From Streptomyces showdoensis (GTDB taxonomy: Bacteria; Actinomycetota; Actinomycetes; Streptomycetales; Streptomycetaceae): a stretch of DNA of 64,000 bases. The number at the start of each line of letters is the position of its first letter. The stretch's first letter is position 1. The stretch is taken from positions 1 to 64,000 of the forward strand of contig NZ_BAAAXG010000009.1 of assembly GCF_039535475.1 (NCBI RefSeq). Direction: 5' to 3'. The position numbers were made by a program, and so were the translations under genes. The notes under the pieces are model-generated. The model did no database searches, was not told the DNA's origin, and saw only the letters and a program-made list of their open reading frames with translations. Below are positions 1 to 64,000 of the stretch, in pieces.

Positions 1-697
1 GCTGCAGCTCCAGTTGGGCCAGGTACTCGGCGTGGGCCTCGGGGGCCTCGCGGTGGGCGCGAAGGGCGGCGACCTGGCGGGCCTCGGCCTCGGCGCACAG
101 GGTGGCGAACTCGGTGCTGGCGGCCGGTGGGCGGTAGGCCTCTCGGTGGGCGGCGAGGGCTTGGTGGTAGCCGGCCGACGCGGTTTCCCGGCTCCGGACC
201 GACCTTGCCTCGGCGCCCGGGGCGGCCTCGGGGTTTACCGCGGTAAACCGATCTGGCTCGGCGGGGGTGACCGTTCCGATCGGCAGGACGCGGATGCTGC
301 GGACGGCATCCGCACCGACCTTGTCGTTGATCTGGTGGCAGAGCTGTCCGCCGAGGAGTCGCAGTTGGGTGGCGTAGGCGGGGGATCCGGGACGCAGGTC
401 GAGGCGGCGGCGTTCGGCGTCGTAGGCGACGGCCAGGACGTTCCCGTCGTACTGCGGGTAGAGCTCGGTCCAGCGGGCGAGGATGTTGCCGCCCTGGACT
501 CGGCCGGTCCAGCCCTGCTCGGTGCGGAGCCGGTCGAGGACGGCGCCGAAGGTCTGGGGGTCGCGGCCGTCGATGCCGCGGCGCTGGAGCCGGCGGACGG
601 GCTTGACCGGTCCGGTGCCCGGTCGGCGGCCGGTCTTGTAGGCGGCGAGGGCCTGGCGGGCGAGGTCGGCGCCGGAGGGGCGCGGTGCGTCAGGCAT
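1..697 (-). CDS. DciA-like DUF721 protein (3' end beyond window)
   Basis: The reading frame starts with ATG at 697 and stays open to the left window edge, so the C-terminus is missing. Residues about 45-140 show the DUF721 pattern: a conserved Trp-containing first half (RWTELYP), a hydrophobic strand (LAVAYD), then QLRLLGGQLCHQIN and a GADAVRSIRV ending. DUF721 proteins are related to DciA, which in many bacteria loads the replicative helicase; homologues are common on actinomycete plasmids. The start overlaps the stop of the upstream HTH gene by 8 nt, so both are probably translated together. A role in element replication is inferred. Confidence 0.75.
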   Translation of the reverse strand, partial: MPDAPRPSGADLARQALAAYKTGRRPGTGPVKPVRRLQRRGIDGRDPQTFGAVLDRLRTEQGWTGRVQGGNILARWTELYPQYDGNVLAVAYDAERRRLDLRPGSPAYATQLRLLGGQLCHQINDKVGADAVRSIRVLPIGTVTPAEPDRFTAVNPEAAPGAEARSVRSRETASAGYHQALAAHREAYRPPAASTEFATLCAEAEARQVAALRAHREAPEAHAEYLAQLELQ

Positions 698-2012
698 AGG
701 TGGCGTCCTTCCAGGGGTTGATGCGGATGTTCGTGGAGATCTCGAGCTGGGCCAGGCGGACGAGCCGGTCGCCGTACACCTTGCGCGCGCCGTCCTCGCC
801 CGCGGTGGCGATCCAGGCGCGGACGATGCCGAGGTCGGAGGTGGCCTGCAGCTGCATCTCGGCGAGGTCCTCGGTGCTGAGGTCGATCTCGCCCTCGGCG
901 ACGTCGATCCCGGCTCCCTCAGCGACGGGGAGAGCGCAGCCAGCCCAGTCGCCGACGGCGTTCCGGGGGCCCTCCTCGTGCGAGGCGGAGTCGAGCTCGG
1001 CAAGGCGCGCGGCGTCCTGGGCCAGGGTGCTGCGGATGAAGGCGGCCGGGTGCTTCGGACGCCAGCCCAGGCACATGCCGCTGAGCTCGTCGGCGATCTG
1101 CTGCCCGGTCAGACCCCGGTCGAAGAGCGGCCGCAGCACGAACGCGAGCCGCCGGAGCCGCCGCTCGCCCTGCGTCCAGTTGACCAGGGCGCGGACCAGG
1201 CGGGTCTCCTGGAGCTCCCGGGCGACCTGAGCGGGAGAACGGCGGGCGGCCCCGCCGTTGCTGTTGCGCTTGTTGTCGGTCGAGGTGGATGCGGTTCGCC
1301 GCGCGCGCTTGCGCGTCGTGTCTTCTTCACCACCCACTACCTGCACCTGACCCTCCTCATCTACCGAGACCAGGGAAGGGGGCGCACAGCGGTTTTCCAC
1401 AGGCGGGTTGTCCACAGGCTTCGGGGGGGTGGCGAGGGCGCGGGCCTCGTAGCCGGAGCCGATGATCCGGTGGCCCATGGCGCGGTCGTAGACCGGGGGG
1501 ATCACCGCGGCGTAGATGGTGGCGGTGCCGGCGTAGCCGGTCAGGCCGAGGGCGCGGCGGACGTTGGTCTTGGTGCCGTGCACGACCCAGACGAGGGCGC
1601 CGAGCTCGCGGAGGACGGCGACGTGCCGCTTCACGGTCGCCCGGTTGATGCCGAGGCGGGCGGCCATCTCGTCGAGGCAGTACCGGGCGTGCCCGGTGTC
1701 GTAGTCCATGCGCGCAGCGAGGTCCTCAGCGACGGCGAGCGTCGTGCGGTTGGCGCGTGGGTGGTAGCCGGCCTGGATGAGCCAGCGGGTCGAGCGGAGC
1801 CACCGGCGGGGGCCCGTCCGGCGGGACGCCGTGTGCGCGATCTCCTGCTCGGCACCGCGCACGAGGACGTGCTCGGAGACGGTTCTCTGGCACGGGATGT
1901 CACCCGAGGGGAGGGAGATAAGCCGCGAATCGCCCTCTCGGGCGCGCGGAAGCTGACAAACAGCAGCGTCGTACTGCACTATGTACCCGTTCCTGCTCTC
2001 GGAAGAGGGCAT
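690..2012 (-). CDS. Helix-turn-helix protein of actinomycete plasmid replication type
   Basis: About 440 residues. The N-terminal third holds RWLIQAGYHPRANRTTL followed by an HTH (MAARLGINRATVKRHVAVLR) and the block GTATIYAAVIPPVYD. This arrangement recurs in proteins coded on Streptomyces plasmids and integrative elements and is often annotated as replication-associated. The central part is polar and rich in Arg/Ser/Thr; the C-terminus is acidic. ATG 2012 has no clear Shine-Dalgarno site, so the true start may be a GTG slightly downstream. It sits directly upstream of the DUF721 gene. A replication role is likely but not proven by sequence alone. Confidence 0.7.
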   Translation of the reverse strand: MPSSESRNGYIVQYDAAVCQLPRAREGDSRLISLPSGDIPCQRTVSEHVLVRGAEQEIAHTASRRTGPRRWLRSTRWLIQAGYHPRANRTTLAVAEDLAARMDYDTGHARYCLDEMAARLGINRATVKRHVAVLRELGALVWVVHGTKTNVRRALGLTGYAGTATIYAAVIPPVYDRAMGHRIIGSGYEARALATPPKPVDNPPVENRCAPPSLVSVDEEGQVQVVGGEEDTTRKRARRTASTSTDNKRNSNGGAARRSPAQVARELQETRLVRALVNWTQGERRLRRLAFVLRPLFDRGLTGQQIADELSGMCLGWRPKHPAAFIRSTLAQDAARLAELDSASHEEGPRNAVGDWAGCALPVAEGAGIDVAEGEIDLSTEDLAEMQLQATSDLGIVRAWIATAGEDGARKVYGDRLVRLAQLEISTNIRINPWKDATYA

Positions 2013-2112
2013 GAAAAAGCCCCGCTTCGGTGGGTGCTGGTTCTGGTGCGAACCTGAAGGACGCTCGAAACTCGGGCCCCGTCGCCAAACGGGATCTGAA
2101 GTTCGGGCCTTA

Positions 2113-2134
2113 GCTCGAAGCGCCAACTTCGAGC
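2113..2134. promoter_or_regulatory. Palindrome upstream of the HTH replication-type gene
   Basis: Perfect inverted repeat GCTCGAAG / CTTCGAGC with a 6-nt spacer, about 100 nt upstream of the start at 2012. Short CTCGAA and TTCGGGCC motifs recur nearby (2064-2110). It could be an operator or part of an origin. Confidence 0.4.
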
Positions 2135-2221
2135 CGTAGGAAGTGGCCGCGCACGGTGCGCCAACACCAGCGGCCGGCGGTTGAGGATGTGCCCCCGCCA
2201 AGGGGCCCAGGGACCTCCCGC

Positions 2222-2479
2222 CTAGGAAGTCGCTACGTCATCTGATCTCTCTCTCTCTCTCGTTCGTTCGTCACGCCGGTCCTCGAGGCGAGGAATCCCG
2301 GCTGCCTGATGGTCGGCGCGGTCAGAGGCGGCGAGTATCGCCAGCGCGAACTGCCGCGCCTCGGCGGTCTTCGTGGGGCTCGCGGCGCCCGTCAGGGAGG
2401 ACAGCTTCAGGAGCTGGCGCCTGCTCTCGGGCAGCGTCAGGTCAGCGGCGGCCGAGGACTGCCCGGCCGGGCTGCTCAT
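2222..2479 (-). CDS. Small protein of unknown function
   Basis: 85 residues from ATG 2479, which overlaps the preceding stop in an ATGA junction. The first half contains LPESRRQLLKLSSLTGA and AEARQFALAILAASDRA, which look helical; the last 20 residues are Arg/Glu/Asp rich and are coded by a (GA)8 tract followed by GAAC repeats. No family recognised. Support comes mainly from coupling to the better-supported gene upstream. Confidence 0.4.
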   Translation of the reverse strand: MSSPAGQSSAAADLTLPESRRQLLKLSSLTGAASPTKTAEARQFALAILAASDRADHQAAGIPRLEDRRDERTRERERSDDVATS

Positions 2480-2805
2480 CGCGTGGTGGGGGTAGTCGTG
2501 GTGTGGCCCGCGCTCGACGCCGGTGTGATCTTCACGGCGGAGCACTGGGTCCCACTGGTCGCCCTCCAGGGAGGGCGGCTACTCTGCTGCATGTCGGCCT
2601 TACCTAACTTCCGGTGGGTGTGCCGACGGAGGCCGGCACCTTCTGGCGAGGTGTGTCGGCCACGGCCCCGCTCCAACGCTTGCCGGCGAAGGACTTCAGC
2701 GGGGCCTTCGCCCTTTTCAGGGCTCCGGCCAACGGGCGTCTCGGTCCGCTCGGTGTCTGAGTGGTCGTCTGGCGCCAGGCGCAGCCTATCCCTTGAGCTC
2801 GCCAT
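2476..2805 (-). CDS. Small polar protein of unknown function
   Basis: 109 residues starting at ATG 2805 behind a strong Shine-Dalgarno sequence (GGAAGGGAGG, 8 nt spacing). The protein is rich in Arg, Thr and Ser and has no recognisable domain. It is the first gene of the small leftward operon leading to the HTH and DUF721 genes and begins about 100 nt from the left inverted repeat. Overlapping alternative frames exist, so the call rests on the ribosome-binding site and the ATGA coupling with the next gene. Confidence 0.45.
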   Translation of the reverse strand: MASSRDRLRLAPDDHSDTERTETPVGRSPEKGEGPAEVLRRQALERGRGRHTSPEGAGLRRHTHRKLGKADMQQSSRPPWRATSGTQCSAVKITPASSAGHTTTTPTTR

Positions 2806-2902
2806 CGAGCTACCTCCCTTCCGGATCGGTCCGGTCGTGTCGTACGAGCCGACTTGTCATCAGATATCCAGGTCATCGGACAGTCGTGCGATCGGGCGTC
2901 CG

Positions 2903-2942
2903 TGTCCTAGGAAAGTTCAAAGAAAATAAGTCGTTCAAGCAG
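2903..2942. repeat. Left copy of a 40-bp inverted repeat bounding an 11 kb segment
   Basis: Read inward it begins TGTCCTAGGAAAGTTCAAAG. It matches the reverse complement of 13933-13972 at 39 of 40 positions (only 2934 differs), with 31 uninterrupted identical bases. It is AT-rich against a very GC-rich background. It contains the last codons of the gene at 2935-3348. There is no target duplication: the outer 5 nt are GTCCG here and ACAGC at the other end. Confidence 0.9.
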
Positions 2943-3348
2943 CCGTGCGGCCCTGTCCAACGGAAGAGACCAGCAGCGAAAAGGAAGTAGGAGGAGCCGG
3001 GCTGCTCGGGCCGTCGGTGGGTGGCTGCTCGGCGGCACGGGCCCGGCGCCTCGCGCGGGCGCGGGTGGCCGCAGGTCTGCAGACCGTCTTGCAGCGGCAC
3101 CTCTCGTCGTTGTACCGGCGCTCGCCGTGTGCCATCCCCTCTTTCCGGGCGGCCTGGCCGGCGGCCCGAGCGGCGAGGAACGCGGCGGCGAACTCGGGGT
3201 CTTTGGTGGCGTACTGCGTGGGCACGTACCCGGTCACGCCGACCCGGGCGGCGGCGTCACGCAGGTATGCCCCGGCGGTGACCGCCGCGAGGAACTTCTC
3301 GCGGGCGTCGGGCGTGAACGTCGGCGGGCGGCCCCGCCCGCGGGTCAC
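2935..3348 (-). CDS. HTH protein with CRC-x2-C motif
   Basis: 137 residues from GTG 3348 (GTGA overlap with the preceding stop). The N-terminal 55 residues look like a resolvase-like HTH (FTPDAREKFLAAVTAGAYLRDAAARVGV). The middle carries HGERRYNDERCRCKTVCR, a short Cys cluster that may bind a metal; the C-terminus is basic and then disordered. Similar small HTH proteins occur in actinophages. The last codons lie inside the left inverted repeat, so the gene end is part of the segment boundary. Confidence 0.65.
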   Translation of the reverse strand: MTRGRGRPPTFTPDAREKFLAAVTAGAYLRDAAARVGVTGYVPTQYATKDPEFAAAFLAARAAGQAARKEGMAHGERRYNDERCRCKTVCRPAATRARARRRARAAEQPPTDGPSSPAPPTSFSLLVSSVGQGRTAA

Positions 3349-3722
3349 GTCCGGTCCCGGGCGGTGCGCACGTCGGTGTCGGCCGGGTGCAGGGTGTTCA
3401 GGGACCGCTCGGCCAGCTGCCCCATGCCGGTGTACCCGGCTTCTGTCAGTGAGCCTCGGAGGCGGCGCAGGGCGGCGTCGTCCCAGCGGGGCTGTTCGGC
3501 GAGCTTCCGCAGGCGGTACCCGACGGTCAGGGCGGTGTTCCACACGCGTCGTACGGCTTCGGCGTCCAGGTCGGGGAAGAGGAGCTCGGGGAGCTTGTCC
3601 GGCTGGCCCACGACGTCGAGCTCGGCGGCCGCGAGGACGCCGGCCAGGAACTGGGCGGAGGAGACCGCGCGGGCGGTGAGGGCCTGGTCGGCCTGGCGCA
3701 GGGTGGTGGGGTGGGTGGTCAC
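3345..3722 (-). CDS. Hypothetical helical protein
   Basis: 125 residues from GTG 3722, overlapping the stop of the WhiB-like gene by 4 nt (GTGA). Predicted mostly helical, with LLFPDLDAEAVRRVWNTALTVGYRLRKLAEQ in two parts and a C-terminal LTEAGYTGMGQLAERSL. No family recognised. It is embedded in a tightly coupled regulatory run (small membrane protein, WhiB, this gene, HTH). Confidence 0.65.
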   Translation of the reverse strand: MTTHPTTLRQADQALTARAVSSAQFLAGVLAAAELDVVGQPDKLPELLFPDLDAEAVRRVWNTALTVGYRLRKLAEQPRWDDAALRRLRGSLTEAGYTGMGQLAERSLNTLHPADTDVRTARDRT

Positions 3723-4576
3723 GCGGCGGTCTCCATGATGCGGACGGGCAGGGGAAGCAGCGACGCAGCCGGGGCCCGGTGCGTGAGCACCAGGTGCCGG
3801 GCGGCCGCCGGGGCGGGGACGGGCCGGACGCGCGGGTAGTCGGGCAGGCCCGGGATGACGAGCTGGACCGGTCGGCCGCGCTCGATGCGTCGCTGGCGGG
3901 CGCCGTTGGTGCTGGGGGCGGCGACGATCGGCCAGCGGCCGTCGGGCACGACCCGGGTGCGGGCCGGGAGGATCCCGCAGGCGCGCGCCGCTTCGAGGAG
4001 GAGTTCGCGGCTCGCGGTCTCCTTGTCCAGGCCGAGCAGCGTGCACAGGGCGGAGCGCTGCCAGTTCGCGGTGCGGAGGTCCATGTGGGCCCGGTAGGCG
4101 ACGAGCTCCTCGTCGGTCTCGCGGGCGAGCGCGGCCAGGAGGCGGCGCTTGGCCGCGAGGCTCTCCGGGGAGAGCTTCGCGATGGCCGGGGGCAGCGCGG
4201 CGGTGGGGGCCGGTTCTGGCAGAACCGGCTGGGCCGTGCGGCTGGCGATGAGCGCCCGGTGCCGGTCGAGGGACCGCTGCCCGCCCATGATGTGGTCCGG
4301 CTCGGCCAGGCCGCCGCCGGGGACCTCGGTGTTCGCGTAGATCCGGCAGGCGGCCAGGACGGGGCACCGGTTGCAGATGGCGATGGCACGGCGCTCGTAC
4401 TCACGGCGCAGGGCCTGGGGCAGGCCGCCGTCCTCGGTAGACCTCGCCCAGGCGTCGAGAGGAAGGGTGTCGTCGGCCGCGGACATGCGGGGCTGGTCCG
4501 GGTCGGGGGCGCAGCCGCGGTAGGCGTAGTGGCGGTGTTCGGTGAAGTCGGTGTAGGCGGTCTCGGTGGTGGTCAC
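3719..4576 (-). CDS. WhiB-family iron-sulfur regulator
   Basis: 285 residues from GTG 4576. The four WhiB cysteines are visible: C22 (RGCAPDPD), then C68, C71 and C77 in ICNRCPVLAACRIYA. A GGG-containing turn (VPGGGLAEPDHIMGG) follows, where WhiB proteins usually have GVWGG. WhiB proteins bind a 4Fe-4S cluster and act with the principal sigma factor. This protein is much longer than typical WhiB (about 80-130 residues); the extra 190 C-terminal residues contain helical and basic blocks. Phage-borne WhiB proteins are known to alter host development or superinfection; the role here is inferred. Confidence 0.85.
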   Translation of the reverse strand: MTTTETAYTDFTEHRHYAYRGCAPDPDQPRMSAADDTLPLDAWARSTEDGGLPQALRREYERRAIAICNRCPVLAACRIYANTEVPGGGLAEPDHIMGGQRSLDRHRALIASRTAQPVLPEPAPTAALPPAIAKLSPESLAAKRRLLAALARETDEELVAYRAHMDLRTANWQRSALCTLLGLDKETASRELLLEAARACGILPARTRVVPDGRWPIVAAPSTNGARQRRIERGRPVQLVIPGLPDYPRVRPVPAPAAARHLVLTHRAPAASLLPLPVRIMETAA

Positions 4577-4842
4577 TGGGTGGGGCCCCCTTCCTGGGAG
4601 TGGCGGGTGTGGGCGTAGGCGGCGTCGACGGTGTCGCAGGCCTCGGTGAGGACGTCGTCGGCGGTGGTGCGCGCGGCGAGCCGGGCGCGCAGGGAGGCGA
4701 CGTCGCGGTCGAGGGAGCTGTGGATGAGGCGGACGGCGGCGGCGCGGTTCCGGTCGCGATGGCGGTGGTAGACGGTCCCGGCGCCGTACCCGGCGAGGAC
4801 GCCGGCCAGTACGGAGAGGGTGAGCAGCGCGGGGTGGGCCAC
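4573..4842 (-). CDS. Small membrane-anchored protein
   Basis: 89 residues from GTG 4842 behind CTGGAGG. An N-terminal membrane segment (LLTLSVLAGVLAGYGAGTVY) is followed by a charged helical domain. Its TGA overlaps the GTG of the WhiB-like gene. Function unknown. Confidence 0.65.
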   Translation of the reverse strand: MAHPALLTLSVLAGVLAGYGAGTVYHRHRDRNRAAAVRLIHSSLDRDVASLRARLAARTTADDVLTEACDTVDAAYAHTRHSQEGGPTQ

Positions 4843-4897
4843 GGCGGGGCCTCCAGAGGGTGGGGTGGGTGGGTTGGCCCCGCCGTGGGGCGCGGGG

Positions 4898-6720
4898 TCA
4901 GGCGGCGTGGAGGATGGCGCGCAGGCGGGTGCCGATCCAGGCGCCTACCTGGGGGGAGACGGCGTTGCCGAAGCCGTCGACCTGGTTGCGGGCTGAGCCC
5001 CAGACCTTGAAGGTGCCGCTGTAGTCGGCGAAGTCGACGTCGAAGCCGCAGCCGCGGCCGACCTCGTGGGCGGCCATCATGCGGAAGTAGCACTCCTCCA
5101 GCGGCAGGTCGGCCAGGGATGCCCGCCACTCGGCCGTGAGCAGTGCCGTGGTGTCGCGGGTGGTGAGGGTGCCGAGCGGGTCGAGCAGCGGGTGCGGTGC
5201 GGTCTCGTTGCCGAGGGGCCCGTTCTGCTTGAACCAGCCGGCCGCGGTGAGCAGGCCGGGGATCTGGTCGGAGGTGAACGTCGGCATGGCCTCGCCGTGC
5301 ACGGTGGGGACCGTGTTCTTGCGGAACGGGATGATCCCGGAGGACACCACGGCGAGGGTCTCCGAGCCGACCTGGGTGGGCAGGGGCTCCCCGGCGCCGC
5401 GCGGACCGCCCTGGTAGTTGTCCACGGCGAGCGCGATGGGCGGGGTGATGATGCCGGTGGTGTTGGTGGCCGGCTGTGCCCACAGGGGTTCGTCGAAGCC
5501 CCGCGAGCGGCAGTTGGAGCCGGGCCGCTCGAAGGTGTTCCCGGCCGCGGCCATGATGGCGCCGGTCGAGAGGATCGACGTCTCCTGCTGGCTGGTCTGG
5601 GTCGCCAGCGGCTGCCAGGGATGCCGCTCGGAGCCGTAAACGGCCTTGGCGGGCATGAGGACGGCCGGGAAGTCGGCGAACCGCTGGCGGCAGCGTTCCG
5701 CGCGCGCCATCGTCGCGGCCGCGAGCGGCCTGGGCCGGTCCCCGATCCGGGTGCCGAGCGTGCTCAGGTCCAGCGCGGCCAGCGACGGCGTCATCGGCGG
5801 GACGACCGGCCGGCGGCAGCTCGGGCACCGGTACTCGTACTGCTTGCCGTAGCGCACCGACCCGGTCGGCGGGATACCCGTGCGCCAGGTCCACACGGCC
5901 TCGACGTCCTTGTCGCAGTGCAGGCAGTGGGACACCGGACGGTGCTCCAGGTCCGGCGTGGGCAGGGACCGGTCCCAGAACGCCCAGTAGGCCCGGTCGC
6001 GGGACTGCGGCACCCCGAAGAACTGGCTGTTGAGGTACAGGACCTTGTGGTTGTAGCCGAGGATGTCGAACTGCTTCAGCCACCAGCGGTACGTCGACCC
6101 GTCGCCCACCTTCCGGCGGCCCTGGACTGCGGGGCCCCATGAGGTCAGCTCGGTCGTGCACTCGACGAGGATCAGCCGGGGGCGGTGCTGCGCGGCGTAG
6201 TGCAGCACGCAGTTCGCGGTGGCCCGGTCCCGCTCGGAGCGGGTGACGCGCGCCTCGTAGTCGGGGTCCTCCAGCTCGAACAGGCCCACGCCCTGCTCGT
6301 ACGCCTTGATCGTGTTGGCCTGGGAGTGGTTCACGCAGCTCACGCCGGCCGCCAGGAAGTCGGCAGGGGGAAGGTCCCGGGCCGAGTGGTAGTCCGCGGC
6401 CTCCGGGTCCTTCCCCCTGCCGACTTCCTGGCGGCCGGGGGAAGGTCCCGGGCCGAGTGGTAGTCCGCGGCCTCCGGGTCGACCAGGTCGGCGATCCAGT
6501 GCTCGGCCTCGGGGTGGTTCGCCTCGTGGACCTCGACCTTGTAGGCGTTGTGGTTCGCCGCCATGATCGTCGTGACACCGGCCAGGGAGAGGCCCTTGGT
6601 CAGTCCCCCGAAGCCGGAGAACAGGTCGACCGCCGTCACCTCGTCGTGGCGGAACCGGCGGCGCCTGACGGCCGGGCGATGTGTGGCGGTACGGCGCTTC
6701 TTCAGCATCTGGGGCGGCAT
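4898..6720 (-). pseudogene. C5-cytosine DNA methyltransferase, frame broken by a 71-bp insertion
   Basis: Starts at ATG 6720 (TGATG overlap with the ATPase gene). Motif I is AVDLFSGFGGLTKGLSLAG. The motif IV region reads GVSCVNHSQ, where the usual PC is replaced by SC. Later motifs are FGVPQSRDRAYW (QxRxR) and GNAVSP. Two CxxC pairs (CLHCDKD, CPSCRRP) lie inside the variable region. The frame is lost at 6410-6480 by a duplicated plus inverted 71-bp stretch; removing exactly 71 nt restores one 583-residue ORF. It probably methylated DNA for anti-restriction, but as written it is inactive unless the insertion is an assembly artefact or reversible. Confidence 0.8.
6347..6480. repeat. Templated insertion: 27-nt inverted copy plus 44-nt direct duplication
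   Basis: Bases 6410-6436 are the exact reverse complement of 6347-6373, and 6437-6480 exactly repeat 6366-6409. The 71-nt addition (27 + 44) is not a multiple of three and shifts the methyltransferase frame. The pattern fits template switching during replication, or a library or assembly artefact. Confidence 0.9.
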
Positions 6721-7718
6721 CAGGCACTCCTCTCGTGGTCGTTCCCGTCCGCGGCGGCCTTGCGCGCACCGCCGATGCGGCTGATCAGCCCGCCGAGAGT
6801 GGTCAGCTCCTGGGTGTCCGGGGCGAACAGGGCAGCGCCCAGGAGGCCTCGCTGGGACAGCTCGCCCCGGTACAGGGCGAGCAGCTGCTCGTAGGTCGTC
6901 TCCGGGTTCAGGGCCTTGGCGACGTAGTCCTGCACGGTGGGCATCGGCGTGCCCTCGCTGAGCCACCGCACGATCTTGTTGCCGGTCTCGGTGTTGGGCA
7001 GCTCGATCCGCTCGCCGGACTCGAACAGGCCCGGGTAGGAGCACTTCGAGACGGTCATGGTGTGTTCCATGTCGAGGTCGCCGACGAAGTCGAACTCGTA
7101 CTCGGCGTCTGCCCGCTGGTCCGGCTTCAGCCCGACCTTCTTGGGCTCGACCCCGCCGTTCTTATTGGTGACCAGCTCGTACGCCGTCTTGACCCGCAGG
7201 GTCATGATCACGTGACCGGGGTAGGCCATGACGGCGTCCCACATCTCGTGCTCGACCGGCTTGATGGTCTTCCAGCCCGAGGTGAAGGCGTTGTTGGAGC
7301 GGGAGGCGCTGGTCGTGCGGTCGACCTGTTCAAGGACGCCGCCTCGCCCGGACCAGTAGTGCGTGCCGGAGTCGATGATCATGACGTCGATGCCCTGCCG
7401 CGCGCCGACGGCGAGCGCCCGTACCAGGGTCTGCGGGCGGAAGTCCGGCATCCGCAGGTGCTTGAAGGGGAACAGGCTGGCGTAGTGGCTGGCACGCCCG
7501 CGCTCGGTGTCGCAGACGCCGATGTTCGTGCCCATGCCCGCGGCCATGGCCAGGGCGGTGTAGGACTTCCCCGCGTTGGCCGGGCCGGTCAGGGCGATCA
7601 TGGCGTTCGTCGCGGGCCGGGTGGCGTCCACGAAGGTGAGTTCTTCGCGCTGGTTCGGGACGTGCTGGGTCGGACCCTCCGCCGTCTTGCTGGCGGGGGC
7701 CTCGGTGGCCGTGGCCAT
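6720..7718 (-). CDS. Sak4-like RecA-fold ATPase (phage recombination)
   Basis: 332 residues, ATG 7718 behind an AGGAGAG site. Walker A is GPANAGKS at residues 45-52; Walker B is GIDVMIIDSG near residue 112. The core resembles the short RecA/Sak4-like AAA_24 ATPases that phages use with single-strand-binding or annealing proteins for homologous recombination and replication. A charged helical C-terminal extension follows. It is coupled to the methyltransferase downstream and lies in the early module. A general phage AAA ATPase is the alternative reading. Confidence 0.75.
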   Translation of the reverse strand: MATATEAPASKTAEGPTQHVPNQREELTFVDATRPATNAMIALTGPANAGKSYTALAMAAGMGTNIGVCDTERGRASHYASLFPFKHLRMPDFRPQTLVRALAVGARQGIDVMIIDSGTHYWSGRGGVLEQVDRTTSASRSNNAFTSGWKTIKPVEHEMWDAVMAYPGHVIMTLRVKTAYELVTNKNGGVEPKKVGLKPDQRADAEYEFDFVGDLDMEHTMTVSKCSYPGLFESGERIELPNTETGNKIVRWLSEGTPMPTVQDYVAKALNPETTYEQLLALYRGELSQRGLLGAALFAPDTQELTTLGGLISRIGGARKAAADGNDHERSA

Positions 7719-7803
7719 GAGGTCTCTCCTATGGGGTTGTGGCAGTGCTGTGCGGCAAGGGGCCCGGTTGTCGGCGTCCAGGCCCGGGGGCCGCGCGCCG
7801 GCG

Positions 7804-8361
7804 TTACGCCTTCGCCGTGGTGATGTTGTGCTTCTGCAGCAGGTACGCCGCGGCGACCCGCGCCGGCGTGACCGTCCAGCCGTACTCCTGGGTCCGCTCC
7901 GGGGCGATGTCCTTGACCTGCTGCATCAGGTCGCGGTCCGGCGTGACGTTCAGGTTGACGGTTTCGGCGGTGGCGCCGGAGTTGCGGCGGGCGCGGACCG
8001 GGGCGTCGGGGACGAACTTGCCAGCGAGGAAGGCGGTGAAGGCCTCGTTCACGTCAGCGGTCAGCGACTCGGAGGCCAGGGCCTTCAGCTGCTCACGCAC
8101 GTCGCGGGGCATGGGGATCGCCAGGTTGGGGTTGCCGCCGCTCCTGGTGGCCGGCTTCAGCTTCAGCAGTTCCCAGCCGCGGGGGGCCAGAACCTCGTCG
8201 AGCGCGTCGGCGAGGAGCGGGTCCGTCGGGCGGAGCTTGTCGGAGGCGACGACGAGGCGGGCGCGGATCGACTCGGAGGTGGAGCGGGCCATGGTGGGTC
8301 CTTCCGGCATGCGCCTTCGGGTCCGAGGTCCGGCCGGAGGGCGCGTGGGGGCGTGGGCCAT
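7804..8361 (-). CDS. Putative tandem ribbon-helix-helix regulator
   Basis: 185 residues from ATG 8361 (GGGAGA upstream); ATG 8292 with GGAAGGA is an equally good start. Two blocks look like the strand-helix-helix of RHH proteins: NLAIPMPRDVREQLKALASE and, about 50 residues later, VNLNVTPDRDLMQQVKDIA. It is transcribed divergently from the WYL protein gene. Palindromes lie over the shared promoter (8443-8480) and in its own leader (8371-8402). The gene position makes it the best local candidate for the protein that binds these palindromes, which is inference. Confidence 0.55.
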   Translation of the reverse strand: MAHAPTRPPAGPRTRRRMPEGPTMARSTSESIRARLVVASDKLRPTDPLLADALDEVLAPRGWELLKLKPATRSGGNPNLAIPMPRDVREQLKALASESLTADVNEAFTAFLAGKFVPDAPVRARRNSGATAETVNLNVTPDRDLMQQVKDIAPERTQEYGWTVTPARVAAAYLLQKHNITTAKA

Positions 8362-8370
8362 CACAGTCTC

Positions 8371-8402
8371 CCATCTTCTATTGCGCGAGCCATAGGTTAT
8401 GG
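8371..8402. promoter_or_regulatory. Operator-like palindrome A
   Basis: Imperfect inverted repeat CCATCTTCTATTG / CCATAGGTTATGG with a 6-nt spacer, related to sites B, C and D. It lies in the leader of the RHH-like gene, immediately upstream of its start at 8361. Confidence 0.65.
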
Positions 8403-8438
8403 ACTCACGTGCCGGGCCGGGGTGGCCCTGCGACGCCA

Positions 8439-8484
8439 AGATTACCCATAACCTATTGTGCACGCAATAGGTTATGGGTAGAGT
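8439..8484. promoter_or_regulatory. Palindrome B with divergent promoters
   Basis: Perfect inverted repeat at 8443-8480: arms TACCCATAACCTATTG and CAATAGGTTATGGGTA, 6-nt spacer. It overlaps two core promoters. Rightward: TTGTGC (8456-8461), 17 nt, TAGAGT (8479-8484), feeding the WYL gene. Leftward: TTGCGT, 17 nt, TAATCT (8439-8444), feeding the RHH-like gene. A protein bound here would block both. Confidence 0.75.
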
Positions 8485-8513
8485 GGAGTCACACCACGAA
8501 GACGGGGGCACCG

Positions 8514-8963
8514 ATGAAGCACACCAACCGCCAGACCACCACCCGCACCCTCACCGACCTCTACCGCGCCATCGACCGCCAGCACGCCGTCACCATCACC
8601 TACCTCAAGCCCGGCGAGACCGAGCCCACCGTCCGCACCGTCGAGATCCACGAGCTGCGCACCACCACCGCCCGCATCGCCAAGGACGGCACCGTGAAGG
8701 GCGGCGACATCGTGGTCGTGGCCATGTGCCGCCTGCGAGGCGAGGCCCGCGAGTTCCACCTCGCCGGGATCCTCACCTACACCGTCCACCGCATCGCCCA
8801 CACGCTCGCCATCCCCACGAACACCACCTACGAGCCCACCCCTTCCGCTCCCGCACACGACGAGACCGCGCTCATCCACTTCGAGCTGGAGCGCGACCGC
8901 GACGACGCCGACTACCGCCCCCGCCGCCCCCTCACCCAGACCGACGCCGACCTCGCCGCGTAG
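8514..8963 (+). CDS. WYL-domain protein without an HTH
   Basis: 149 residues from ATG 8514. Residues about 15-95 resemble a WYL domain: VTITYLKPGETEPTVRTVE, then ELRTTTARIAKDG and MCRLRGEAREFHLAGIL. WYL domains sense ligands, often nucleic acids, and usually follow a winged-helix DNA-binding domain, which is absent here. The C-terminus is acidic then basic. The promoter is covered by palindrome B and the next gene follows 8 nt after the stop. It may partner the divergent RHH-like protein; this is inference. Confidence 0.6.
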   Translation: MKHTNRQTTTRTLTDLYRAIDRQHAVTITYLKPGETEPTVRTVEIHELRTTTARIAKDGTVKGGDIVVVAMCRLRGEAREFHLAGILTYTVHRIAHTLAIPTNTTYEPTPSAPAHDETALIHFELERDRDDADYRPRRPLTQTDADLAA

Positions 8964-8971
8964 GAGCAGGC

Positions 8972-9349
8972 ATGAGCTTCCAGAGCATCTTCGACGCCAT
9001 GAAGAACGCGTACGAACGAGACCACCCGGACGCCAAAGATCCGATCCCTCCGACGACCACGCCGTACCTGGAGGCCCGCCAGCTTCCGCCCGTGGACCCG
9101 CAGGTGCCGTCCGCCCACGTACGTACCGCCTACCACCTGCGGCAGGGCCCGAACATGAACAATGGCGAGCACGCCGTCCTCGACCAGCCGCTCCACTCCG
9201 GCCGCCTCAACCGCAGCACCGGCGACGCGCTCTGCAAGCCCCAGGCGAAGTTCTGGGGCCTCTACGAAAGCCCCGAGCTGACGGTGTCCTGCCAGCGGTG
9301 CCTGGAGATGGCCGCGCGGCACGGCATCACCATCCGCACCGCGCGCTGA
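8972..9349 (+). CDS. Hypothetical protein cotranscribed with the WYL protein
   Basis: 125 residues, ATG 8972 behind TAGGAGCAGG. The N-terminus is helical and charged; the C-terminal half has CKPQAKFWGLYESPE and SCQRCLEMAARHG with a CxxC pair. No family recognised. It is followed by a strong terminator hairpin. Confidence 0.65.
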   Translation: MSFQSIFDAMKNAYERDHPDAKDPIPPTTTPYLEARQLPPVDPQVPSAHVRTAYHLRQGPNMNNGEHAVLDQPLHSGRLNRSTGDALCKPQAKFWGLYESPELTVSCQRCLEMAARHGITIRTAR

Positions 9350-9362
9350 CCACGCAGCATGG

Positions 9363-9399
9363 CGAAGGCCACCACCCCGAACCGGGGAGGTGGCCTTCG
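9363..9399 (+). terminator. Terminator after the WYL operon
   Basis: Stem CGAAGGCCACC / GGTGGCCTTCG with a nested CCCCGAACCGGGG loop. It separates the rightward WYL pair from the convergent leftward recombinase operon. The rest of 9400-9587 shows no gene. Confidence 0.75.
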
Positions 9400-9587
9400 A
9401 AGTTCACACGTATCGCGCAAGCGCAGCCTAGCTGAACCCTTCACCAGGCCGCCACCCCCTTCAAGGAGCGGCCCCGCGCCGTGCGAAGTACGCGGGGCCC
9501 GCCCTCGGGGCACACCCGTCCTGGGGGGTGTCACAACGACCGTATGCCGCCCGCCGTCAACGGGCCCGTGAGTACGAGCCGTACGGG

Positions 9588-10739
9588 TTACGCCACCCCG
9601 AGCGCCCGCGCCCGGCGCACGTCCAGCGGCACCGCGTCGACCGCCCGCCGCAACTGCTCCATCGTCGTCGGCAGCGGAGACCACCCGTAGCGGCCGGCCA
9701 TCGAGAAGTTCAGTGCCGTCACGCCCTTCGCGTACGCCGCCATCACTCCCTTGTGCTGCAGCGTCACGCCCGGCGGGCCCACCGTGGTCGCGCGCAGCGT
9801 CACCCACAGCCCCGACCGGCCGCCCTCCAACGGCAGCGCGTCGACCACCTGCTGCCGGGACTCCAGCCACCGCCGCACCGCCACCCGAGTGCCTGCAGAC
9901 AGCTCGTACCACTCGACCTCGGGTACCGGCTCCAGCTCGCCGACCGCCGCCAGCACCCGCTGCCGCGTCGCCTCTGAACGCTGGGACCCCCACCCGTACA
10001 GCACCGCCTCCACCGCCGACGGATGCACCTCTGCCAGGGCGGCGATCTCCCCGATCCGCGACGCCGACGCCCGCTGAGGCCGCCGCCGGATCCCGACGGC
10101 CGCCAGGCCCTCGGCCAGGTCCGTCAACCGCAGCGCCGCCAGCTCCCCCGAGCGAGAGCCCGAGTCCAGCACGATCCCGACCATCGCCAGGACCCGGTCC
10201 CGCTCCGGCCCCGACATGCCGATCCCGCCGCGCTGCAGCGGCCCATGCGCGGCCAGGTCCGCCAGCCCCCGGTACAGAGCCGCCCGGTCCCGCGCCGGCA
10301 CCGTGTCCTTCAGCTCGGGCTGCTCGACCACCGGCAGCCACACCGCCTTCTCCGGTACCGCCAGGTCGGCCAGCAGCGCCAGGACGTCCCGTACGATCCG
10401 CAGCGTCGCCACCGGCAAGGGCCGGCCCACATCCTCCGCGCGGGCCCGCAGCTCACCCGCCTCGGCGAGCTCCCAGAACGCCCGAAGCGCCGGCCTGGTG
10501 AACAACCGCGCCGCCGACCGCCGCGCGTGCGCGGGGATCTCCTCGCGGCCGACCGCCCGGTCGAGCATCCCCACGACCATCCAGAGCTGATCCGCCCGCG
10601 AACGCGACACCTGCACAGGGACACCCCCGACGCCGGGAACCGGCTCCCGGCCGTCCCACAGCTCCCGGTCCCGAGGAGCGATCCGCTCTACGGCCTCCGC
10701 GACCTGCCGCACCGAGGGCGCATCGTACGTCTGGCCCAC
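9588..10739 (-). CDS. Recombinase-like protein with an embedded HTH
   Basis: 383 residues from GTG 10739 behind a strong GGAAGGAG. Residues about 190-215 (GIVLDSGSRSGELAALRLTDL) resemble box I of tyrosine recombinases, including the catalytic Arg position. The usual C-terminal HxxR and Tyr are not visible. Instead a LacI/Xre-type HTH follows (GEIAALAEVHPSAVEAVLYGW...SEATRQRVLAAV). It sits immediately downstream of the integrase gene. It may be a degenerate recombinase turned DNA-binding partner or directionality factor. No exact family recognised. Confidence 0.6.
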   Translation of the reverse strand: MGQTYDAPSVRQVAEAVERIAPRDRELWDGREPVPGVGGVPVQVSRSRADQLWMVVGMLDRAVGREEIPAHARRSAARLFTRPALRAFWELAEAGELRARAEDVGRPLPVATLRIVRDVLALLADLAVPEKAVWLPVVEQPELKDTVPARDRAALYRGLADLAAHGPLQRGGIGMSGPERDRVLAMVGIVLDSGSRSGELAALRLTDLAEGLAAVGIRRRPQRASASRIGEIAALAEVHPSAVEAVLYGWGSQRSEATRQRVLAAVGELEPVPEVEWYELSAGTRVAVRRWLESRQQVVDALPLEGGRSGLWVTLRATTVGPPGVTLQHKGVMAAYAKGVTALNFSMAGRYGWSPLPTTMEQLRRAVDAVPLDVRRARALGVA

Positions 10740-10806
10740 CCGACTCTCCTTCCACCCACCCCGAGTGGATCGTACGGGCGGGGGCGCGCGACGGCGTCCT
10801 CGTGCG

Positions 10807-11977
10807 TCACAAGGAGGTGCCGCCGCGGTTCTTCTGCGCTCGCTCCTGGGCAGCCTGGCCGATCTTCACCAACGGGTTCCGCGCTCCCTTGCTGTCCTCC
10901 TCGTCGATGTAGCCGATCAGCGCCTTCGACCGGTCGTCCCACCCGCCGTGCCGGCCGATGTCGACGATGTCCGCGCCGGCGTCCCGCGCCGACTTCACCC
11001 CGCCGCGGCGCAGCGCGTGCGAGGTCCATTTCCCCGGCCGGCCCGTGCGCCGGATGGAGCGGTCGACGACATCCGACGCGGCCTCTTCCGTCATCCGCCC
11101 CGACGGGTCCCCAATCGGCTCGCCGCCCCGTGTCATCTCCGGCGCCAGGTAGCCGTACCGGTCGATGCGCTGGAACAGCGGGAAGGCCGTACGGTCCTCG
11201 CCCGCCAGAGCGGCCTCCATCTCGGCGACCAGCGCGCGGACCGACCGCACGGCGCACAGCTCGGGCTCCGGGTCGAGCGGCACCTCGACCTCCTGCCACT
11301 TCTTTCTCTTCTTCCGGTACACACGGACGAGGAGCCCCCCCGCCGTCGGCCTCCGTGAAGCTCGCCGGCCAGTCCAGCGGCACCAGCTCGCTGCCGCGCG
11401 ACATCAGCGCGTGCCCGAGCAGCATCAGCGCCGCGTCCCGGCGCCCGGCCAGCGTCTGCCGGTCGAGCAGCGCGAGCGCGTCGGCGAGCACGGTGCGGTC
11501 GGCGGCACTCGCCTTGCTCGGCATCGCGCGCGGGTCCTTCGCCACCGACAGCTCAGCCTGATACCCGCGCACCACCTTCCGCGCGCCCATCGTGTCCGGC
11601 GGCTTGTGCCCCTCGGCCCGGTGCGCGGCCCGGATCGACGCGATGACCCGCCCCATGGAGGAAGGGCTGTACGGGAGACCGGTCTTCTCCCGCGGTGTCC
11701 GCTTCAGGTGCGACAGGTACGCCGTCACCGTCTGCGGCGCCGCGGGCATCGGGCGCCGGCCGACGACCGCACACCACTCGGCGAAGCGCAGCATGTCCCC
11801 GCCATACGCCCGCTCGGTCGACCAGGGGATGCCGGCCTGGACGTCCTCCTCCGCCTCCGGAGGCAGCCAGGCGTCAGGGTCCGCCTCCGGCTCCCCCAGC
11901 GGGGCGACGAGTTGGCCGCGCACGGGCACGAGGTCGCCGACGATCTCCGCGTCCACGATGTCGTCGTCGCTGTTCAC
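10807..11977 (-). pseudogene. Tyrosine recombinase (integrase), frameshifted at a G7 run
   Basis: Starts at GTG 11977 (GTGA overlap). The N-terminal core-binding domain (TERAYGGDMLRFAEWCAV) leads to box I, LMSRGSELVPLDW. The frame breaks at seven C on the plus strand (11335-11341); removing one base gives a continuous 389-residue protein. The second frame has the basic beta-hairpin (YRKKRKKWQEVEVPL), SHALRRGGVKSA (HxxR), GRHGGWDD and the nucleophile region LIGYIDEED. All catalytic elements are thus present but split. It is either a real inactivation, a programmed +1 shift, or a homopolymer sequencing error. Confidence 0.8.
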
Positions 11978-12375
11978 CGGCGTGCCCCAGGAACTCCGAG
12001 CGCCGGGTGCGTCTTCAGGTACCATCCGTCACCCGCCTCTGCCGGGCCGCCGCAGTAGCAGCAGAGCACATCGACGTCGAGGCGCCGGACCCGGTGATGG
12101 CTGTAGAGCCCGGCGGCGCACGATGCGCAGGCGGTGCCGCCAGCGGTCGCCTTCAGCATCGGTCGGCCGGTGGTCGTGAAGAGGACTGGGTGGCGCGGAC
12201 CATGCGGGCAGTGCATCTCGCGCCCGTGCTCCAGCAACCAGTGCACGGGCGTTGCAGGGCCTCGCTCAACAGGGCATCCGCACACCTCCGCGACGTAGGT
12301 GCGGTCCCCGACGCGGTCCTCGACCTCCACCGGCTTCGGGCAGTGCGGCAGGAGCCGCAGGAAGACCTCGCTCAT
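11974..12375 (-). CDS. Cys-rich zinc-binding-type protein
   Basis: 133 residues from ATG 12375 (ATGA overlap upstream, GTGA overlap with the integrase downstream). Cysteines occur in pairs or clusters: CPHGPRH, ACASCAAG, CCYCGG, consistent with one or two zinc ribbons. Similar Cys-rich proteins occur in actinophages next to integrases. Function unknown; its coupling to the integrase suggests a role in integration or control. Confidence 0.65.
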   Translation of the reverse strand: MSEVFLRLLPHCPKPVEVEDRVGDRTYVAEVCGCPVERGPATPVHWLLEHGREMHCPHGPRHPVLFTTTGRPMLKATAGGTACASCAAGLYSHHRVRRLDVDVLCCYCGGPAEAGDGWYLKTHPALGVPGARR

Positions 12376-12686
12376 CGGGCGGCGTCCTTCTCCTCCTGGG
12401 TGGCGTACGTGCGCGGGTCGAAGACCAGCTCGGCGTGCCACATGTCCGCAGGGTCCATCACGTGCTCGATGCTCTCCACCCGGTACCGGGTACAGCGCCG
12501 GCCGCCGCGCGCCTCCAGAAGCAGGAAGTCGCCCTCGCGGATCAGGGTGCCGTCGTGACCCCAGCCCGAGGCCTGGACGCGCTGACCGCTGTCCGTGACC
12601 CGGCTGATGGAGTAGTCGTGTCCCCAGAACCGTCGGCCGGGGCCGAAGTCGTGCGTCCGGTCCGGCGCGGGAGTGGTCGTGCTCAT
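12372..12686 (-). CDS. Hypothetical protein
   Basis: 104 residues from ATG 12686 behind AGGAGGGGAG. A compact beta-rich composition (FWGHDYSISRVTDSGQRVQASGW, REGDFLLLEARGGR, YRVESIEHVMDP in order) suggests a small barrel. It is the first gene of the integrase operon. No family recognised. Confidence 0.65.
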   Translation of the reverse strand: MSTTTPAPDRTHDFGPGRRFWGHDYSISRVTDSGQRVQASGWGHDGTLIREGDFLLLEARGGRRCTRYRVESIEHVMDPADMWHAELVFDPRTYATQEEKDAAR

Positions 12687-12753
12687 GGCGCTCTCCCCTC
12701 CTGTGATCTTGGCTCTTGAGAAGAAACATTATCTGGAGCCAGACGTACCGATA

Positions 12754-12779
12754 CCCCCGAACCATCCACCATTCGGGGG
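12754..12779 (-). terminator. Hairpin between HEPN-like gene and integrase operon
   Basis: Stem CCCCCGAA / TTCGGGGG, 10-nt loop, downstream of the HEPN-like gene. No U-tract follows, so it may be a weak terminator or an operator for the integrase operon promoter, which must lie at 12687-12750. Confidence 0.45.
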
Positions 12780-12878
12780 CACCTGACGACCAGTCGTTCC
12801 GTTGCAGACGACTTCTGTGAGAGCGATCCTAAGCTCAGAGGGTCACTCGCGGGGATCCACTGCCAGGCCGAGGATGGC

Positions 12879-13835
12879 TCAGCCCCCGTCGCTCGCTCGC
12901 CACGACGGCGGCACGACGTGCGCATCGATGTCCGCCTTCCGGAGAGAAGTCGTTACGACGAACTGCCGACAGAATTCGAACTCCTCTCTGGTCGGCTTCC
13001 TCCCAACGACATCCCGGCTCGTGAGCACTCGCTCCATGGCGGCCTCGTCCTCGTGGTCCCCTCCCCAGAAGATGTTCCGAGGGGTCAGAGCCTGGAACCT
13101 GGCGTAGTGGTGCAGGCTGCCTCCCAGGACCAGCCACTGCATGGCGTCCTGCAGGGCGCCGACCGTGTCGTCAAGCCGGTCCAACTGGCCGCTGAACTCA
13201 CCGACATGGAAGTTGCTCCTGTCGAAGATCTTCCTGAAGGTGCCGCTCAGCTTCCGAAGGTGCGTTTCCCTTCGGGAGATCTTCGACAGAAGGGAGCCGT
13301 AAGGCCAGGACGGGTCCCGAAGGGTCGTCAGGAGAGCCAACTGCAGCAAGGCGAGACCCGCTCCTCCCTGGTCCGCCTCGAATCGCTCCGACGCTCGGCT
13401 GACCCACTTCCGGACTTCCTCCTGAGGGATGACGTACGAGGTGTCGACCGACCACAAGGGTGCGTCGAAGACGCGCGGGACGTTGTCGTCGAAGAATGCG
13501 AAGGTGTCGCGAACGGCCTGCTCCACCGTGTCGGCCGACGGCAATCCCGCAGCGTGCTTCAGCCCGTTCCGAGCATCGTTCAGCCTGCGCATGCCGGCCG
13601 CGCCGCTCAAGTCCTTGGCCTTCTTGAAGTAGTCCAAGAAGGTCGTGTTCTTGTCGACCGGAACGCTCCGGACATCACAGGTCAGAACCAGGAACATCTC
13701 CACCGCATCGTGCAGTGAGAGCAAGCTCGACGATCCCATCGGCAGGGGCTGACGGGCCTGAGACACTCCCTGCTCGTAGAGCATCCGGATGTACGCCAGC
13801 CGTTTCACGGACTGCTCGTCCAACATCGTCATCAC
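12879..13835 (-). CDS. HEPN-like protein, possible defence cargo
   Basis: 318 residues from ATG 13835 (GAGAGGGG upstream; the next Met codons are alternatives). Largely helical. Residues 80-110 contain ARNGLKHAAGLPS, matching the R-x4-H (RNxxxH) signature of HEPN RNase domains, followed by a helix ending FAFFDDNV. An early LLSLHDAVEMFLVL segment is also typical of helical HEPN-like proteins. It stands alone between the right inverted repeat and a hairpin, and its codon use is visibly less GC-rich than its neighbours. Many HEPN proteins act in abortive infection or toxin systems; activity here is inferred. Confidence 0.55.
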   Translation of the reverse strand: MMTMLDEQSVKRLAYIRMLYEQGVSQARQPLPMGSSSLLSLHDAVEMFLVLTCDVRSVPVDKNTTFLDYFKKAKDLSGAAGMRRLNDARNGLKHAAGLPSADTVEQAVRDTFAFFDDNVPRVFDAPLWSVDTSYVIPQEEVRKWVSRASERFEADQGGAGLALLQLALLTTLRDPSWPYGSLLSKISRRETHLRKLSGTFRKIFDRSNFHVGEFSGQLDRLDDTVGALQDAMQWLVLGGSLHHYARFQALTPRNIFWGGDHEDEAAMERVLTSRDVVGRKPTREEFEFCRQFVVTTSLRKADIDAHVVPPSWRASDGG

Positions 13836-13932
13836 GTGCCCCTCTCGCAGGCGCTACGAGGTCAGTTCCATCGAAGGTACAGGTGCCGACGGACTGTGCT
13901 GTAGGCATTTGTAGAGTGCGGAGCTCATGGGC

Positions 13933-13972
13933 CTGCTTGACCGACTTATTTTCTTTGAACTTTCCTAGGACA
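13933..13972. repeat. Right copy of the 40-bp inverted repeat
   Basis: Reverse complement of 2903-2942 with one mismatch (13941). It separates the regulatory/integration segment from the lysis end of the late operon. It lies about 100 nt upstream of the HEPN-like gene, so it might contribute to that promoter. Confidence 0.9.
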
Positions 13973-13999
13973 ACAGCCGGCGGGGATCCTCCGGCGCGG

Positions 14000-14401
14000 T
14001 CAGATGCTCCAGGGGATCAGTTCCGCCGGTACGGGTTCGGGGGTGATGCCGTGTGCGGTGAGGAGCCGGTTTTGGGCCCGGACGTGGACCATGGCCTGGC
14101 GTAGGAGCCGCTCGCGGGATTCGACGTGCTCGCCGAGCTCGGCGACCTGGGCCTTGAGCTGGCCGATCTCTTCGCGGAGGCCGTCGATCTGGTCCTGGAG
14201 CGCGGTCCGGATTGCGTGGAAGGCGGCCTGGTCGAGCTGGCGTTGGTCGACTTCGGCCGTGGCCTCGGCGGCTTCCACGGTGGCGGCCGCCGTCTCCTGC
14301 GCGGTGTCGCGGGCGGCGGCGCGCTGCTGTCGGGCGTTGTAGGCGGTGCCGATCAGGGCGAGCACCGCGGTGGCGATGGCCGCCCAGATGCCGCTGTTCA
14401 T
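14000..14401 (-). CDS. Membrane-anchored coiled-coil protein of the lysis module
   Basis: 133 residues from ATG 14401 (GGAGACC upstream; in-frame ATG 14413 lacks a good site). One N-terminal membrane helix (IWAAIATAVLALIGTAY) is followed by a long coiled coil rich in Ala, Gln and Glu (about residues 25-110). Last gene of the late operon, after the holin. Its layout resembles spanin-like or holin-associated proteins; no family is certain. Confidence 0.65.
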   Translation of the reverse strand: MNSGIWAAIATAVLALIGTAYNARQQRAAARDTAQETAAATVEAAEATAEVDQRQLDQAAFHAIRTALQDQIDGLREEIGQLKAQVAELGEHVESRERLLRQAMVHVRAQNRLLTAHGITPEPVPAELIPWSI

Positions 14402-14457
14402 CGAGGTCTCCATGGTGGGGGTGCCGGGCGGCGGTGGCGCCGCCCGGCCGCGCTGGA

Positions 14458-14817
14458 TCAGACGGTGGGCAGGACGGGCTTCTTGGGGACCTTCGCGGTG
14501 ACCTGGGTGCGGTCCCACATGCCGATGGCGATGGTGATGGCGGCCATGACGACGGCCTGGCGGTCAGTGGACCAGTCGAGGCCGTAGCCGATGGCGAGGG
14601 CGAGGGCGCCCTGGGCGACGCCGATGATGGCGGCGCCGAGGCCGTCGTGGACGAGGACGGCGATCAGGAGGCCCATGGCGGCCGCGGCGACGGCGTTCAC
14701 GTTGGCCTGGGTCTCCGGGGAGGCGTCCCAGCCGAAGGCGGCGGCGAGCTTCACGAGGACGGCAACGAGCGTGAGCCAGGCGGCCGGCTCCCGGCCGAGG
14801 ATGAGCGGGTTCTTCAC
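14458..14817 (-). CDS. Holin
   Basis: 119 residues from GTG 14817 behind CTGGAGT. Three hydrophobic segments (AAWLTLVAVLVKLAAAF, NAVAAAAMGLLIAVLV, AIIGVAQGALALAIGYG) and a short polar C-terminus ending KVPKKPVLPTV. It lies between the endolysin and a membrane coiled-coil protein. Holins form membrane pores that release the endolysin; the call is based on topology and position. Confidence 0.75.
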   Translation of the reverse strand: MKNPLILGREPAAWLTLVAVLVKLAAAFGWDASPETQANVNAVAAAAMGLLIAVLVHDGLGAAIIGVAQGALALAIGYGLDWSTDRQAVVMAAITIAIGMWDRTQVTAKVPKKPVLPTV

Positions 14818-14856
14818 GGAAGGACTCCAGAGGGAAGAAGGGGTGGAGGTGCAGGG

Positions 14857-15918
14857 TCAGAGGGGCTGGGGGACCTTGAGGGCGGCCCAGGTCGTGGGGC
14901 CCGGGATGCCGTTGGCGTCGGCGCCGGAGAAGCCGCACTTCCGCTGCCACTTGGCGTATGAGAGCCGGTCGGCCTCGGTCCAGTGGTCGCCGGGGCCGAC
15001 GGCGTACGCGGAGCAGCCTTCGGCGACGAGTCGGCGGCCCATCAGGGTGATGAGCTCGGAACGCCGGCCGGGGCTGAAGAATCCGGCGCCCGGGAACGGC
15101 GCGTACTTCGGCGCGGACGGAGCCTTGCCAGGCAGGGTGCCGAGGAGCTTCTTCAGGCTCCCCTCCCCCGGGACGCCGTCGGCGGCCGCGCCCGTGAGAC
15201 CGAGAGAGCGCTGGAAGGCCTGGTAGTTCAGGGTGTCGGCGTCGGACCAGGTCGGGCCGGGCCCGGACTTGTAGTGCTTCCCGAAGCCGCGGGCGACGAG
15301 GGCCTGGCCCACCTTGGTGATGTGGCCGCCGGTGGCGCCGTAGCCGTACTTCAGCCCGTTGATGCTGGCCTGGTAGCGGGCGGGGGTCTTCGAGCCGCCG
15401 CCGGTCCCCGGGGTGGGCTTCTTCCCGACGATCGCTGCGGCGCGCTTCACGATCTCGTCGAGCTGGGCCACGATCTTCGCGCCGGGGCAGGAGGTGTGCC
15501 CGCCCCAGGCCTTGCCGCCCATGGCGTGGTAGCCGAGTCCGCGGTCGTCGGGGCCGGTCGCCACCTTGAGCGGGACGTCGTACGTCTTCACGACCCAGGC
15601 GAAGACCTCCGCGACGCGGTCGAGCTGCTGCTCGGTGAGCGACTGGCCGCCGCGCCCCTCGTCCTCGATCGACAGCCAGCTCTTGTTCCCGCCGGCTTGG
15701 GCCCAGCCTCGGTGCTGGGTGTCGATCCACTGGTAGAGCCGGCCGTCACGGCTGGTGCCGAAGTGGGAGGAGGCCTGGGAGGCCGGGTTGCGGAACCACG
15801 CGTCGGTGCCCGCGAGGGTGCCGTCCATGATGTGCACGACGAGGCCGCGGACCTCGAGCTGGCCGTTCGGCGTGTAGTTCGGGACGGGGCGCCAGGTGGC
15901 GCCGGGCATCCGGGCCAT
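14857..15918 (-). CDS. Endolysin: N-acetylmuramoyl-L-alanine amidase with two peptidoglycan-binding repeats
   Basis: 353 residues from ATG 15918. Residues about 15-180 form a type-2 amidase: zinc ligands are expected at the His of VVHIMDG and at the His and Cys of GGHTSCPG. Two C-terminal repeats follow, the second being FFSPGRRSELITLMGRRL ... WTEADRLSYAKWQRKCGFSG ... IPGPTTWAALKVP, a peptidoglycan-binding module common in Streptomyces phage lysins. It cuts the amide bond between MurNAc and the stem peptide. TGATG overlap with a 44-residue ORF upstream. Confidence 0.9.
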   Translation of the reverse strand: MARMPGATWRPVPNYTPNGQLEVRGLVVHIMDGTLAGTDAWFRNPASQASSHFGTSRDGRLYQWIDTQHRGWAQAGGNKSWLSIEDEGRGGQSLTEQQLDRVAEVFAWVVKTYDVPLKVATGPDDRGLGYHAMGGKAWGGHTSCPGAKIVAQLDEIVKRAAAIVGKKPTPGTGGGSKTPARYQASINGLKYGYGATGGHITKVGQALVARGFGKHYKSGPGPTWSDADTLNYQAFQRSLGLTGAAADGVPGEGSLKKLLGTLPGKAPSAPKYAPFPGAGFFSPGRRSELITLMGRRLVAEGCSAYAVGPGDHWTEADRLSYAKWQRKCGFSGADANGIPGPTTWAALKVPQPL

Positions 15919-16052
15919 CAGGCGTTCCCCCGCTCGGCGTCGGCGAGGTCGTCGTCGGTGGCCATCCCGCGCACCTGGCCCTCCGGGGGCGTGGTGCCCT
16001 CGTGGACAGGAAGGGTGGCCACCTCGTCGGTGGTGGTGTCGGTGTCGGGCAT
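15918..16052 (-). CDS. Short acidic protein ahead of the endolysin
   Basis: 44 residues from ATG 16052, preceded by CTGGAG. Rich in Asp, Thr and Glu, no domain. Its stop overlaps the endolysin start by one base, so translation may be coupled. The region 16053-16212 holds no other gene. Confidence 0.5.
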   Translation of the reverse strand: MPDTDTTTDEVATLPVHEGTTPPEGQVRGMATDDDLADAERGNA

Positions 16053-16212
16053 GGCCCGTGCTCCAGATCTTCCCCGCGCCCAGAGCTGATGTGGGTCTTC
16101 GCACTCGGTGGTGCGTCCCTCGGGGGTGGAGCGTGGGCGGAGGGTCGCCCTGGTCACAGGGTAGGCGGGTGGGGCCGGAGTGATCCCCCTGCTCCACCCG
16201 CCGAGAGCCGGA

Positions 16213-17631
16213 TCAGGGGCGGCGGTAGGAGCCCTGGATGGTGATGGTCGCGCCGGCGGTCAGGCTGGCGCCGGTGAGGTTGGTGCCGGTGGAGTTCCGC
16301 ACGCGGTCGAAGGTGGGGCTGACGGTGCCGGGGAGGGAGACCGCCTGGAGCGAGCCGCTGTTGCCGGTCATGGAGTCGCCGTTGGCGGAGACGACCTGGC
16401 GGGTGGTGCGGTCGATGTCGGTCGGCGCGGTGATGCTGATGGGGCTGCTGCCGGATCCTGCGGTCGACCCGACGACGATGTAGGCGCAGAAGTAGACCTC
16501 TTTGCCGATGACGCGGTACCAGCCGGTGCGGGTGGTGTACGTCGGCGATCCGGCGCCCGTGACAACCGGGGTGTAGGCGCTCCAGCTGGTGTCGTCGACG
16601 GTCAGGAAGGCACCCCGGAGGTTGCCGGTGACCGTCAGCGCTCCCTCAGCCGTGAGGCCGGCTGTTTCGACCAGGAGCCTGGAAAGGCCGCGCTGGAGGA
16701 GGACCTGGGTTCCGGTGACCTGGACGAGGGAGGAGGTCCCTGCGGAGCCGTCCTGGGCGAACGCCTTGATGGTGGAGACGCCGGTGTTGGCGCCGCCGAT
16801 GCCTTGGATGAAGCAGTAGGAGCGGGTGTCGTTGGTGTCGAGCATCCACTGGCCGCCGTGGCCTCCGGCGGGCGACACCGTCATGAGCTTGGCGCCGCCG
16901 GAGTCGGCGGTGGGCGCCTGGAGTTCGAGCCTGGGCTGGAGGTCTCCGCCGAATTCGAGGGTGGAGGAGGAGAGGAGGCCCGGCTGGGTCTCACCCGGGT
17001 CGCCGGAGTAGAGGGCGACGCCGGGGGTGCTGGCGCCGCCGGCGTCCGGGGAGATGACGACGCGGCGCCCGGTGGTGCCGGTCTGGATGACCTTGCCGAT
17101 GAGGACGTCGTCGGGGACTTCGTCGGCGACGACGGGTGCGGGGGCGACGGGCCCGTTCTGCGCGGAGGCCGTGGAGCCGGTGCCGGAGGTGTTGCGGGTG
17201 ACGAGGCGGACGTAGAGCGGGGTGTCGGCCGGGATGGTGACGGTGGCGCCCTGTGGGGTCTCGATGGTGCTCTGCAGGGTGTCGGGGGTCGGGGTGAAGC
17301 CGCTGGAGGCGGACGAGTGGACCTCGACTCTGGCGAAGTCGAGGGGCGTGATGGAGCCGTCGGCGAAGGCGCCGTCCCAGCTTGCGGCGATCCCGCCGAG
17401 GACCGACTGCACGAGGGGCGTGGTCGGTGTCGGCGGGACGGGGCCGTTGACGACGTTGACGGCGGTGGTGCCGTCGGGCTGCTGGCCGACGAGCGCGCGC
17501 AGCGAGCCGCCGGTGTCGCGGATCTCGATCGCGGTGTCGTCGAGGGAGGCCGAGGAGAGCCGGGAGGTGCGCTCGACGGCGGCGAGGCGGCGCTCGATGG
17601 AGGCGAGGGTGGCGCCGATGTTCTGGGTCAT
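16213..17631 (-). CDS. Tail fibre or receptor-binding protein
   Basis: 472 residues from ATG 17631 behind CGGAGGAA. The N-terminus is a short helix (ATLASIERRLAAVERTSRL), typical of the trimerising start of fibre proteins. It is followed by Gly/Ser/Thr/Val-rich beta-structure and a C-terminal jelly-roll-like region (WYRVIGKEVYFCAYIVVG). Position at the distal end of the tail gene block fits a host-binding role. No specific family assigned. Confidence 0.7.
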   Translation of the reverse strand: MTQNIGATLASIERRLAAVERTSRLSSASLDDTAIEIRDTGGSLRALVGQQPDGTTAVNVVNGPVPPTPTTPLVQSVLGGIAASWDGAFADGSITPLDFARVEVHSSASSGFTPTPDTLQSTIETPQGATVTIPADTPLYVRLVTRNTSGTGSTASAQNGPVAPAPVVADEVPDDVLIGKVIQTGTTGRRVVISPDAGGASTPGVALYSGDPGETQPGLLSSSTLEFGGDLQPRLELQAPTADSGGAKLMTVSPAGGHGGQWMLDTNDTRSYCFIQGIGGANTGVSTIKAFAQDGSAGTSSLVQVTGTQVLLQRGLSRLLVETAGLTAEGALTVTGNLRGAFLTVDDTSWSAYTPVVTGAGSPTYTTRTGWYRVIGKEVYFCAYIVVGSTAGSGSSPISITAPTDIDRTTRQVVSANGDSMTGNSGSLQAVSLPGTVSPTFDRVRNSTGTNLTGASLTAGATITIQGSYRRP

Positions 17632-18722
17632 GAGGTTCCTCCGTACTGGTAGAGATCTGCGGGCTTGAGCTGCACGGTGGCCTGGGGGCCGCCGGGGGCA
17701 TCGGGGCGGACCGTCCAGCCGGTGATGCGGCACCAGCCGGTGTAGGTGGTCCAGGGGTTGTAGACGCGGGTGTAGATGTCGTCGCCGACCTGCCAGGAGC
17801 CGAGCGGAGCGGCGGGGGTGTCGCGGACGACGACCTCCTCCACCGCGCCTAGGCGCTGCCGGGAGATGCGTTCGGCGGAGGCGCGGGACGCGAGGACGTC
17901 GTTCGTGCGGATGTCGGGCAGGTCGAGGACGTGCTCCATGCGCAGGCGGCCGTTGCGGACCGCGGAGGTCTGGCGGCGCTTGGCCGAGCCGTCTCCGGCG
18001 CCGGAGGCGACGACTACCTGGGCGTACTCGTCGGCGGCGAGGGCGATCTCGGGGTCCTCCACGAGGTTCACGCCCGAGGCGAAGGAGATGTCGGTACGGC
18101 GGGCGCCGAGGCGCGGCCAGCCGAGACGCAGCCGTCTGATCACGGCGGTCTTGCTGGTGTTCCACTCGGCGGTGCAGGTGTAGTCGGGGGTGGCGTCGCC
18201 GGAGACGAGGTCGTCCAGGCGCTCGCCCAGGTTCGGTGTCTCCCAGGCGTTGAAGGTGTAGACGTCGCTGGGCGTGCCGACCGTGGATGTCGATGTGGTG
18301 GTGTCGACGACGACGCCGAGGTTGCCGTCAACGACGGACTGGGCGTAGGCCCAGATGTCGCGGATGACGGTGCAGCGGTCGGCGTAGGTGTAGGGGCCGC
18401 GGCCGGCGAGCCTGCCGTCGAGGTCGTGGCGGTGGTGGAGGTACGACGACCAGGACGCGGCTTCAAGGCGGACGGTGTTCTTCTGGGGGCGGATGTCCCA
18501 GATGAGGCCGCCCCACACGATCTCGCCGTCGGCCTCGACGTAGATGAGCGTGTTGCCGGGGTCGACCGCGGCCAGGTTCTGGGCAGCGAGCTTCGGCGCC
18601 AGGGCGCCGGTGAGCGCGCCGGGGCCGTTGAGCTCGGGCCCATAGGCGAGGTCGCGTAGCGAAAGGTTGTGGGTGAGCCACTCACCCGTCAGGACGTGCT
18701 GGGTCAGGACACGGGTGCTCAC
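17628..18722 (-). CDS. Minor tail protein
   Basis: 364 residues from GTG 18722 (GTGA overlap). It begins STRVLTQHVLTGEWLTHNLSL and proceeds with beta-strands such as NTLIYVEADGEIVWGGLIWDI, which resemble siphophage baseplate/tail-tip proteins that act as hubs. It lies between two other tail-tip genes, with 4-nt overlaps on both sides. Homology to a named family is uncertain. Confidence 0.7.
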   Translation of the reverse strand: MSTRVLTQHVLTGEWLTHNLSLRDLAYGPELNGPGALTGALAPKLAAQNLAAVDPGNTLIYVEADGEIVWGGLIWDIRPQKNTVRLEAASWSSYLHHRHDLDGRLAGRGPYTYADRCTVIRDIWAYAQSVVDGNLGVVVDTTTSTSTVGTPSDVYTFNAWETPNLGERLDDLVSGDATPDYTCTAEWNTSKTAVIRRLRLGWPRLGARRTDISFASGVNLVEDPEIALAADEYAQVVVASGAGDGSAKRRQTSAVRNGRLRMEHVLDLPDIRTNDVLASRASAERISRQRLGAVEEVVVRDTPAAPLGSWQVGDDIYTRVYNPWTTYTGWCRITGWTVRPDAPGGPQATVQLKPADLYQYGGTS

Positions 18723-19654
18723 CGGGGTGCCTCGAAGAACTCGATGTCGGCGCAGAGGCTGGTGGCGGAGTCGACGGAGACGAGGCCGGCGTTTCCGGGT
18801 GCGCCGCCGACCTGGATGCGTGCGGTCTGGCTGGTGCCGCGGTAGTTGTCGGGGAGGGTGAGGGTGTCGGCGACGAAGACGGTGGAGCGGCGCAGGCCGG
18901 TGGCGTTGTCGTCGAGGAGGGTGTTCTGGGTGACGAGGGAGGCGCCGAAGGAGGCGCGCATGACGCCGAGGAAGGCGTTCGAGGCGAAGCGGATCTGGCC
19001 GACGTCGAACTTGATGTTGGCCTTGGATGCCCAGAGGGGGACGGGGACGGCCCAGCCGGGGGCGGTGGTGAGGTTGGTGTAGGTGGCGGTGGTGCCGCCG
19101 ACCTCGTTGCTGATGGAGGCCGGGGAGGCGATCCACAGCTTGCGGTCGCGGCGGGGGTTCGCGATCTGCCGCAGGTCGACGATCCGCGCGTCGGTGACCG
19201 TGGCCGTGCTGGCGGGCAGGTCGATGCGGGCCAGCGGGATGCCGGTGCGGCCGTCGGGGATGGTGGTCGCCGAGCTGGAGACGTTGGAAATGACCTGGAA
19301 GTAGACGACCGGGTCGACGGCCGGATTCAGAGTGCCCTCGTACTCGGGGTCCTCGATGCGGACGATGAGCATGTCCGAGCGCGCCGAGCCGCCGGTGGGT
19401 GCGATGGAGACGTTGGCCGAGCCGACGTTGCTGAAGGCGTAGGAGCCCTGAAAGGCGTTGGCGCGGCCTCGGACCACTCCGGACCCGGCGGCGATCTGCA
19501 CGGCGGCGCCCGGGGTGCCGAGCTGGGTGACCTTGAGGTCGGTCCCCTCGGTGACGCCTTCGTTGCCGCGGGACAGGTCGCGCACAAGCATGCGGAAGGA
19601 CTGGGCGGAGTGGTCAGCGCCGTTGACGAGGATCGGCTGCGGAATCAGGGGCAC
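18719..19654 (-). CDS. Minor tail protein, beta-rich
   Basis: 311 residues from GTG 19654 behind TGAGGAGC. The first 50 residues (ILVNGADHSAQSFRMLVRDL) and the following QLGTPGAAVQIAAGSGVVRG are typical of actinophage tail-tip proteins with an upper-baseplate-like fold. The C-terminal half resembles a carbohydrate-binding beta-sandwich. Probably part of the receptor-binding tip. Confidence 0.7.
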   Translation of the reverse strand: MPLIPQPILVNGADHSAQSFRMLVRDLSRGNEGVTEGTDLKVTQLGTPGAAVQIAAGSGVVRGRANAFQGSYAFSNVGSANVSIAPTGGSARSDMLIVRIEDPEYEGTLNPAVDPVVYFQVISNVSSSATTIPDGRTGIPLARIDLPASTATVTDARIVDLRQIANPRRDRKLWIASPASISNEVGGTTATYTNLTTAPGWAVPVPLWASKANIKFDVGQIRFASNAFLGVMRASFGASLVTQNTLLDDNATGLRRSTVFVADTLTLPDNYRGTSQTARIQVGGAPGNAGLVSVDSATSLCADIEFFEAPR

Positions 19655-19664
19655 GAGACGCTCC

Positions 19665-20567
19665 TCAGAGGGCGGTGTAGGTGCCGCGCCAGGTCAGGCG
19701 CAGGCGGGCGGTGTTCGTGGCGTCGAAGGCGGTGAACCGCATCTCGCTGGTCCCAGGCGGGACGGCGAACTGGTCGATCCGTGAGGCGGGGGCAAGCAGA
19801 GAGAGCGCGTTGCCGCCGTTCTCTCTGGTGACGGTTCGGAATCCGGGGCGGGTGTCGATCTCGATCCACTGGCCGGCGGTCAGGTTGGCGGTGGGAAGGG
19901 CGAGCGTCCGGCCGGTGGGAACGTGGGTGACGGTGACGTTCGCGCACGGGCCGGTGATCCGCAGGACGGGCCAGGCGTCGGCAGTGCCGGTGTTGGTGAC
20001 CCAGCCGGGCCGGTCGGCGGCGACCGTGCCGTTCTGCACGTGGATCGGGGCGTGAACGGGTGCGCGGAACCCGCCGCCGGTGAGCCAGCCGAGGGGGATC
20101 TCGGTGACGGTCTCGGTGTCGGAGTACCAGAGCGGGTCGGTGGCGGCGAAGGAGATGTCGAGGGGGACGTATCCGTGGATGGCCTGGCGTACGTCGGCGT
20201 CGAGGAGCCGGACGCGGCCCTGGAGGCGCTTGACGGGCCGGCCGGGCCAGGCGATGCGCAGGGTGTGCGTGGCGCCGCCGGCCAGGCGTACGGCCGGGGC
20301 GTGCAGCGGCTGCTGGAGGGCGGCGAGGACGTCGAGGGCGGCCGCGCGGTCACCGGGGGTGCGGATGGCGGCGTCGATGCGGATCTCGCGGGTGGCGTAG
20401 TAGTCCGGACCGGGCCAGGCGCCGTCCATGGACGGCTGGTCGAAGTCCTCCTCGCGTACGGGCGGCCGGCCCAGGCCGGAGATGTCGCGGATCTGGACGC
20501 TGGTGCCCTTGCCGATGACGACGCCGGCGAGGTCGAGCTGCCCGGTGGTCAGGGTCGGGTCGGTCAT
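19665..20567 (-). CDS. Distal tail (Dit-like) protein
   Basis: 300 residues from ATG 20567 (ATGA overlap with the tape measure gene). The N-terminal DLAGVVIGKGTSVQIRDI and later DPLWYSDTETVTEI, with NTGTADAWPVLRITGP, fit siphophage tail proteins of the Dit type that cap the tail tube. Its place just after the tape measure gene is the standard position. Confidence 0.8.
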   Translation of the reverse strand: MTDPTLTTGQLDLAGVVIGKGTSVQIRDISGLGRPPVREEDFDQPSMDGAWPGPDYYATREIRIDAAIRTPGDRAAALDVLAALQQPLHAPAVRLAGGATHTLRIAWPGRPVKRLQGRVRLLDADVRQAIHGYVPLDISFAATDPLWYSDTETVTEIPLGWLTGGGFRAPVHAPIHVQNGTVAADRPGWVTNTGTADAWPVLRITGPCANVTVTHVPTGRTLALPTANLTAGQWIEIDTRPGFRTVTRENGGNALSLLAPASRIDQFAVPPGTSEMRFTAFDATNTARLRLTWRGTYTAL

Positions 20568-23500
20568 CGGTTTGCCACTCCCCCTCGACGCGCTCGGCGC
20601 TGCTGGTGGCCGATCTCGGCGGCGATGTCGCGGGCGCTGGCGCCCGTGCGCAGCGTGGAGACGGTGATGTTGGTGTCGCCGGCGTCCTTGAGGACGACGA
20701 CCTGCTGGGAGCCGCGGACGTCGGTCAGGCCGAGGCCGTGGCGGCGCGCGGCTTCGGCGAGGACCGGGAGGGCCTTGCTGCGCTTGTGGGCGCCGAGGGG
20801 CACCAGGGCTTCCCCGCCGGTGCTGGGCTCGGCGAAGGTCATCAGGCCGGCGTTCGTGCTGTAGATGCCTGCGCGGATGCCGCCGTCGGCGTACGCCTGG
20901 CCGCGGTTCGCCTTCGCCAGGTCGGTCAGGAACTTGCCCGCGCGGGCGCCCAGGGCGGACCGGATCTGTCCGGTGGCGCGGTTGGCGATGTCGATGATCT
21001 CGTCCTCGCCGAGGCCGGTGGTGGCGGCGACGTCGTGCAGGCCGGTCTTGGAGGAGCTGATGGAGGCGATGACGGCGACGAGCTGCTGCACCTGCTCGCT
21101 GGTGAGCTGCGCGTTGGCCTTCTTCGCCGCGGTGTTCGCGGTGCCGGCCTTGCGCCGGTCGGCGACGGCCGACGCGGCGAGGCTGATGGCGGTCTCGTCG
21201 CCCTGGGCGGCGAGCTGCCGTGCGAGGTCGCCGTAGCCGCGGGCCGCGAGGGTCGCCAGGTTCTGCGCGAATCGCGCGTCGGTGGCGGTGACGGCGTTCA
21301 GGGAGCGGGTGTAGTCGGTCAGCGACACCTTCGCGGTGGTGGCCAGGCCGCGCAGGGCGGCGGCCATCTCGTTGACGTACTTGGTCGAGCCGCGCGCCAT
21401 CTTCTTGGTCAGGGAGACGCCGTCGGCGCCCATGGACGCGAGGGCCTGCGCGACGTCGGAACCGGCGCGTTCGGCGACGACGGCGAGGTCGCCCTGCCAC
21501 CACCGCATCTGCGCGGACGACTGCTTCAGCTTGCGCTCCAGGGCGCCGAGGTCGAAGAAGTCGACCTCCTTCACCTTGCCCTTGACCTTCACCTTCTTGG
21601 TGCGGTGCGCGGCCTGCCCGGCGTCGGAGGGGGAGAACAGGGCGCCGGTCTGCGGGTCGTAGCGCCAGTCGGTGACGGACCCGGTGGCGTTCCACTGGAT
21701 GCCGGAGGGGTCGCCGCCGAGGCGCCGGACGATCTCCTCGGTGATCGCGCGGGAGCGGGGGCGTGCGTCGGTCCGGAAGGGGACGTAGCCCTCGCCCTGG
21801 GTCTCCCGCTCGCCCCAGACGCGGTAGGAGCCGGCCGGGGCGATCTGCGCGATGTGCTGGTTCGGCCGGTCCCCCGGGTCGACGGCGCGGCCGCGGATGC
21901 CGCCGGTGGCGTAGTAGTCGACGACGGCGCCGGTCGCGCGGGCCTGGATCATGTCCGGGACGCCGTTGGCGTCGCGGTCGCCAGCCGACGCCGACATGTA
22001 GACGCCGATGCCGACCTGCTTGCCGTGGATGTTGTCGATGGCGTTCTGGATCTGGGCGGCGGCCGAGATGGGGCTGTTGGTGGGCACCGTGATGGTGACC
22101 GTCTTGTCGCGGGCGTTGTCGCGGATGGAGAAACCGAGCTGCTGGAGCTGCTCGCGGGCTGCGCCGGTCGGTGCGGCCATGGTGAGGGTCTTGCCTTGGG
22201 TGGCGGCCACCTTGTCCTGGATGGCCTGCAGCTCACGGACGGCGGCGACCGAAGGCGCCTTAATGTCGAGGGTCTTGCCGTCGGTCGCGGCAAGCTTCTC
22301 GATGAGCAGGTCGAGCTGCCCTCGGGCCTGGGCCGTCGGGGCGGTGATCTTGTACTCGCGGGTGCCGGGGATCAGCTCGATCTGGTAGCCGATCTCCTCG
22401 AGCTCGCGCTTGGCGTCGGCGCCGAGGGCGTCGACCTTGATGGTCTTCGCCTTCGGCGTCCGAGCGAACTCGGCCTGGATGGCGATGAGCTCGGCGAGGG
22501 CGGTGTCGACGCCCTTGGTCTGCAGGAGGATGGTCACCTGGCCGGGGATCAGGCCCATGGAGTCGGCCATCTTTTCGGCGGCCTCGGCGCCGATGCCGTA
22601 GCCGTCGGCGACCTTCAGCGCGGCGTCGCGGCCCTTCTTCATCTCCCGCTGCGCGGCGGCGATGGCTGCGGGCACGCCCTGGTTCTGGGAGAGGGCGAAG
22701 TCGTACGCGGCGATCGCCGCGGCGGCCGACGAGTCGGCGATCGTGTTGTAGGTGTCGAAGAGGGCCTGGCCGTTGGCGGTGACGGTGCTGATCGTGCCGT
22801 TCTGGCCGATGAGTGCCTGGCCGTAGCCCTTGGACTTGTCGATGCCGTTCGCCATGGCCTCGGTGGCGCGGGTGACGGCTTCGTTCACGCGGGCCTGCGC
22901 GGCCTGGAGGGACACCGACCCGCCGGACAGCAGGTCGAGGGCTTCGCGTAGGGCGCGGGTACGGGAGTCGGCGTCGGCGGTCTTGTCGGCGAGCTGGCCG
23001 ACGGACCGCTTGAGCAGGTCGTAGGCGGTGGTGTTCTTCCCGGCCTTGGCGACGCCCTGGGCGAAGGCCTCGGCGTCGTCCTTTGCTTTGCGGAAGTCGC
23101 CGGCGAGGCCGCCGATGCCGACCCGCAGGTCGTCGGCGGCGCGCCCGGCGACGGTGAAGCCCTCGGCGCCGACGCCGGTCTCGGCGTCCAGGTTCCACGT
23201 CTTCTGGGCCGCGGCGGCCGCGGCGAGGCGGTCTTGGAGGTCGTCGAGGGAGGAGCCCTGGTTGGTGTAGGCGTCGACGAGCTCGGACATGGGGATCCGA
23301 GCGCGCTTGGCGACGTCGACGAGGCGCTGCTGGCCGTCGAGCGTCGTCTTGATCTTCGTCGCCATGAGGGTCTGCATGGCGACCTGGCGGACGTTCTCGT
23401 CGACGAGGCCGTTGGACTCGCGCAGCGCGGCGGACAGGTTCGCGATCTGGTTCTCGTGCTCGCGGGCGGCGGCCGCGGCCTTCTGCTGGAGAGAGGCGAG

Positions 23501-25801
23501 CATGCCGAGGCCGATGGCGGCGCCGGTCAGGGCGAGGCCCCACGGGCCGCCGAGCGCGCCCACCAGGCCGCCCACAGCGGTGCGCAGGCCGGTCCCGGCG
23601 GCGGCGGTGACGCCGCGCAGGCTGCTGGCGAAGCCGGTGGCCTGGCCGGAGGCCGTACGGAACGCGGCGCCCATCTGCCCGACGGTGGTGACGCGGGTCT
23701 GCAGGACGGCGAGCGCCGCGCCGTAGCGGTTGATGGAGGTGCCTGAGGCGGTGGCGAGGGCCTGCTGGATGCGCATCTGCTCGCCGAGGCTGCGGTAGGC
23801 GCCGGTGAGCCGGCCGCCGACCGTGCTGGCGAGGCCGCTGGCGACGGGCCCGACCCGGCGCATGAGGAGCATGGCGAAGACGGCGGACTGCACTGGGCCG
23901 GGCAGCGCGCCGAACATCGAGACCAGGCCGCCGACCATCTGGCCGACGGGGCCGAGGACGGTGGAGAGGACCTCGATCGCGGAGGCGGCGAGGTCGAGGA
24001 CGTAGACGACGGTGTCGAGCGCGGTCGCGGCGCCCGAGCTGCCGTTGGTGATGTCGCCGAGCGCTTCGAAGACGGGGGTGGCGCCGTCGGCAAGGTTCTC
24101 CAGGACGGTGACGGCCATGCGGCCGGCGGTCATCAGGACGTGCAGGGCGGTCGCCGCCAGGTCGAGCGCGCCGTCCGTGAACGGGGCGAGCATGTCCGAG
24201 GCGGCGTCCTGCACCGCGCCGAACGTGCGGTGGGCGTCGGCGGCGATGCCGGGGCCGAACAGGGTCGCGAAGTCGTTGGCGTACTGGAAGAACTGCTCGA
24301 TCCTCGGGGTGGCCTGGGCGAGCCCGGAGGTGACGGCGCGGGTGAGGTACTCCAGGCCGGGGGCGGCTCCGGTGTAGAGGGTGAGGCCGGTCTGCCTCGC
24401 CTGGGTCTTGAGCTGGAGCATGGCGCCGGCGAGGCCTTTGCCCTTGGCGGCTGCGATGTCGGAGGCGGCACCGGTGCGGGAGACGGCCTGGATGAGCGCG
24501 TCGTAGGAATCGACGCCCTGGTGGGCCAGCGCGATGGCGCCGGACATGGCGGGCTTCCCGAAGGCCTTGGCGACGGCGGCGGTGAAGTCCTGCTGGGTCA
24601 GGTCGTGCTGTGCGGCGGACAGCTTCTCGACGACGTACCGCAGGCCCTTGAAGCGGCCCTCGGCAGTCCACGCCTCGATGCCGAGGGCCTTCAGGCCTTC
24701 CTTCATCTGCGGGGTCGGCTTGGCCAGGTTGGTGAAGATGCCGCGCAGGGTGGTGCCTGCTGTCTGGCCGAGGATGCCGGCTTTGCCGAGCATGCCGACG
24801 CCGCTGGCGGCTTCCTGCATGGAGACGCCGAGGCCGTGGGCGACCGGCCCGGCGTACTTCATCGCGTAGTAGATGTCGATGATGTCGCCGGACGCCGCGT
24901 TCGCTGTCGCGGCGAGGGTGTCGGCGGCGACCTGCGCCAGGTCGGCGCCCATGCCGAACTGGTCCATCATGTCGCCGAGGTACTTCGCGGAGTCGGCGGC
25001 GTTGACCTGCGCGGCCGATGCGAGGACGAGGGAGGCCCGGGTCGAGGAGATGGCCTGCTCGGTGCGGAAGCCGGCCTTCGCCAGCTCGACCATGGACTCG
25101 GCCGCGTCGGTCGCGGTCGCGGCTGGCAGGCTCAGGTCGTTGCCGAGCTGGTTCGCCGTCAGCGCCGCCCGGCGCATCTGCACGGCCGTGCCACCGGTGA
25201 CGGCACCGAACGTGTTCATCGCCTGCTGGTACTCGTTGCCCTCCTTGACCAGCTCGGCGCCGCCCATGACGAGCGCCCCGCCGGACAGCACCGCGGCCGC
25301 GCCGGTGAGCTGGTGGCGCATCCGGCCGGTCTCGTCGGCGTAGCGGCGCATCGAGGCGGCGCCGCGGTCGCCGACCCTGCTGGTGCGGGCGGCCGCGCGC
25401 TCGGCGGCGGTGGCGAGGCGGGTGAGGTCGCGGACGGCGTTGTCGATCTGCCCGGACATGCGGGCCAGGTCCCGGCCGGCGGTTCGGGAGTTCGCGCTGA
25501 GGGCGTTCAGGTGCTGCTGCGAGGTGCGGGCGGCGGCGCCGTACCGGCCCAGGCGGAGCCCCGCGCGCTCTGCGCTGGCGCCGAAGCGGTCGACGTCGCG
25601 GGCGGCGGTGCGGGCGGCCGAGCCGAAGGAGCGCACGTGGCGCGCGGCGGTGTTCGCGTCGCGGCCGAGCCCGGCGACGTGGGTGCGGGCCGTGCGGGTG
25701 TGGGCGCCGAGCGCGCGGGAGTGGGTGGCGGCCTGCCGCAGCTCGCGGGACAGGCTGCTGCCCGTGCCCCGGATGTCCACGGACAGGGTCCAGTTCGCCA
25801 C
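20564..25801 (-). CDS. Tape measure protein
   Basis: 1745 residues from GTG 25801 behind AAGGAGGG. Long helical Ala/Arg-rich N-terminus, a TP901-type core (QQAMNTFGAVTGGTAVQMR and LPAATATDAAESMVELAKAG), hydrophobic segments near residues 600-770, and a long helical C-terminus with repeated AxAKTIKVDALG-like beta elements. It sets tail length; at about 0.15 nm per residue this predicts a tail near 260 nm (inference). It follows the tail chaperones, as is usual. Confidence 0.95.
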   Translation of the reverse strand: MANWTLSVDIRGTGSSLSRELRQAATHSRALGAHTRTARTHVAGLGRDANTAARHVRSFGSAARTAARDVDRFGASAERAGLRLGRYGAAARTSQQHLNALSANSRTAGRDLARMSGQIDNAVRDLTRLATAAERAAARTSRVGDRGAASMRRYADETGRMRHQLTGAAAVLSGGALVMGGAELVKEGNEYQQAMNTFGAVTGGTAVQMRRAALTANQLGNDLSLPAATATDAAESMVELAKAGFRTEQAISSTRASLVLASAAQVNAADSAKYLGDMMDQFGMGADLAQVAADTLAATANAASGDIIDIYYAMKYAGPVAHGLGVSMQEAASGVGMLGKAGILGQTAGTTLRGIFTNLAKPTPQMKEGLKALGIEAWTAEGRFKGLRYVVEKLSAAQHDLTQQDFTAAVAKAFGKPAMSGAIALAHQGVDSYDALIQAVSRTGAASDIAAAKGKGLAGAMLQLKTQARQTGLTLYTGAAPGLEYLTRAVTSGLAQATPRIEQFFQYANDFATLFGPGIAADAHRTFGAVQDAASDMLAPFTDGALDLAATALHVLMTAGRMAVTVLENLADGATPVFEALGDITNGSSGAATALDTVVYVLDLAASAIEVLSTVLGPVGQMVGGLVSMFGALPGPVQSAVFAMLLMRRVGPVASGLASTVGGRLTGAYRSLGEQMRIQQALATASGTSINRYGAALAVLQTRVTTVGQMGAAFRTASGQATGFASSLRGVTAAAGTGLRTAVGGLVGALGGPWGLALTGAAIGLGMLASLQQKAAAAAREHENQIANLSAALRESNGLVDENVRQVAMQTLMATKIKTTLDGQQRLVDVAKRARIPMSELVDAYTNQGSSLDDLQDRLAAAAAAQKTWNLDAETGVGAEGFTVAGRAADDLRVGIGGLAGDFRKAKDDAEAFAQGVAKAGKNTTAYDLLKRSVGQLADKTADADSRTRALREALDLLSGGSVSLQAAQARVNEAVTRATEAMANGIDKSKGYGQALIGQNGTISTVTANGQALFDTYNTIADSSAAAAIAAYDFALSQNQGVPAAIAAAQREMKKGRDAALKVADGYGIGAEAAEKMADSMGLIPGQVTILLQTKGVDTALAELIAIQAEFARTPKAKTIKVDALGADAKRELEEIGYQIELIPGTREYKITAPTAQARGQLDLLIEKLAATDGKTLDIKAPSVAAVRELQAIQDKVAATQGKTLTMAAPTGAAREQLQQLGFSIRDNARDKTVTITVPTNSPISAAAQIQNAIDNIHGKQVGIGVYMSASAGDRDANGVPDMIQARATGAVVDYYATGGIRGRAVDPGDRPNQHIAQIAPAGSYRVWGERETQGEGYVPFRTDARPRSRAITEEIVRRLGGDPSGIQWNATGSVTDWRYDPQTGALFSPSDAGQAAHRTKKVKVKGKVKEVDFFDLGALERKLKQSSAQMRWWQGDLAVVAERAGSDVAQALASMGADGVSLTKKMARGSTKYVNEMAAALRGLATTAKVSLTDYTRSLNAVTATDARFAQNLATLAARGYGDLARQLAAQGDETAISLAASAVADRRKAGTANTAAKKANAQLTSEQVQQLVAVIASISSSKTGLHDVAATTGLGEDEIIDIANRATGQIRSALGARAGKFLTDLAKANRGQAYADGGIRAGIYSTNAGLMTFAEPSTGGEALVPLGAHKRSKALPVLAEAARRHGLGLTDVRGSQQVVVLKDAGDTNITVSTLRTGASARDIAAEIGHQQRRARRGGVANR

Positions 25802-25816
25802 CAGGCCGCCCTCCTT

Positions 25817-26739
25817 CTACTCGTCGTCTCGGTCTCGGCGCCGCGCGCGCCGCTCGCGTTCCTTCAGGTCGCGCTCGACCTCGCGGGCCGCGTGCACGGC
25901 GTACGGGATGAGCGCGATCTTCTTGCCGTGGAGGTCGCCGCCCTGGGCGGCTTCCTCCTGCTTGTCGGCGATGACCTGGCAGCCGATGCACCGCTGGACG
26001 ACGGCCACGTAGGCGTCCTCGGTGTCGTCGCTACCGCCGTGGTCCCAGTCCTCGTGCCGGGTCCCGCACTGCGCGCACACGGTCCGCGTGTAGTCGCGGT
26101 AGGCGAGGGCCATCTCCCGATCCCGGGCGGTCCAGGTGCCGGTCCCGGCGCCGCGCCACTGGCTGTAGGGGATGCCCCAGCGGTCGCACAGCTCCAGCTC
26201 GGTGCGGAACCGGTCATCGGCGATCAGCCTTTTCCCACGTCCGCGCGGGTCTCGTTCTGCACGTTCCAGGCCGTGTTGAAGAGCTGGGCGGCCTCAGCTT
26301 CACCCCAGGTCTCCAGGAAGCTGCGGGCGTCATCGACGGTGAGCTCGTCCAGGGACGCCGCAGCGACCAGAGCCGGGCCGAACGTCTCGACGTTGACCTC
26401 ATAGCCTTCCTCGGCCTGGGCCTCGGTGGGCGGGTGCAGCTTCTTCAGGCCCTCGAAGTCGCCGCGGGGCAGCGCCTGGAACCGCAGGTCGTACGCCTCG
26501 GTGTCGAACGCGGCCTGTGCGGCGTCCAGCTCCTGCTGGGCGAGCGTGACGGCTTCGGCGATGACCTGGTCGCCGGGCCGGTTGGCGGCGTCGGCCTTCG
26601 CGCGGCGCAGCGTATGCCGGGCGAGGTCCAGGGTGGTCTTGATGGCGGCGTCGTCGCAGATCGTCATCTTCAGCACGGGCCGCTGGCGGGCGCGGGCTCG
26701 GGCGGCCGGCGACTGGGTGGTGCGGGTCTTCGGGGGCAT
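25817..26739 (-). CDS. Tail assembly chaperone GT fusion made by -1 frameshift
   Basis: Reading shifts -1 at the slippery heptamer (26230-26236), just before the stop of the G frame, and continues as RLIADDRFRTELELCDRWGI through to residue 307. The extension has two CxxC pairs (CAQCGT, CIGCQ) and a basic tail (RERRARRRDRDDE). In lambda and other siphophages the rare G-T product recruits the major tail protein to the tape measure; the G/GT ratio is set by frameshift efficiency. The extension has an internal ATG (26113) but no strong ribosome site, which supports the frameshift reading. Confidence 0.85.
26224..26739 (-). CDS. Tail assembly chaperone G
   Basis: 171 residues from ATG 26739 behind GGAGGAAC. 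Largely helical, with EAVTLAQQELDAAQAAFDTEAYDL and a C-terminal TWGEAEAAQLFNTAWNVQNE. It lies between the major tail protein and the tape measure, the conserved location of the chaperone pair. It ends six codons after the ETR of NETRADVGKG, right behind the slippery site. Confidence 0.85.
   Translation of the reverse strand: MPPKTRTTQSPAARARARQRPVLKMTICDDAAIKTTLDLARHTLRRAKADAANRPGDQVIAEAVTLAQQELDAAQAAFDTEAYDLRFQALPRGDFEGLKKLHPPTEAQAEEGYEVNVETFGPALVAAASLDELTVDDARSFLETWGEAEAAQLFNTAWNVQNETRADVGKG
26230..26236 (-). promoter_or_regulatory. -1 ribosomal frameshift site GGGAAAA
   Basis: In the G frame the codons are GTG GGA AAA GGC TGA, so the heptamer G-GGA-AAA obeys the X-XXY-YYZ rule. A -1 slip joins G to the overlapping 3' frame and avoids the stop two codons later. 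Confidence 0.85.
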
Positions 26740-26770
26740 GGGGGTGTTCCTCCATCACGGGAAGGGGGGA

Positions 26771-26823
26771 CCCGGCCGGGCGCTCGCGGCGCCCCTTCCC
26801 GAACGCTGGGGCGCCCGGCCGGG
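26771..26823 (-). terminator. Hairpin between major tail protein and chaperone genes
   Basis: Arms CCCGGCCGGGCG / CGCCCGGCCGGG, 29-nt loop, no U-tract. Likely an attenuator that lowers chaperone expression compared with the abundant tail tube protein. Confidence 0.45.
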
Positions 26824-26847
26824 AGTCGGGGTGGGGGTGGCGGAGGG

Positions 26848-27639
26848 TCAGCCGCCGGGCGTGGTCGTGGTGACGGCGACGGCGGGGGTAGTGCCGCCGG
26901 TCAGGCCGGCGCCCGAGGCGGTCATCTGGGCCACGTTCTGGCCGTCGTACTGGCCGCCGAAGGTGACCGTGACGGCGGCGCCCGGGAGCGGGCCGCCGGC
27001 GCAGACGACGTCTCCGGGGTTGATGTTGGCGAGGCCTTCGAGGGCGGTCTGCACGGCCGACGCGGCGGCGTTGAAGGCGATGGCCGCGGTCGTCTGGCCG
27101 GAGAACGTCAAGGTGAAGGTGCCGCCGGTCGGGGTGCCGGTGATCGCGATCGACTGGACCTCGTCCGTACCGGCCGGCGGGACCGAGAGGTTCAGGGCGG
27201 GGGTGTCGGTGATGACGAACTTCGCCATCCACTTCGCGGCCTCGTTGTCGAGGGTGATCGTCGAGGACTTCGAGGCGACGGTGACCGGGTAGACGTCCAT
27301 GGAGTTGGAGCCGGGGACGTCGCCCTTGCGCAGGAAGATGACGAAGCCGCTGGTGCCCTTGGCCAGGGCGGTCTCCAGGGCGTCGTCGGTGTCGTCCTCG
27401 TAGAAGGTGAGGGTGGAGTCGGCGGCCTGGTCCTCGCCCTCGATCTTCGAGGTGAACTTGGATTCCAGGTCGGGGGTGTCGATCGGGCTGTTCTCGAGCT
27501 GGAAGCCCTCGACGGCGGCGACGGCCTTGGTCAGCTTGGTGGCGGTGCCGAGCTCACCGCGGGTGGGGATGTAGGCGCTGGAAGCGATGGTGGTGGCGAA
27601 GAGGATCTTCGTCTTGCCACGACGGGAGAACCTGGGCAT
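26848..27639 (-). CDS. Major tail (tube) protein with C-terminal Ig-like module
   Basis: 263 residues from ATG 27639. Residues 1-160 form the tube domain (GKTKILFATTIASSAYIPTR; KFTSKIEGEDQAADSTLTFY; FVIFLRKGDVPGS). Residues about 160-263 form a beta-sandwich module with TPTGGTFTLTFSGQTTAAI, LANINPGDV and TVTFGGQYDGQNVAQMTAS. The same module occurs in the decoration protein at 32362-33096. It polymerises into the tail tube around the tape measure. Its Shine-Dalgarno sequence lies in a leader stem (27644-27707). Confidence 0.9.
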   Translation of the reverse strand: MPRFSRRGKTKILFATTIASSAYIPTRGELGTATKLTKAVAAVEGFQLENSPIDTPDLESKFTSKIEGEDQAADSTLTFYEDDTDDALETALAKGTSGFVIFLRKGDVPGSNSMDVYPVTVASKSSTITLDNEAAKWMAKFVITDTPALNLSVPPAGTDEVQSIAITGTPTGGTFTLTFSGQTTAAIAFNAAASAVQTALEGLANINPGDVVCAGGPLPGAAVTVTFGGQYDGQNVAQMTASGAGLTGGTTPAVAVTTTTPGG

Positions 27640-27643
27640 GCGT

Positions 27644-27707
27644 GGGACCCCTTGAAGGCGCGGTGGTGATGGCGGCCACTGCGTGGTGGCGTCCGCGTGG
27701 GGGTCCC
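27644..27707 (-). promoter_or_regulatory. Structured leader of the major tail protein gene (Shine-Dalgarno sequestered)
   Basis: Plus-strand arms GGGACCCC (27644-27651) and GGGGTCCC (27700-27707) pair; in the minus-strand RNA the 3' arm includes the Shine-Dalgarno AAGGGG, 12 nt from the start. An inner 5-bp hairpin (GCCAC, loop TGCGTG, GTGGC; 27675-27690) is shared with the decoration gene leader, where it has a compensatory change. Confidence 0.65.
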
Positions 27708-27724
27708 GCCGCGGTGCGGGTCAA

Positions 27725-27742
27725 GCCTGACCGGGGTCAGGC
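27725..27742 (-). terminator. Hairpin at the end of the tail-terminator-like gene
   Basis: Perfect stem GCCTGACC / GGTCAGGC with a 2-nt loop that includes the stop codon at 27737. May separate connector gene transcription from the major tail protein. Confidence 0.45.
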
Positions 27743-28186
27743 GGGCGTCAGGGTGAACCTGAAGCGCTGCACGTAGCTCATGATGGCATCGGCTGGATCA
27801 TTCGTTCCCCCGGGTTCGGTGTCGAGCTCACGGGTCATCACGACGGCGCCCGGGACGGGCAGATCGTGCAGCCAGTGGCCGGTGGCCGGATTGCGGGCGA
27901 GGAACGCCGTACGGGCCTTGTCGGCGAGCCACTCCGCCTGCTCGGCGCTGCCCGCGCTGCCGGGCTTGGCCGGGTCGGGGGCCGACACCGACGTCACCTG
28001 GTAGACGACGCTCAGGTCGTCGTGCTCGTCGGCCAGCGGCGGCCCGGACACGGCGGTGTCCAGGCTGTAGAGGACGTAGTAGCGCAGGCCTGCGCCGGCG
28101 GGGAGGCGGCCGCGGCCGACGGGCAGGCCGGTCGTCTCGGCAAGGAGGGCGAGGACGGCGTTGGTGACGGCCCTCTTCTCGATCAT
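27737..28186 (-). CDS. Tail terminator-like / head-tail completion protein
   Basis: 149 residues from ATG 28186 behind GCGGAGGT. It has an alpha/beta layout (AVTNAVLALLAETTGLP, RYYVLYSLDTAVSGPPLAD, LSVVYQVTSV, MSYVQRFRFTLTPA) like the tail terminator proteins that stop tube polymerisation. The position immediately before the major tail protein is the usual one. Overlaps the gp10-like gene by ATGA. Confidence 0.65.
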   Translation of the reverse strand: MIEKRAVTNAVLALLAETTGLPVGRGRLPAGAGLRYYVLYSLDTAVSGPPLADEHDDLSVVYQVTSVSAPDPAKPGSAGSAEQAEWLADKARTAFLARNPATGHWLHDLPVPGAVVMTRELDTEPGGTNDPADAIMSYVQRFRFTLTPA

Positions 28187-28569
28187 GCGAGTACCTCCGC
28201 GACGGCGAAGCGCATCTGGGCGTGGAGGGTCATGGTGATGAAGTCGATGGCCGGCCCGACGTGCGGGAACGGCGGCTGGTCGTAGTGCCTGCCCAGCGAG
28301 TCGATGCCGGTGAAGCCCCACTCCAGGCGGCGGCTCTGCGGCGCGGTGGTGCCGAGGGTGCACTGAGCGCCGTACGGGATCCGGCGAGGCACTGACACCC
28401 AGGAGCGCCGGTAGGCGCCGGTGATGACGTTCGGTCCGGGCCGGCCAGACGCGTTGCCGCGGATGCGGGCCTGGCCGAGGACGCCGGTGTGGTCGACCGC
28501 CTTGTAGATGGCGTCGGGGACCCGGGCGGCGGCGCGGTCGAGGCGGTCGGCCATCTCGTCCGGGGTCAT
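28183..28569 (-). CDS. HK97 gp10-like head-tail connector protein
   Basis: 128 residues from ATG 28569. MADRLDRAAARVPDAIYKAV, then GNASGRPGPNVITGAYRRSW and RLEWGFTGIDSLGRHYDQPP, is the pattern of gp10-type neck proteins, with the G-P-N-V-x-TGAYR core. Located between the head-closure and terminator genes with 4-nt overlaps. Confidence 0.75.
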   Translation of the reverse strand: MTPDEMADRLDRAAARVPDAIYKAVDHTGVLGQARIRGNASGRPGPNVITGAYRRSWVSVPRRIPYGAQCTLGTTAPQSRRLEWGFTGIDSLGRHYDQPPFPHVGPAIDFITMTLHAQMRFAVAEVLA

Positions 28570-29021
28570 GGCGTGGGCCCGGGGTTCTGGTCGAGGCCGG
28601 TGATGCGTACGGCCTGCACGGTGGCGGCGTCGGTGGCGTCGGAGCAGATCCAGGAGCGGCCGAGCAGGTCGGCGTTGGCCGGGTTGTGCACGGCGGTGAT
28701 GGTGGCCTGGGCGTCCTTGGGGAAGCCGGGGTGGTCAAGCGGGGTGAGGAGCCGGTAGCGGGAGCGGATGTTGCCGGTCCACGGGAGTTGGGAGTCGGGG
28801 ATGGAGACGAGGTCGCCTTGGGCGGTGGGGCGGATGACGGCGCCGGGCCCTTCGTACAGGACGGTGTCAGCCGGGTGCTCCAGCTCCCCGGTGGCCGGGT
28901 TGAGGACGGGCTCGCCCGCGCCGGGCAGGACGATGCGGACGGTGTCGACGAGGAGGTGCTTGTCGATCCAGCGGACGACGCCGGCCAGGGCGCGGTCGAG
29001 ACCCGGGAGGGGGATGGTCAT
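28566..29021 (-). CDS. Head closure protein (DUF6093-like)
   Basis: 151 residues from ATG 29021. The sequence DTVRIVLPGAGEPVLNPATG and YEGPGAVIRPTAQGD, with SRYRLLTPLDHPGFPKDAQA, fits the small beta-barrel head-closure proteins seen in actinophages. It overlaps neighbours by 4 nt. The family name is from memory, so moderate certainty. Confidence 0.65.
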   Translation of the reverse strand: MTIPLPGLDRALAGVVRWIDKHLLVDTVRIVLPGAGEPVLNPATGELEHPADTVLYEGPGAVIRPTAQGDLVSIPDSQLPWTGNIRSRYRLLTPLDHPGFPKDAQATITAVHNPANADLLGRSWICSDATDAATVQAVRITGLDQNPGPTP

Positions 29022-29395
29022 GTGCGGCCCTCCGCCCAGTCGATGAGCTGCGCCAGCATCGCCTTCGTGAGCTCGTTCGGGGAGCCGTCGAGGTCGTTGC
29101 GCTGGAGCGCGGCCTGGTCGAGCGCGGTCGGGTTGATGTGGCGCAGGAACTCGGCGACGGCCGGGCCCGGGTCGGTCGTCTCGGCGACGGCGACGTGCGC
29201 CAGGCCGTCGAAGGCGGCGGAGTGGCGGGGCGAGGGGTACAGGACGAGGAGCGGCGGCTGCCCGACGCGGTGCTCCAGGGTGTAGCCGGCGAGCGCCCTG
29301 CTCATGTCGGCACCGTCGAGGACGACGGTGGCGGTGTGGCCGTCGGCGGTGATGCGGACGGTGTGCGGTTCGTCGGCGAAGGTCTGTTCGTTCAC
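29018..29395 (-). CDS. Hypothetical head-tail region protein
   Basis: 125 residues from GTG 29395. The first half is beta-rich (PHTVRITADGHTATVVLDGAD), the second half helical (LDQAALQRNDLDGSPNELTK). No family recognised. Overlaps both neighbours by 4 nt within the connector block, so it is a real gene but its role is unknown. Confidence 0.6.
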   Translation of the reverse strand: MNEQTFADEPHTVRITADGHTATVVLDGADMSRALAGYTLEHRVGQPPLLVLYPSPRHSAAFDGLAHVAVAETTDPGPAVAEFLRHINPTALDQAALQRNDLDGSPNELTKAMLAQLIDWAEGRT

Positions 29396-29613
29396 GCCCG
29401 GTCCTCCTCGGTTCCGTCGGAGTCGTTGGCGAGTTCGGTGCCGGAGCGCACGGCGACGGTGAAGCCGATCGGGTTCGGCTTGTCCGGGGCCGGGCCGGGG
29501 AGCGCGGCGAACAGGCGGCGGACGGTCTTCTCGGCGTCCTTCAGGCTGGTCCGCTCGCGCGTGCTGGCGGTGAGCTGCACGGTGCGGGTGCCGTCGGTGA
29601 TGTAGATCCGCAT
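29392..29613 (-). CDS. Small hypothetical protein of the connector block
   Basis: 73 residues from ATG 29613 (TGATG overlap with the MuF-like gene). Starts MRIYITDGTRTVQLTAST, then a helix (DAEKTVRRLFAALPG) and a strand (IGFTVAV), ending in acidic residues. Too short to assign. Confidence 0.6.
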   Translation of the reverse strand: MRIYITDGTRTVQLTASTRERTSLKDAEKTVRRLFAALPGPAPDKPNPIGFTVAVRSGTELANDSDGTEEDRA

Positions 29614-30452
29614 CAGAGGTCTGCTCCTGATTCGAGGCCGGGGGCGGTGGTGAGGTCGGGGCGGGGGATCCACTGGCGGATGCAGCCGAAGTGGGCGATG
29701 GGCCAGGTCTCGGCGTCTTCGGCGGAGCGGATGGTGCCGTTGGCCTTGTCGAGGTCGTTGTGGCCGGTGAAGCCGCACTCGCTGCCGTCGATGCACTCGA
29801 ACCAGTGGGCGTCGAGGTCGTAGCGGCCCAGGGTGAGGGCGGCGGTGTTGACGGTGGTGGTGGCTTGCTGGCCGAGGGCGGCGCGGGCCCAGGCGTCCAC
29901 GGGGTGCTTGGCGGCGTTGCGGTAGACGACGGTGTCCAGTCCGTGCCGGTCGAGGAGGGCTCGGCGGTCGACGCCGGCCGTGGTGCGGGCCTGGACCTGC
30001 GCGGTGCGGGTGAAGGCCTGCGCGCGGCGGACGGTCTCCTGGATGCGGGTGATGAGGTCGGTGTAGTACCGCGCCGACAGGCTGGTGATGGCGGCCTGGT
30101 GCCGGTCGGTCCAGGTGAACGACCGGTGGTCGAGCGGGAGGTGGCGCAGGGCGCGGGCGAGCGCGAGGGTGGCGCCGGAGCGGTAGAGCAGCGGGAGGTC
30201 CTGGGCTGCCCATCGTTCGGCGACGGCGCGGGCGGCGCGGTCGAAGACGGCGACCGCGGTGGTGAAGGTCTGCAGGGTGCGGCGGACGCGCTGGATCGCG
30301 CCGCGTGCCCGGTCGGCTCGCTGCAGTTCGAGGGCGCGGATGGTCTCGAGCTGGGCGCGGTGCAGCTGGGCCCAGGCGGCGGCGAGCGCGAACGCGGCGG
30401 AGGCGATGGCGGCGTCGCGCTCTGGGGCGGCCGGCTGGAGCGGGGTGGTCAT
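29613..30452 (-). CDS. MuF-like minor head protein
   Basis: 279 residues from ATG 30452. Long helical N-terminus (AIASAAFALAAAWAQLHRAQ), middle RARTTAGVDRRALLDRHGLD, and a C-terminus with WFECIDGSECGFTGHNDLDK and AHFGCIRQWIPRPD. The conserved His/Cys positions near the end are typical of phage head-morphogenesis (MuF) proteins, which sit near the portal inside the capsid. Confidence 0.65.
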   Translation of the reverse strand: MTTPLQPAAPERDAAIASAAFALAAAWAQLHRAQLETIRALELQRADRARGAIQRVRRTLQTFTTAVAVFDRAARAVAERWAAQDLPLLYRSGATLALARALRHLPLDHRSFTWTDRHQAAITSLSARYYTDLITRIQETVRRAQAFTRTAQVQARTTAGVDRRALLDRHGLDTVVYRNAAKHPVDAWARAALGQQATTTVNTAALTLGRYDLDAHWFECIDGSECGFTGHNDLDKANGTIRSAEDAETWPIAHFGCIRQWIPRPDLTTAPGLESGADL

Positions 30453-30784
30453 CTGCGGGGTCGCTCGACGAGTTGGAGGATGCCGAGGCCGTCGGGGGCG
30501 CCGCTCGGGCCGGTGGGGTCGTCGGGCGCCGGGGGCTCGCCGTTGGCCAGGGCGGCGATGTGCCGTTCGAGGGCGCGGATGTTCTCGCTGTACGAGAGGG
30601 AGACGACGCCGGAGACGGCGAGGGTGCTGGGCTGGTCGTGGATGAGCGCGGCGAGGCGCTCGCGCAGGAGCTCCAGGGCGACGGGGCGGGCGGCTCCGAG
30701 GCGGGCGTAGCGGTTGTCGAGATCGGCGAGGTCGGTGCTGGTGCCGAGCTGCGAGATGAGCCAGGCGCGTACGGCGGCATCCAT
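30449..30784 (-). CDS. Head-tail connector (adaptor-like) protein
   Basis: 111 residues from ATG 30784 behind CCGGAGATC. Helical: DAAVRAWLISQLGTSTDLAD, ALELLRERLAALIHDQPSTL, ALERHIAALANGE. The short helical pattern and position just downstream of the capsid genes fit a gp6/gp15-type adaptor. ATGA overlap with the MuF-like gene. Confidence 0.6.
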   Translation of the reverse strand: MDAAVRAWLISQLGTSTDLADLDNRYARLGAARPVALELLRERLAALIHDQPSTLAVSGVVSLSYSENIRALERHIAALANGEPPAPDDPTGPSGAPDGLGILQLVERPRR

Positions 30785-30873
30785 GCGGGATCTCCGGGTA
30801 GGCGGCGGGGCGGGAAGGGACACGGGTACGGGTCCGGCCCTGGCGCCCCCACCGGGGCCGGGCCCGTACTCGC

Positions 30874-31290
30874 TTACTGACCGCCGGTGCCCTCGGCGGC
30901 GGTCTCAGCCGGCTTGCGCGCGGCCGTCTTCTTGGCCGCCCGGGTGGGCGGCTTCTCCTCGGAGCCCTCGGTGCCCTCGTCGGGCTCGGCGGAGGGCGAG
31001 GAGTCCTTGTCGGATCCGGTGTCGGAGTCGGCGCCCGGGGTGTCCCCCGGGCCGTCGCCGTCCCCCTGGCGAGGGTCCTGTGGCGTCTCCTGCTGGTCGG
31101 CGTCGGGCGCCGGCTTCTGCGGCAGGCGCAGACGCGGGAGCTTGCCGTCGACCCAGGCGGACGGGTTGGTCACCAGGGCGGCGAGCCGGGGCTCGGGGCA
31201 GGTGCCCGGGTGCAGCTCGACGGTCTGGTGGGTGTCGGGGTCCTTCACGAAGACGGTGGTCCGAAGCTGGGCAGCAGTCATGGCGGTCAC
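30874..31290 (-). CDS. Capsid-adjacent protein with acidic disordered tail
   Basis: 138 residues from GTG 31290, whose GTGA overlaps the capsid stop (ATG 31281 is the alternative). N-terminal 60 residues are ordered (LRTTVFVKDPDTHQTVELHP); the rest is Gln/Asp/Gly/Ser-rich then Lys/Ala-rich and probably disordered. Such short proteins next to the major capsid are common in actinophages. Function unknown. Confidence 0.6.
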   Translation of the reverse strand: MTAMTAAQLRTTVFVKDPDTHQTVELHPGTCPEPRLAALVTNPSAWVDGKLPRLRLPQKPAPDADQQETPQDPRQGDGDGPGDTPGADSDTGSDKDSSPSAEPDEGTEGSEEKPPTRAAKKTAARKPAETAAEGTGGQ

Positions 31291-32351
31291 CAGATCGTCG
31301 CGGCGATGTGGATGTCCGGGGTGTACATGACGGGCATCGCCGCGGCAGCGCCCTTCGTCCACACCTGGACCGGGTCGTCTTCGTAGCCGGAGGTGACGAT
31401 GATGCCCGGGGCCTCCTCGCGGTCGATGGACGGGTTGCCGCCCGAGGACAGCACCATCCCCTCGGCGGTGAGGCCGTACTGGGTCTCGCCCATCTGGCGG
31501 GCGTCCGGCGGCAGGAGGAAGAACATGTTCTCGGGCAACGGGCGGACGTCGGTGCCGTCCTCCAGCGGGATGGTGACGTCGTAGTCGACGATCGGCGGCA
31601 GGCCGTAGCGGCCGCGGACGACGTTGACCTCGTTGGGGGCGAGGACGGCCGTGGGGATGGTGGAGGCGCTGTTGACCGAGCCGTAGTACGCGGCGCGGTA
31701 GCTGTCGTTCGCCATGGCCAGGGCCATGCCCTTGTAGGAGGTGAGCGCGCGGGTCGGGCGCGGGGCGCCGGTCTTGCGGAGCAGCTCGATCCAGCGGAGC
31801 TCGTCGCCGAGCATGTCGGCGGCCGGGTTGGTCCAGGCGACCGGGGCGGTCGGCATGTTCGCCGCGGGGACCTTGTGGTCGGCTTCCAGCATGAGGTTGT
31901 TCTCGCCCTGAAGCGTGAACTTGCCGTCGACGAGGCAGTCGCCGGCGGCGAGCTCCATGCGGTGCTTGACGGACAGCACGTGCGCGGCCGCATCGTCGTA
32001 GATGGCTGTCACGAGGTCCTTGGAGTCCATGCCGCGCTGGATGTTCTCCAGGATGGTCTCGAGCTCGCCGATGATGTACTTCTGGCCGAGCGGGAGGAGC
32101 TTGCCCTCGGTCGCCCAGCGCTCGATCTGCCGGGTGGCGACGCGGGTCTGGGCGTCCCAGGCGCGGTACGTGGCGGCGGCGACCCGGCGGCGGGTGCCGC
32201 GGATCTGCCACTTCACCGAGTTCACGGTGCGCTCGGGGAAGACGGACTGGGTGAGCGCGTAGTCCGCGGGGGTCTGGATCTCGCGCACGAAGGCGTTGAT
32301 CTCGGTCGGGTTGATGTCCCGCAGGAGGACCTCAAGCATGTCGTTCGGCAT
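31287..32351 (-). CDS. Major capsid protein (lambda gpE-like)
   Basis: 354 residues from ATG 32351 behind GAGGAGG. Contains QTPADYALTQSVFPERTVNS near the start, DLVTAIYDDAAAHVLSVKHR, and a C-terminus with GTDVRPLPENMFFLLPPDAR and EEAPGIIVTSGYEDDPVQVW. This is the gpE-type capsid family with HK97 fold. It follows a lambda gpD-like decoration protein, matching lambda-like head order. Confidence 0.9.
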   Translation of the reverse strand: MPNDMLEVLLRDINPTEINAFVREIQTPADYALTQSVFPERTVNSVKWQIRGTRRRVAAATYRAWDAQTRVATRQIERWATEGKLLPLGQKYIIGELETILENIQRGMDSKDLVTAIYDDAAAHVLSVKHRMELAAGDCLVDGKFTLQGENNLMLEADHKVPAANMPTAPVAWTNPAADMLGDELRWIELLRKTGAPRPTRALTSYKGMALAMANDSYRAAYYGSVNSASTIPTAVLAPNEVNVVRGRYGLPPIVDYDVTIPLEDGTDVRPLPENMFFLLPPDARQMGETQYGLTAEGMVLSSGGNPSIDREEAPGIIVTSGYEDDPVQVWTKGAAAAMPVMYTPDIHIAATIW

Positions 32352-32361
32352 GGGGGCCTCC

Positions 32362-33096
32362 TCAGACCTTGTAGACGAACTGGGTGTTGGAGCCGGCCGG
32401 GACGTCCTTCGGGTCGAAGGCGACCGGCAGCTTGGCGACGTCGATCTGGCCGTGGACCATCAGCGGCGCGGCGGCCTTGGTGGAGCCGGGGTAGAAGCTG
32501 ACCTCGGTGAAGAGGAACCCGGCGAAGAGCTGGGTGCCGTCGGAGGCGGTCGCTGTGCCGCCGCCCGTGGTGGTGGCGACGGTGACGCCCGGGGTGGTGC
32601 CGCCGGTCAGGGACGCGGTGGCGGTCATCTGGGTCACGTTGTCGCCCAGGTACTGGCCGCCGAACGTGACCGTGTAGGGGCCGCCGGCGTTGCCGGTGAC
32701 GGTGACGTCGCCCGGGTTGATGTTCGACAGGGCGACGAGCGCCGCCTGCACGGCCGCGGCGGTCGCGTTGTACGCGATGGCGGCGGCGGTCTGCCCGTTG
32801 AGCGTGAGGGTGAATGTGCCGCCGGTCGGGGCGCCGGTGACGGTGACGGACTGGACCTCGTTGGTGACGGCCGCGTACGGCTCGTACAGCCCGGTGGCGG
32901 TGTTCCGGCCAAGGGGGATGCCGGACTTCAGCCGCCTCTCGGGCTGGTACTTCGACGCCTCCAGCCAGTGGATGTTCTGGTCAAAGGCGGTCAGGTCGAG
33001 GGTGACCGTCTGGTTCGCTTCGATGCCGAGCATGCTCATCAGCCACGGGCGGCCGACGGAGAGCGTCTCGCTGGTGGTGTACGGCTGGATGTCCAC
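32362..33096 (-). CDS. Head decoration protein (gpD-like) with inserted Ig-like module
   Basis: 244 residues from GTG 33096. The gpD-like parts are SGIPLGRNTATGLYEPYAA and, after the insert, LFAGFLFTEVSFYPGS ... AAPLMVHGQIDVAKLPVAF. Between them residues about 85-185 carry a beta-sandwich module (GAPTGGTFTLTLNGQTAAAI, LSNINPGDV, YTVTFGGQYLGDNVTQMTA) nearly identical in pattern to the C-terminus of the major tail protein. The module is likely exposed on the capsid surface. The Shine-Dalgarno is sequestered by a leader stem. Confidence 0.85.
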   Translation of the reverse strand: MDIQPYTTSETLSVGRPWLMSMLGIEANQTVTLDLTAFDQNIHWLEASKYQPERRLKSGIPLGRNTATGLYEPYAAVTNEVQSVTVTGAPTGGTFTLTLNGQTAAAIAYNATAAAVQAALVALSNINPGDVTVTGNAGGPYTVTFGGQYLGDNVTQMTATASLTGGTTPGVTVATTTGGGTATASDGTQLFAGFLFTEVSFYPGSTKAAAPLMVHGQIDVAKLPVAFDPKDVPAGSNTQFVYKV

Positions 33097-33100
33097 GCCG

Positions 33101-33165
33101 AACCCCTTTCGCGGTGATCGCGGAAACGGTGGTGAGGCACTGCGTGGTGCCGTCCACGAGGGGTT
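33101..33165 (-). promoter_or_regulatory. Structured leader of the decoration protein gene (Shine-Dalgarno sequestered)
   Basis: Plus-strand arms AACCCCT (33101-33107) and AGGGGTT (33159-33165) pair; the RNA 3' arm covers the Shine-Dalgarno AAAGGGG. The inner hairpin GGCAC, loop TGCGTG, GTGCC (33136-33151) matches that of the major tail protein leader with one compensatory C:G to G:C swap and the same loop. Confidence 0.65.
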
Positions 33166-33199
33166 GGGCGTGGTCCCAGGCTGTGGTGGTGCGGGTTGG

Positions 33200-34039
33200 T
33201 CAGGCGGCGTCGGCCGAGCGCAGCCCCATGTCGATCGCGCGCTGGCGGGCCGCCTCTCGGAGGGCGTCCTTGCCGCCAGCGGGGGTGCGCGGCGGCGGGC
33301 CGCCGGCCGGGGCGCCACCGGGGGCGGGCGGGAGCGGGGGCGCCGCGGGGGTGCCGCCGAAGAGCGTCGGGCGGCGCTCCTTGAGCGCTTCGGCGGCCGC
33401 GGTGATGGCCGCGTCGTCGGCGCCGTCGGGGAGCTTGCCCTTGACCAGCTCGTACGCGTCGTCCTGGTCGTCACCGTGGGCGTTGAGGCGGGCGAGCGCG
33501 GCACGGACCTTGGACTCGCGGTCGCGGGCGGCAGCGGCGTCCTCGCGGGCCTGCGCGGCCTGCTCCCGGGCCGTCAGGGCCGCCTCCCGGGCGGTGAGTT
33601 CCTCCGCCGTCTTCTGCGCCTCGGTGAGCTGTGCCTTCCGTGCGTCCTCGGCGCCCTTGAGCAGGGTCCCGAAGGTGGTCGGGTCGAAGTTGTCGACGTC
33701 GATGGAGAGGCCGGACGCCTCGGCGAGCTCGCGGAGCAGCTTGCGGCGGCCGCGGCCCTGCTGCGTCGCCATCAGGGTGTTCAGGCGCTCCTGGGTCATC
33801 GGCAGGCCGGAGTCGCGGTCGAGGAGAGGGCCCGGACCGGCGGGGGCTGGCGGCGCGGGCGGCGTCGGGCGCGGCGGGATGTCGGCCGGGCTCGGCGCCG
33901 GCGGAACGACCGGGGCGGGCGGCACGACCGGCTCGGTGCCGCCGGAGTTGTAGAAGACGGCGAGCGCGTCGACACCCGCGTACGGGTGGGACCAGGCGGT
34001 GTCGGCCGGCGTAGGGCGGTACAGCGCGGGGCGGCGCAT
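33200..34039 (-). CDS. Capsid scaffold protein
   Basis: 279 residues from ATG 34039 (GGGAGGT upstream). Pro-rich N-terminus, then a long coiled coil (AQKTAEELTAREAALTAREQ, REDAAAARDRESKVRAALAR) and a Pro/Gly-rich C-terminus. This is the composition of scaffolding proteins that guide capsid assembly and are then lost. It lies between portal and decoration genes. Confidence 0.8.
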   Translation of the reverse strand: MRRPALYRPTPADTAWSHPYAGVDALAVFYNSGGTEPVVPPAPVVPPAPSPADIPPRPTPPAPPAPAGPGPLLDRDSGLPMTQERLNTLMATQQGRGRRKLLRELAEASGLSIDVDNFDPTTFGTLLKGAEDARKAQLTEAQKTAEELTAREAALTAREQAAQAREDAAAARDRESKVRAALARLNAHGDDQDDAYELVKGKLPDGADDAAITAAAEALKERRPTLFGGTPAAPPLPPAPGGAPAGGPPPRTPAGGKDALREAARQRAIDMGLRSADAA

Positions 34040-34352
34040 GGGGGCACTACCTCCCGAGAGAAGTTCGTCAGGCCCCGCGCCTTGATCCAAGGAGAGCACA
34101 CATTCGCCGGGTCGTTCCCCCAGGTCGTGCCGGATCTCCATGAAGGCGGCTGCGCGCTGCGAAACCTCTGAAGATCGAGTACGGCCGCCCGCATCTTTTT
34201 TGACGGAAAGTGAGGAGGCTTACAGTGCGGCCCCTTTGCGTGTGCTGGTAGACGTCGCTGCCGTAGTCTGCCCCTCGAAACGACTCGTCTGGCTCTCCTG
34301 TCTGCGCCCTCGTGCGGAGACAGACTCCGCCCTCGGAGACAAGGAGACGATC
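34040..34352. other. Intergenic region between scaffold and small rightward gene
   Basis: Contains control sequences for the diverging scaffold (leftward) and 47-residue membrane protein (rightward) genes. The only extra coding signal is an 8-codon ORF (34225-34251, MRPLCVCW) behind GAGGAGG with 6-nt spacing, followed by a CTGTCT/AGACAG inverted repeat. No convincing promoter could be fixed. Confidence 0.35.
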
Positions 34353-34496
34353 ATGAGGAGTTGGTTCGAGAGGCGCAAGAGGTTGTTCCGCCGCCTCTTG
34401 GTGCTGGCCGCCATCGCGGTGATGGTGGGTCTGCTCAAGGGGGCTGCGACCGAGGCCGGTCAGGAGCTGTACAGGGCCGCTCGGGTCTGGTGGTAG
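34353..34496 (+). CDS. 47-residue membrane protein (cargo gene)
   Basis: ATG 34353 behind AAGGAGACGATC. A basic start (MRSWFERRKRLFRRL) is followed by one membrane helix (LVLAAIAVMVGLLKG) and a short C-terminus ending RVWW. It is on the opposite strand to the late operon and has its own terminator, so it may be expressed in the lysogen. Tiny membrane proteins of this kind often act in superinfection exclusion; inferred. Confidence 0.6.
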   Translation: MRSWFERRKRLFRRLLVLAAIAVMVGLLKGAATEAGQELYRAARVWW

Positions 34497-34513
34497 AACA
34501 GCTGAAGCCCAGC

Positions 34514-34536
34514 CGATATCCGTGAACCTGATATCG
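34514..34536. promoter_or_regulatory. Inverted repeat CGATATC / GATATCG
   Basis: Perfect 7-bp arms with a 9-nt spacer just after the small membrane protein gene; AT-rich against background. Possible operator. Confidence 0.35.
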
Positions 34537-34553
34537 ACCGGGCACGGGCCAGG

Positions 34554-34591
34554 CAAGAGCCTCGCAGGGCTGGCACCCTGCGGGGCTCTTG
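34554..34591 (+). terminator. Terminator of the 47-residue membrane protein gene
   Basis: Long stem CAAGAGCCTCGCAGGG / CCCTGCGGGGCTCTTG (one mismatch) with a 6-nt loop, then TTCGTT. Between 34592 and 34803 no gene is visible. Confidence 0.75.
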
Positions 34592-34803
34592 TTCGTTCCC
34601 AGGCCCCTCAGCTGTCCTTGTCAGCAGCGCAGTTGCCTCGGCGTACCCGACTCAAAGTGCGCTCGTCTGCACACAAGCACACAGCGGGTCTGACCCGATG
34701 CAACTACGCCTCGGCGGAGGTGAGCAGGGCTGCTCATTCGCCTACCTGACGTCACGAGGGTAGTGGAGGTGTCAATCGCGGTCGACGCGTATGAGCCGTT
34801 GTG

Positions 34804-36657
34804 TCATAGCTCACCGGACGCGACGCTCTGCTCAGGATTGGGCAGCTGCGGCGTGGGCGGCGTCGGGTCGGGCTCGATGTCGATGCCGAGGTAGTCGCCG
34901 ACGGCCTTCGTGGAGCCGGTCGCGTCGGCGAGGATCCGGGCGTCCTCGAAGCGGCGGGACTGGATGAGCTGGATCTCGGTCTCGGCGTCCTCCATGGGCC
35001 AGCCGGCCTCGGCGAGGATGCGGATGCCGGTCTCCAGCGACATGACGCCGCCCTTGACCGCGTTGGTGACCTGCTCGAGGACGGCGGCCTTGTCGGTCGG
35101 GGTGTACGGGCCGAAGGCGAGCTCGGCGGGCTGCGGGCGGACCCCGGCCCAGTCGGGGTGCTGCCCGGCCAGGGAGAGGCGCTGCACCATCTTGAGCAGC
35201 AGGACGTACTTGTGCGCGCGGGCGAGGCGCATGGCGCCGACGAGGGAGTTGAGCGGGCCGAGGGAGATCTCCAGGGCGTAGCCGGAGGGGACCTCGGTGG
35301 GGTTGACGGTGCCGAGCGCGACGGCGGGCAGCCGGGCGATGGTCGCGGCCCGCTCCGAGAGCTCCGTGGTCCGGTTGCGGAGCTCGGCGAGCTGCGGGGA
35401 GGTGTCGACGGCGTCGAGCCGGCCGCCCTCTCCGAGTTCGAGGATGGTGCCGGGGGCGACGGCCATCTCGCTGCGCCGGCCGCTGCCGCCGCGGCCGGAG
35501 ATCGCGAGGATCGGGGCGCCGGTCGTCGCGGAGGCCTTCGCGGAGTCGGTGTCGGTGCCGGAGAGCTCGTCGAAGACCTGCAAGACCTTCGCGAGGGACG
35601 AGGTGCCCCAGTGCTCCTCGGCGTCGGGGACGGTGTTGGGCACGTGGACGATCGGGAGGAAGTCGATGTAGAGGTCGAGCCGGTCGAGGACCTCGCCTGC
35701 GGCGTTGGTCGCGAAGTGCGCCTTGTCCATGGGCAGGTCGTCGACGTCGTGGGGGCCCTTGAGGTCGCCGAGGTCCCAGGTGGCGTCGGTGAGGTAGCAG
35801 GTGAAGTGCGACGGGGTGTCGTTCCACGGGTACTGGCGGACGATCAGGCCCTCTGGGGTGATGGTGTCGCCGACGCCGAGGACCGGCTGGGCGGGGGTGC
35901 CGTCGTCGGGCTCAGTCTCGACCAGGGTGCGCACGGGCCGGCCGGTCTGGTCGATGCCGGAGGTGGTGGCTGGGTGGATCCAGCCGAGCTCGTAGGTGAT
36001 GCGGCGAAGCCGCGGCTTCAGGCCGCGCTTCTTGTCCTCGGGGAGCTCCCAGGCGAGGTGGACGCGCTCGGGGTAGTCGGTCGCGTCGCCGTCTTCGCCG
36101 AGGACGGGGAAGTAGAAGCCGGGGTCGTAGGTCTTGCAGCGGACGCGGCCCTTGGCCGGGTCCCAGGCGAGGAGGTAGACGCCGTCCCCGTAGGTGACGG
36201 CCTTCCGCTCGGTCTGCATGACCCGCATGGCGAGGAGCTCGTCCACGGCCCAGGCGCGGAGCAGGGTCTGGACGCGTTCGGCCATCGCGCGGTCGGTGCC
36301 CGGCTCGTCCTGGGCTGCGGTCTGTTCAGCGCCGGGCACGACGATGGTCTGCTCGTCGCCCAGGACGTGCGCGAGGACCGCTTCGACGAACAGGCTCGGG
36401 TCTCCGAACTCGCGGCGCTCGCGGGCGGCGTCGCCGTCCCGGAACGCGGCCAGCTCGGCCGCCTGGTTGTTGTCGTACGCGGCGAGCAGCTTGTAGGCGG
36501 CCAGGCGCCGCTCGTCCTCGGCCGGCACCCAGGAGGCGGCAGCCTCGGGGAACGCACGGCGGTGCGGCATGCCCAGGGCGTCGGAGTAGATCGGCTTGTA
36601 GTTCGCCCAGCCCCACGCGTCGATGAGGACGGACTTCACGCCGCTGAACAGGCCCAC
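34804..36657 (-). CDS. Portal protein
   Basis: 617 residues from GTG 36657 behind CGGAGGGT. Features include MQTERKAVTYGDGVYLLAWD, the FTCYLTDATWDLGDLKG region, IVHVPNTVPDAEEHWGTSSL followed by helices (FDELSGTDTDSAKASATTG), and a C-terminal helix LAGQHPDWAG. These match SPP1/HK97-type portals, which form the dodecameric DNA gate. Position next to the terminase is standard. Confidence 0.9.
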   Translation of the reverse strand: MGLFSGVKSVLIDAWGWANYKPIYSDALGMPHRRAFPEAAASWVPAEDERRLAAYKLLAAYDNNQAAELAAFRDGDAARERREFGDPSLFVEAVLAHVLGDEQTIVVPGAEQTAAQDEPGTDRAMAERVQTLLRAWAVDELLAMRVMQTERKAVTYGDGVYLLAWDPAKGRVRCKTYDPGFYFPVLGEDGDATDYPERVHLAWELPEDKKRGLKPRLRRITYELGWIHPATTSGIDQTGRPVRTLVETEPDDGTPAQPVLGVGDTITPEGLIVRQYPWNDTPSHFTCYLTDATWDLGDLKGPHDVDDLPMDKAHFATNAAGEVLDRLDLYIDFLPIVHVPNTVPDAEEHWGTSSLAKVLQVFDELSGTDTDSAKASATTGAPILAISGRGGSGRRSEMAVAPGTILELGEGGRLDAVDTSPQLAELRNRTTELSERAATIARLPAVALGTVNPTEVPSGYALEISLGPLNSLVGAMRLARAHKYVLLLKMVQRLSLAGQHPDWAGVRPQPAELAFGPYTPTDKAAVLEQVTNAVKGGVMSLETGIRILAEAGWPMEDAETEIQLIQSRRFEDARILADATGSTKAVGDYLGIDIEPDPTPPTPQLPNPEQSVASGEL

Positions 36658-36983
36658 GGGGCACCCTCCGCTACCAGGCCCCGCGCCATGTGATCAGCGT
36701 ACGGGGCGCGGCGGGCCTCGATCCCCAAGGACGGCGCGGAGGTCTGATGGTGGCTGCTCGCCAAGATTCACCCCGATGGGGGAATCGCCGTTTGCCTGCA
36801 TTACACAGAAAAGCGCGCTATGCCTGGAACTTGTGATCCGATACGGCCCGTAAACTCGGTACCGGAATCGATCGTCTCCACCCAACAACCCTGACTCCGA
36901 CGCCAGCTGGGCCGGGGAACTCGGCTGCCCGTCCCACCCGGCACACACCCCGGTGAGACTGCCGAGAGGTTGGAGGGGAGCAG

Positions 36984-37067
36984 ATGGACGACGACGGTCC
37001 CAACTGGGACTTTTGGAACTTCGTGATCACCGTAATCGGTTTGGTAGCCCAGGTGATCATGAAGTAG
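36984..37067 (+). CDS. 27-residue membrane peptide (cargo gene)
   Basis: ATG 36984 behind a very strong TTGGAGGGGAG. Acidic start (MDDDGPNWDFWNF) and one membrane helix (VITVIGLVAQVIM). It is the second tiny plus-strand membrane gene within the minus-strand head block. The flanking region 36658-36983 has no other gene and must contain the start of the leftward transcript for portal and later genes. Confidence 0.55.
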   Translation: MDDDGPNWDFWNFVITVIGLVAQVIMK

Positions 37068-37094
37068 CCGGTCCCAGCGGGACACTCCCGCGAC

Positions 37095-37119
37095 GGCTCC
37101 TCGCAACCAGCGGGGAGCC
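37095..37119 (+). terminator. Hairpin after the 27-residue peptide gene
   Basis: GGCTCCTCGC / GCGGGGAGCC with a 5-nt loop, followed by CTTCGCGTT. Confidence 0.5.
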
Positions 37120-37202
37120 CTTCGCGTTGTCGCGAGCCCACCTCAGCGTACTGAGCAGTGCGCCGAGGTCCAATGTACTGAGAATTTTCGCTAGTGGAAA
37201 AT

Positions 37203-37230
37203 CCCGGCTCCAAGAATTCTTGGAGCCGGG
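37203..37230 (-). terminator. Terminator downstream of the large terminase gene
   Basis: Perfect 28-nt palindrome with half CCCGGCTCCAAGAA. In the leftward RNA it is followed by ATTTT, so it ends the terminase transcript 38 nt after the stop; portal and downstream genes then need their own promoter. Confidence 0.8.
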
Positions 37231-37268
37231 AACCTTTCAGAGTTGGATTCCCGAAGGATTTCGATCTC

Positions 37269-38870
37269 TCATCGGCGCCCCGCGAGACGCTGGTCGGAGT
37301 ACGAGCCGCTCGTGGACGGGGCGGCGGCGGGGTCGGCGAGCTCGGTGAGGGCGTGGACGGCGGCGTCCATGCGGTCCGGGGAGTCCATGCCGGGAATCCA
37401 GGTGACGAGCTGCCCTTCGAGGCGGGGGTGTTCGCCGACGTGGTGGACGAGGCCCTGGGAGTAGAGCTGCGCGATCGGCTCCGCGCGCAGCCGCTTGCCC
37501 TGCTTGGCGTGGACCTCGATGACCGCGGGCATGAGCCGGCCCTTCGTCTCGCCGCTCTCCGTGAGCTCCTTCCAGGCCTGCACGATGATCTGCTTGGCCA
37601 TGTCGCCGCCGAAGTTGTCCTCGACGACGATGGCGTCGGCGTCGACTTCCAGGGCGAGACGGCAGGCCTTGTGCCCCCAGGTGTCGGCGCCCATCCGGTC
37701 GGACTGGTCGGCGACGACGTAGAAGTGGCCGTCGGCGGTGCGGCCGGCCGCGACGAGGCCCGTCTCGTCGTTGACGTCGTCGGCACCGCCCGCGTGGTCG
37801 ACGGCGACGACAATGCGGGAGAGGTCGACACCGCGGAGTGCGACGGGCCCGATGCGGTGGTCGGTGATCCAGGGCCACTTCCACACACCGCCTTCGAGCG
37901 GGCGGGGCTTCTGCTGGTAGAGCGACCACCAGACGCGCTCGCCGACAGCGCGGCGGAACTTGTTGAGGGTGCGCCGGTTGAAGCGGCCGGGCCACAGTGC
38001 GGCGCCGATCGGGCGGCCGAGCGGATCATCGGCGGAGTCACAGATCGCGGGCAGGTCGATCTTGATCCAGTCGTCGGCGTCCTCGCCTTCGAGGAGGCGA
38101 CCGGCGAGATCCTGCTCGTGCCACCTGGTCTGGATGACCAGAATGCTGCCGTTGGGCTCCAGGCGGGTGTTGATGACGGAGGTCCACCAGGACCAGAGGC
38201 GGCGGCGGAGGGTCGGGGACTCGGCGTCGGCGGCGTCCTTGATGGGGTCGTCGACGATCGCGAGGTGGGCGCCCTTGCCGGTGAGGCCTCCGCCGACACC
38301 GGCGGCGACGAGTCCGCCGCGCAGGCGGTCTCCGGTGACGGGGTCGGCGAGGTCGAAGCGGGCCGCGGCCTGGGAGCCGGCGTGGAGGGCGAGGCCGATG
38401 CGGGGGCCGTACGTCTTGATGGCGTCGCGGATCCAGCGGGAGTGCTCCTCGGCGAGGTCGGCGCCGTAGGAGGCGATCATGACGCGGTGGTCGGGGTGCC
38501 GGGACAGGTACCACAGCGGCGCCCACCGGGCTGCTCTCTGGCTCTTCCCGTGCCGCGGCGGCATGGTGATGAGCGCCTTGACCGACTCGCCGCGCGCCAT
38601 CCGCTGGAAGAGCCGGTCGATGAGGACCAGGTGCGGGGCCTGCATCTCGATGCCGTCGGTGAGGGTGACGGCCATGGAGCCTGGGGAGCGTTCGAGCGCC
38701 ATCGCGTACTCGACTTCGGCGAGGACGGTCCGCAGTTCGGGGCTGGCGCGGCGGGCGACGCGGCGCCGCTCGGCGCGGCGCATCCTCCGGTAGGCGGTGA
38801 TGAGCCGGAGCGTGGCGTCGGCCTCGGAGACGACGTCGGGGTCGAGGTCAGGCCGAAGTACGGTCGTCAT
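37269..38870 (-). CDS. Terminase large subunit
   Basis: 533 residues from ATG 38870. Walker A-like ITMPPRHGKSQRA near residue 103, Walker B HLAIVDDPIKD near 208, and a nuclease half with VVAVDHAGGADD, DAIVVEDNFGGD and a late Asp in PGMDSPDRMDAAVHAL. It packages DNA into the prohead and cuts the concatemer. Its start overlaps the small subunit gene by 23 nt. Confidence 0.95.
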   Translation of the reverse strand: MTTVLRPDLDPDVVSEADATLRLITAYRRMRRAERRRVARRASPELRTVLAEVEYAMALERSPGSMAVTLTDGIEMQAPHLVLIDRLFQRMARGESVKALITMPPRHGKSQRAARWAPLWYLSRHPDHRVMIASYGADLAEEHSRWIRDAIKTYGPRIGLALHAGSQAAARFDLADPVTGDRLRGGLVAAGVGGGLTGKGAHLAIVDDPIKDAADAESPTLRRRLWSWWTSVINTRLEPNGSILVIQTRWHEQDLAGRLLEGEDADDWIKIDLPAICDSADDPLGRPIGAALWPGRFNRRTLNKFRRAVGERVWWSLYQQKPRPLEGGVWKWPWITDHRIGPVALRGVDLSRIVVAVDHAGGADDVNDETGLVAAGRTADGHFYVVADQSDRMGADTWGHKACRLALEVDADAIVVEDNFGGDMAKQIIVQAWKELTESGETKGRLMPAVIEVHAKQGKRLRAEPIAQLYSQGLVHHVGEHPRLEGQLVTWIPGMDSPDRMDAAVHALTELADPAAAPSTSGSYSDQRLAGRR

Positions 38871-39411
38871 CTTCGTCCTCGTCGACGTAGCGCAGGTCGT
38901 CGTCCTCGTCGTCGTCCGTCTCGTCGGTGTCGGGGTCGCCGGCGGTGGCGATGAGCCTGTTCAGCTCGGCGAGGCCGACGTGGTCGAGGCGGACCGCTCC
39001 CCCGCCGGGCCCGGACACCTCGGTCTTCACGGGCGCGTCGAGGCCGTTGAGCTTGGCGCGGCGGTCCATGAGCTTGAGGACGGTGTCGACGGCGCGCATG
39101 TCGACCTCGTTGCCGATGAACTGGCCGTCCTTGCCGTAGACGGGGCGCTCGGTGGTGGCCTGCCTCCAGACGGCGTCGAGGAGGGCGTCGAGGCGTTCGT
39201 TCTCCTGCTGCCGGTAGACGGAGGCCTCGGCGGCGGCGTCGTCGCGGTGGGCTTCCAGGGCGCGGATGAGGTCCTTGGACGCGGCTCCGGGGCTGGCGTA
39301 TCCGAGGTCGAGGATGCGGTGATCGTTGAAGGGCACGCCACGGAGCCGCAGGCGGATCAGATCGGCGCGGCGGGCGGCGACTTCGGCCTGCTCGGCCAGC
39401 GAATGGGGCAT
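38848..39411 (-). CDS. Terminase small subunit
   Basis: 187 residues from ATG 39411 (AGGAGCGGGAG upstream). N-terminal HTH-like helices (EQAEVAARRADLIRLRLRG, LDLGYASPGAASKDLIRAL), a central oligomerisation helix (QENERLDALLDAVWRQA) and an Asp/Glu-rich C-terminus. Recognises the packaging site, which is likely to be in or near this gene. Confidence 0.8.
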   Translation of the reverse strand: MPHSLAEQAEVAARRADLIRLRLRGVPFNDHRILDLGYASPGAASKDLIRALEAHRDDAAAEASVYRQQENERLDALLDAVWRQATTERPVYGKDGQFIGNEVDMRAVDTVLKLMDRRAKLNGLDAPVKTEVSGPGGGAVRLDHVGLAELNRLIATAGDPDTDETDDDEDDDLRYVDEDEDDDRTSA

Positions 39412-39520
39412 GGCGGTGGGGGCTCCCGCTCCTGGTCAGGCCCCGCGCCTTCCGTTCGATGATCCCCGATCTGAGCGCATCCGATCCCCCGGGCCCGACG
39501 GCGGTGGCATATTCGCGGGC

Positions 39521-40225
39521 ATGAGACATGTACGAGGGGTGGGGGCCGCGGCGGTCGGCGTGGCTGTGGTGTTGCTGGTGTCGGGGTGTTCAGGGGGTGG
39601 TGACGGGTCGTCGGCGAAGGCGCCAGAGGTGACCCCGACGACGGGGGCCGAGGTGGTGCCCACCGAGATGCCGGTGGAGCCGACGACGGCGGCGCCGGCC
39701 ACCCCAGCCTCCCCGCAGGACGAGCTGAAGGCGCTCGCGGCGGAGAACGGCTGGCAGGTCGACGAGCTGTATGCGGGGTCGGCGGTGGCGTTCGTGGAGG
39801 ATGTCTGCGCATCGCTGCCGGTGAGCGGCGTCGAGGGAGCGTCGCGGCCGCAGTGGCTGGCGGAGGCGGGGAACTTCGACGGCGACGGGAAGGCCATCTT
39901 GCAGGCGGGCATCCCGAAGCTGTGCCCGAAGTGGACGGGCGTGCTGAAGCAGGCGGTGTCCGGGAAGTACGACCGGTGGTTCGGCAGCGGGACGTTCGTG
40001 GTGTCGTCGAAGCCGGCGGCCGCCGGGGAGGACGAGACGATCCCGCCGGGGACGTACCGGGCCGAGGGCAAGATGGACGGCTGCTACTGGGAGCGGACCT
40101 CGGAGTCCGGGGAGATCGTCGACAACAACTTCGCCACAAGCGCGCGGAAGATCACGGTGACGATCCGTTCGTCGGACGGGCAGTTCACGTCAGAGCGCTG
40201 CTCGGTGTGGAAGCCGGTGAAGTAG
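39521..40225 (+). CDS. Secreted lipoprotein (cargo gene)
   Basis: 234 residues from ATG 39521. A lipobox LLVSGC puts the lipidated Cys at residue 23, followed by a Gly/Ser/Thr/Pro linker and a folded domain with two further Cys (FVEDVCASLP, LCPKWTG), VVSSKPAAAGEDETIPPGTY, and CYWERTSESG. The last part resembles a domain found in many actinobacterial surface lipoproteins. It faces away from the terminase genes and has its own terminator. Prophage lipoproteins can block superinfection; the role is inferred. Confidence 0.75.
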   Translation: MRHVRGVGAAAVGVAVVLLVSGCSGGGDGSSAKAPEVTPTTGAEVVPTEMPVEPTTAAPATPASPQDELKALAAENGWQVDELYAGSAVAFVEDVCASLPVSGVEGASRPQWLAEAGNFDGDGKAILQAGIPKLCPKWTGVLKQAVSGKYDRWFGSGTFVVSSKPAAAGEDETIPPGTYRAEGKMDGCYWERTSESGEIVDNNFATSARKITVTIRSSDGQFTSERCSVWKPVK

Positions 40226-40239
40226 CCCCGGGCATGGAG

Positions 40240-40273
40240 CGGCCCCGCCGGACGGGGGAGACCGGCGGGGCCG
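40240..40273 (+). terminator. Terminator of the lipoprotein gene
   Basis: Perfect 12-bp stem CGGCCCCGCCGG / CCGGCGGGGCCG, 10-nt loop. The rest of 40274-40451 has no gene. Confidence 0.75.
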
Positions 40274-40451
40274 TGAGGTTCTCCGCGACGGGGGTGCGCG
40301 GGCGAACCTGGGGGGAATTCTTGCACGTCCGGGGCCCGTAACGGGCGCGGGGACACCATGAATTGCGCGCCCCGGACGCTGCAGGAACCATCGTGGCGCA
40401 CGGGCGGGCGTTTGTCTGAGGTGCTATCCCCGGTACTCCCCTGGCGGGGGG

Positions 40452-41171
40452 TCAGAGCGTTCCGGCTTCCCAGCGGTCGAAGCCGCGCTCGCGTACGTGG
40501 CGCCAGTCCTGCGGAGCGCCGATGAGCTGGTCGGCCCAGCTGCGGGCGGCCACGGCATCGGCGGCCTCGTCGCGGGTGAAGGCCTCGTGGATCTCGGAGA
40601 TTGCGTCGCCGTCGGGGCGGATGCCCTTCAGCTCCCAGCCGTAGACGCCGACGTCGATGTGCCCGGGTTCGAGCGTGTAGCGGGCGAAGGCCGGGGCGGC
40701 GGTGGCGGTGGTCGGCTTGGTGGTGATGGGGCGGTCGATGTGGCGGTGCTCGACCTCGCAGCCGACGTCGGCGGCGCGGAGGTAGGCGGCGATCTCCTCG
40801 GCGATGGCGACGGAGCGGTGGCGGCCGCCACCGCACATGACGTGGATGTCGACGCGGGTGGGCTGGGCGGTGCCGACCCAGCGCTTCTGGTTCTTGGGGT
40901 CGAGGAGGATCAGGGCCTTCTCGGCGTTGCGGGAGACGAGTTCGCGGGCGCCGCGGGTGGCCATGACGTAGTGGCGGACCTCTCGGTCGAGGCCGTTGGA
41001 GTTGAGCATGCGCTCGCGGACGGCGGGGTCCTCCGGGGGGTTGCGCAGGGCGCGGGTGTCTACGAGCAAGGCGTCGCCGGTGGGGTTGTCGGTGTGGTTC
41101 TCGCCGAAGCTGGTGATGACGCAGCGGAGGTGGTTGTCGCTGTAGAGGGCGGAGGCGTCGTCGTAGGTCAT
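40452..41171 (-). CDS. RapZ C-terminal-domain-like protein
   Basis: 239 residues from ATG 41171 behind AGAAAGG. The core DIHVMCGGGRHRSVAIAEEI followed by VEHRHIDRP corresponds to the GCTGGxHRSV ... HRD signature of the RapZ C-terminal domain. In E. coli RapZ this domain binds small RNAs and presents them to RNase E. There is no P-loop N-terminal domain. A second half (YTLEPGHIDVGVYGWELKG) is unlike RapZ. Its promoter is covered by palindrome C, so it belongs to the same predicted regulon as the WYL/RHH pair. Confidence 0.7.
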   Translation of the reverse strand: MTYDDASALYSDNHLRCVITSFGENHTDNPTGDALLVDTRALRNPPEDPAVRERMLNSNGLDREVRHYVMATRGARELVSRNAEKALILLDPKNQKRWVGTAQPTRVDIHVMCGGGRHRSVAIAEEIAAYLRAADVGCEVEHRHIDRPITTKPTTATAAPAFARYTLEPGHIDVGVYGWELKGIRPDGDAISEIHEAFTRDEAADAVAARSWADQLIGAPQDWRHVRERGFDRWEAGTL

Positions 41172-41239
41172 GGGGTGCCTTTCTGCTGGTCGGGCAGGGG
41201 CGGTGTGCGTGGGCCGGGGTGGGCGGCGCGGAAACGACA

Positions 41240-41281
41240 CTACCCCATATTCTATTGTCAAGACAATAGAATATGGGGTAG
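41240..41281 (-). promoter_or_regulatory. Palindrome C over the RapZ-like promoter
   Basis: Perfect 19-bp arms; the left arm is CTACCCCATATTCTATTGT and the spacer CAAG. In the leftward direction TTGTCT, 18 nt, TAGTGT forms a promoter inside the palindrome, with the same geometry as site B. Confidence 0.75.
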
Positions 41282-41293
41282 CTGGTTCGAGGG

Positions 41294-43633
41294 TCAGGCG
41301 GCCTCCTCGGCGGCCTCCGGCCGCGGGCCGAGAGCCACCTTCGAGGTCTTCCCTTCCTTGATCCGGTGGATCTTCCCCGCCTTCTCCAGCTTGTTGAGGA
41401 CGTTCGCGAAGGTGGACTCCGAGACCCCACAGGCGGCCTGAAGCTGGCCCCGCTCCACGTAGTCGACGTCGCCAGGGTCGATGTCGTCGCCGACGTCGAC
41501 CATGTCCACGTACATCGGGTCGGACTCATCGCGGAGGGCAGCCAGCACCTTCTCCTCCGAAGTGAGCTCCTTGGCCTTCGGGAGGTCGACACCAGGGAAC
41601 GAGGTCCCGGCCTCGCCGGTAGCGCCTTCGCCGTCCTTCTCCTCGAACCCGGGGATCGGCGTGCGGGCCAGCTCCTCCATGTACGCCTCGTCGCCCCACC
41701 AGGGGACGTCGACCGGCGCGAGGATGTTCTCCGGCCGGATGTGATCAGTGGCGTCCTCAAGGGTGTCGATGCGCATCATCCCGGCACGGCCGCCGGGGGC
41801 AGCGACGTATCCGAGGCCGAAGGTGCGGCGCGGGTCCGACTCCTCCATGGTCGGGTCGTACACCAGCGCGTCGTCCTCCTCCACCCACACCGGCGGGATC
41901 AGGGAGGGGTCGATTCCCTCGAAGCCAGGGGGGAGGTCGCCGAGGTTCACCTGGTCGCTGTCGGTGCGCAGGATGATCCAGGTGCCGCCGGCGATGAGGT
42001 TGGCGCGGATGGCCTGCTCGCCGCCGAGCTGGTCGAGGTTGACGGTCTGGTTGATCAGGACCCAGGGCATGCCCAGGGAGCGGGTGAGGGAGGCGCCGTC
42101 CTTGACGATCTTGATGGCTTCCTTGCGGTTCGGCGCGCCGGGGGCGAGCATTTGGGCGGCCTCGTCCAGGATCGTGGCGCAGTACGGCCGCATCGCGGAC
42201 GGCTCGAAGTTCTTCAGCTCCAGACGGGCGGCCTCTTCGATTCGGTGCTGCAGGACCCACCAGGACAGCCGCATGGCGCCCAGGGCGCCCTCCTTCGTAA
42301 GGCCGCTGTAGGCGGCCATCTTCGGGATTGCCGGGTTGCTGGCGCCCTTGGGGTCGCCGTAGATCTGGGACATCTTGTTGGCGTGGTACGCCAGGCTGAT
42401 CATCTGGCCCGTGCCGCCCTTGCCGGAGCCGGTGGTGCCAGCGATCACGACGTGGAGGGCGCCCAGCTTCGGGTCGAACAGCTGGATCTTCGCCGGGAAG
42501 CCGGAGACGATCTTGCCGATGTTGACCCAGCCGCCCGGGGTGGCCTTGAGCGAGTCCAGGCCCTGGAAGTCGTGGCCGGCCTCCAGGGGGTTGTGGTCCA
42601 TGACGCGGATGATCGCGCGCCGGGGGTCGCGCCGGCCCGGCTCGTAGGAGACGAGGTCGATGGACCGGCGCAGCGCGCCGGCGAGCTCGCCGAGGTTGAC
42701 GACGCGGGGCAGCGCGTCCAGGTCGTCGTCGGCGACGACGCGCGCCACCTGGCCGCCGGTGTTCTCGTCGTGGCCGACCTCTTCCAGGTGGGTCTTCGGG
42801 AGGACCCGTGCGCGGACTCGCTTCCAGGCGCCTTGGAGGGTGGAGGGGTCGAGCTCCGCGCGCTGGGTGTACCAGACGGTGATGAAGACCTCGCCGGAGT
42901 GCGCGCCTACCTTCATGTCGATGTCGTCGACCGTGCGGCCGAAGAGGGAGGAGACGGTGTCCTTCGCGACGTTCACGGAGTCGCCGAGGGCGGCGGTGAT
43001 CCGGCCTTCCCAGCGGTCGGTGTAGATCACGACATCGGAGAGCACCTGGTTCTTGTGCCGGCCGTTCTTCGGGTCGCTGATCACGTGCCCCCAGGCCGCG
43101 ATCATCTTGTCGGCCATGGACACGGCGGCCGGGGCGCCGGTGTTGGCCGGGGCGGCCTGGACCGCCTGCTGGGCCTGCGTCTGCTCCACCTCGACCTTTC
43201 GGCGGCCGAAGACGCGGCGCAGGCGCCAGCCGGTGAAGACGACCGCGGCCCACCAGCCCAGCGACAGGATCCCGGGGATGGAGAGCGGCTCCAGGGCGCC
43301 GGCCAGCAGGGCGTCGGTCGCCTCGGCGCCGCCCAGCTGCCCCAGGGCGAGGCCCATGCCGGTGGTGATCGTGGAGATTCCCATGGTGTCGCGGTGCGCC
43401 CGCGCGATGTCGATCCCGGGGAGCTGGTTCGCCCAGCGGCCGAGGCGGTTCATGTAGTTGGCGCCGGCGAACGTCGCTCCTGCCACGAAGCCGATCCCGG
43501 CGTAGGCCGCGGCGTTCGGGTCCAGGAACGGGGCCAGGATGCCCACCCCGACGGGCAGGAGGACCTGGAGCGCTGCGGCGGCGCGCTCCGCCGGCTCCGC
43601 GTTCGGCACGGTCTTGGTGATGGTGGTGGACAT
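41294..43633 (-). CDS. TraB/FtsK-like DNA translocase
   Basis: 779 residues from ATG 43633 behind AGGAGAG. Two to four N-terminal membrane segments (LLPVGVGILAPFL; IGFVAGATFAGANY; LSLGWWAAVVFTGW). Walker A HVVIAGTTGSGKGGTGQM near residue 398 and Walker B CATILDEAAQ near 485. The C-terminus is a winged helix (QAACGVSESTFANVLNKLEK). Streptomyces TraB is a hexameric septal translocase that moves double-stranded plasmid DNA between hyphae; this domain order is the same. It is the last gene of the transfer operon. Confidence 0.9.
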   Translation of the reverse strand: MSTTITKTVPNAEPAERAAAALQVLLPVGVGILAPFLDPNAAAYAGIGFVAGATFAGANYMNRLGRWANQLPGIDIARAHRDTMGISTITTGMGLALGQLGGAEATDALLAGALEPLSIPGILSLGWWAAVVFTGWRLRRVFGRRKVEVEQTQAQQAVQAAPANTGAPAAVSMADKMIAAWGHVISDPKNGRHKNQVLSDVVIYTDRWEGRITAALGDSVNVAKDTVSSLFGRTVDDIDMKVGAHSGEVFITVWYTQRAELDPSTLQGAWKRVRARVLPKTHLEEVGHDENTGGQVARVVADDDLDALPRVVNLGELAGALRRSIDLVSYEPGRRDPRRAIIRVMDHNPLEAGHDFQGLDSLKATPGGWVNIGKIVSGFPAKIQLFDPKLGALHVVIAGTTGSGKGGTGQMISLAYHANKMSQIYGDPKGASNPAIPKMAAYSGLTKEGALGAMRLSWWVLQHRIEEAARLELKNFEPSAMRPYCATILDEAAQMLAPGAPNRKEAIKIVKDGASLTRSLGMPWVLINQTVNLDQLGGEQAIRANLIAGGTWIILRTDSDQVNLGDLPPGFEGIDPSLIPPVWVEEDDALVYDPTMEESDPRRTFGLGYVAAPGGRAGMMRIDTLEDATDHIRPENILAPVDVPWWGDEAYMEELARTPIPGFEEKDGEGATGEAGTSFPGVDLPKAKELTSEEKVLAALRDESDPMYVDMVDVGDDIDPGDVDYVERGQLQAACGVSESTFANVLNKLEKAGKIHRIKEGKTSKVALGPRPEAAEEAA

Positions 43634-43745
43634 CAGGCGGGACTCTCCTGTCTGGGAACGGGGTGACGTGCGAGGAGCGCGGCCGGCCGCTGGGAACGCG
43701 ATCCCCGGGGGGCGGCCGCGCGTCGGTAGGGGTGGTGCGGTGGTG

Positions 43746-44126
43746 CTACTCCTGCTCGAACCAGTCGCGTGAGACCTTCTCCAGGTCCGTCACGTCCGAC
43801 CGGTCGAAGGCCTCCTGGAACCCGGCGTGGGTGGTGCGGGCCTGGTCCCCGGCGGCCTTCGCGGCCTTCGCGGTGTCGGCCGTCTTCGACGCGTAGTCGA
43901 TCGCGCCGTCCGACACCCCGCGGATGATCCTCGCCAGCTCCTGGCACTCCGCCAGGGAGTCGCGGTCCACGGTCTTGGCACCCAGCGCGTCCGCGTCGGA
44001 GGCGGTGTCGTCGGCCAGGTCCTTGATGCGGTCCGCGGCCTGCTTGACGCCCTCCGCGTTGCGGGCCAGGGCCCTCTCCTTGGCCTCGGTCTTGCGGACG
44101 AGGGCCTTGAACGTCAGCTCTGCCAT
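43746..44126 (-). CDS. Helical protein next to TraB-like gene
   Basis: 126 residues from ATG 44126 (CGGGAGTACC upstream). Almost wholly helical: ALVRKTEAKERALARNAEGV, RIKDLADDTASDADALGAKT, DGAIDYASKTADTAKAAKAA. Size and helical hairpin shape are WXG100-like, but the WxG motif is absent. Probably a transfer partner of the translocase; family unknown. Confidence 0.65.
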   Translation of the reverse strand: MAELTFKALVRKTEAKERALARNAEGVKQAADRIKDLADDTASDADALGAKTVDRDSLAECQELARIIRGVSDGAIDYASKTADTAKAAKAAGDQARTTHAGFQEAFDRSDVTDLEKVSRDWFEQE

Positions 44127-44147
44127 GATCGGTACTCCCGTCCGGTC

Positions 44148-45926
44148 CTACGCGGCGGGCGCGTAGGAGCCCTTGTCGTTGTAGAAGCGGAGCTCGGCGG
44201 GCTTCGTCACGTCGCTGTCGACGACGGCCTTGTAGAGCGGCGCGTACCGGGTCCCGATGTTGGTCAGGACGACCTTGCACATCTCCGCCGCCCGCTTCGC
44301 GCGCTTGTGGAGCTCGGCGGCCTCCGCCGCCTGGGCCTTCGCCGCGTCGGCCAGCTTCGTCAGCTTCGCCGCGAGCTTCTCGCCGCCCTCGACGGCCTTC
44401 GCCTGCTCGGCCAGCTGCTGGCAGTCCTTCGCCTCGTCCTGAGCGGCGGCCTCCAGCGACTTGCACGCCTCGGCCACCTTGATCAGGTGGGTCTCCTTGG
44501 CTTCCAGCTTCCGCTCGTACTGCTTGAAGTTCCGCAGCTCCTTCCGGCTGATCGCCCCCCGGGCGCCGTCCGTGCCCAGGGTCAGCGTGTTCGCGTCGAT
44601 CTCCTTCACCAGAAGGGGCTTCACGTCCGTGCTCACTCCGTCGTCCTCCTTGTCCGGCGGGGCGATGACGAGCGTCTGGCCGTTCGGCCCGGTGACCGCC
44701 GTCCCCTTCGGGTCGTCCTTCTTCGGGTCCTGCTGCTTCGCCTTGTGGTCGGCGCGGGCCTTGTCCAGCCGCGTGTGCTCCTCGGCGTTCGCCTCCTTCT
44801 TGTCCTGGTAGCCGTCCTTCGCGCCCTGCGCGTACGCCTGGACGTGGTCGATCACGTTCCGGACCTTGGAGCCGTCGCTGTGGCCCGTCTCCCTGGAGCG
44901 CTGAAGCGGGGTCCGGCCGCCGGCCCCGTCGGAGCCGGAGCCGCCGCCCTTCCCGCCCCTGCCGTTCTTGCCAGGGCTGCCACCCGAACCGGAGCCGCCG
45001 CTGCTCCCGGAGGAGCCGCCCGAACCCTGGCCGCCGCCCTTCTTCAGGTCGCCCTTCGCGCCCTGGCCCGCCTTGCCCTTCGAGGCGTTCGGGGCACCGG
45101 AGTTCCCGCCGGACGAGCCACCGGCCACCGTTCCGCCAGCGCTCCCAGCGGCACCAGGCTTTCCGTCCTTGCCCGCCTTTCCACCAGCCCCCGAGCTACC
45201 CGATGAGCCGTCTTTCCCCTTGGCCCCAGAGTCCTTAATGGGCTTCGGTCCGGCCTCCTTCGGAGAACTCCCGCCACCGTTTCCGCTAGCTCCGCGACCA
45301 CCGCCGGATCCTGCATTCCCATTCGAGCCGGACGAGCCGCGCCCACCACTTCCGGTGGCGCCGCCATTCCCACCACGCCCGGCACCTGCTGAGCCGCTCC
45401 CGCTGGAATTGCGGCCCGAATTCCCGCCTCCACCGGCCCCTCCTTGGGGACCGTTCCGGGGCGGAAGTCCGGGCGATTTCGTGACCGTGGTGGTCCGGGT
45501 CTCCTTCACCTGGAGCGCGGCGGCCCTGGCCTTCGCCACGTCCAGGCGCTTGTTCGCGGTCCCGCCGCCCTTCGCCCAGCGAGTCGCGCCCGCCCGGATC
45601 AGGGTCTTGAGCACGCCCTCCTTGTACCGGGCGCCAGCCGCGTCGGACCCGGCGCCGGCCAGGTCCTCCGGGGCCTTGAACGACTCGCTGGTGACGCCCG
45701 GGGAGCTGCGGCCTACCACCCCGCCGGGGTCCGCCTTCGCGGTCGGGTCGTCACCGTCCGGCCGGGCCCCGGCACCGGTCGCGGTGACCGGCCTGGCCGG
45801 TTCCACCGCGGCCATCAGGGCGGCCATGATGCCGGTGTTCCCGGCCGCCGCGGGCGTCCCGCCGGCGGCCGCGGCGGGCGGATCGGGCGGTCCTCCGGGG
45901 ACCGGGGGCGCCGTGTCGACCGCCAT
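44148..45926 (-). CDS. Long Gly/Ser-rich disordered protein with C-terminal helical domain
   Basis: 592 residues from ATG 45926. Pro/Ala-rich start, then about 230 residues of Gly, Ser, Asn and Lys (collagen-like in composition), and a C-terminal 190-residue helical domain (ELRNFKQYERKLEAKETHLI; LAAKLTKLADAAKAQAAEAA). Long low-complexity proteins are regular neighbours of traB in Streptomyces elements. It may scaffold or extend between cells during transfer, but nothing in the sequence fixes a function. Confidence 0.65.
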   Translation of the reverse strand: MAVDTAPPVPGGPPDPPAAAAGGTPAAAGNTGIMAALMAAVEPARPVTATGAGARPDGDDPTAKADPGGVVGRSSPGVTSESFKAPEDLAGAGSDAAGARYKEGVLKTLIRAGATRWAKGGGTANKRLDVAKARAAALQVKETRTTTVTKSPGLPPRNGPQGGAGGGGNSGRNSSGSGSAGAGRGGNGGATGSGGRGSSGSNGNAGSGGGRGASGNGGGSSPKEAGPKPIKDSGAKGKDGSSGSSGAGGKAGKDGKPGAAGSAGGTVAGGSSGGNSGAPNASKGKAGQGAKGDLKKGGGQGSGGSSGSSGGSGSGGSPGKNGRGGKGGGSGSDGAGGRTPLQRSRETGHSDGSKVRNVIDHVQAYAQGAKDGYQDKKEANAEEHTRLDKARADHKAKQQDPKKDDPKGTAVTGPNGQTLVIAPPDKEDDGVSTDVKPLLVKEIDANTLTLGTDGARGAISRKELRNFKQYERKLEAKETHLIKVAEACKSLEAAAQDEAKDCQQLAEQAKAVEGGEKLAAKLTKLADAAKAQAAEAAELHKRAKRAAEMCKVVLTNIGTRYAPLYKAVVDSDVTKPAELRFYNDKGSYAPAA

Positions 45927-45929
45927 CTC

Positions 45930-46487
45930 TCACTCACCTTCCTCGTGTACCACCAGCGACCACCGGCGCTCCGAATTGCTGACCAGCCCGACGCTCTTGA
46001 GCTCGGACAGCTTCACGCCCAGATGGGGCACGGAAACGCCTGTCGCCGTGGCCACTTCATGCACCGTCATCGGAGCGACGCCGGCCTTCAAAGAGGCCAG
46101 GATCTTCTCCTTGACCGTGAGCGCAGAGGGCGATCGCTTCTGGCTTTCCCGGAGCTCTTCCAGCCCTTCCGGAGATGGGAACAGCCCTTTGTCCCGAAGG
46201 GCCTGAACCGCGTCGGTGACCATGTGAATGGGGTTCGCCTCTCCGAAGTCGAACCACTCCCCGATCCCCCGGAAGCGCTTCAGGTGCTCGTGGATCAGCC
46301 TCTCCAGAAGGCGCCCGCCCTCGACGGTCGCCAGGATCCGGAGGGGGTTCGGGTTGCCCGATTGCAGCTCCATCAGGCGGTTGCGCGCGTTGCCTGCAGA
46401 GCCGATCTTCACCCGCCGGTCAGCTGCGGATCCGATCACGTAGACCACGCCGTGCGCGTTGCTCCTGCCGGTCCTGTCGTGCCTCAT
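45930..46487 (-). CDS. GIY-YIG (MUG113/T5orf172-type) protein fused to a winged helix
   Basis: 185 residues from ATG 46487 behind GAGGGAGAG. Residues 13-85 read GVVYVIGSAADRRVKIGSAG, NRLMELQSGNPNPLRIL, LLERLIHEHLKRFRGIGEWF, the MUG113 version of GIY-YIG nucleases. Residues 115-185 form an HTH (MTVHEVATATGVSVPHLGVK). Nicking or binding of DNA is possible. Within the transfer operon it could be a relaxase-independent nuclease or regulator; inferred. Confidence 0.75.
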   Translation of the reverse strand: MRHDRTGRSNAHGVVYVIGSAADRRVKIGSAGNARNRLMELQSGNPNPLRILATVEGGRLLERLIHEHLKRFRGIGEWFDFGEANPIHMVTDAVQALRDKGLFPSPEGLEELRESQKRSPSALTVKEKILASLKAGVAPMTVHEVATATGVSVPHLGVKLSELKSVGLVSNSERRWSLVVHEEGE

Positions 46488-46511
46488 ACTCTCCCTCGAT
46501 CGTCACTCAGA

Positions 46512-46615
46512 GTGGTTACTCCCTACTCGCTTCCCGAACTGGGAAGGCCGCGAGGGCACCTCCAGAGGCACCTTTTCGCTGTTCAGGCGGCCGGGAGCAG
46601 GGAAGGAGTAACCAC
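46512..46615. promoter_or_regulatory. Long-range inverted repeat in transfer operon
   Basis: Perfect 11-bp arms GTGGTTACTCC (46512-46522) and GGAGTAACCAC (46605-46615), 82 nt apart, in the only sizeable gap (46488-46633) inside the operon. In RNA it would form a stem enclosing a loop; DNA looping is the other option. Confidence 0.5.
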
Positions 46616-46633
46616 CTCGACTACTTTTCGTGA

Positions 46634-47281
46634 CTATGCGTCGGCCTTCTTGCCCTTGCGCGCGAACACCGCGATGGCCAGGCCGCCTCCGGCGACCAGG
46701 CCCAGCAGGGTCGGGGAGTTGATCCCCTCGCTCCCCGCTCCGCCTGCACCGCGGCCGGCGGCCTGGACGTTGCTGGCGGCCGTCATGAGGGACCCGTCGA
46801 CGGTTTCGTACTGCTGCTTGCAGTCCGCCACGACGGCGCTCCGCGAGGGCGGTCCGTAGCCCTTGTCGGCCAGCGCGAAGGAGTCCTTCACGCACTTGTC
46901 GACGGCCGCCTGGACCTTCTCGGCGGAGGCGGTCGCGGCCTTCTGGTCGCTGCTCGCCTGCGCGTTGCGGATCCTCATCTCCTCCAGCTCCAGCTGCTTC
47001 ATCTGGATCTGGAGGGCGGCGGCCTCCTTCTCGTCCTTCGCGACGGCCGCCGAGTGGACCTGGAACCAGATGGTCCCGCCGCCGACGAGCGCGACCCCGG
47101 CGACCGCGACGGCGACCTTCCCCCGACGGGTCAGACCAGCCTTCTCGGACTTCACGACCGGCGTTCCGTACGGGCTTTCATCGGCGTACGGGGAAACGTC
47201 GGGAGCGTCGTTCCCGAAGGCCATTCCAGCCACCATTCCGGCCTGAATTCCTTCGAATGCGCTCTCTTCATCCGGTGTCAT
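46634..47281 (-). CDS. Spd-like membrane protein
   Basis: 215 residues from ATG 47281 (CGGAGAATAAA upstream, 1 nt after the previous stop). One central membrane helix (VAVAVAGVALVGGGTIWFQV), a coiled coil (AALQIQMKQLELEEMRIRNA) and a C-terminal membrane helix (TLLGLVAGGGLAIAVFARKG). Streptomyces plasmid spread proteins are small membrane proteins coded near traB; this fits by topology and place only. Confidence 0.6.
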   Translation of the reverse strand: MTPDEESAFEGIQAGMVAGMAFGNDAPDVSPYADESPYGTPVVKSEKAGLTRRGKVAVAVAGVALVGGGTIWFQVHSAAVAKDEKEAAALQIQMKQLELEEMRIRNAQASSDQKAATASAEKVQAAVDKCVKDSFALADKGYGPPSRSAVVADCKQQYETVDGSLMTAASNVQAAGRGAGGAGSEGINSPTLLGLVAGGGLAIAVFARKGKKADA

Positions 47282-47282
47282 T

Positions 47283-47807
47283 TTATTCTCCGTTCTTACG
47301 CGCCAGGCCGGAGGCCGCAGAGATCATGGCCTCCACGCCTTGGAAAGTGTTGCCGGAAAGGTCGTTCCACGCCCAAAACTCCATCTCCACACCCTGGCGG
47401 GCCAGTTGGGTCTGGAGATAATTCACGGCCTTCCCCCGGTCGATCGCGGTCACATGCCCGGTGGATTCCAGAAAGGTCTGGGCACCCCTGATGCACATAC
47501 GGCCGGTGGGAGAGAAGTCGAAGGACTGGCCCCAGCCGTAGCGGGTCAGGACTTCGATCACCTGGGCCAGGTGGTACGAGGGCTTCAAGGGGCGCGGCTC
47601 CTGCCAGAGCCCCAGGTCAGCCATCGCGGACCGGACGCCCTTGGGGATCAGGCGCTGCCCCCAGGTCGGGGGGTCCGGGGCCAGCGTCGGGAGCGGTACG
47701 TGCAGCCGGTGGGGGCCGCGCGGCGGCCGCGGGGTGACCGGGGCAGTCGGCCGCGGCGCCGGGCGGCGGGCCGCCGGCGCCGTGACGGGCAGGCTCTGCG
47801 TCGCCAT
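47283..47807 (-). CDS. DUF6197-like protein
   Basis: 174 residues from ATG 47807 (TGATG overlap). Pro-rich N-terminus, then a domain with HLAQVIEVLTRYGWGQSFDF, GRMCIRGAQTFLEST, and FWAWNDLSGNTFQGVEAMIS. The GW, C-x-x-GA and WND pattern is that of DUF6197 proteins common in Streptomyces mobile elements. Function unknown. Confidence 0.65.
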   Translation of the reverse strand: MATQSLPVTAPAARRPAPRPTAPVTPRPPRGPHRLHVPLPTLAPDPPTWGQRLIPKGVRSAMADLGLWQEPRPLKPSYHLAQVIEVLTRYGWGQSFDFSPTGRMCIRGAQTFLESTGHVTAIDRGKAVNYLQTQLARQGVEMEFWAWNDLSGNTFQGVEAMISAASGLARKNGE

Positions 47808-48037
47808 CAGTCGGCCGCCGGGGTGCTGTGGCGGGCGTCGATCAGGGCGTCGAGCGCGCTGTGGTCGAGGGTGACGGTGACCATGACCGGGGTGGTCTTC
47901 TGGGTCTTCCACTGGCCGTGTCCGTCTCCGGGGACCGCGGCGGCCATCTTGGCGAGGAGGAGGCCGCGGGCGGCGTCCAGGAGGTCGATGGCCTCGGCGA
48001 CGGTGGTGCCGGTCCAGGTCTTCGGGGGGTTCGACAT
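47807..48037 (-). CDS. Small hypothetical protein
   Basis: 76 residues from ATG 48037. A helix (TVAEAIDLLDAARGLLLAKM) and a beta strand (TPVMVTVTLDHSALDALID). One-base overlap with the DUF6197-like gene and 17 nt after the SpdB-like gene. No family recognised. Confidence 0.6.
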   Translation of the reverse strand: MSNPPKTWTGTTVAEAIDLLDAARGLLLAKMAAAVPGDGHGQWKTQKTTPVMVTVTLDHSALDALIDARHSTPAAD

Positions 48038-48054
48038 CGGGGGCTCCTTCTGGG

Positions 48055-49590
48055 TCAGGCACTTCGGGTGTCGGTGGTCTGCTTCGCGTCCTCGAAGAGG
48101 ACCCGGGCGGACTTCAGGCGGTCGTAGGCGGTGGTCTGCTTCAGCCCGAAGTCGTTCATCACGTCCTCCAGGGACACGGCCTCCGGGCTGTCGGCTTCGA
48201 GGAGGCGGGCGAGGACCTGCTCCACTTCGGATTCGCGCTTCGAGCGCTGCCCGCCGAGGGCGACCGCTCCGGCACCCGAACCTGAAGTGGCACCCGAAGC
48301 TGAAGCCGAACCCGTGGCCCCGGGCCGAAGCGAAACCGAAGTGGCGCTTCGGGTCCGGGCTTCGGCCGCCACACGCTGCGCCCGGTCCTGCGCGGCGGCC
48401 AGCTCCTGGCGTCGAACCTCTTCGGCTTCGGCTGCGGCCTGCGCGAACTTCTGCTGCCGCTCCATCTCCCGGGCACGGCCCTGCTGCTCGCGCTGCTTCA
48501 GTTCGGCTTCGGCTTCGGCCTCGCGGCGCCGCCGGGCGATGGCTTCGAGCTTCGCTTCGGTTTCGGCTTCGACCACCCGGGCCGCCGCTTCGGCTTCACG
48601 GCGCTTCGCTTCCACTTCGAGCCGGGCCGCTTCGGCCGCGACTTCGGCCCGGGACTTCGCTTCGGCTTCGGCCGCTTCAGCTTCGGCACGTTCGGCCCGG
48701 CGCTTCGCTTCGGCTTCGACGTCGCGGAGTTCGGCCGCGTGCTTCGCTTCAGCTTCGGCTTCAGCCTTCGCCTTCGCTTCGGCCTGCCGCTTCGCTTCGG
48801 CTTCAGCCTGCCGCTTCTCCTCCTGGTAGGGGAGATCGATCGCCTCCTCCACGCTCATGCCGTCGGCGACGAGGTCGAGGACGAGAAGCTGGTCGGCGGA
48901 CGCCTTCCGGCGCCACCGCCGGCCGTGCTGCTTACGCAGCTGCGCGCGGTAGATCCGGGCCTGCCGCTCCAGGTCGATGACGGCGGCGTAGGAGCGGATG
49001 TCCCACAGCCGCTGGCGGCGCCAGATGACGAAGGTGTTGAAGGGGTTGAGGAACCAGCGGGACAGGGGCGGTGACTCGATGTGCTTGTCGGCGGTGATGT
49101 CGGCGATCCGGCCCACTGCGTGGCGGGCGGCCTCGACGGCGATGACGAACAGGATCGGGATGACGCCGTGCATGCCGACGCCGACCGGGTCGGGCCAGGC
49201 GGCGACGGCGTTGAACGCGATCGTCGCCGCGGTGAGGCCCCAGGCGGTCTGGCGGAGCAGGGGGTAGGGGATGCGGCGCCAGGTGAGGAGGAGGTCGAGG
49301 GCGAGGAAGGCGATGATGCCGGCGTCGACGGCGACCGGGAACGCGTCTGCGAACGCACCGAAGCCCTTCGCCCTGGCGAGCTTGGTGACGGCGGTGTAGG
49401 AGCCGATGAACCCGAGGGTCGCGATGGTCAGAACGGCGGCGGCGACGGTCCCGATGAGGACCTTCTGCACCATCGACAGCGGCTCGGGCTCAGAGCTGCG
49501 GGGGGTGGTGACCCCGCCGGTGGGCAGGGGCTGCCACTCCCCCATGGTCAGGGGCTGGGGCGGCACGGGGCCGGCCGGGGTCATGGTCAC
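48055..49590 (-). CDS. SpdB-like DUF2637 membrane protein
   Basis: 511 residues. N-terminal half has four membrane segments (VLIGTVAAAVLTIATLGFIG; FPVAVDAGIIAFLALDLLL; TAWGLTAATIAFNAVAAWP; MHGVIPILFVIAVEAARHAV), the DUF2637 arrangement of plasmid spread protein SpdB2. Then about 190 residues of Ala/Glu/Arg coiled coil and a C-terminal HTH (LEDVMNDFGLKQTTAYDRLK). SpdB proteins help spread plasmid DNA along hyphae with TraB. The coiled coil is coded by many CTTCGG repeats. Confidence 0.85.
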   Translation of the reverse strand: MTMTPAGPVPPQPLTMGEWQPLPTGGVTTPRSSEPEPLSMVQKVLIGTVAAAVLTIATLGFIGSYTAVTKLARAKGFGAFADAFPVAVDAGIIAFLALDLLLTWRRIPYPLLRQTAWGLTAATIAFNAVAAWPDPVGVGMHGVIPILFVIAVEAARHAVGRIADITADKHIESPPLSRWFLNPFNTFVIWRRQRLWDIRSYAAVIDLERQARIYRAQLRKQHGRRWRRKASADQLLVLDLVADGMSVEEAIDLPYQEEKRQAEAEAKRQAEAKAKAEAEAEAKHAAELRDVEAEAKRRAERAEAEAAEAEAKSRAEVAAEAARLEVEAKRREAEAAARVVEAETEAKLEAIARRRREAEAEAELKQREQQGRAREMERQQKFAQAAAEAEEVRRQELAAAQDRAQRVAAEARTRSATSVSLRPGATGSASASGATSGSGAGAVALGGQRSKRESEVEQVLARLLEADSPEAVSLEDVMNDFGLKQTTAYDRLKSARVLFEDAKQTTDTRSA

Positions 49591-49619
49591 AGTGATCGGT
49601 GTCCTTCCTGGTCTCGGAG

Positions 49620-49811
49620 TCAGCGGTTGATGCGGGCGGCCTGGTAGTCGGCCTTCGTGCAGCCGGCGTCCTCCGCGTAGTCGAGCGCGTTGTCCGCGAG
49701 GGCGACGGCCTCCTGCACTTCGGGGCTGTCGGGTCCGTGCTCGGCGAGGGTTCGGGTGAAGTGCTGGCCGGCTGCCACGGCGAGCGCCGCGGCGATGTCC
49801 TTCTGGGACAT
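49620..49811 (-). CDS. Small helical protein
   Basis: 63 residues from ATG 49811 behind GAGAGGAGC. DIAAALAVAAGQHFTRTLAE and VQEAVALADNALDYAEDAGC are two helices. It stands between Spd-like genes; function unknown. Confidence 0.6.
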   Translation of the reverse strand: MSQKDIAAALAVAAGQHFTRTLAEHGPDSPEVQEAVALADNALDYAEDAGCTKADYQAARINR

Positions 49812-49885
49812 GTGCTGCTCCTCTCGGGTCAGGTGGCGGTGGGAGCCCTGGGGCCGGGAGACCGGCCCCAGGGCGCCCGCAGCGG

Positions 49886-50188
49886 TCAGGCGGCGCCGTG
49901 GCGGGCGTGGTCGGTGGCGATGGCGGTGAGGCGGGCCTGCTCGTCCGCGCTGACGCCAGCCATCTCGATCTGGACGCCGCACCCGTCCTGGCCGCAGGTC
50001 ACGGTGCTGCTCGGGGAGTCGCTGCGCCGCGTGGCGTTGACCGCCCACGCCACGTTCGCGACGGCCAGGGCGACGACGGACACCGTCGCCATCACGGAGG
50101 CGCCGGACATCCAGACCTGGGTGGCGATGACGGTGCTGGCGGAGGCGGTACCGATGACGACGACGGAGTTGGCGATGGGCGAGGACAT
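49886..50188 (-). CDS. Small Spd-like membrane protein
   Basis: 100 residues from ATG 50188 behind AAGGAGCC. Two membrane segments (NSVVVIGTASASTVIATQVW and SVVALAVANVAWAV) and a C-terminal domain with CGQDGCGV. Resembles small spread proteins of Streptomyces plasmids in topology and location. Confidence 0.65.
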   Translation of the reverse strand: MSSPIANSVVVIGTASASTVIATQVWMSGASVMATVSVVALAVANVAWAVNATRRSDSPSSTVTCGQDGCGVQIEMAGVSADEQARLTAIATDHARHGAA

Positions 50189-50278
50189 GGGGCTCCTTCG
50201 GTGAGGTCTCTGGTTCGGGGAGAGGGGTGGTGTCCGGCCCGTTGTCGGCTCCCGGGCCGGACACCGTGGGGAGGGTGG

Positions 50279-50578
50279 TCAGGCGACGGCGAGGCGGTAC
50301 TCGGCGACCATGTCCGGCAGGTCCTTCAGGCGGTCGGCGACCTGGTTCAGCAGCACCTGCTTCGCGGCGGCGTCCGGAGCGCGCCACTCGGCGTCGTCGA
50401 TGAAGGTGACGGCGTCCCTGATGTCCTCGAAGCCGTTGATGCCGCTCCGCTTGAAGATGTGGACGGCGTCGAGGAGCTGGTTGCCGAGGTCGCACAGGTC
50501 CACGACCGGGTTGTCTTCGACGACGAACGCGACGTCGTCGGCGTACTTGGCGAGGATCTTCTCGGGGGTGTGGTCCAC
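50279..50578 (-). CDS. Hypothetical helical protein
   Basis: 99 residues from GTG 50578 behind AAGGAGCATCC. Helical and acidic (EKILAKYADDVAFVVEDNPV; FEDIRDAVTFIDDAEW; VLLNQVADRLKDLPDMVAEY). No family recognised; real by ribosome site and operon position. Confidence 0.6.
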   Translation of the reverse strand: MDHTPEKILAKYADDVAFVVEDNPVVDLCDLGNQLLDAVHIFKRSGINGFEDIRDAVTFIDDAEWRAPDAAAKQVLLNQVADRLKDLPDMVAEYRLAVA

Positions 50579-50633
50579 GGTGGATGCTCCTTCTGCGCGG
50601 TCCGGCGCGGGCAGGGCGGTCAGAGGGTGTTGA

Positions 50634-51059
50634 TCAGCGGCCGTTGTACGGGAGCGCGCGGCACGTCTCGGCGTGCTGCTGCGCCCACTTCCGGGCGGCG
50701 GCGAGGGGGGCCAGTGCGGCGGCGGAGGCCTCGTCGGCGTCCGCGCTCAGCGGGACGGCGTCGGTGGCGGGCACCTGGTGCTCCTGGTCGGCGCAGCCGT
50801 TGCCAGCGCAGCGGACGAGGGCGGCGATGGCGACGCCGTCCTGCATCTCGGTGAAGGAGCCATGCTTGCGCTTCCGGGAGAACTTGACCTGGAGGTCGGC
50901 CTCGATGACGGCGCCGCCGACGCCCTGGTACCGGCCAGCGGGGATGGCGACGATGTGGTTGGTGCTGAGGACGCGGCGGCCGCTCTCCAGGTGCCGCCTC
51001 TGGATGCGGATCTCCTCGGGGACGGCGTCGGCCGGGTTGGGCGCGAAGTTGGTGTACAT
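50634..51059 (-). CDS. Hypothetical protein
   Basis: 141 residues from ATG 51059. EEIRIQRRHLESGRRVLSTN, YQGVGGAVIEADLQVKFSRK and a middle CAGNGCADQEHQ Cys pair suggest a small beta domain with metal site; the C-terminus is helical. Similar proteins occur in Streptomyces transfer regions. Function unknown. Confidence 0.6.
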   Translation of the reverse strand: MYTNFAPNPADAVPEEIRIQRRHLESGRRVLSTNHIVAIPAGRYQGVGGAVIEADLQVKFSRKRKHGSFTEMQDGVAIAALVRCAGNGCADQEHQVPATDAVPLSADADEASAAALAPLAAARKWAQQHAETCRALPYNGR

Positions 51060-51131
51060 GGCGGGCCCTCTCAGGTGGTCGGGAGCGGGGCCCGGCCCGT
51101 TGCCGGGCCCCAGTGGTGCCGTGCGGGTGGG

Positions 51132-51554
51132 TCAGGAGCGGTCGATGAGGGCGGCGGCCTCGCCGGTGTGATCACGCGGCGCGAACTCCGCCAGCTCGTA
51201 CGCGAACCGCTCGCCGCACAGCTCGACCTGCTTGGCCGTCTCCGCGTCCAGGCCGTCGAGCGCCGGGTTCGAGTCGGCGTTCGTCAGCCGCTGCACCAGC
51301 AGCCCGAACGCGGCCAGCAGGTCGGTGCCGTTCCCGGCGATCGTGGAGAGGATCGTCTGCGTCTGGTCCGCCGTCAGGGCGTCCAGCGCAAGGAGGCGGA
51401 TCCCGTCGCGGATCATGTCGACCCCGGGGTGGACCCCGGCGGTGTCGTCGAGGACGCCTTCGAGCTCGTCGTCGAGCGGCGGAACACCGACCTCAACCGG
51501 CGGCTGCAGCTCGCCCGGCCGGTGATACCAGGGGTAGGAGCCCTTCGCCATCAC
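51132..51554 (-). CDS. Hypothetical protein
   Basis: 140 residues from ATG 51554 (second Met one codon later). Pro-rich N-terminus, then helices (GIRLLALDALTADQTQTILS; AAFGLLVQRLTNADSN; ELCGERFAYELAEFAP). It overlaps the next upstream gene by ATGA. No family. Confidence 0.6.
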   Translation of the reverse strand: MMAKGSYPWYHRPGELQPPVEVGVPPLDDELEGVLDDTAGVHPGVDMIRDGIRLLALDALTADQTQTILSTIAGNGTDLLAAFGLLVQRLTNADSNPALDGLDAETAKQVELCGERFAYELAEFAPRDHTGEAAALIDRS

Positions 51555-51730
51555 AGCTCCCCCTCCACCGACTCACCCAGGAACGCCTCGTACGCCAGGA
51601 CACCGGCCTCCGGGTCGGCGCCGTTCAGCGCGTCCGCGAGGAGGCTGATCGGGTCGACGGCGGCGAAGTGGTCCTCGATCGCAGCGACCAGCAGCGGGTC
51701 CAGCTCGTCGTACTCCGCGCCCGCTGCCAT
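51551..51730 (-). CDS. Small acidic protein
   Basis: 59 residues from ATG 51730, overlapping the preceding stop by one base. Acidic and helical (DPLLVAAIEDHFAAVDPISL, DPEAGVLAYEAFLGES). Function unknown. Confidence 0.55.
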   Translation of the reverse strand: MAAGAEYDELDPLLVAAIEDHFAAVDPISLLADALNGADPEAGVLAYEAFLGESVEGEL

Positions 51731-52164
51731 CACGCCACGACCTTCGAGGCGGAGGCCGGGCCGGACGGGGTGAAGCCGCCGCACGTCCCGGGGCACAGCC
51801 ACATGTCGCAGATCGGGCAGCGCTCGTTGCTCGCGGTCAGCTTCGCCAGCCGCTTCTTCTCGAACCGGAGGTTGTCCAGCGCGGCGGCCTGCGTCTCGCA
51901 CGGCACGCTCTGGAAGCTGGGCGACTCGACGTAGGTGGTCAGCCGTCGGACAGCGGCGCGGGCCGCGTCGACCTCGGACCGCTCGACCGCCGGGGCGAGA
52001 CGCAGCACCGGCTGCCGCTCGAAACCGGGGGCCATCTCAGCGAGCGTCCGACGCGCCGGACGGGCCACGTTCGCGTCGTCCAGCCGCGCTCGGCGCAGGG
52101 CCTCAGCCGCGCCGTGGGAGGCGGTGTAGATGGAGGTGGGGGTCTTCGTGCGATCCTGATTCAT
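51730..52164 (-). CDS. Zinc-binding protein, first gene of the transfer operon
   Basis: 144 residues from ATG 52164 (AGGAGG upstream). Helical N-terminus and a C-terminal Cys cluster CPICDMWLCPGTCGG that could bind zinc. Being first after the regulated promoter it may be a transfer regulator; not proven. Confidence 0.6.
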   Translation of the reverse strand: MNQDRTKTPTSIYTASHGAAEALRRARLDDANVARPARRTLAEMAPGFERQPVLRLAPAVERSEVDAARAAVRRLTTYVESPSFQSVPCETQAAALDNLRFEKKRLAKLTASNERCPICDMWLCPGTCGGFTPSGPASASKVVA

Positions 52165-52210
52165 GGCGGATCTGGCCTCCTGTGTGGCAGGTAGGGCTGG
52201 TCTGCTTCGC

Positions 52211-52238
52211 GGTCCCTGGTGTGCAACCACCAGGGACC
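52211..52238 (-). terminator. Hairpin in the transfer operon leader
   Basis: Perfect 11-bp stem GGTCCCTGGTG / CACCAGGGACC with a 6-nt loop between the leftward promoter (about 52275-52303) and the first start codon. No U-tract; could attenuate or stabilise the leader. Confidence 0.5.
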
Positions 52239-52272
52239 GTTGTGCTTCTGAGGGATCCTCAGCGGCACAACT

Positions 52273-52322
52273 CAATATTCCTAGGACTAGACTTGCGTGT
52301 CAAGCTAGGCGGCGAATAGTCT
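52273..52322. promoter_or_regulatory. Divergent promoters with GntR-type operator
   Basis: Leftward: TTGACA (52303-52298), 17 nt, GAATAT feeds the transfer operon. Rightward: TTGCGT (52293-52298), 18 nt, TAGTCT (52317-52322) feeds the GntR gene. A palindrome CTAGACTTG / CAAGCTAG (52287-52308, 5-nt spacer) overlaps both. The GntR protein is the likely ligand, as with KorSA-type control in pSAM2. Confidence 0.7.
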
Positions 52323-52344
52323 CGTGATTAGAGAGGAGGACCGG

Positions 52345-53115
52345 ATGCCGAAGCCCCAGCCGAAGTACCGCGACATCGCGGACGAGCTGCGCGCCCAGAT
52401 CGAAAGCGGAGAACTCCCGCCCGGCAAGAAGTTGCCGTTCACCGACGACCTGGTGGAGCGGTTCGGCGTGTCGAAGCAGACCGTCAGGGCTGCCGTTGAC
52501 GTGCTCGCGCAGGAAGGGCTGGTCGTAGTGCGACGTCGCTACGGAACCGTCGTCCGAGATAGGCGACCCGTCCGGATACCGCTGAGCCGCTACCAAGGCT
52601 CGCTGGACTCAGATGGCCAGCTCGGCCCCTTCGAAGCCGCCTGCGAGGCGCAGGGGTTGAGGGGCGTCATGAAGACCGTGTCGGTGGAGCAGGTGCGTGC
52701 CCCGGATGTCGCGGCCCTGCTGGGCCTCGAGTCCGAAGACGCCTTGGTCTGCCGGCGTCGTGAGGCGCACATAGAGGAGCAGGTCGTCCAGTTCCAGCAG
52801 GCCTGGTACCCGCTCGACGTGGCGCAGGCAGCCGGCCTGGACCAGCCGGGCAAGGTGACAGGCGGCGTCTACGGAGCGCTGGCCGCTGCAGGAATGGCGC
52901 CAGCTGAGGCCGACGAGCGCGTCGGGGCCCGGATGCCCACGAAGGAGGAGGGAGCACAGCTCGGCACAGGGCTTGCCCTGCCCGTGCTCACGGTTGAAAG
53001 GATCAGTCGCGACAACGCTGGTCGCCCGCTGGAGCTGCTCCGTGTAGTTGCCGCGGGAGACCGGATGGATCTCGTCTACGAGGCACTGCCTCTTCCCGGA
53101 AGGCACCAGGCATGA
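52345..53115 (+). CDS. GntR-family regulator with UTRA domain
   Basis: 256 residues from ATG 52345 behind GAGAGGAGGA (GTG 52324 lies upstream of the best transcription start). Winged helix at residues 1-75 (KYRDIADELRAQIESGELPP; VSKQTVRAAVDVLAQEGLVV), then a UTRA ligand domain with VCRRREAHIEEQVVQFQQAW and LPVLTVERISRDNAGRPLEL. Such regulators repress transfer genes in Streptomyces elements. It is divergent from the transfer operon and probably represses both promoters. Confidence 0.9.
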   Translation: MPKPQPKYRDIADELRAQIESGELPPGKKLPFTDDLVERFGVSKQTVRAAVDVLAQEGLVVVRRRYGTVVRDRRPVRIPLSRYQGSLDSDGQLGPFEAACEAQGLRGVMKTVSVEQVRAPDVAALLGLESEDALVCRRREAHIEEQVVQFQQAWYPLDVAQAAGLDQPGKVTGGVYGALAAAGMAPAEADERVGARMPTKEEGAQLGTGLALPVLTVERISRDNAGRPLELLRVVAAGDRMDLVYEALPLPGRHQA

Positions 53116-53165
53116 CCGTGCTGCGGCACTGACCGTTCAGTCCTGGACTCCATCCAGGACGGCGA

Positions 53166-53199
53166 ACGGCCGGAGGGGCTACCGACCCCACCCGGCCGT
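53166..53199 (+). terminator. Terminator of the GntR gene
   Basis: Stem ACGGCCGG / CCGGCCGT with inner GGGG/CCCC pairing. A second small hairpin (GTCCTGGA / TCCAGGAC, 53140-53160) precedes it. Confidence 0.6.
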
Positions 53200-53266
53200 C
53201 CTTGCACCACCGATCTGCGAAATCGGCAGCAATGACGCACCAACCCTCATCAGGAAGGCCGTCTCC

Positions 53267-53326
53267 ATGAGCCTACTTCTTCTGAGACATCGAAGTAATC
53301 CAGCGTCCCGTAAGGACTCGCTGTGA
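53267..53326 (+). CDS. 19-residue leader peptide
   Basis: ATG 53267 after AGGAAGG with 8-nt spacing; peptide MSLLLLRHRSNPASRKDSL. Its TGA overlaps the GTG of the next gene (GTGA), which suggests translational coupling. Confidence 0.35.
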   Translation: MSLLLLRHRSNPASRKDSL

Positions 53327-53604
53327 CCCCCGGCGGCAGGTCTGACCTGCCCTCTTTCGTCACCTTCAAGACGGGCGCCGAGCTCCTCGTCGAGCAAGGG
53401 ATCGCAACCAGCATCACCCCCGACGGCGTTCGGTACATCGCTCGCCAGGACAACCAGGAATGGCCCTTCGGCGAAGGCAAGCCGCACCCGTACGAGAAGG
53501 TCGGCAACGCCCGCGTCATGGCCACCAAGCCGTTCCTGGACTACTTCCGCAGCCACCCGCCGAAGGGGCGGGGCCCGGACAGAGCACCCCGCAGCACCCA
53601 GTGA
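53323..53604 (+). CDS. Small hypothetical protein
   Basis: 93 residues from GTG 53323. FVTFKTGAELLVEQGIATSI followed by GVRYIARQDNQEWPFGEG looks like a small alpha/beta fold; ends with a Pro/Arg-rich tail. No family recognised. Found with GntR regulators in Streptomyces accessory regions. Confidence 0.6.
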   Translation: MTPGGRSDLPSFVTFKTGAELLVEQGIATSITPDGVRYIARQDNQEWPFGEGKPHPYEKVGNARVMATKPFLDYFRSHPPKGRGPDRAPRSTQ

Positions 53605-53644
53605 ACCGGCCCGTCTGGCGCGCGATACGCCAGCCCAGACATGC

Positions 53645-53679
53645 CGAAGGCCGGCGAGTTCACAGCTCACCGGCCTTCG
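53645..53679 (+). terminator. Terminator
   Basis: Stem CGAAGGCCGG / CCGGCCTTCG with inner GAG/CTC pairing, 41 nt after the previous stop. Confidence 0.7.
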
Positions 53680-53826
53680 AAGCACAACAGCGGGTGGTCG
53701 CCCGCTGCACCAAGACCCACCTCGTGAAAGTCAGGTCTACGGGATGACTGTACCCGGATCACCGGTGGAGCCCACCAGAAGCGGCGCACTGCGCCGAGTG
53801 AGCCAGCCGTTTGCTGGAGGCCTGCG

Positions 53827-55302
53827 ATGAGGAAGCGAGCATCGAGGCCGAACCGTTTCGCGGCGGTCGAGAACACGGCGATCGACGCGTTGCCGTCGGT
53901 CTTGGCGACGGGCCTGTTGACGAAGCTGATCCGCGCGCGTGACGGCGAGGATGTGACCGTCGAGGGCCTGTGCAAGACGCACGTCGAGGGCCGTGAGGCC
54001 CTGACCAAAGCAATGCGAATGCTCGTGGAGAAGGCGTTCGTCGTGAAGTTCAAGCTGCAGCGGGCCGCCTCCGAGATGGTCGAGGAGGACGGGGAGCTCG
54101 TCGCGAAGCGCGGGGGCTCCTGGTACACGACGTTCAGCGTCGACTCGTTCGCCTTCACGGCCGAGGACGTGAGCGCCATGCTGGCGGAGATCTATGACGG
54201 CGGGAACGTGAAGTCGCACCGGATCGAGCCGGAGCACCTGGACCCGAACAAGAACGGGGCGGGCTGGTCGCGACCGGGTGCGGGAATCCCGTCGGTCGGT
54301 GCGACCAGGGAGAACGCCGAGCCCTGGCCAGAGGGTGACTCGCGACCGACCTACGGCTCACCGACGGTCGGTCCACCGACCGTCGGTCACCCGGCGGCTC
54401 ATATAAGGAAGAAGACTGTTCTCTCTGAAACTAAGAGCGAAGACGGGATGCCCCTGTCGGGGCGTAGCCCCGTGGACGGGCGTAGCCCTTCGTCTACCGG
54501 TAGTAGGGCTGCTGGGGACGAAGGCGGCTCCGCCGCGTCCGGCAAGACCCAGCGCTCCCCCTCGACGAAGAAGGCGGCGGCCGGCGGGAAGCGGCACAGC
54601 CGCGCCGAGCGGGCCACGGTCGAACAGGTCCTCGCGTTCCTGCCGCCTGAGCTGCCCGTCGACCAGGTCCGCCTTCCCGTCGTCGCCGACGCGATTCTGT
54701 CGGCGATGGCCGCGGACGGGCGGAGCGTCGAGGAAATGGGGCAGCGGATCCTGTACCGCTGGCTGCACCACGGCTTCGCCGAGAAGGTCGCTGCCGGCCA
54801 GCTGCGGAACCCGGTTGGCACCGTCGTGGCCCTCGTCCGGCCGCTGCGCCGGGGAGACAAGTACGCCTGTGCCGACGCCGGGTGCGAGAACGGCCGCGTG
54901 AAGGTCACGGGCGTAGAGGAGGACTGCCGCCTGTGCGCGGTCCGAATCGCCGACTGGAAGGCCGCGCAGCAGCGGAACCGGCCCCCTAGCGGGGAGAAGC
55001 CGCCAGTGCCGCCGCAGCGGGCCCCCGTGGCGCCGTCGAAGCCGCTCTTGGAGGACTGCACCGGCCCTTACTGCACCCGGTCCGTCCGGGCGGGGCGCGC
55101 CCTGTGTGACGACTGCCAGGAGAAACAGGAAGCTGCAGCGGCAGGTGCTGACCTGGTCGGGCAGTGGGACATGGAGGACGCCCGCCGGGCCGAGCAGCAA
55201 GCTGCTGCCGTGCAGGTAGATGCTGAGGACGCCCGGCTGCGCGCGGAGTTCGCCGCCCAGAACCCGGGGCTCGCCGCCTACAGCTCGGATGCGCCGTTCT
55301 GA
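53827..55302 (+). CDS. Winged-helix protein with C-terminal zinc motifs
   Basis: 491 residues from ATG 53827 behind GCTGGAGG. Residues 10-140 contain NTAIDALPSVLATGLLTKLI, LTKAMRMLVEKAFVVKFKLQ and RGGSWYTTFSVDSFAF, a DnaD-like winged-helix family frequent in Streptomyces. The middle is low complexity. Later LPVVADAILSAMAADGRSVE and two Cys clusters (CADAGCENG ... CRLCAV; CTGPYCTRS ... CDDCQEK) may bind zinc. A replication or DNA-binding role is likely but unproven. The gene contains a GC-rich palindrome. Confidence 0.65.
   Translation: MRKRASRPNRFAAVENTAIDALPSVLATGLLTKLIRARDGEDVTVEGLCKTHVEGREALTKAMRMLVEKAFVVKFKLQRAASEMVEEDGELVAKRGGSWYTTFSVDSFAFTAEDVSAMLAEIYDGGNVKSHRIEPEHLDPNKNGAGWSRPGAGIPSVGATRENAEPWPEGDSRPTYGSPTVGPPTVGHPAAHIRKKTVLSETKSEDGMPLSGRSPVDGRSPSSTGSRAAGDEGGSAASGKTQRSPSTKKAAAGGKRHSRAERATVEQVLAFLPPELPVDQVRLPVVADAILSAMAADGRSVEEMGQRILYRWLHHGFAEKVAAGQLRNPVGTVVALVRPLRRGDKYACADAGCENGRVKVTGVEEDCRLCAVRIADWKAAQQRNRPPSGEKPPVPPQRAPVAPSKPLLEDCTGPYCTRSVRAGRALCDDCQEKQEAAAAGADLVGQWDMEDARRAEQQAAAVQVDAEDARLRAEFAAQNPGLAAYSSDAPF
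54360..54387. repeat. Palindrome inside the winged-helix gene
   Basis: Perfect 13-bp arms ACCGACGGTCGGT / ACCGACCGTCGGT, 2-nt spacer, with related CGACC and GTCGGT motifs at 54270-54355. Origins inside rep genes are known in actinomycete plasmids; here it codes the Pro/Gly/Ser/Thr linker. Confidence 0.6.
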
Positions 55303-55482
55303 CCTGGTGAGGTGGGCGTACGGCGTGATGCCCGTACGCCCACCTTCCTAGCCGTCCTCGCTCTGGCGACTGGTGGCCTCAGACAGCCCTTGAACGGCCG
55401 CAGTTCGCCAATCGGCCGCCGCAGGCCCTCCTGGGACGGGAAGATGGGACTATTCGCCCAAGACCGGCTTGGAGGCCAGTTC

Positions 55483-56199
55483 ATGGACGCTCGTCAGATC
55501 ACCGCGCTCGACGACGAAGCCTTCGAGGAGTTACTCCTCGCCCACGTACACCCGCCCGTCCGCGACCCCGACGTCTGGGCCGGGCTGACCCATCCCGACA
55601 ACATCCGCCGCACCCAGTCCGTCGCGGCAGCCAAGCACCAGCGCACCGCCCACGCCCTGCGCAAGCGGAAGGCGGAGCGGGAGGTCTTTCAGCAGGAATG
55701 TCTCGCCCGCGGCTATGAGGGCAAGCGGGATTGGTTCGAGACGCGCGCCGAATACGAGAGCTGGCGATCCCGCGCTGGCAACTTCCACCAGACGATGCAG
55801 AAGGCCCTCTCCGAGATCGCTCGGATCATGAGGGACCAGAACCGATCCGCAGGCGACCGAAGCTTCGGTGCCCAGCGCAACACTCTCCGCCTCCTCGCCC
55901 TCGCAGTGAGCAAGCATCAGGCCGCTCACGCCCGCGCTGGCGGCGTTGCCGAGCAGCAGGACTACGAACTCTGGCGAGTCCTGGACCAGCTCACGGTGCC
56001 CACCGGGCCGGATCAGGACCAGGTGTCGCTTCGCACGATGCTCGACGTGTATTGGACGGAGGTGAATCCGGTCAGCGACGTCGAAGAGCGGCGCGCCGAT
56101 GCCGAGCGGATGATGCGTGGGGCGCCCGGCGGCCAGTCATCCCGCTACGCGGGAGTCCCTCGCGCCCGGCACGTCGACAACGGCAAGGGGCTCGCCTGA
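55483..56199 (+). CDS. Hypothetical helical protein
   Basis: 238 residues from ATG 55483 behind TTGGAGGCC. Starts MDARQITALDDEAFEELLLA, then a long basic helix region (AAAKHQRTAHALRKRKAERE) and RAEYESWRSRAGNFHQTMQ. Found in Streptomyces near winged-helix proteins of the preceding type. No known function. It is the last gene before murB and may mark the right end of the element. Confidence 0.65.
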   Translation: MDARQITALDDEAFEELLLAHVHPPVRDPDVWAGLTHPDNIRRTQSVAAAKHQRTAHALRKRKAEREVFQQECLARGYEGKRDWFETRAEYESWRSRAGNFHQTMQKALSEIARIMRDQNRSAGDRSFGAQRNTLRLLALAVSKHQAAHARAGGVAEQQDYELWRVLDQLTVPTGPDQDQVSLRTMLDVYWTEVNPVSDVEERRADAERMMRGAPGGQSSRYAGVPRARHVDNGKGLA

Positions 56200-56344
56200 A
56201 CGACTGAAGCGACTGGCGGCCGGGCATCCCGACGGCGCCGGGCGGCCGCTCGGGAGTCTGCCGCCCCTCTCCTGATGTGACCGGGCTCACGCCTCCTGAC
56301 CTGCATCTGCGGCCCGTAGCGGTGCGGCACGTAGGGTGTGGCGG

Positions 56345-57400
56345 GTGCAGGTACAGAACAACGCCCTCCTCGCCCCGCTGACGACCTTCAGGCTCGGCGG
56401 GCCCGCCACCCGGCTCGTCACCGCCACCACGGACGACGAGGTGATCGCCGCCGTCCGCGAGGCCGACGCCTCCGGCACGCCGCTGCTCGTCATCGGCGGC
56501 GGATCCAACCTGGTCATCGGCGACAAGGGCTTCGACGGCACCGCCCTGCACATCGCCACGACCGGCTTCTCCCTCGACGGCACCCGTCTGGAGCTGGCCG
56601 CCGGAGAGGTCTGGACGGACGCCGTCGCGCGGACCGTCGAGGCCGGGCTCGCCGGGATCGAGTGCCTCGCCGGCATCCCCGGCTCCGCGGGCGCCACCCC
56701 CATCCAGAACGTCGGCGCCTACGGCCAGGACGTCTCCGCCACCGTCACCGAGGTCGTCGCGTACGACCGGCGGGCCGAGGAGACGGTCACCCTCACCAAC
56801 GCCGAGTGCGCCTTCTCGTACCGCCACAGCCGCTTCAAGGACCAGCCCGACCGCTACGTCGTGCTCCGGGTCCGCTTCGAGCTGGAGGACGCCGACGGGA
56901 TGTCCGCGCCGATCGCCTACCCGGAGACCGCCCGCGCCCTCGGCGTCGAGGCCGGCGACCGGGTGCCCCTCACGCGGGCCCGGGAGACCGTCCTGCGGCT
57001 GCGGGCGGGCAAGGGCATGGTCCTGGACCCGGAGGACCACGACACGTGGTCGGCCGGCTCCTTCTTCACCAACCCGATCCTCACGATCGAGGCCTTCGAC
57101 GCGTTCGCCGCTAAGGCCCGCGCGCGCCTCGGCGACGAGGTGGCGCCGCCGGCGTTCCCGACCACGGACGGCCAGGTGAAGACCTCCGCCGCCTGGCTGA
57201 TCGACAAGGCCGGCTTCGTGAAGGGCTACGGGACCGGGCCCGTCCGGATCTCCACCAAGCACACCCTCGCCCTCACCAACCGCGGCGAGGCGACCACCGA
57301 GGACCTGCTCGCGCTCGCCCGCGAGGTCGTCGCCGGGGTACGGGACGCCTTCGGGGTCACCCTCGTCAACGAGCCCGTGACGGTGGGCGTCGCGTTGTAG
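56345..57400 (+). CDS. murB: UDP-N-acetylmuramate dehydrogenase
   Basis: 351 residues from GTG 56345 (in-frame GTG 56336 is less likely by comparison with family N-termini). FAD-binding motifs TTFRLGGPA and IGGGSNLVIGDKGFDG, then LAGIPGSAGATPIQNVGAYG. The catalytic Ser is in WSAGSFFTNP, and Arg/Tyr in FSYRHSRFKD. MurB reduces UDP-GlcNAc-enolpyruvate to UDP-MurNAc with NADPH, an essential cytosolic step of peptidoglycan synthesis. Intact length and sequence indicate the core chromosomal gene, so this is the best chromosomal anchor in the window. Confidence 0.95.
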   Translation: MQVQNNALLAPLTTFRLGGPATRLVTATTDDEVIAAVREADASGTPLLVIGGGSNLVIGDKGFDGTALHIATTGFSLDGTRLELAAGEVWTDAVARTVEAGLAGIECLAGIPGSAGATPIQNVGAYGQDVSATVTEVVAYDRRAEETVTLTNAECAFSYRHSRFKDQPDRYVVLRVRFELEDADGMSAPIAYPETARALGVEAGDRVPLTRARETVLRLRAGKGMVLDPEDHDTWSAGSFFTNPILTIEAFDAFAAKARARLGDEVAPPAFPTTDGQVKTSAAWLIDKAGFVKGYGTGPVRISTKHTLALTNRGEATTEDLLALAREVVAGVRDAFGVTLVNEPVTVGVAL

Positions 57401-57462
57401 GAACACCGCAGGCCCGGCCGCACTTCGGAGGCGTTGTCAGTGGGCGCCCCTACGGTGGGGGC

Positions 57463-58119
57463 ATGATGAATACCGTCCGGCCGCGGAACCCCGATGTCCT
57501 GCTCCGCGCCGTCCGGATGATCTTCGGCGTGTCCTGCCTGCGGTGCGGTATCAGCCGGCCAGACCCGGTGATGGCGCACATCCGGAACTGGCCCGGGACT
57601 CTCAAGGTCGTGACCACCAAGATGAAGGGTTCCGTGCCGGAGACGGAAAAGTTCACCAAGGTCATCGACGAGTACACCTACTCGCTCTTCCACAACATCG
57701 GTAACGTCCTGCCGCTCTGCCCGAATTGCCACGCTCTCTTCGACGGCGCCAAGTACACCGAGTCCGACGAGCGGGAGATACGACAGCTGCGCGACGAGGC
57801 CGTACGCCAGCCGGAGGTTCTTGAGCAGGCGATCGCCTACATCCGCGCCGAGCTCGCGGGGCGCACGAACCGCTGCTCGCACAAGGACGAGGCTGGCGAT
57901 CGGCTCCACACCCGCAGGACCGACACCTCGGCCCTCGGTGCGCCTTTGACCTGGGTGATGAACGGGTTCCGGCGCGGCCTGGACCTGGGCGATCCGAACA
58001 TCGTCGTCAACACGGCCACGCCGGGCCAGCACTACCACGTCGCCCTGGACCGGGGGTCCGTGGACCAGTGCTTCGGCACATCAGACTCGGGCTGCTCCGA
58101 CTCTGAGCTGGTCGTCTAG
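57463..58119 (+). CDS. HNH endonuclease-like protein
   Basis: 218 residues from ATG 57463. SCLRCGISRPDPVMAHIRNW followed by HNIGNVLPLCPNCHALFDGA gives two CxxC pairs and the His/Asn/His pattern of HNH nucleases. The C-terminus contains NGFRRGLDLGDPN. Stand-alone HNH proteins can be restriction-type or homing nucleases. No partner methylase is adjacent. Confidence 0.75.
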   Translation: MMNTVRPRNPDVLLRAVRMIFGVSCLRCGISRPDPVMAHIRNWPGTLKVVTTKMKGSVPETEKFTKVIDEYTYSLFHNIGNVLPLCPNCHALFDGAKYTESDEREIRQLRDEAVRQPEVLEQAIAYIRAELAGRTNRCSHKDEAGDRLHTRRTDTSALGAPLTWVMNGFRRGLDLGDPNIVVNTATPGQHYHVALDRGSVDQCFGTSDSGCSDSELVV

Positions 58120-58190
58120 GCGCGATCCCGCCCGCGGTGTCGGTGGTCGCTGGGATACTCGGCGGACCGCCGTACCCCGAGAGGACCCCC

Positions 58191-58685
58191 GTGAGCGACG
58201 AGCAGCAAGAGCCGACACCGGCCGAGCTCCGGATGTTGGCGGCCCAGACAGAAGCACTTGAGCAGCGCATCGCCGAAATCCAGGACCGGCTCCGCGCGAG
58301 CGAGGAGACCCGGGACACCGCCTTCCGCCTGGCCGACGCCGCAGAGAACATGCGCCGTGGCCGGGATGCCCTGGAGTTGACCGTCGCCGACCTGGCTCGG
58401 ATCCGTACCAGGCGGGACCCACGGCTGTGCGGTGTGCCGTGGGGCGTGTGCCCGGAGCACGGCAACACCCTGCGGGGCAGCGGCGGCCGCGCCTGGTGCA
58501 CGGACCCGGGCTGCACGAGGTCGTGGGGCTACGACAAGCTCGGCACCACGTGCGGGGAGCCGGTCACGCACACGATCACCGACGCGGCCGGCACCTCGTT
58601 CCCGGCCTGCCGGGGGCACGCGATGGACGCGGAGCAGCGGTTGGAGGGCGGCACCGTCGTGGAGCTGCCCTCAGCGACCGCCTGA
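58191..58685 (+). CDS. Coiled-coil protein with zinc-binding C-terminus
   Basis: 164 residues from GTG 58191 behind GAGAGGACC. First half coiled coil (ELRMLAAQTEALEQRIAEIQ); second half has CGVPWGVCPEHGNTLRG, AWCTDPGCTRSWGYD and PACRGHAMD, suggesting two zinc sites. Common in Streptomyces accessory regions, role unknown. Confidence 0.65.
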   Translation: MSDEQQEPTPAELRMLAAQTEALEQRIAEIQDRLRASEETRDTAFRLADAAENMRRGRDALELTVADLARIRTRRDPRLCGVPWGVCPEHGNTLRGSGGRAWCTDPGCTRSWGYDKLGTTCGEPVTHTITDAAGTSFPACRGHAMDAEQRLEGGTVVELPSATA

Positions 58686-58806
58686 CCCGGCATGCGGGAC
58701 CGCGCGACCGAAGACCGCGGGCAGGGCGTGACCTGACCGGACCGGCCGCCCGGGGCGACGCTGCTGCGCTAGCCTCAGCGGTGTACCCGACCGGCGGAGG
58801 CCTCTG

Positions 58807-59013
58807 ATGGCGCACCTCATCTTCAGCGAGGACGAACAGCGTGAGCTGCGGGAGGCCGCGCGCGCGGAGTTCCCCGGGAATCCGGCGCTCGCGTACGTCC
58901 TGGAGAACCTGGCGGCGGAGGGTATCGACCTGGACCGGGGCAGGGACTGGGAGGACCTCCGTGTGGAGGCTGGCCTGCCCGAGCGGAACGCCGAGGCCCC
59001 CGAAGTTGCCTAG
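58807..59013 (+). CDS. Small acidic protein, possible antitoxin
   Basis: 68 residues from ATG 58807 behind GGCGGAGG. Acidic, helical (SEDEQRELREAARAEFPGNP). Its end overlaps the TTG start of the next ORF by 8 nt, the spacing typical of antitoxin-toxin pairs; no antitoxin domain is clear. Confidence 0.5.
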   Translation: MAHLIFSEDEQRELREAARAEFPGNPALAYVLENLAAEGIDLDRGRDWEDLRVEAGLPERNAEAPEVA

Positions 59014-59263
59014 GCACACTCGCGGGCGGCGGCCCCGGATCGTGTTCATCGAGCCGGCCGAGACCCAGGTCCGTCTCCTCACCCCCGCGCAGGCCGCCAT
59101 CCTGGACGGAACCCTCAACGCCATCGCGGCGGACCCGGACGCGGTGAAGCCGCACGCCACCGCGTCCGCACTGCGCGACTACCAGCACGACGGGGTTCGG
59201 GTCGTGTTCTACGCGACCGCGCTCGGCAGCATCCTCATCGTCACCTACGTCGAGGTCGACTGA
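59006..59263 (+). CDS. RelE/ParE-like small protein, possible toxin
   Basis: 85 residues from TTG 59006 (GTG 59042 would give 73). Helix TPAQAAILDGTLNAIAADPD followed by the strand pair GVRVVFYATALG and ILIVTYVEVD resembles the RelE fold (R-V-V-F-Y strand). The N-terminal start and catalytic residues cannot be fixed. Overlaps the acidic protein upstream. Confidence 0.4.
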   Translation: MPRHTRGRRPRIVFIEPAETQVRLLTPAQAAILDGTLNAIAADPDAVKPHATASALRDYQHDGVRVVFYATALGSILIVTYVEVD

Positions 59264-59300
59264 CCGCGCAGCCTGGCCTTTCCCGCCCCTGGAGACCCTG

Positions 59301-59597
59301 TTGACCGACCGCCAGCCGCTCACCGTCACCCGGAACGCTGACGGCAGCTACAGCCCCGCCTACGACGAGACCTGGCCCCCGCTGACCGAGGTGGAGTGGA
59401 GTGCTGGCGTCGCCTCGATCGAGAGCGGTCTCACCATCCGCGTCATCGAGTCCGGCCAGGGCTACCACTTCGACATCAGCGGCGGTCGCGGCTCGTCCGG
59501 GCTGGGCCCCATGTCGCTGAGCGACGCCTACGCCTTCCTCGAAGGCGTCCGCATCGGGGCGCAGGAGACCGCCCGGCGGCTCGGCGAGAACCGCTGA
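59301..59597 (+). CDS. Small hypothetical protein
   Basis: 98 residues from TTG 59301 behind CTGGAGACC. Beta strands (LTVTRNADGSYSPAYDETW; GLTIRVIESGQGYHFDISGG) and a C-terminal helix (LSDAYAFLEGVRIGAQETAR). No family recognised. Confidence 0.6.
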   Translation: MTDRQPLTVTRNADGSYSPAYDETWPPLTEVEWSAGVASIESGLTIRVIESGQGYHFDISGGRGSSGLGPMSLSDAYAFLEGVRIGAQETARRLGENR

Positions 59598-59624
59598 CGG
59601 CCGAAGCCAATCCCAGGAGGCCTT

Positions 59625-60866
59625 GTGACCGACCGGCGTCCTCAGCCCGCTGACCTGTGGGCCGGGCTGAACCCCCGCCAGCAGACTTACCTCACGGTGA
59701 TCTACAGCGCTGACCAGAACGCCGAGGCGAGCCACAAGGGCGACGCGTTCACCTGGAGCCGGACGCCGGCCAGCGAGTGGCGCTGGCTGCCCTTCTCCAT
59801 CAAGGCCCCGGCCGCGCTGGTGGGCCGGACGCCGATCCAGTCCGCGCTGGCCGCGAAGGACGAGCACGACCAGGGCGCCGGCTCCTCGCTGGCCGCGCTG
59901 CGGCGCCGGGCCCTGATCGAGGTCCAGGACGACATCGTCCAGACCGTGCTGGGCCCGGTGCCGCGGGTACGGGTGAAGATGACGACGCTCGGCCGGGCGA
60001 CCGCCCGCGCCGGCCTTGGGCACACCGCGCCGAAGTCCCCTCCGCGCGGCCTGCTCTCCGAGTGGCTGTGGGAGAACCTGGTGCGCCTGTTCCGCGCAGG
60101 CCCGGACGGGATGCCCGAGTACTCGCCCCGCGGCACCCCGCCCGAGGAGCGCACGCCCTCCCACAAGGCGCTGTTCTTCCTGCAGCAGATGGATCGCCAG
60201 GGCGGCCGCCTCGTCGAGACCAAGCAGATGACGACCGGCGCGGAGCCGTTCAAGAGCTACATGGGGCACATGGTCACCCCGACCGAGAGGCGGGTGCTCC
60301 TGACGGCCGCCGGGCGGGCGCACTACGAGCAGCACGTTCGCTGCTATGCCGAGCTGTGGCCGGGCGTCGACGCACCCGTCCCCGACGAGCTGCCCGAAGG
60401 CGCACACCGCAGCCTCGACGACCACAAGATCAGCAAGCCGCGCGGTCTCCTCGCCCGGCCGCCGTTCCTGCTCCTGGCCGCCCTCGCCGAGGCCGACATC
60501 GCCAACGAGCTGTACATCCGCCAGGAGTGGTCCAGGCGGTGGACAGACTACGGGCGCACGCCGCCGGCCGAGCTGACAGCGCTCCCCTCCGGGCTGACCA
60601 ACACCGCGGTGCGCCACATCACCCGCAGCGCCGCAGCACCCGCCAAGCTCCTGGAGTTCCGCGACGGGCCCCTCGCCGCGCAGAAGGACGTTCCGCCGCA
60701 CCTCTTCCCCCGCCACTCCTCCCCCGACCTGCAGCTGACGGTCCTGCACCTGACCGACGCTGGCCGCACCCACTACGCGACGCACCTCGACACCTACCGA
60801 GGCCTGTACGACGACGTGGAGACCCCGGACGCCCCGGCGGAATGGAAGGCGGGGGCAGTCTCCTAG
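59625..60866 (+). CDS. Large hypothetical protein with repeated winged-helix-like halves
   Basis: 413 residues from GTG 59625 behind CAGGAGGCC. LNPRQQTYLTVIYSADQNAE, LAALRRRALIEVQDDIV and RVRVKMTTLGRATARAGLG look like a winged helix; a similar set recurs near residues 185-240 (HKALFFLQQMDRQGGRLVET; RRVLLTAAGRAHYEQHVRCY) and again near the C-terminus (TVLHLTDAGRTHYATHLDTY). Probably a DNA-binding regulator. Stops convergently, overlapping the next gene by 4 nt. Confidence 0.6.
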   Translation: MTDRRPQPADLWAGLNPRQQTYLTVIYSADQNAEASHKGDAFTWSRTPASEWRWLPFSIKAPAALVGRTPIQSALAAKDEHDQGAGSSLAALRRRALIEVQDDIVQTVLGPVPRVRVKMTTLGRATARAGLGHTAPKSPPRGLLSEWLWENLVRLFRAGPDGMPEYSPRGTPPEERTPSHKALFFLQQMDRQGGRLVETKQMTTGAEPFKSYMGHMVTPTERRVLLTAAGRAHYEQHVRCYAELWPGVDAPVPDELPEGAHRSLDDHKISKPRGLLARPPFLLLAALAEADIANELYIRQEWSRRWTDYGRTPPAELTALPSGLTNTAVRHITRSAAAPAKLLEFRDGPLAAQKDVPPHLFPRHSSPDLQLTVLHLTDAGRTHYATHLDTYRGLYDDVETPDAPAEWKAGAVS

Positions 60867-61354
60867 GGCGCGGCCGTGGTGTCGTTGCACGGCGGCTCGA
60901 CGAAGCGCTTGTCGAGCTCGGTCTTCCAGTGCGCGGCGACGTCCGCGGAGGTCTGGCCCGTCGGAACCGCGCGGGTGAAGCGGGCCAGCCAGGTGCCGCC
61001 TTCGGGGCCGAGGACTGACACCTCGTAGCGGCCGCCGGTCTGCATCTGGGTCTCCGCGCCCTGTGGCAGGCCGATCTCCGCCTCGGCCGGCAGCGCCCCC
61101 TTGAACACGGACAGGGTGCGGACCTTGAACGTCTGCAGACCGGCGCCGTCGCCCTTGGCCACGAACGGGCCGCGCTCGACGACGTCGACCAGGGCGAGGT
61201 TCTGCGCGCGGGCCGCCTCGGCCGCGTCGGAGGCGGTCGCCGCGCACAGCGACTCCACCTGGACCGTGTCGTCCTGCTGGTAGTAGGCGAGGCCGCCGGC
61301 GCCGGCCGCGGCGAGCGTCACGGCGAGGGCGGTCCCGAGCACGAGCTTGTTCAT
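60863..61354 (-). CDS. Secreted NTR-like protein
   Basis: 163 residues from ATG 61354, one base after the metalloprotease stop. Signal peptide or anchor MNKLVLGTALAVTLAAAGAG, then a domain with Cys37 and a late Cys (PPCNDTT), QTFKVRTLSVFKGALPAEAE and GGRYEVSVLGPEG. The strand and turn pattern is reminiscent of netrin/TIMP-like (NTR) domains, some of which inhibit metalloproteases. Homology is not certain. Coded in one operon with a metalloprotease. Confidence 0.55.
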   Translation of the reverse strand: MNKLVLGTALAVTLAAAGAGGLAYYQQDDTVQVESLCAATASDAAEAARAQNLALVDVVERGPFVAKGDGAGLQTFKVRTLSVFKGALPAEAEIGLPQGAETQMQTGGRYEVSVLGPEGGTWLARFTRAVPTGQTSADVAAHWKTELDKRFVEPPCNDTTAAP

Positions 61355-61355
61355 C

Positions 61356-61922
61356 TCAGCCCCAGAGCTTCTTGTAGCTGGTCTTGTCGACGTCGGGGAT
61401 CCACGTGATCTCGTAGCCGGGCGACGGCGCTGTCTTCCACATCAGGGAGACGACGGTGTCGCTCTTGTGGCACAGGCCCAGGGCGTGGCCGAGTTCGTGG
61501 AGCGCGACGTAGCGCAGCCGGTCCTTCGAGGCGCCGGCGAGCTTCTGCTTGTTGAAGATGATGTAGTCGGTCGCCCCGAAGGATCCGTGCCGCTCGTACC
61601 GGCCGAGGGGGTCGGTGGCCCGGGTGCCGAGGTTGGCGTCCTTGAACTCGACGTCGTTGGAGGTGAGCGCGGAGTCGGCGACGATTTTGATCTTCGATCC
61701 GGAGTACTGCCACGTCGAGATCGCGTACTTGCGGGCGTCGTCGTAGGCGGTGTTGTCCGTCCAGCGGATCTCCCCGTCGTCGACGGCGGAGTTGCCCTTG
61801 GACTCGGTCTCGCCGCCCACGCACGCGGCCGCCGCGGCGGTGCGAGCTGCCGGGGCCGGAACAGCGCCGACGAGGGCTGTGCAGGCTGCCGCGGCAAGCA
61901 GCAGACGTAACCGTCTCCTCAT
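61356..61922 (-). CDS. Secreted matrixin-like zinc metalloprotease
   Basis: 188 residues from ATG 61922. Signal peptide MRRRLRLLLAAAACTALVGA then AVPAPAARTA. Catalytic motif ALHELGHALGLCHKSD (HExxHxxGxxH) and a following Met-turn VVSLMWKT. Upstream strands EIRWTDNTAYDDARKYAIST fit the matrixin/metzincin fold. It is a secreted peptidase of the metzincin clan; substrate unknown. Confidence 0.85.
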   Translation of the reverse strand: MRRRLRLLLAAAACTALVGAVPAPAARTAAAAACVGGETESKGNSAVDDGEIRWTDNTAYDDARKYAISTWQYSGSKIKIVADSALTSNDVEFKDANLGTRATDPLGRYERHGSFGATDYIIFNKQKLAGASKDRLRYVALHELGHALGLCHKSDTVVSLMWKTAPSPGYEITWIPDVDKTSYKKLWG

Positions 61923-62056
61923 CACGGCGCGCAGCCTAGCGAGCGGCGTGAAGCGCGACGCGGTGTTCCGTCGAGCTGTACCCGACTGGGCGAATGCGCT
62001 GGCCAGGCCGTGACAGGCACCCCTGTCACGGCCCGGGGCGGTCTGCTCCGCTGCCA

Positions 62057-62746
62057 CTACGGCGCCGGGGTGTAGTGGACGACCGAGTCGTCACACGGGC
62101 CGTCGGCGTACACGCTGAGGGCGTCGATCTCGCTCTGGTCCGCGGACAGGCCCCAGCGGCTCTTGCCCGCGGTCCACTCCTCGATGTACCGGCAGATCGC
62201 CTCCGGGGCCGGCGGCATCCACTGCGCCGGGTCCTGGTCTGCCTTCGACCGGTTCGACCGGGCGGTCACCGCCACCAGCGAGCTGGCCGCGCCCTGGTCG
62301 TTGGCGTAGGCCTCGCGCCGCGCGGCGGTCCAGGCGCTCGCACCGGAGTCCCAGGCCTCGGCGAGCGGGATCACGTGGTCGATGTCGAGCTTGGCCGGGT
62401 CGGTGACCTCCTGGCCGTCGTAGTAGCTCAACCAGCGGCCGCCGGTCAGCTTGCAGCCGGCCCCGACCGTCGGCGACTCGATCGCCTCCGCGAGGAGGAC
62501 CTCGTTGCGGGTGTTGCAGCCGTCGGCCGGATCCAGGCCGGCGTTCCAGTGCTTGAACTTGGTCCGCTCGTAGCCGTCTCGGGACTCGGCGGCGACGGGG
62601 ATCTGCTTGATCGCTTCGGCAAGTGGCAGCACCACGGCGGCCCCGGGCGCCTGGGGCGCGGCGAGCGCGGTGTGCGGGACGGCGAGCGGGGCGAGGGCGA
62701 GGGAGAGCGCGGCGAGGCCGCGGGCCATGTTCTTGATCACGAACAC
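62057..62746 (-). CDS. Secreted HNH nuclease (DUF1524-type)
   Basis: 229 residues from GTG 62746. Signal peptide LAALSLALAPLAVPHTALAA. Core DIDHVIPLAEAWDSGAS, NDQGAASSLVAVTARSNRSK and DQDPAQWMPP match the DUF1524/HNH family of secreted nucleases found in actinobacteria. Likely degrades extracellular DNA for nutrition or competition. Cys pairs may form disulfides. Confidence 0.85.
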   Translation of the reverse strand: MFVIKNMARGLAALSLALAPLAVPHTALAAPQAPGAAVVLPLAEAIKQIPVAAESRDGYERTKFKHWNAGLDPADGCNTRNEVLLAEAIESPTVGAGCKLTGGRWLSYYDGQEVTDPAKLDIDHVIPLAEAWDSGASAWTAARREAYANDQGAASSLVAVTARSNRSKADQDPAQWMPPAPEAICRYIEEWTAGKSRWGLSADQSEIDALSVYADGPCDDSVVHYTPAP

Positions 62747-62852
62747 GTGGATAGCGCCCTGGCCTGCCGTTTGTCCGCCGATCAGCCGAAGTCTGGTCCA
62801 GGCGGGCGAAGTGGTTCACCGGAGAAACGTCCCGCTGGCTCCCCCGCAGCGC

Positions 62853-63527
62853 CTAGGACGCCAGCACCCCGGCAGGGTCCCGCGAGACCCCGTCCTCGTG
62901 CGGCACATCCGCCATCAGCTTCCAGGGCTTGTGCCCCTCTGCCTCGCATCCGACCCACAGTCGGAAGTCCTTCGGCAGGAACTCCGCCCTCCACTGAGCG
63001 GTGTTCCCGTCGCCCCCGTAGAGCCGGTGCGGGAAGGTGGGGGTGACCGAGAACCGCATCTCATCGCCCGGTTCCACGGAGAACGGCGTGGCCGTCCGCC
63101 CAGTGTTGTCCTCCGGCGTGCGGCTGGTGAAGCGGTAGGGCCCCCAGATCGTCGCCTTGACCTCCTCGAGGGGCAGCCCACCACCGAGGGCCGGCGCGGT
63201 GCTGCGGTCCCTGTCGTCGCGGATGGTCAACGACACGACGCTCAGCTTCCCGAGGGTGGTCGGCCCCTCGTACGCCACCACCAGCTCCAGCATGCCGCGC
63301 TCCTGCGTCAGCCTGCAGACGATGCGCGGCGTCAGTTCCTTGTGCCAGCGGTCCCGTTCGATCTGGGCCACGGCCTCTGCGGTCTGCCGCGCCAGCTCCG
63401 CAGTCTGGTTCGCCACCTTGGAGTTGTCGTCGGCGGCATCGGCGGCCTTCATGGCGCTGTACGCGGCCCAGCCGCTGAACGCGGCGGCGACGGCGGCGAT
63501 TCCGCCCTCAACTATGTCCATAGGCAT
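62853..63527 (-). CDS. Membrane-anchored beta-domain protein
   Basis: 224 residues from ATG 63527 (ATG 63521 also possible). One N-terminal membrane helix (GIAAVAAAFSGWAAYSAM), a coiled-coil stretch (NQTAELARQTAEAVAQIERD) and a C-terminal beta domain (LTPRIVCRLTQERGMLELVV; GDEMRFSVTPTFPHRLYGG). Common type in Streptomyces; function unknown. Confidence 0.65.
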   Translation of the reverse strand: MPMDIVEGGIAAVAAAFSGWAAYSAMKAADAADDNSKVANQTAELARQTAEAVAQIERDRWHKELTPRIVCRLTQERGMLELVVAYEGPTTLGKLSVVSLTIRDDRDRSTAPALGGGLPLEEVKATIWGPYRFTSRTPEDNTGRTATPFSVEPGDEMRFSVTPTFPHRLYGGDGNTAQWRAEFLPKDFRLWVGCEAEGHKPWKLMADVPHEDGVSRDPAGVLAS

Positions 63528-63596
63528 ATTCAACGCCGCCGGACCCTCGCGCGGGGCCGGTACGCCCCAGTAGATCGTGGCCTCCATATGCTGCGC

Positions 63597-63629
63597 GTGG
63601 GCCCTCCCGCTTACCCCGGGAGGGCCCAC
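63597..63629 (-). terminator. Terminator between membrane protein and Cys-rich gene
   Basis: Perfect 13-bp stem GTGGGCCCTCCCG / CGGGAGGGCCCAC, 7-nt loop, 20 nt after the Cys-rich protein stop. Confidence 0.7.
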
Positions 63630-63648
63630 TCATTTGCTTCGTCCCTTC

Positions 63649-63810
63649 CTACGCGCAGCCATCTCCGTAGGCGCAGTCGATGCACTGGGTTCCGTCGCAC
63701 TTCCGGCAGAGGTAGTCGATCGGGATCGACTTGCCGGTGTCCTCATCGAGGACGGCGTCACGGATGTATCCGCGGTCGCACGAGCACATCTCCACACAGA
63801 CCTTGGCCAT
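63649..63810 (-). CDS. 53-residue Cys-rich protein
   Basis: ATG 63810 behind AGGGGAG. Eight Cys (5, 9, 11, 35, 38, 43, 46, 52) in MCSCDRGYIR and CRKCDGTQCIDCAYGDGC, consistent with two zinc sites. A promoter TTGTGT, 18 nt, TAGTCT lies within palindrome D upstream. A small regulated zinc protein; function unknown. Confidence 0.65.
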   Translation of the reverse strand: MAKVCVEMCSCDRGYIRDAVLDEDTGKSIPIDYLCRKCDGTQCIDCAYGDGCA

Positions 63811-63882
63811 CTGGGGCTCCCCTGTTCTCTTTTCTGTCGCCGTTCTGAGGCGCTTTGCCCCGTTCCGACACCCAGAGACTAA

Positions 63883-63916
63883 CCCATAACCTATGGCCTA
63901 CACAATAGATTATGGA
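63883..63916. promoter_or_regulatory. Operator-like palindrome D
   Basis: CCCATAACCTATGG / CAATAGATTATGGA with a 6-nt spacer, same core and spacing as sites A-C. Leftward promoter TTGTGT-N18-TAGTCT; rightward -10 candidate TATGAT at 63917-63922, toward the window edge. Confidence 0.65.
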
Positions 63917-64000
63917 TATGATGGGGGCACCCCGGCCGCACCCGAGCAGGGGGAACAACCGCGCCCAGACGCGGCAGGCTTGACCCACCCCTTCCCGAGG

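Follow-up and report, generated by a model that had tools for sequence, protein, structure and literature searches.

Contig NZ_BAAAXG010000009.1 of Streptomyces showdoensis (hereafter C9) is, by its sequence, a previously undescribed relative of the plasmid-phage pZL12. We consider it quite likely to be a ~96-kb circular phage-plasmid from the pZL12/pSLE1 family, which would be kept as a plasmid in lysogeny, form siphovirions on release, and spread by TraB-like conjugation with a tra core that came from a phage-free plasmid. The window, i.e., the 64,000 nucleotides analysed, covers bases 1–64,000 of the 96,118-bp contig, about two thirds of it (Table 1). Dual transfer as such is of a kind already known, since conjugation of pZL12 is cited as shown (PMC3583192). 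C9 and its relatives raise the question whether a single element can spread both as a virion and through a hyphal DNA pump, and how it would apportion the two.

Table 1. Features of C9 in contig coordinates; percentages denote identity to the named relative.
Feature	Position	Strand	Evidence or remark
dciA, N-terminal part	1–697	-	50% to pSLE1 gene annotated DciA; C-terminal part at other contig end
HTH protein adjoining dciA, pZL12.20c-like	690–1862	-	51% to pZL12 12854–12195; HTH Pfam matches under cut-offs
WhiB-like protein	3719–4576	-	Pfam Whib under cut-off; 44% to pSLE1 WhiB gene
Cytosine DNA methylase, start uncertain	4898–6769	-	PF00145; 71% to NBC_01353
AAA_24 ATPase	6720–7718	-	PF13479
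Palindrome O1, operator-like	8371–8402		2 mismatches
Palindrome O2, operator-like	8446–8477		upstream of WYL gene
WYL-domain protein, candidate phage repressor	8514–8963	+	PF13280; 55% to pSLE1 WYL protein
Tyrosine recombinase/integrase homologue	10858–11971	-	two pieces in two different frames, 54% and 51% to NBC_01353 integrase
Two small genes, holin position	14000–14817	-	function suggested by position
Amidase endolysin	14857–15918	-	PF01510
Minor tail and distal tail genes	16213–20567	-	PHROG minor tail for 18719–19654; 61–68% to pZL12.47c–50c
Tape measure protein, 1745 aa	20564–25801	-	phrog_10780, E 1.3e-99
Major tail protein	26848–27639	-	phrog_2491 on residues 1–154
Major capsid protein	31287–32351	-	phrog_29; 82% to NBC_01353
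Scaffold protein	33200–34039	-	phrog_2303
Portal	34804–36657	-	phrog_64; 65% to pZL12
Terminase large subunit (terL)	37269–38870	-	PF03237, phrog_38
Terminase small subunit (terS)	38848–39411	-	synteny: 63% to pZL12.68c, adjoins terL; no Pfam match
RapZ C-terminal-domain protein	40452–41171	-	PF22740, E 3.4e-21
Palindrome O3, operator-like	41245–41276		between traB and RapZ-like gene
tra core matching DNA of phage-free plasmids	41292–47682		match ends; 500-bp windows
TraB/FtsK-like DNA translocase, 779 aa	41294–43633	-	Walker A/B; predicted FtsK and TcpA folds
traB-adjacent gene	43746–44126	-	in most loci examined
Second traB-adjacent gene, start uncertain	44148–45926	-	in most loci examined; 44148–45128 scored as coding
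GIY-YIG-type protein (MUG113/T5orf172)	45930–46448	-	GIY-YIG gene also in pSVL1 tra core
Two tra-core genes	46634–47807	-	upstream match end inside the second
DUF2637 membrane protein, Spd-like	48055–49590	-	PF10935, E 9.9e-38; hydrophobic segments
GntR/UTRA regulator	52345–53115	+	PF00392, PF07702; divergent from tra operon
murB, cargo copy	56345–57400	+	95% DNA to copy on contig C26
Palindrome O4, operator-like	63884–63915		
Palindromes O5, O6, operator-like	85256–85287, 91314–91345		beyond the window

Identity and extent of the element

Both contig ends lie in dciA (DciA being a DUF721 protein). The gene is split between them, with a matching C-terminus encoded at the right end and ParA/ParB adjoining, as expected of a pZL12/pSLE1-type plasmid-phage. 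The two ends do not overlap, and thus circular closure rests on synteny, by which C9 appears to be an extrachromosomal, circular-looking element of this kind. For the pZL12/pSLE1 type a circular form of 84–94 kb would be expected; C9, at 96.1 kb, exceeds by 2% the largest among 34 related plasmid records, setting aside one of 152 kb. In lysogeny, ParA/ParB, DciA and other plasmid genes, observed here by presence and synteny, would maintain C9 as a plasmid.

No sign of integration was found for C9: its ends fall in dciA rather than in chromosomal flanks, and the integrase homologue, expected in one frame in an AICE or an integrated prophage, is divided between two, possibly due to a sequencing error. 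The integrated relative of pZL12 envisaged in the original prediction is not supported; by synteny the element looks extrachromosomal and circular. Neither does it stop at 56,199, where the range of the original prediction ends, since murB and the genes up to the window end are on the same contig; a chromosomal boundary first suspected at murB was rejected, because this gene is a second copy in the genome. The plasmid-type genes expected at the other end were recovered as the dciA homologue and the adjoining HTH protein.

Two plus-strand gene calls (9784–10077 and 10303–10590) were read as shadows of a minus-strand gene (9588–10739), which matches an NBC_01353 gene at 73%. A 40-bp inverted repeat is present at 2903–2942/13933–13972. 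Rfam at gathering scores gave no match in the window, and PADLOC gave none on ten proteins.

The relation to pZL12 (GQ919031, 90,435 bp) is borne out by gene order: of 26 late genes called in C9, 23 have syntenic counterparts in both pZL12 and pSLE1 (37–68% protein identity to pZL12 over aligned parts), and C9 and pZL12 share the GntR–tra–terminase order, a ParB match, and a type III PKS with a regulator. On the other hand, tblastn revealed no murB, Ku or RapZ-like homologue in pZL12, whose FtsK-like gene 71c belongs to a different lineage (without a tblastn match; hhalign Prob 1.9), hence experiments on pZL12 are not directly transferable to C9. The circular pSLE1 from S. leeuwenhoekii (NZ_LN831788, 86,370 bp) has the same order, Ku, PKS, and dciA, and a TraB 63% identical to that of C9, but this TraB (row L069) is placed among phage-linked tree rows, outside the plasmid group of C9. 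The circular plasmid of Streptomyces sp. NBC_01353 (NZ_CP108353, 93,006 bp) has the nearest capsid and shares the methylase, SSB, and one holin-position gene, whereas its slot is filled by another translocase lineage, its integrase is in one frame, its ParA, GntR, and WYL-position protein have no C9 match at E 1e-3, and its ParB is just 25% identical. The circular pCQ3 and pCQ4 (NC_013449, NC_019307) have a related capsid, the GntR–tra–terminase order, and genes annotated traA/traB, but their TraB is only ~25% identical to that of C9 over 160–170 residues.

Virion genes and their regulation

The late genes of C9 lie on the minus strand and are open from terS to lysis. The holin-position gene at 14458–14817 is 81% identical to its NBC_01353 counterpart and 62% to that of pZL12. 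Residues 158–258 of the major tail protein also match a PHROG named tail sheath (E 4e-12), and thus the siphophage type is deduced from the whole gene set. On release of the phage regulon, these genes would give rise to siphophage virions.

The state of these genes also bears on whether C9 is decaying, i.e., is a prophage turned plasmid that moves by conjugation alone or is immobile. The integrase split between frames and a size exceeding that of all but one of the 34 relatives would agree with decay, and P1-like plasmids having lost phage genes often carry mob or oriT (PMC10879196). However, the open late genes, mostly matched in pZL12, and the capsid dN of 0.137 vs dS of 0.425 argue against it, so that we regard decay as unlikely.

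Six operator-like palindromes (O1–O6), which are unique within the genome, suggest a phage regulon apart from the GntR-linked tra genes. Related palindromes stand at the same place in the NBC_01353 plasmid, before a small gene, while pSLE1 differs from C9 in its operator-like palindromes. A role of O3 as a family-wide late-operon switch was considered and rejected: no such site was seen between the translocase and terS in pSLE1 or NBC_01353, and in C9 a plus-strand ORF separates the RapZ-like gene from terS, so O3 was tied to the RapZ-like gene only. Repeats were seen within 52150–52360, the gap between the GntR gene and the tra operon.

The tra operon and its slot in relatives

All modules named in the original prediction (terminase-to-lysis genes, found to be open, and RapZ-like, TraB-like, Spd-like, and GntR genes) are present in one element. 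The tra operon is on the strand of the late operon, as predicted, but precedes rather than follows it in the direction of transcription. The 779-aa translocase has no match among Pfam and NCBIfam models, PDB sequence searches with TraB were fruitless, and a profile search gave three matches, none below E 0.5. The predicted fold resembles the FtsK motor and the conjugation coupling protein TcpA, and the core residues of Walker A and B are invariant in 23 sequences. Hydropathy alone indicates an N-terminal membrane anchor (segments ~15–43 and 108–135), the N-terminal helices being of low confidence in the structure model; the C-terminus (692–768), where a TraB-type translocase would have a winged helix binding clt/TRS repeats, is modelled as helices and two strands. 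No clt/TRS site was identified for C9.

Judging by the predicted fold, gene context, and the pZL12 and TraB precedents, this membrane-anchored FtsK-family translocase would pump plasmid DNA across between hyphae, assisted by the adjacent genes and the DUF2637 Spd-like protein and controlled by the divergent GntR repressor. As to the predicted movement both as a virion and by conjugation, genes for both are indeed present, while we infer the two modes themselves from sequence.

Of 34 plasmid records from Streptomycetaceae in which a related capsid occurs, 32 have an FtsK-like translocase 6–21 kb upstream of the capsid and on its strand; in these, virion genes stand beside a conjugation-type translocase. 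Given these records and the reported conjugation of pZL12, finding a tra module in such an element is nothing new. The compared translocase copies fall into five lineages. None of eight capsid relatives on larger contigs, which are probably prophages, had a translocase (ten translocase queries, 20 kb examined each), a comparison that, like the tree, is partly uncertain, because the "no late genes" labels of L049 and L085, on contigs of ~91–93 kb, are in doubt, as these may represent phage-plasmids whose late genes have diverged. In one larger-contig relative without a translocase (L146), terS is preceded by a weak GntR match. The genome and viral loci overlap, with the same contigs in both, and the viral contigs were selected for phage genes.

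The fixed slot might mean that the FtsK-like protein beside the terminase serves phage or plasmid upkeep (DNA delivery, segregation) rather than conjugation; FtsK folds also segregate DNA, and the predicted fold would suit such a role. We find this quite improbable: the same cassette with DUF2637 occurs on the linear plasmid pSVL1, which has no related capsid, all eight larger-contig relatives were unmatched over the 20 kb examined, several translocase lineages occupy the slot, and the pCQ3/pCQ4 copies are annotated as TraA/TraB.

Origin of the tra core

The tra core (41.29–47.68 kb) is 73–94% identical to DNA of phage-free plasmids, with sharp changes at 41,292 and 47,682. Outside it, long matches come from phage-plasmids alone, and DNA of this type lies on both flanks; the RapZ-like gene beside the core has no long match in either panel (phage-plasmid or phage-free). 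In pSVL1 (S. vietnamensis, NZ_CP010408, linear, 286,635 bp), traB is 94% identical at the amino acid level over 774 aligned residues, and the gene order of the tra core is shared, GIY-YIG and DUF2637 genes included, yet in the compared stretch (39,000–56,300) the match is limited to 41,292–47,682. Since C9 traB also nests among plasmid copies in the tree, the core seems to be a swapped cassette, apparently borrowed from ordinary plasmids. It would have recombined from a phage-free plasmid lineage into the conserved slot beside the terminase, presumably replacing an older tra core. The tree was built by a quick method, with long-branch warnings for L061 and L100, and its midpoint root leaves the direction of exchange unsure beyond the placement of C9 itself.

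Abrupt identity changes would also result if the assembly had joined a phage-plasmid to a conjugative plasmid, but such a chimera deserves hardly any credence, as the 6.4-kb insert has phage-plasmid DNA on both sides, the tra–terminase order is usual among relatives, one match end is within a gene common to pSLE1, as expected of homologous recombination, and a full-length traB match occurs once in the genome. As predicted, C9 appears to be a single element rather than two side by side, given that phage-plasmid DNA flanks the core (the RapZ-like gene apart) and both ends are in dciA.

With some reserve, we lean towards a wider reading, where dual transmission by virion and conjugation would be the standing state of the whole Streptomycetaceae phage-plasmid family, tied to extrachromosomal life; the GntR–terminase slot would take interchangeable translocases from at least five lineages, traded both ways with ordinary conjugative plasmids, and C9, whose cassette matches plasmids without phage genes, would be a recent capture. 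In the accessible part of the open-licence literature, no publication was found on translocase exchange in the pZL12/pSLE1-type family. Two 92.8-kb S. europaeiscabiei plasmids, outside the 44 capsid records, match C9 at 77.5% from ~41.3 to 49.5 kb. A TraB homologue (P0002, 91%) is encoded on a 91,881-bp contig, which may be another phage-plasmid with the TraB class of C9.

Structure and relatives of the C9 element

The 96,118-bp contig C9, which belongs to an 8.5-Mb genome assembled in 29 contigs, is a real and coherent element, non-integrated as far as visible, and is a further, previously undescribed member of the pZL12-type plasmid-phages. The window covers its bases 1–64,000, and the top matches of its DNA and proteins point to a Streptomyces host. 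Genes were called with a codon-usage script, which places starts approximately and erred in a few calls. The full late operon, from terS to lysis, named in the original prediction is confirmed, each late gene being a single open frame (the tape measure has 1745 aa). Among 26 late calls (c74–c100 except c97, a 31-codon plus-strand call), 23 match pZL12 and 23 match pSLE1 with order kept; where they align, the identity to pZL12 is 37–68%. The head and tail appear to be of the siphophage type; one segment of the major tail protein additionally hits a PHROG that bears the name tail sheath.

The dciA minus-strand frame exits C9 at base 1, so that the left end lies inside the gene, and at the right end one frame encodes a short C-terminus resembling DciA of pSLE1 and of the circular plasmid of Streptomyces sp. 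NBC_01353. Both ends being inside dciA, synteny suggests that C9 is circular, any gap being small; as the two end frames fail to join exactly and no overlap exists between the ends, we infer this closure. ParA and ParB genes are present, and C9 shows no chromosomal flank. The murB gene is a second copy (the other, on contig C26, is 95% identical), and its region has no near match among 72,556 plasmid records; the integrase (tyrosine recombinase) homologue is split across two frames. Given dciA at both ends, the duplicate murB, the split integrase and the absent flank, the proposed integration is not supported. Judging by gene content, C9 could putatively move as a virion and, also putatively, by conjugation.

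Features of C9 and related loci (L016, the part of C9 right of the window; L027, L118 and L121, relatives)
Feature	Position	Strand	Remark
Inverted repeat, 40 bp	2903–2942 / 13933–13972		98% alike, 11 kb apart
Palindrome O1	8371–8402		divergent start region of WYL gene
Palindrome O2	8446–8477		divergent start region of WYL gene
Integrase homologue	10858–11971		
Lower-GC gene	12879–13832		right after lysis genes
Late operon	39.4 → 14.0 kb	minus	terS, terL, portal, scaffold, decoration, major capsid, head-tail genes, major tail, tape measure, minor tail genes, amidase, two small holin-position genes
RapZ C-terminal-domain protein	40452–41171		
Palindrome O3	41245–41276		between called genes
traB	41294–43633	minus	
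GntR gene	52345–53115	plus	divergent from tra operon
murB	56,345–57,400		
Palindrome O4	63884–63915		between called genes
Type III polyketide synthase and adjacent regulator	L016:6841–8852 (contig 70841–72852)		
Ku protein gene	L016:12027–12956 (contig 76027–76956)		
Palindrome O5	contig 85256–85287		between called genes
Palindrome O6	contig 91314–91345		between called genes
ParA and ParB genes	contig 93,446–95,769		
HNH endonuclease gene	L027:38795–40332		
HNH endonuclease gene	L118:14616–16324		
HNH endonuclease gene	L121:13932–15805		

The lower-GC gene has neither a Pfam nor a PADLOC match and is a possible moron. The core of the inverted repeat occurs twice in the genome, at these two sites. 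Three relatives have a shortened terL homologue whose start is overlapped by a gene annotated as an HNH endonuclease, which may be a homing endonuclease or intein.

Virion and translocase genes in the pZL12-like family

The C9 capsid matches 44 of 72,556 plasmid records. At least 95% of it is present in 34 records from Streptomyces or Kitasatospora (33 of 84.8–94.1 kb, one of 152 kb), and three further Streptomyces records carry one third. An FtsK-like translocase is present in 32 of these 34 records, which are kin, so that the counts are non-independent. It is like that of C9 in 19 records (one in four pieces) and like pZL12.71c, the FtsK-like protein of pZL12, in three (one in three pieces); six match 71c weakly (24–27% over 42–54% of 71c), the NBC_01353 plasmid being the sole one read, two have the translocase annotated as TraB in plasmids pCQ3/pCQ4, and two a fifth type. 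BLAST aligns parts of the five types with each other at 21–30%, or nothing at E 0.01, and a Walker A motif occurs in each. All 32 translocases lie on the strand of the capsid and upstream of it, at a distance of 6.2–11.1 kb in 31 records and of 21.5 kb in one. None was found in the whole record of Kitasatospora NBC_01246, and neither translocase nor terL in 33 kb of WAC08241, where the capsid match is in four pieces.

The capsid is also matched in 11 of 37 same-genus genomes (own genome counted). For eight of the ten others, 20 kb were taken from the capsid upstream, reaching about 4–14 kb past the terminase. All eight loci have the portal as well as terL or a part of it (at only 32–37% in four), GntR is weakly matched ahead of terS in one (L146), and none yielded a translocase with ten queries (E 1e-3, 20 kb each). 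A chromosomal location is almost certain for the two loci on contigs of 4.5 and 7.1 Mb and probable for the six on contigs of 0.19–1.5 Mb.

It has been reported that pZL12 is a plasmid-phage, and the annotation of pSLE1 drew on the syntenic pZL12; in the available text of that study, possible conjugation genes are named for pSLE2 only (PMC4487206). A paper of 2020 describes pZL12 as a singleton with no close relatives among the phages treated (PMC7157519); one relative, pSLE1, existed already, and many more come from the 34 plasmid records. Many of the actinobacterial prophages in one survey lay in plasmids, with type III PKS genes restricted to plasmid prophages, and no word starting with "conjugat" was found in its main text (PMC10023795). 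Mob or oriT is frequent in P1-like plasmids without phage genes and absent from all but two P1-like phage-plasmids (PMC10879196). New here are the pairing of virion and translocase genes across the pZL12-like family and the putatively swapped tra cassette.

Origin of the tra core

Windows of 500 bp were compared with 16 loci without late genes, extending just ~10–12 kb from traB, and with 34 phage-plasmid records or loci. The DNA of 41.29–47.68 kb is 73–94% identical to the first panel vs 65–78% to the second where more than 30 bases align (one window has nothing). In the rest of 36.5–56.5 kb, the first panel aligns at most 78 bases, whereas the second matches all windows but 40,501–41,000, in the RapZ-like gene. 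When complete plasmid records were queried with 39,000–56,300, matches to these phage-free plasmids likewise stopped at 41,292, adjoining the traB stop, and at 47,682, within a gene shared with pSLE1.

None of the 20 plasmid records listed with TraB of at least 84% identity is among the 44 capsid-bearing records, and terS or terL occurs in none of 15 genome-contig loci at this level (at least 6 kb downstream read in 11), vs eight of 19 genome loci and 39 of 53 viral contigs with TraB below 65%, two sets that overlap, the viral contigs being selected for phage genes. A tree of 69 TraB proteins places C9 in a group of 14 (support 97) to 17 (support 100) rows, in which it is the sole phage-linked one; this group is nested in a set of 27 rows, nine of them phage-linked. 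The tree needs at least 10 context changes, with labels partly uncertain. On these comparisons, we read the tra core of C9 as a swapped cassette. A TraB homologue of 91% identity, P0002, comes from a 91.9-kb contig that may represent either a sister of C9 or another capture.

Palindromes and cargo genes

C9 carries six 32-bp palindromes, CCATANNCTATTG-N6-CAATAGNNTATGG, with at most two mismatches; no copy occurs elsewhere in the genome at up to three mismatches, the reversed-pattern control gave 0, and none of 20 simulated contigs had one at up to five. The NBC_01353 plasmid has related palindromes in matching places, whereas those of pSLE1 are unlike, two being at matching places. The six C9 palindromes are candidate operators, presumably bound by a phage repressor that might be the WYL protein. 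None of the six is in the GntR–tra gap, and thus phage and tra genes are probably controlled separately.

The RapZ-like gene borders the tra/terminase boundary behind palindrome O3, and no homologue of its product was found in pZL12 or pSLE1. The type III polyketide synthase and its regulator are conserved in pZL12 and pSLE1, and NBC_01353 has a PhlD gene. On an 85-kb circular S. somaliensis plasmid, the pair vioA/vioB, which resembles genes of pCQ3/pCQ4, is reportedly required for violapyrones (PMC4924298). The Ku protein gene is shared with pSLE1 and NBC_01353.
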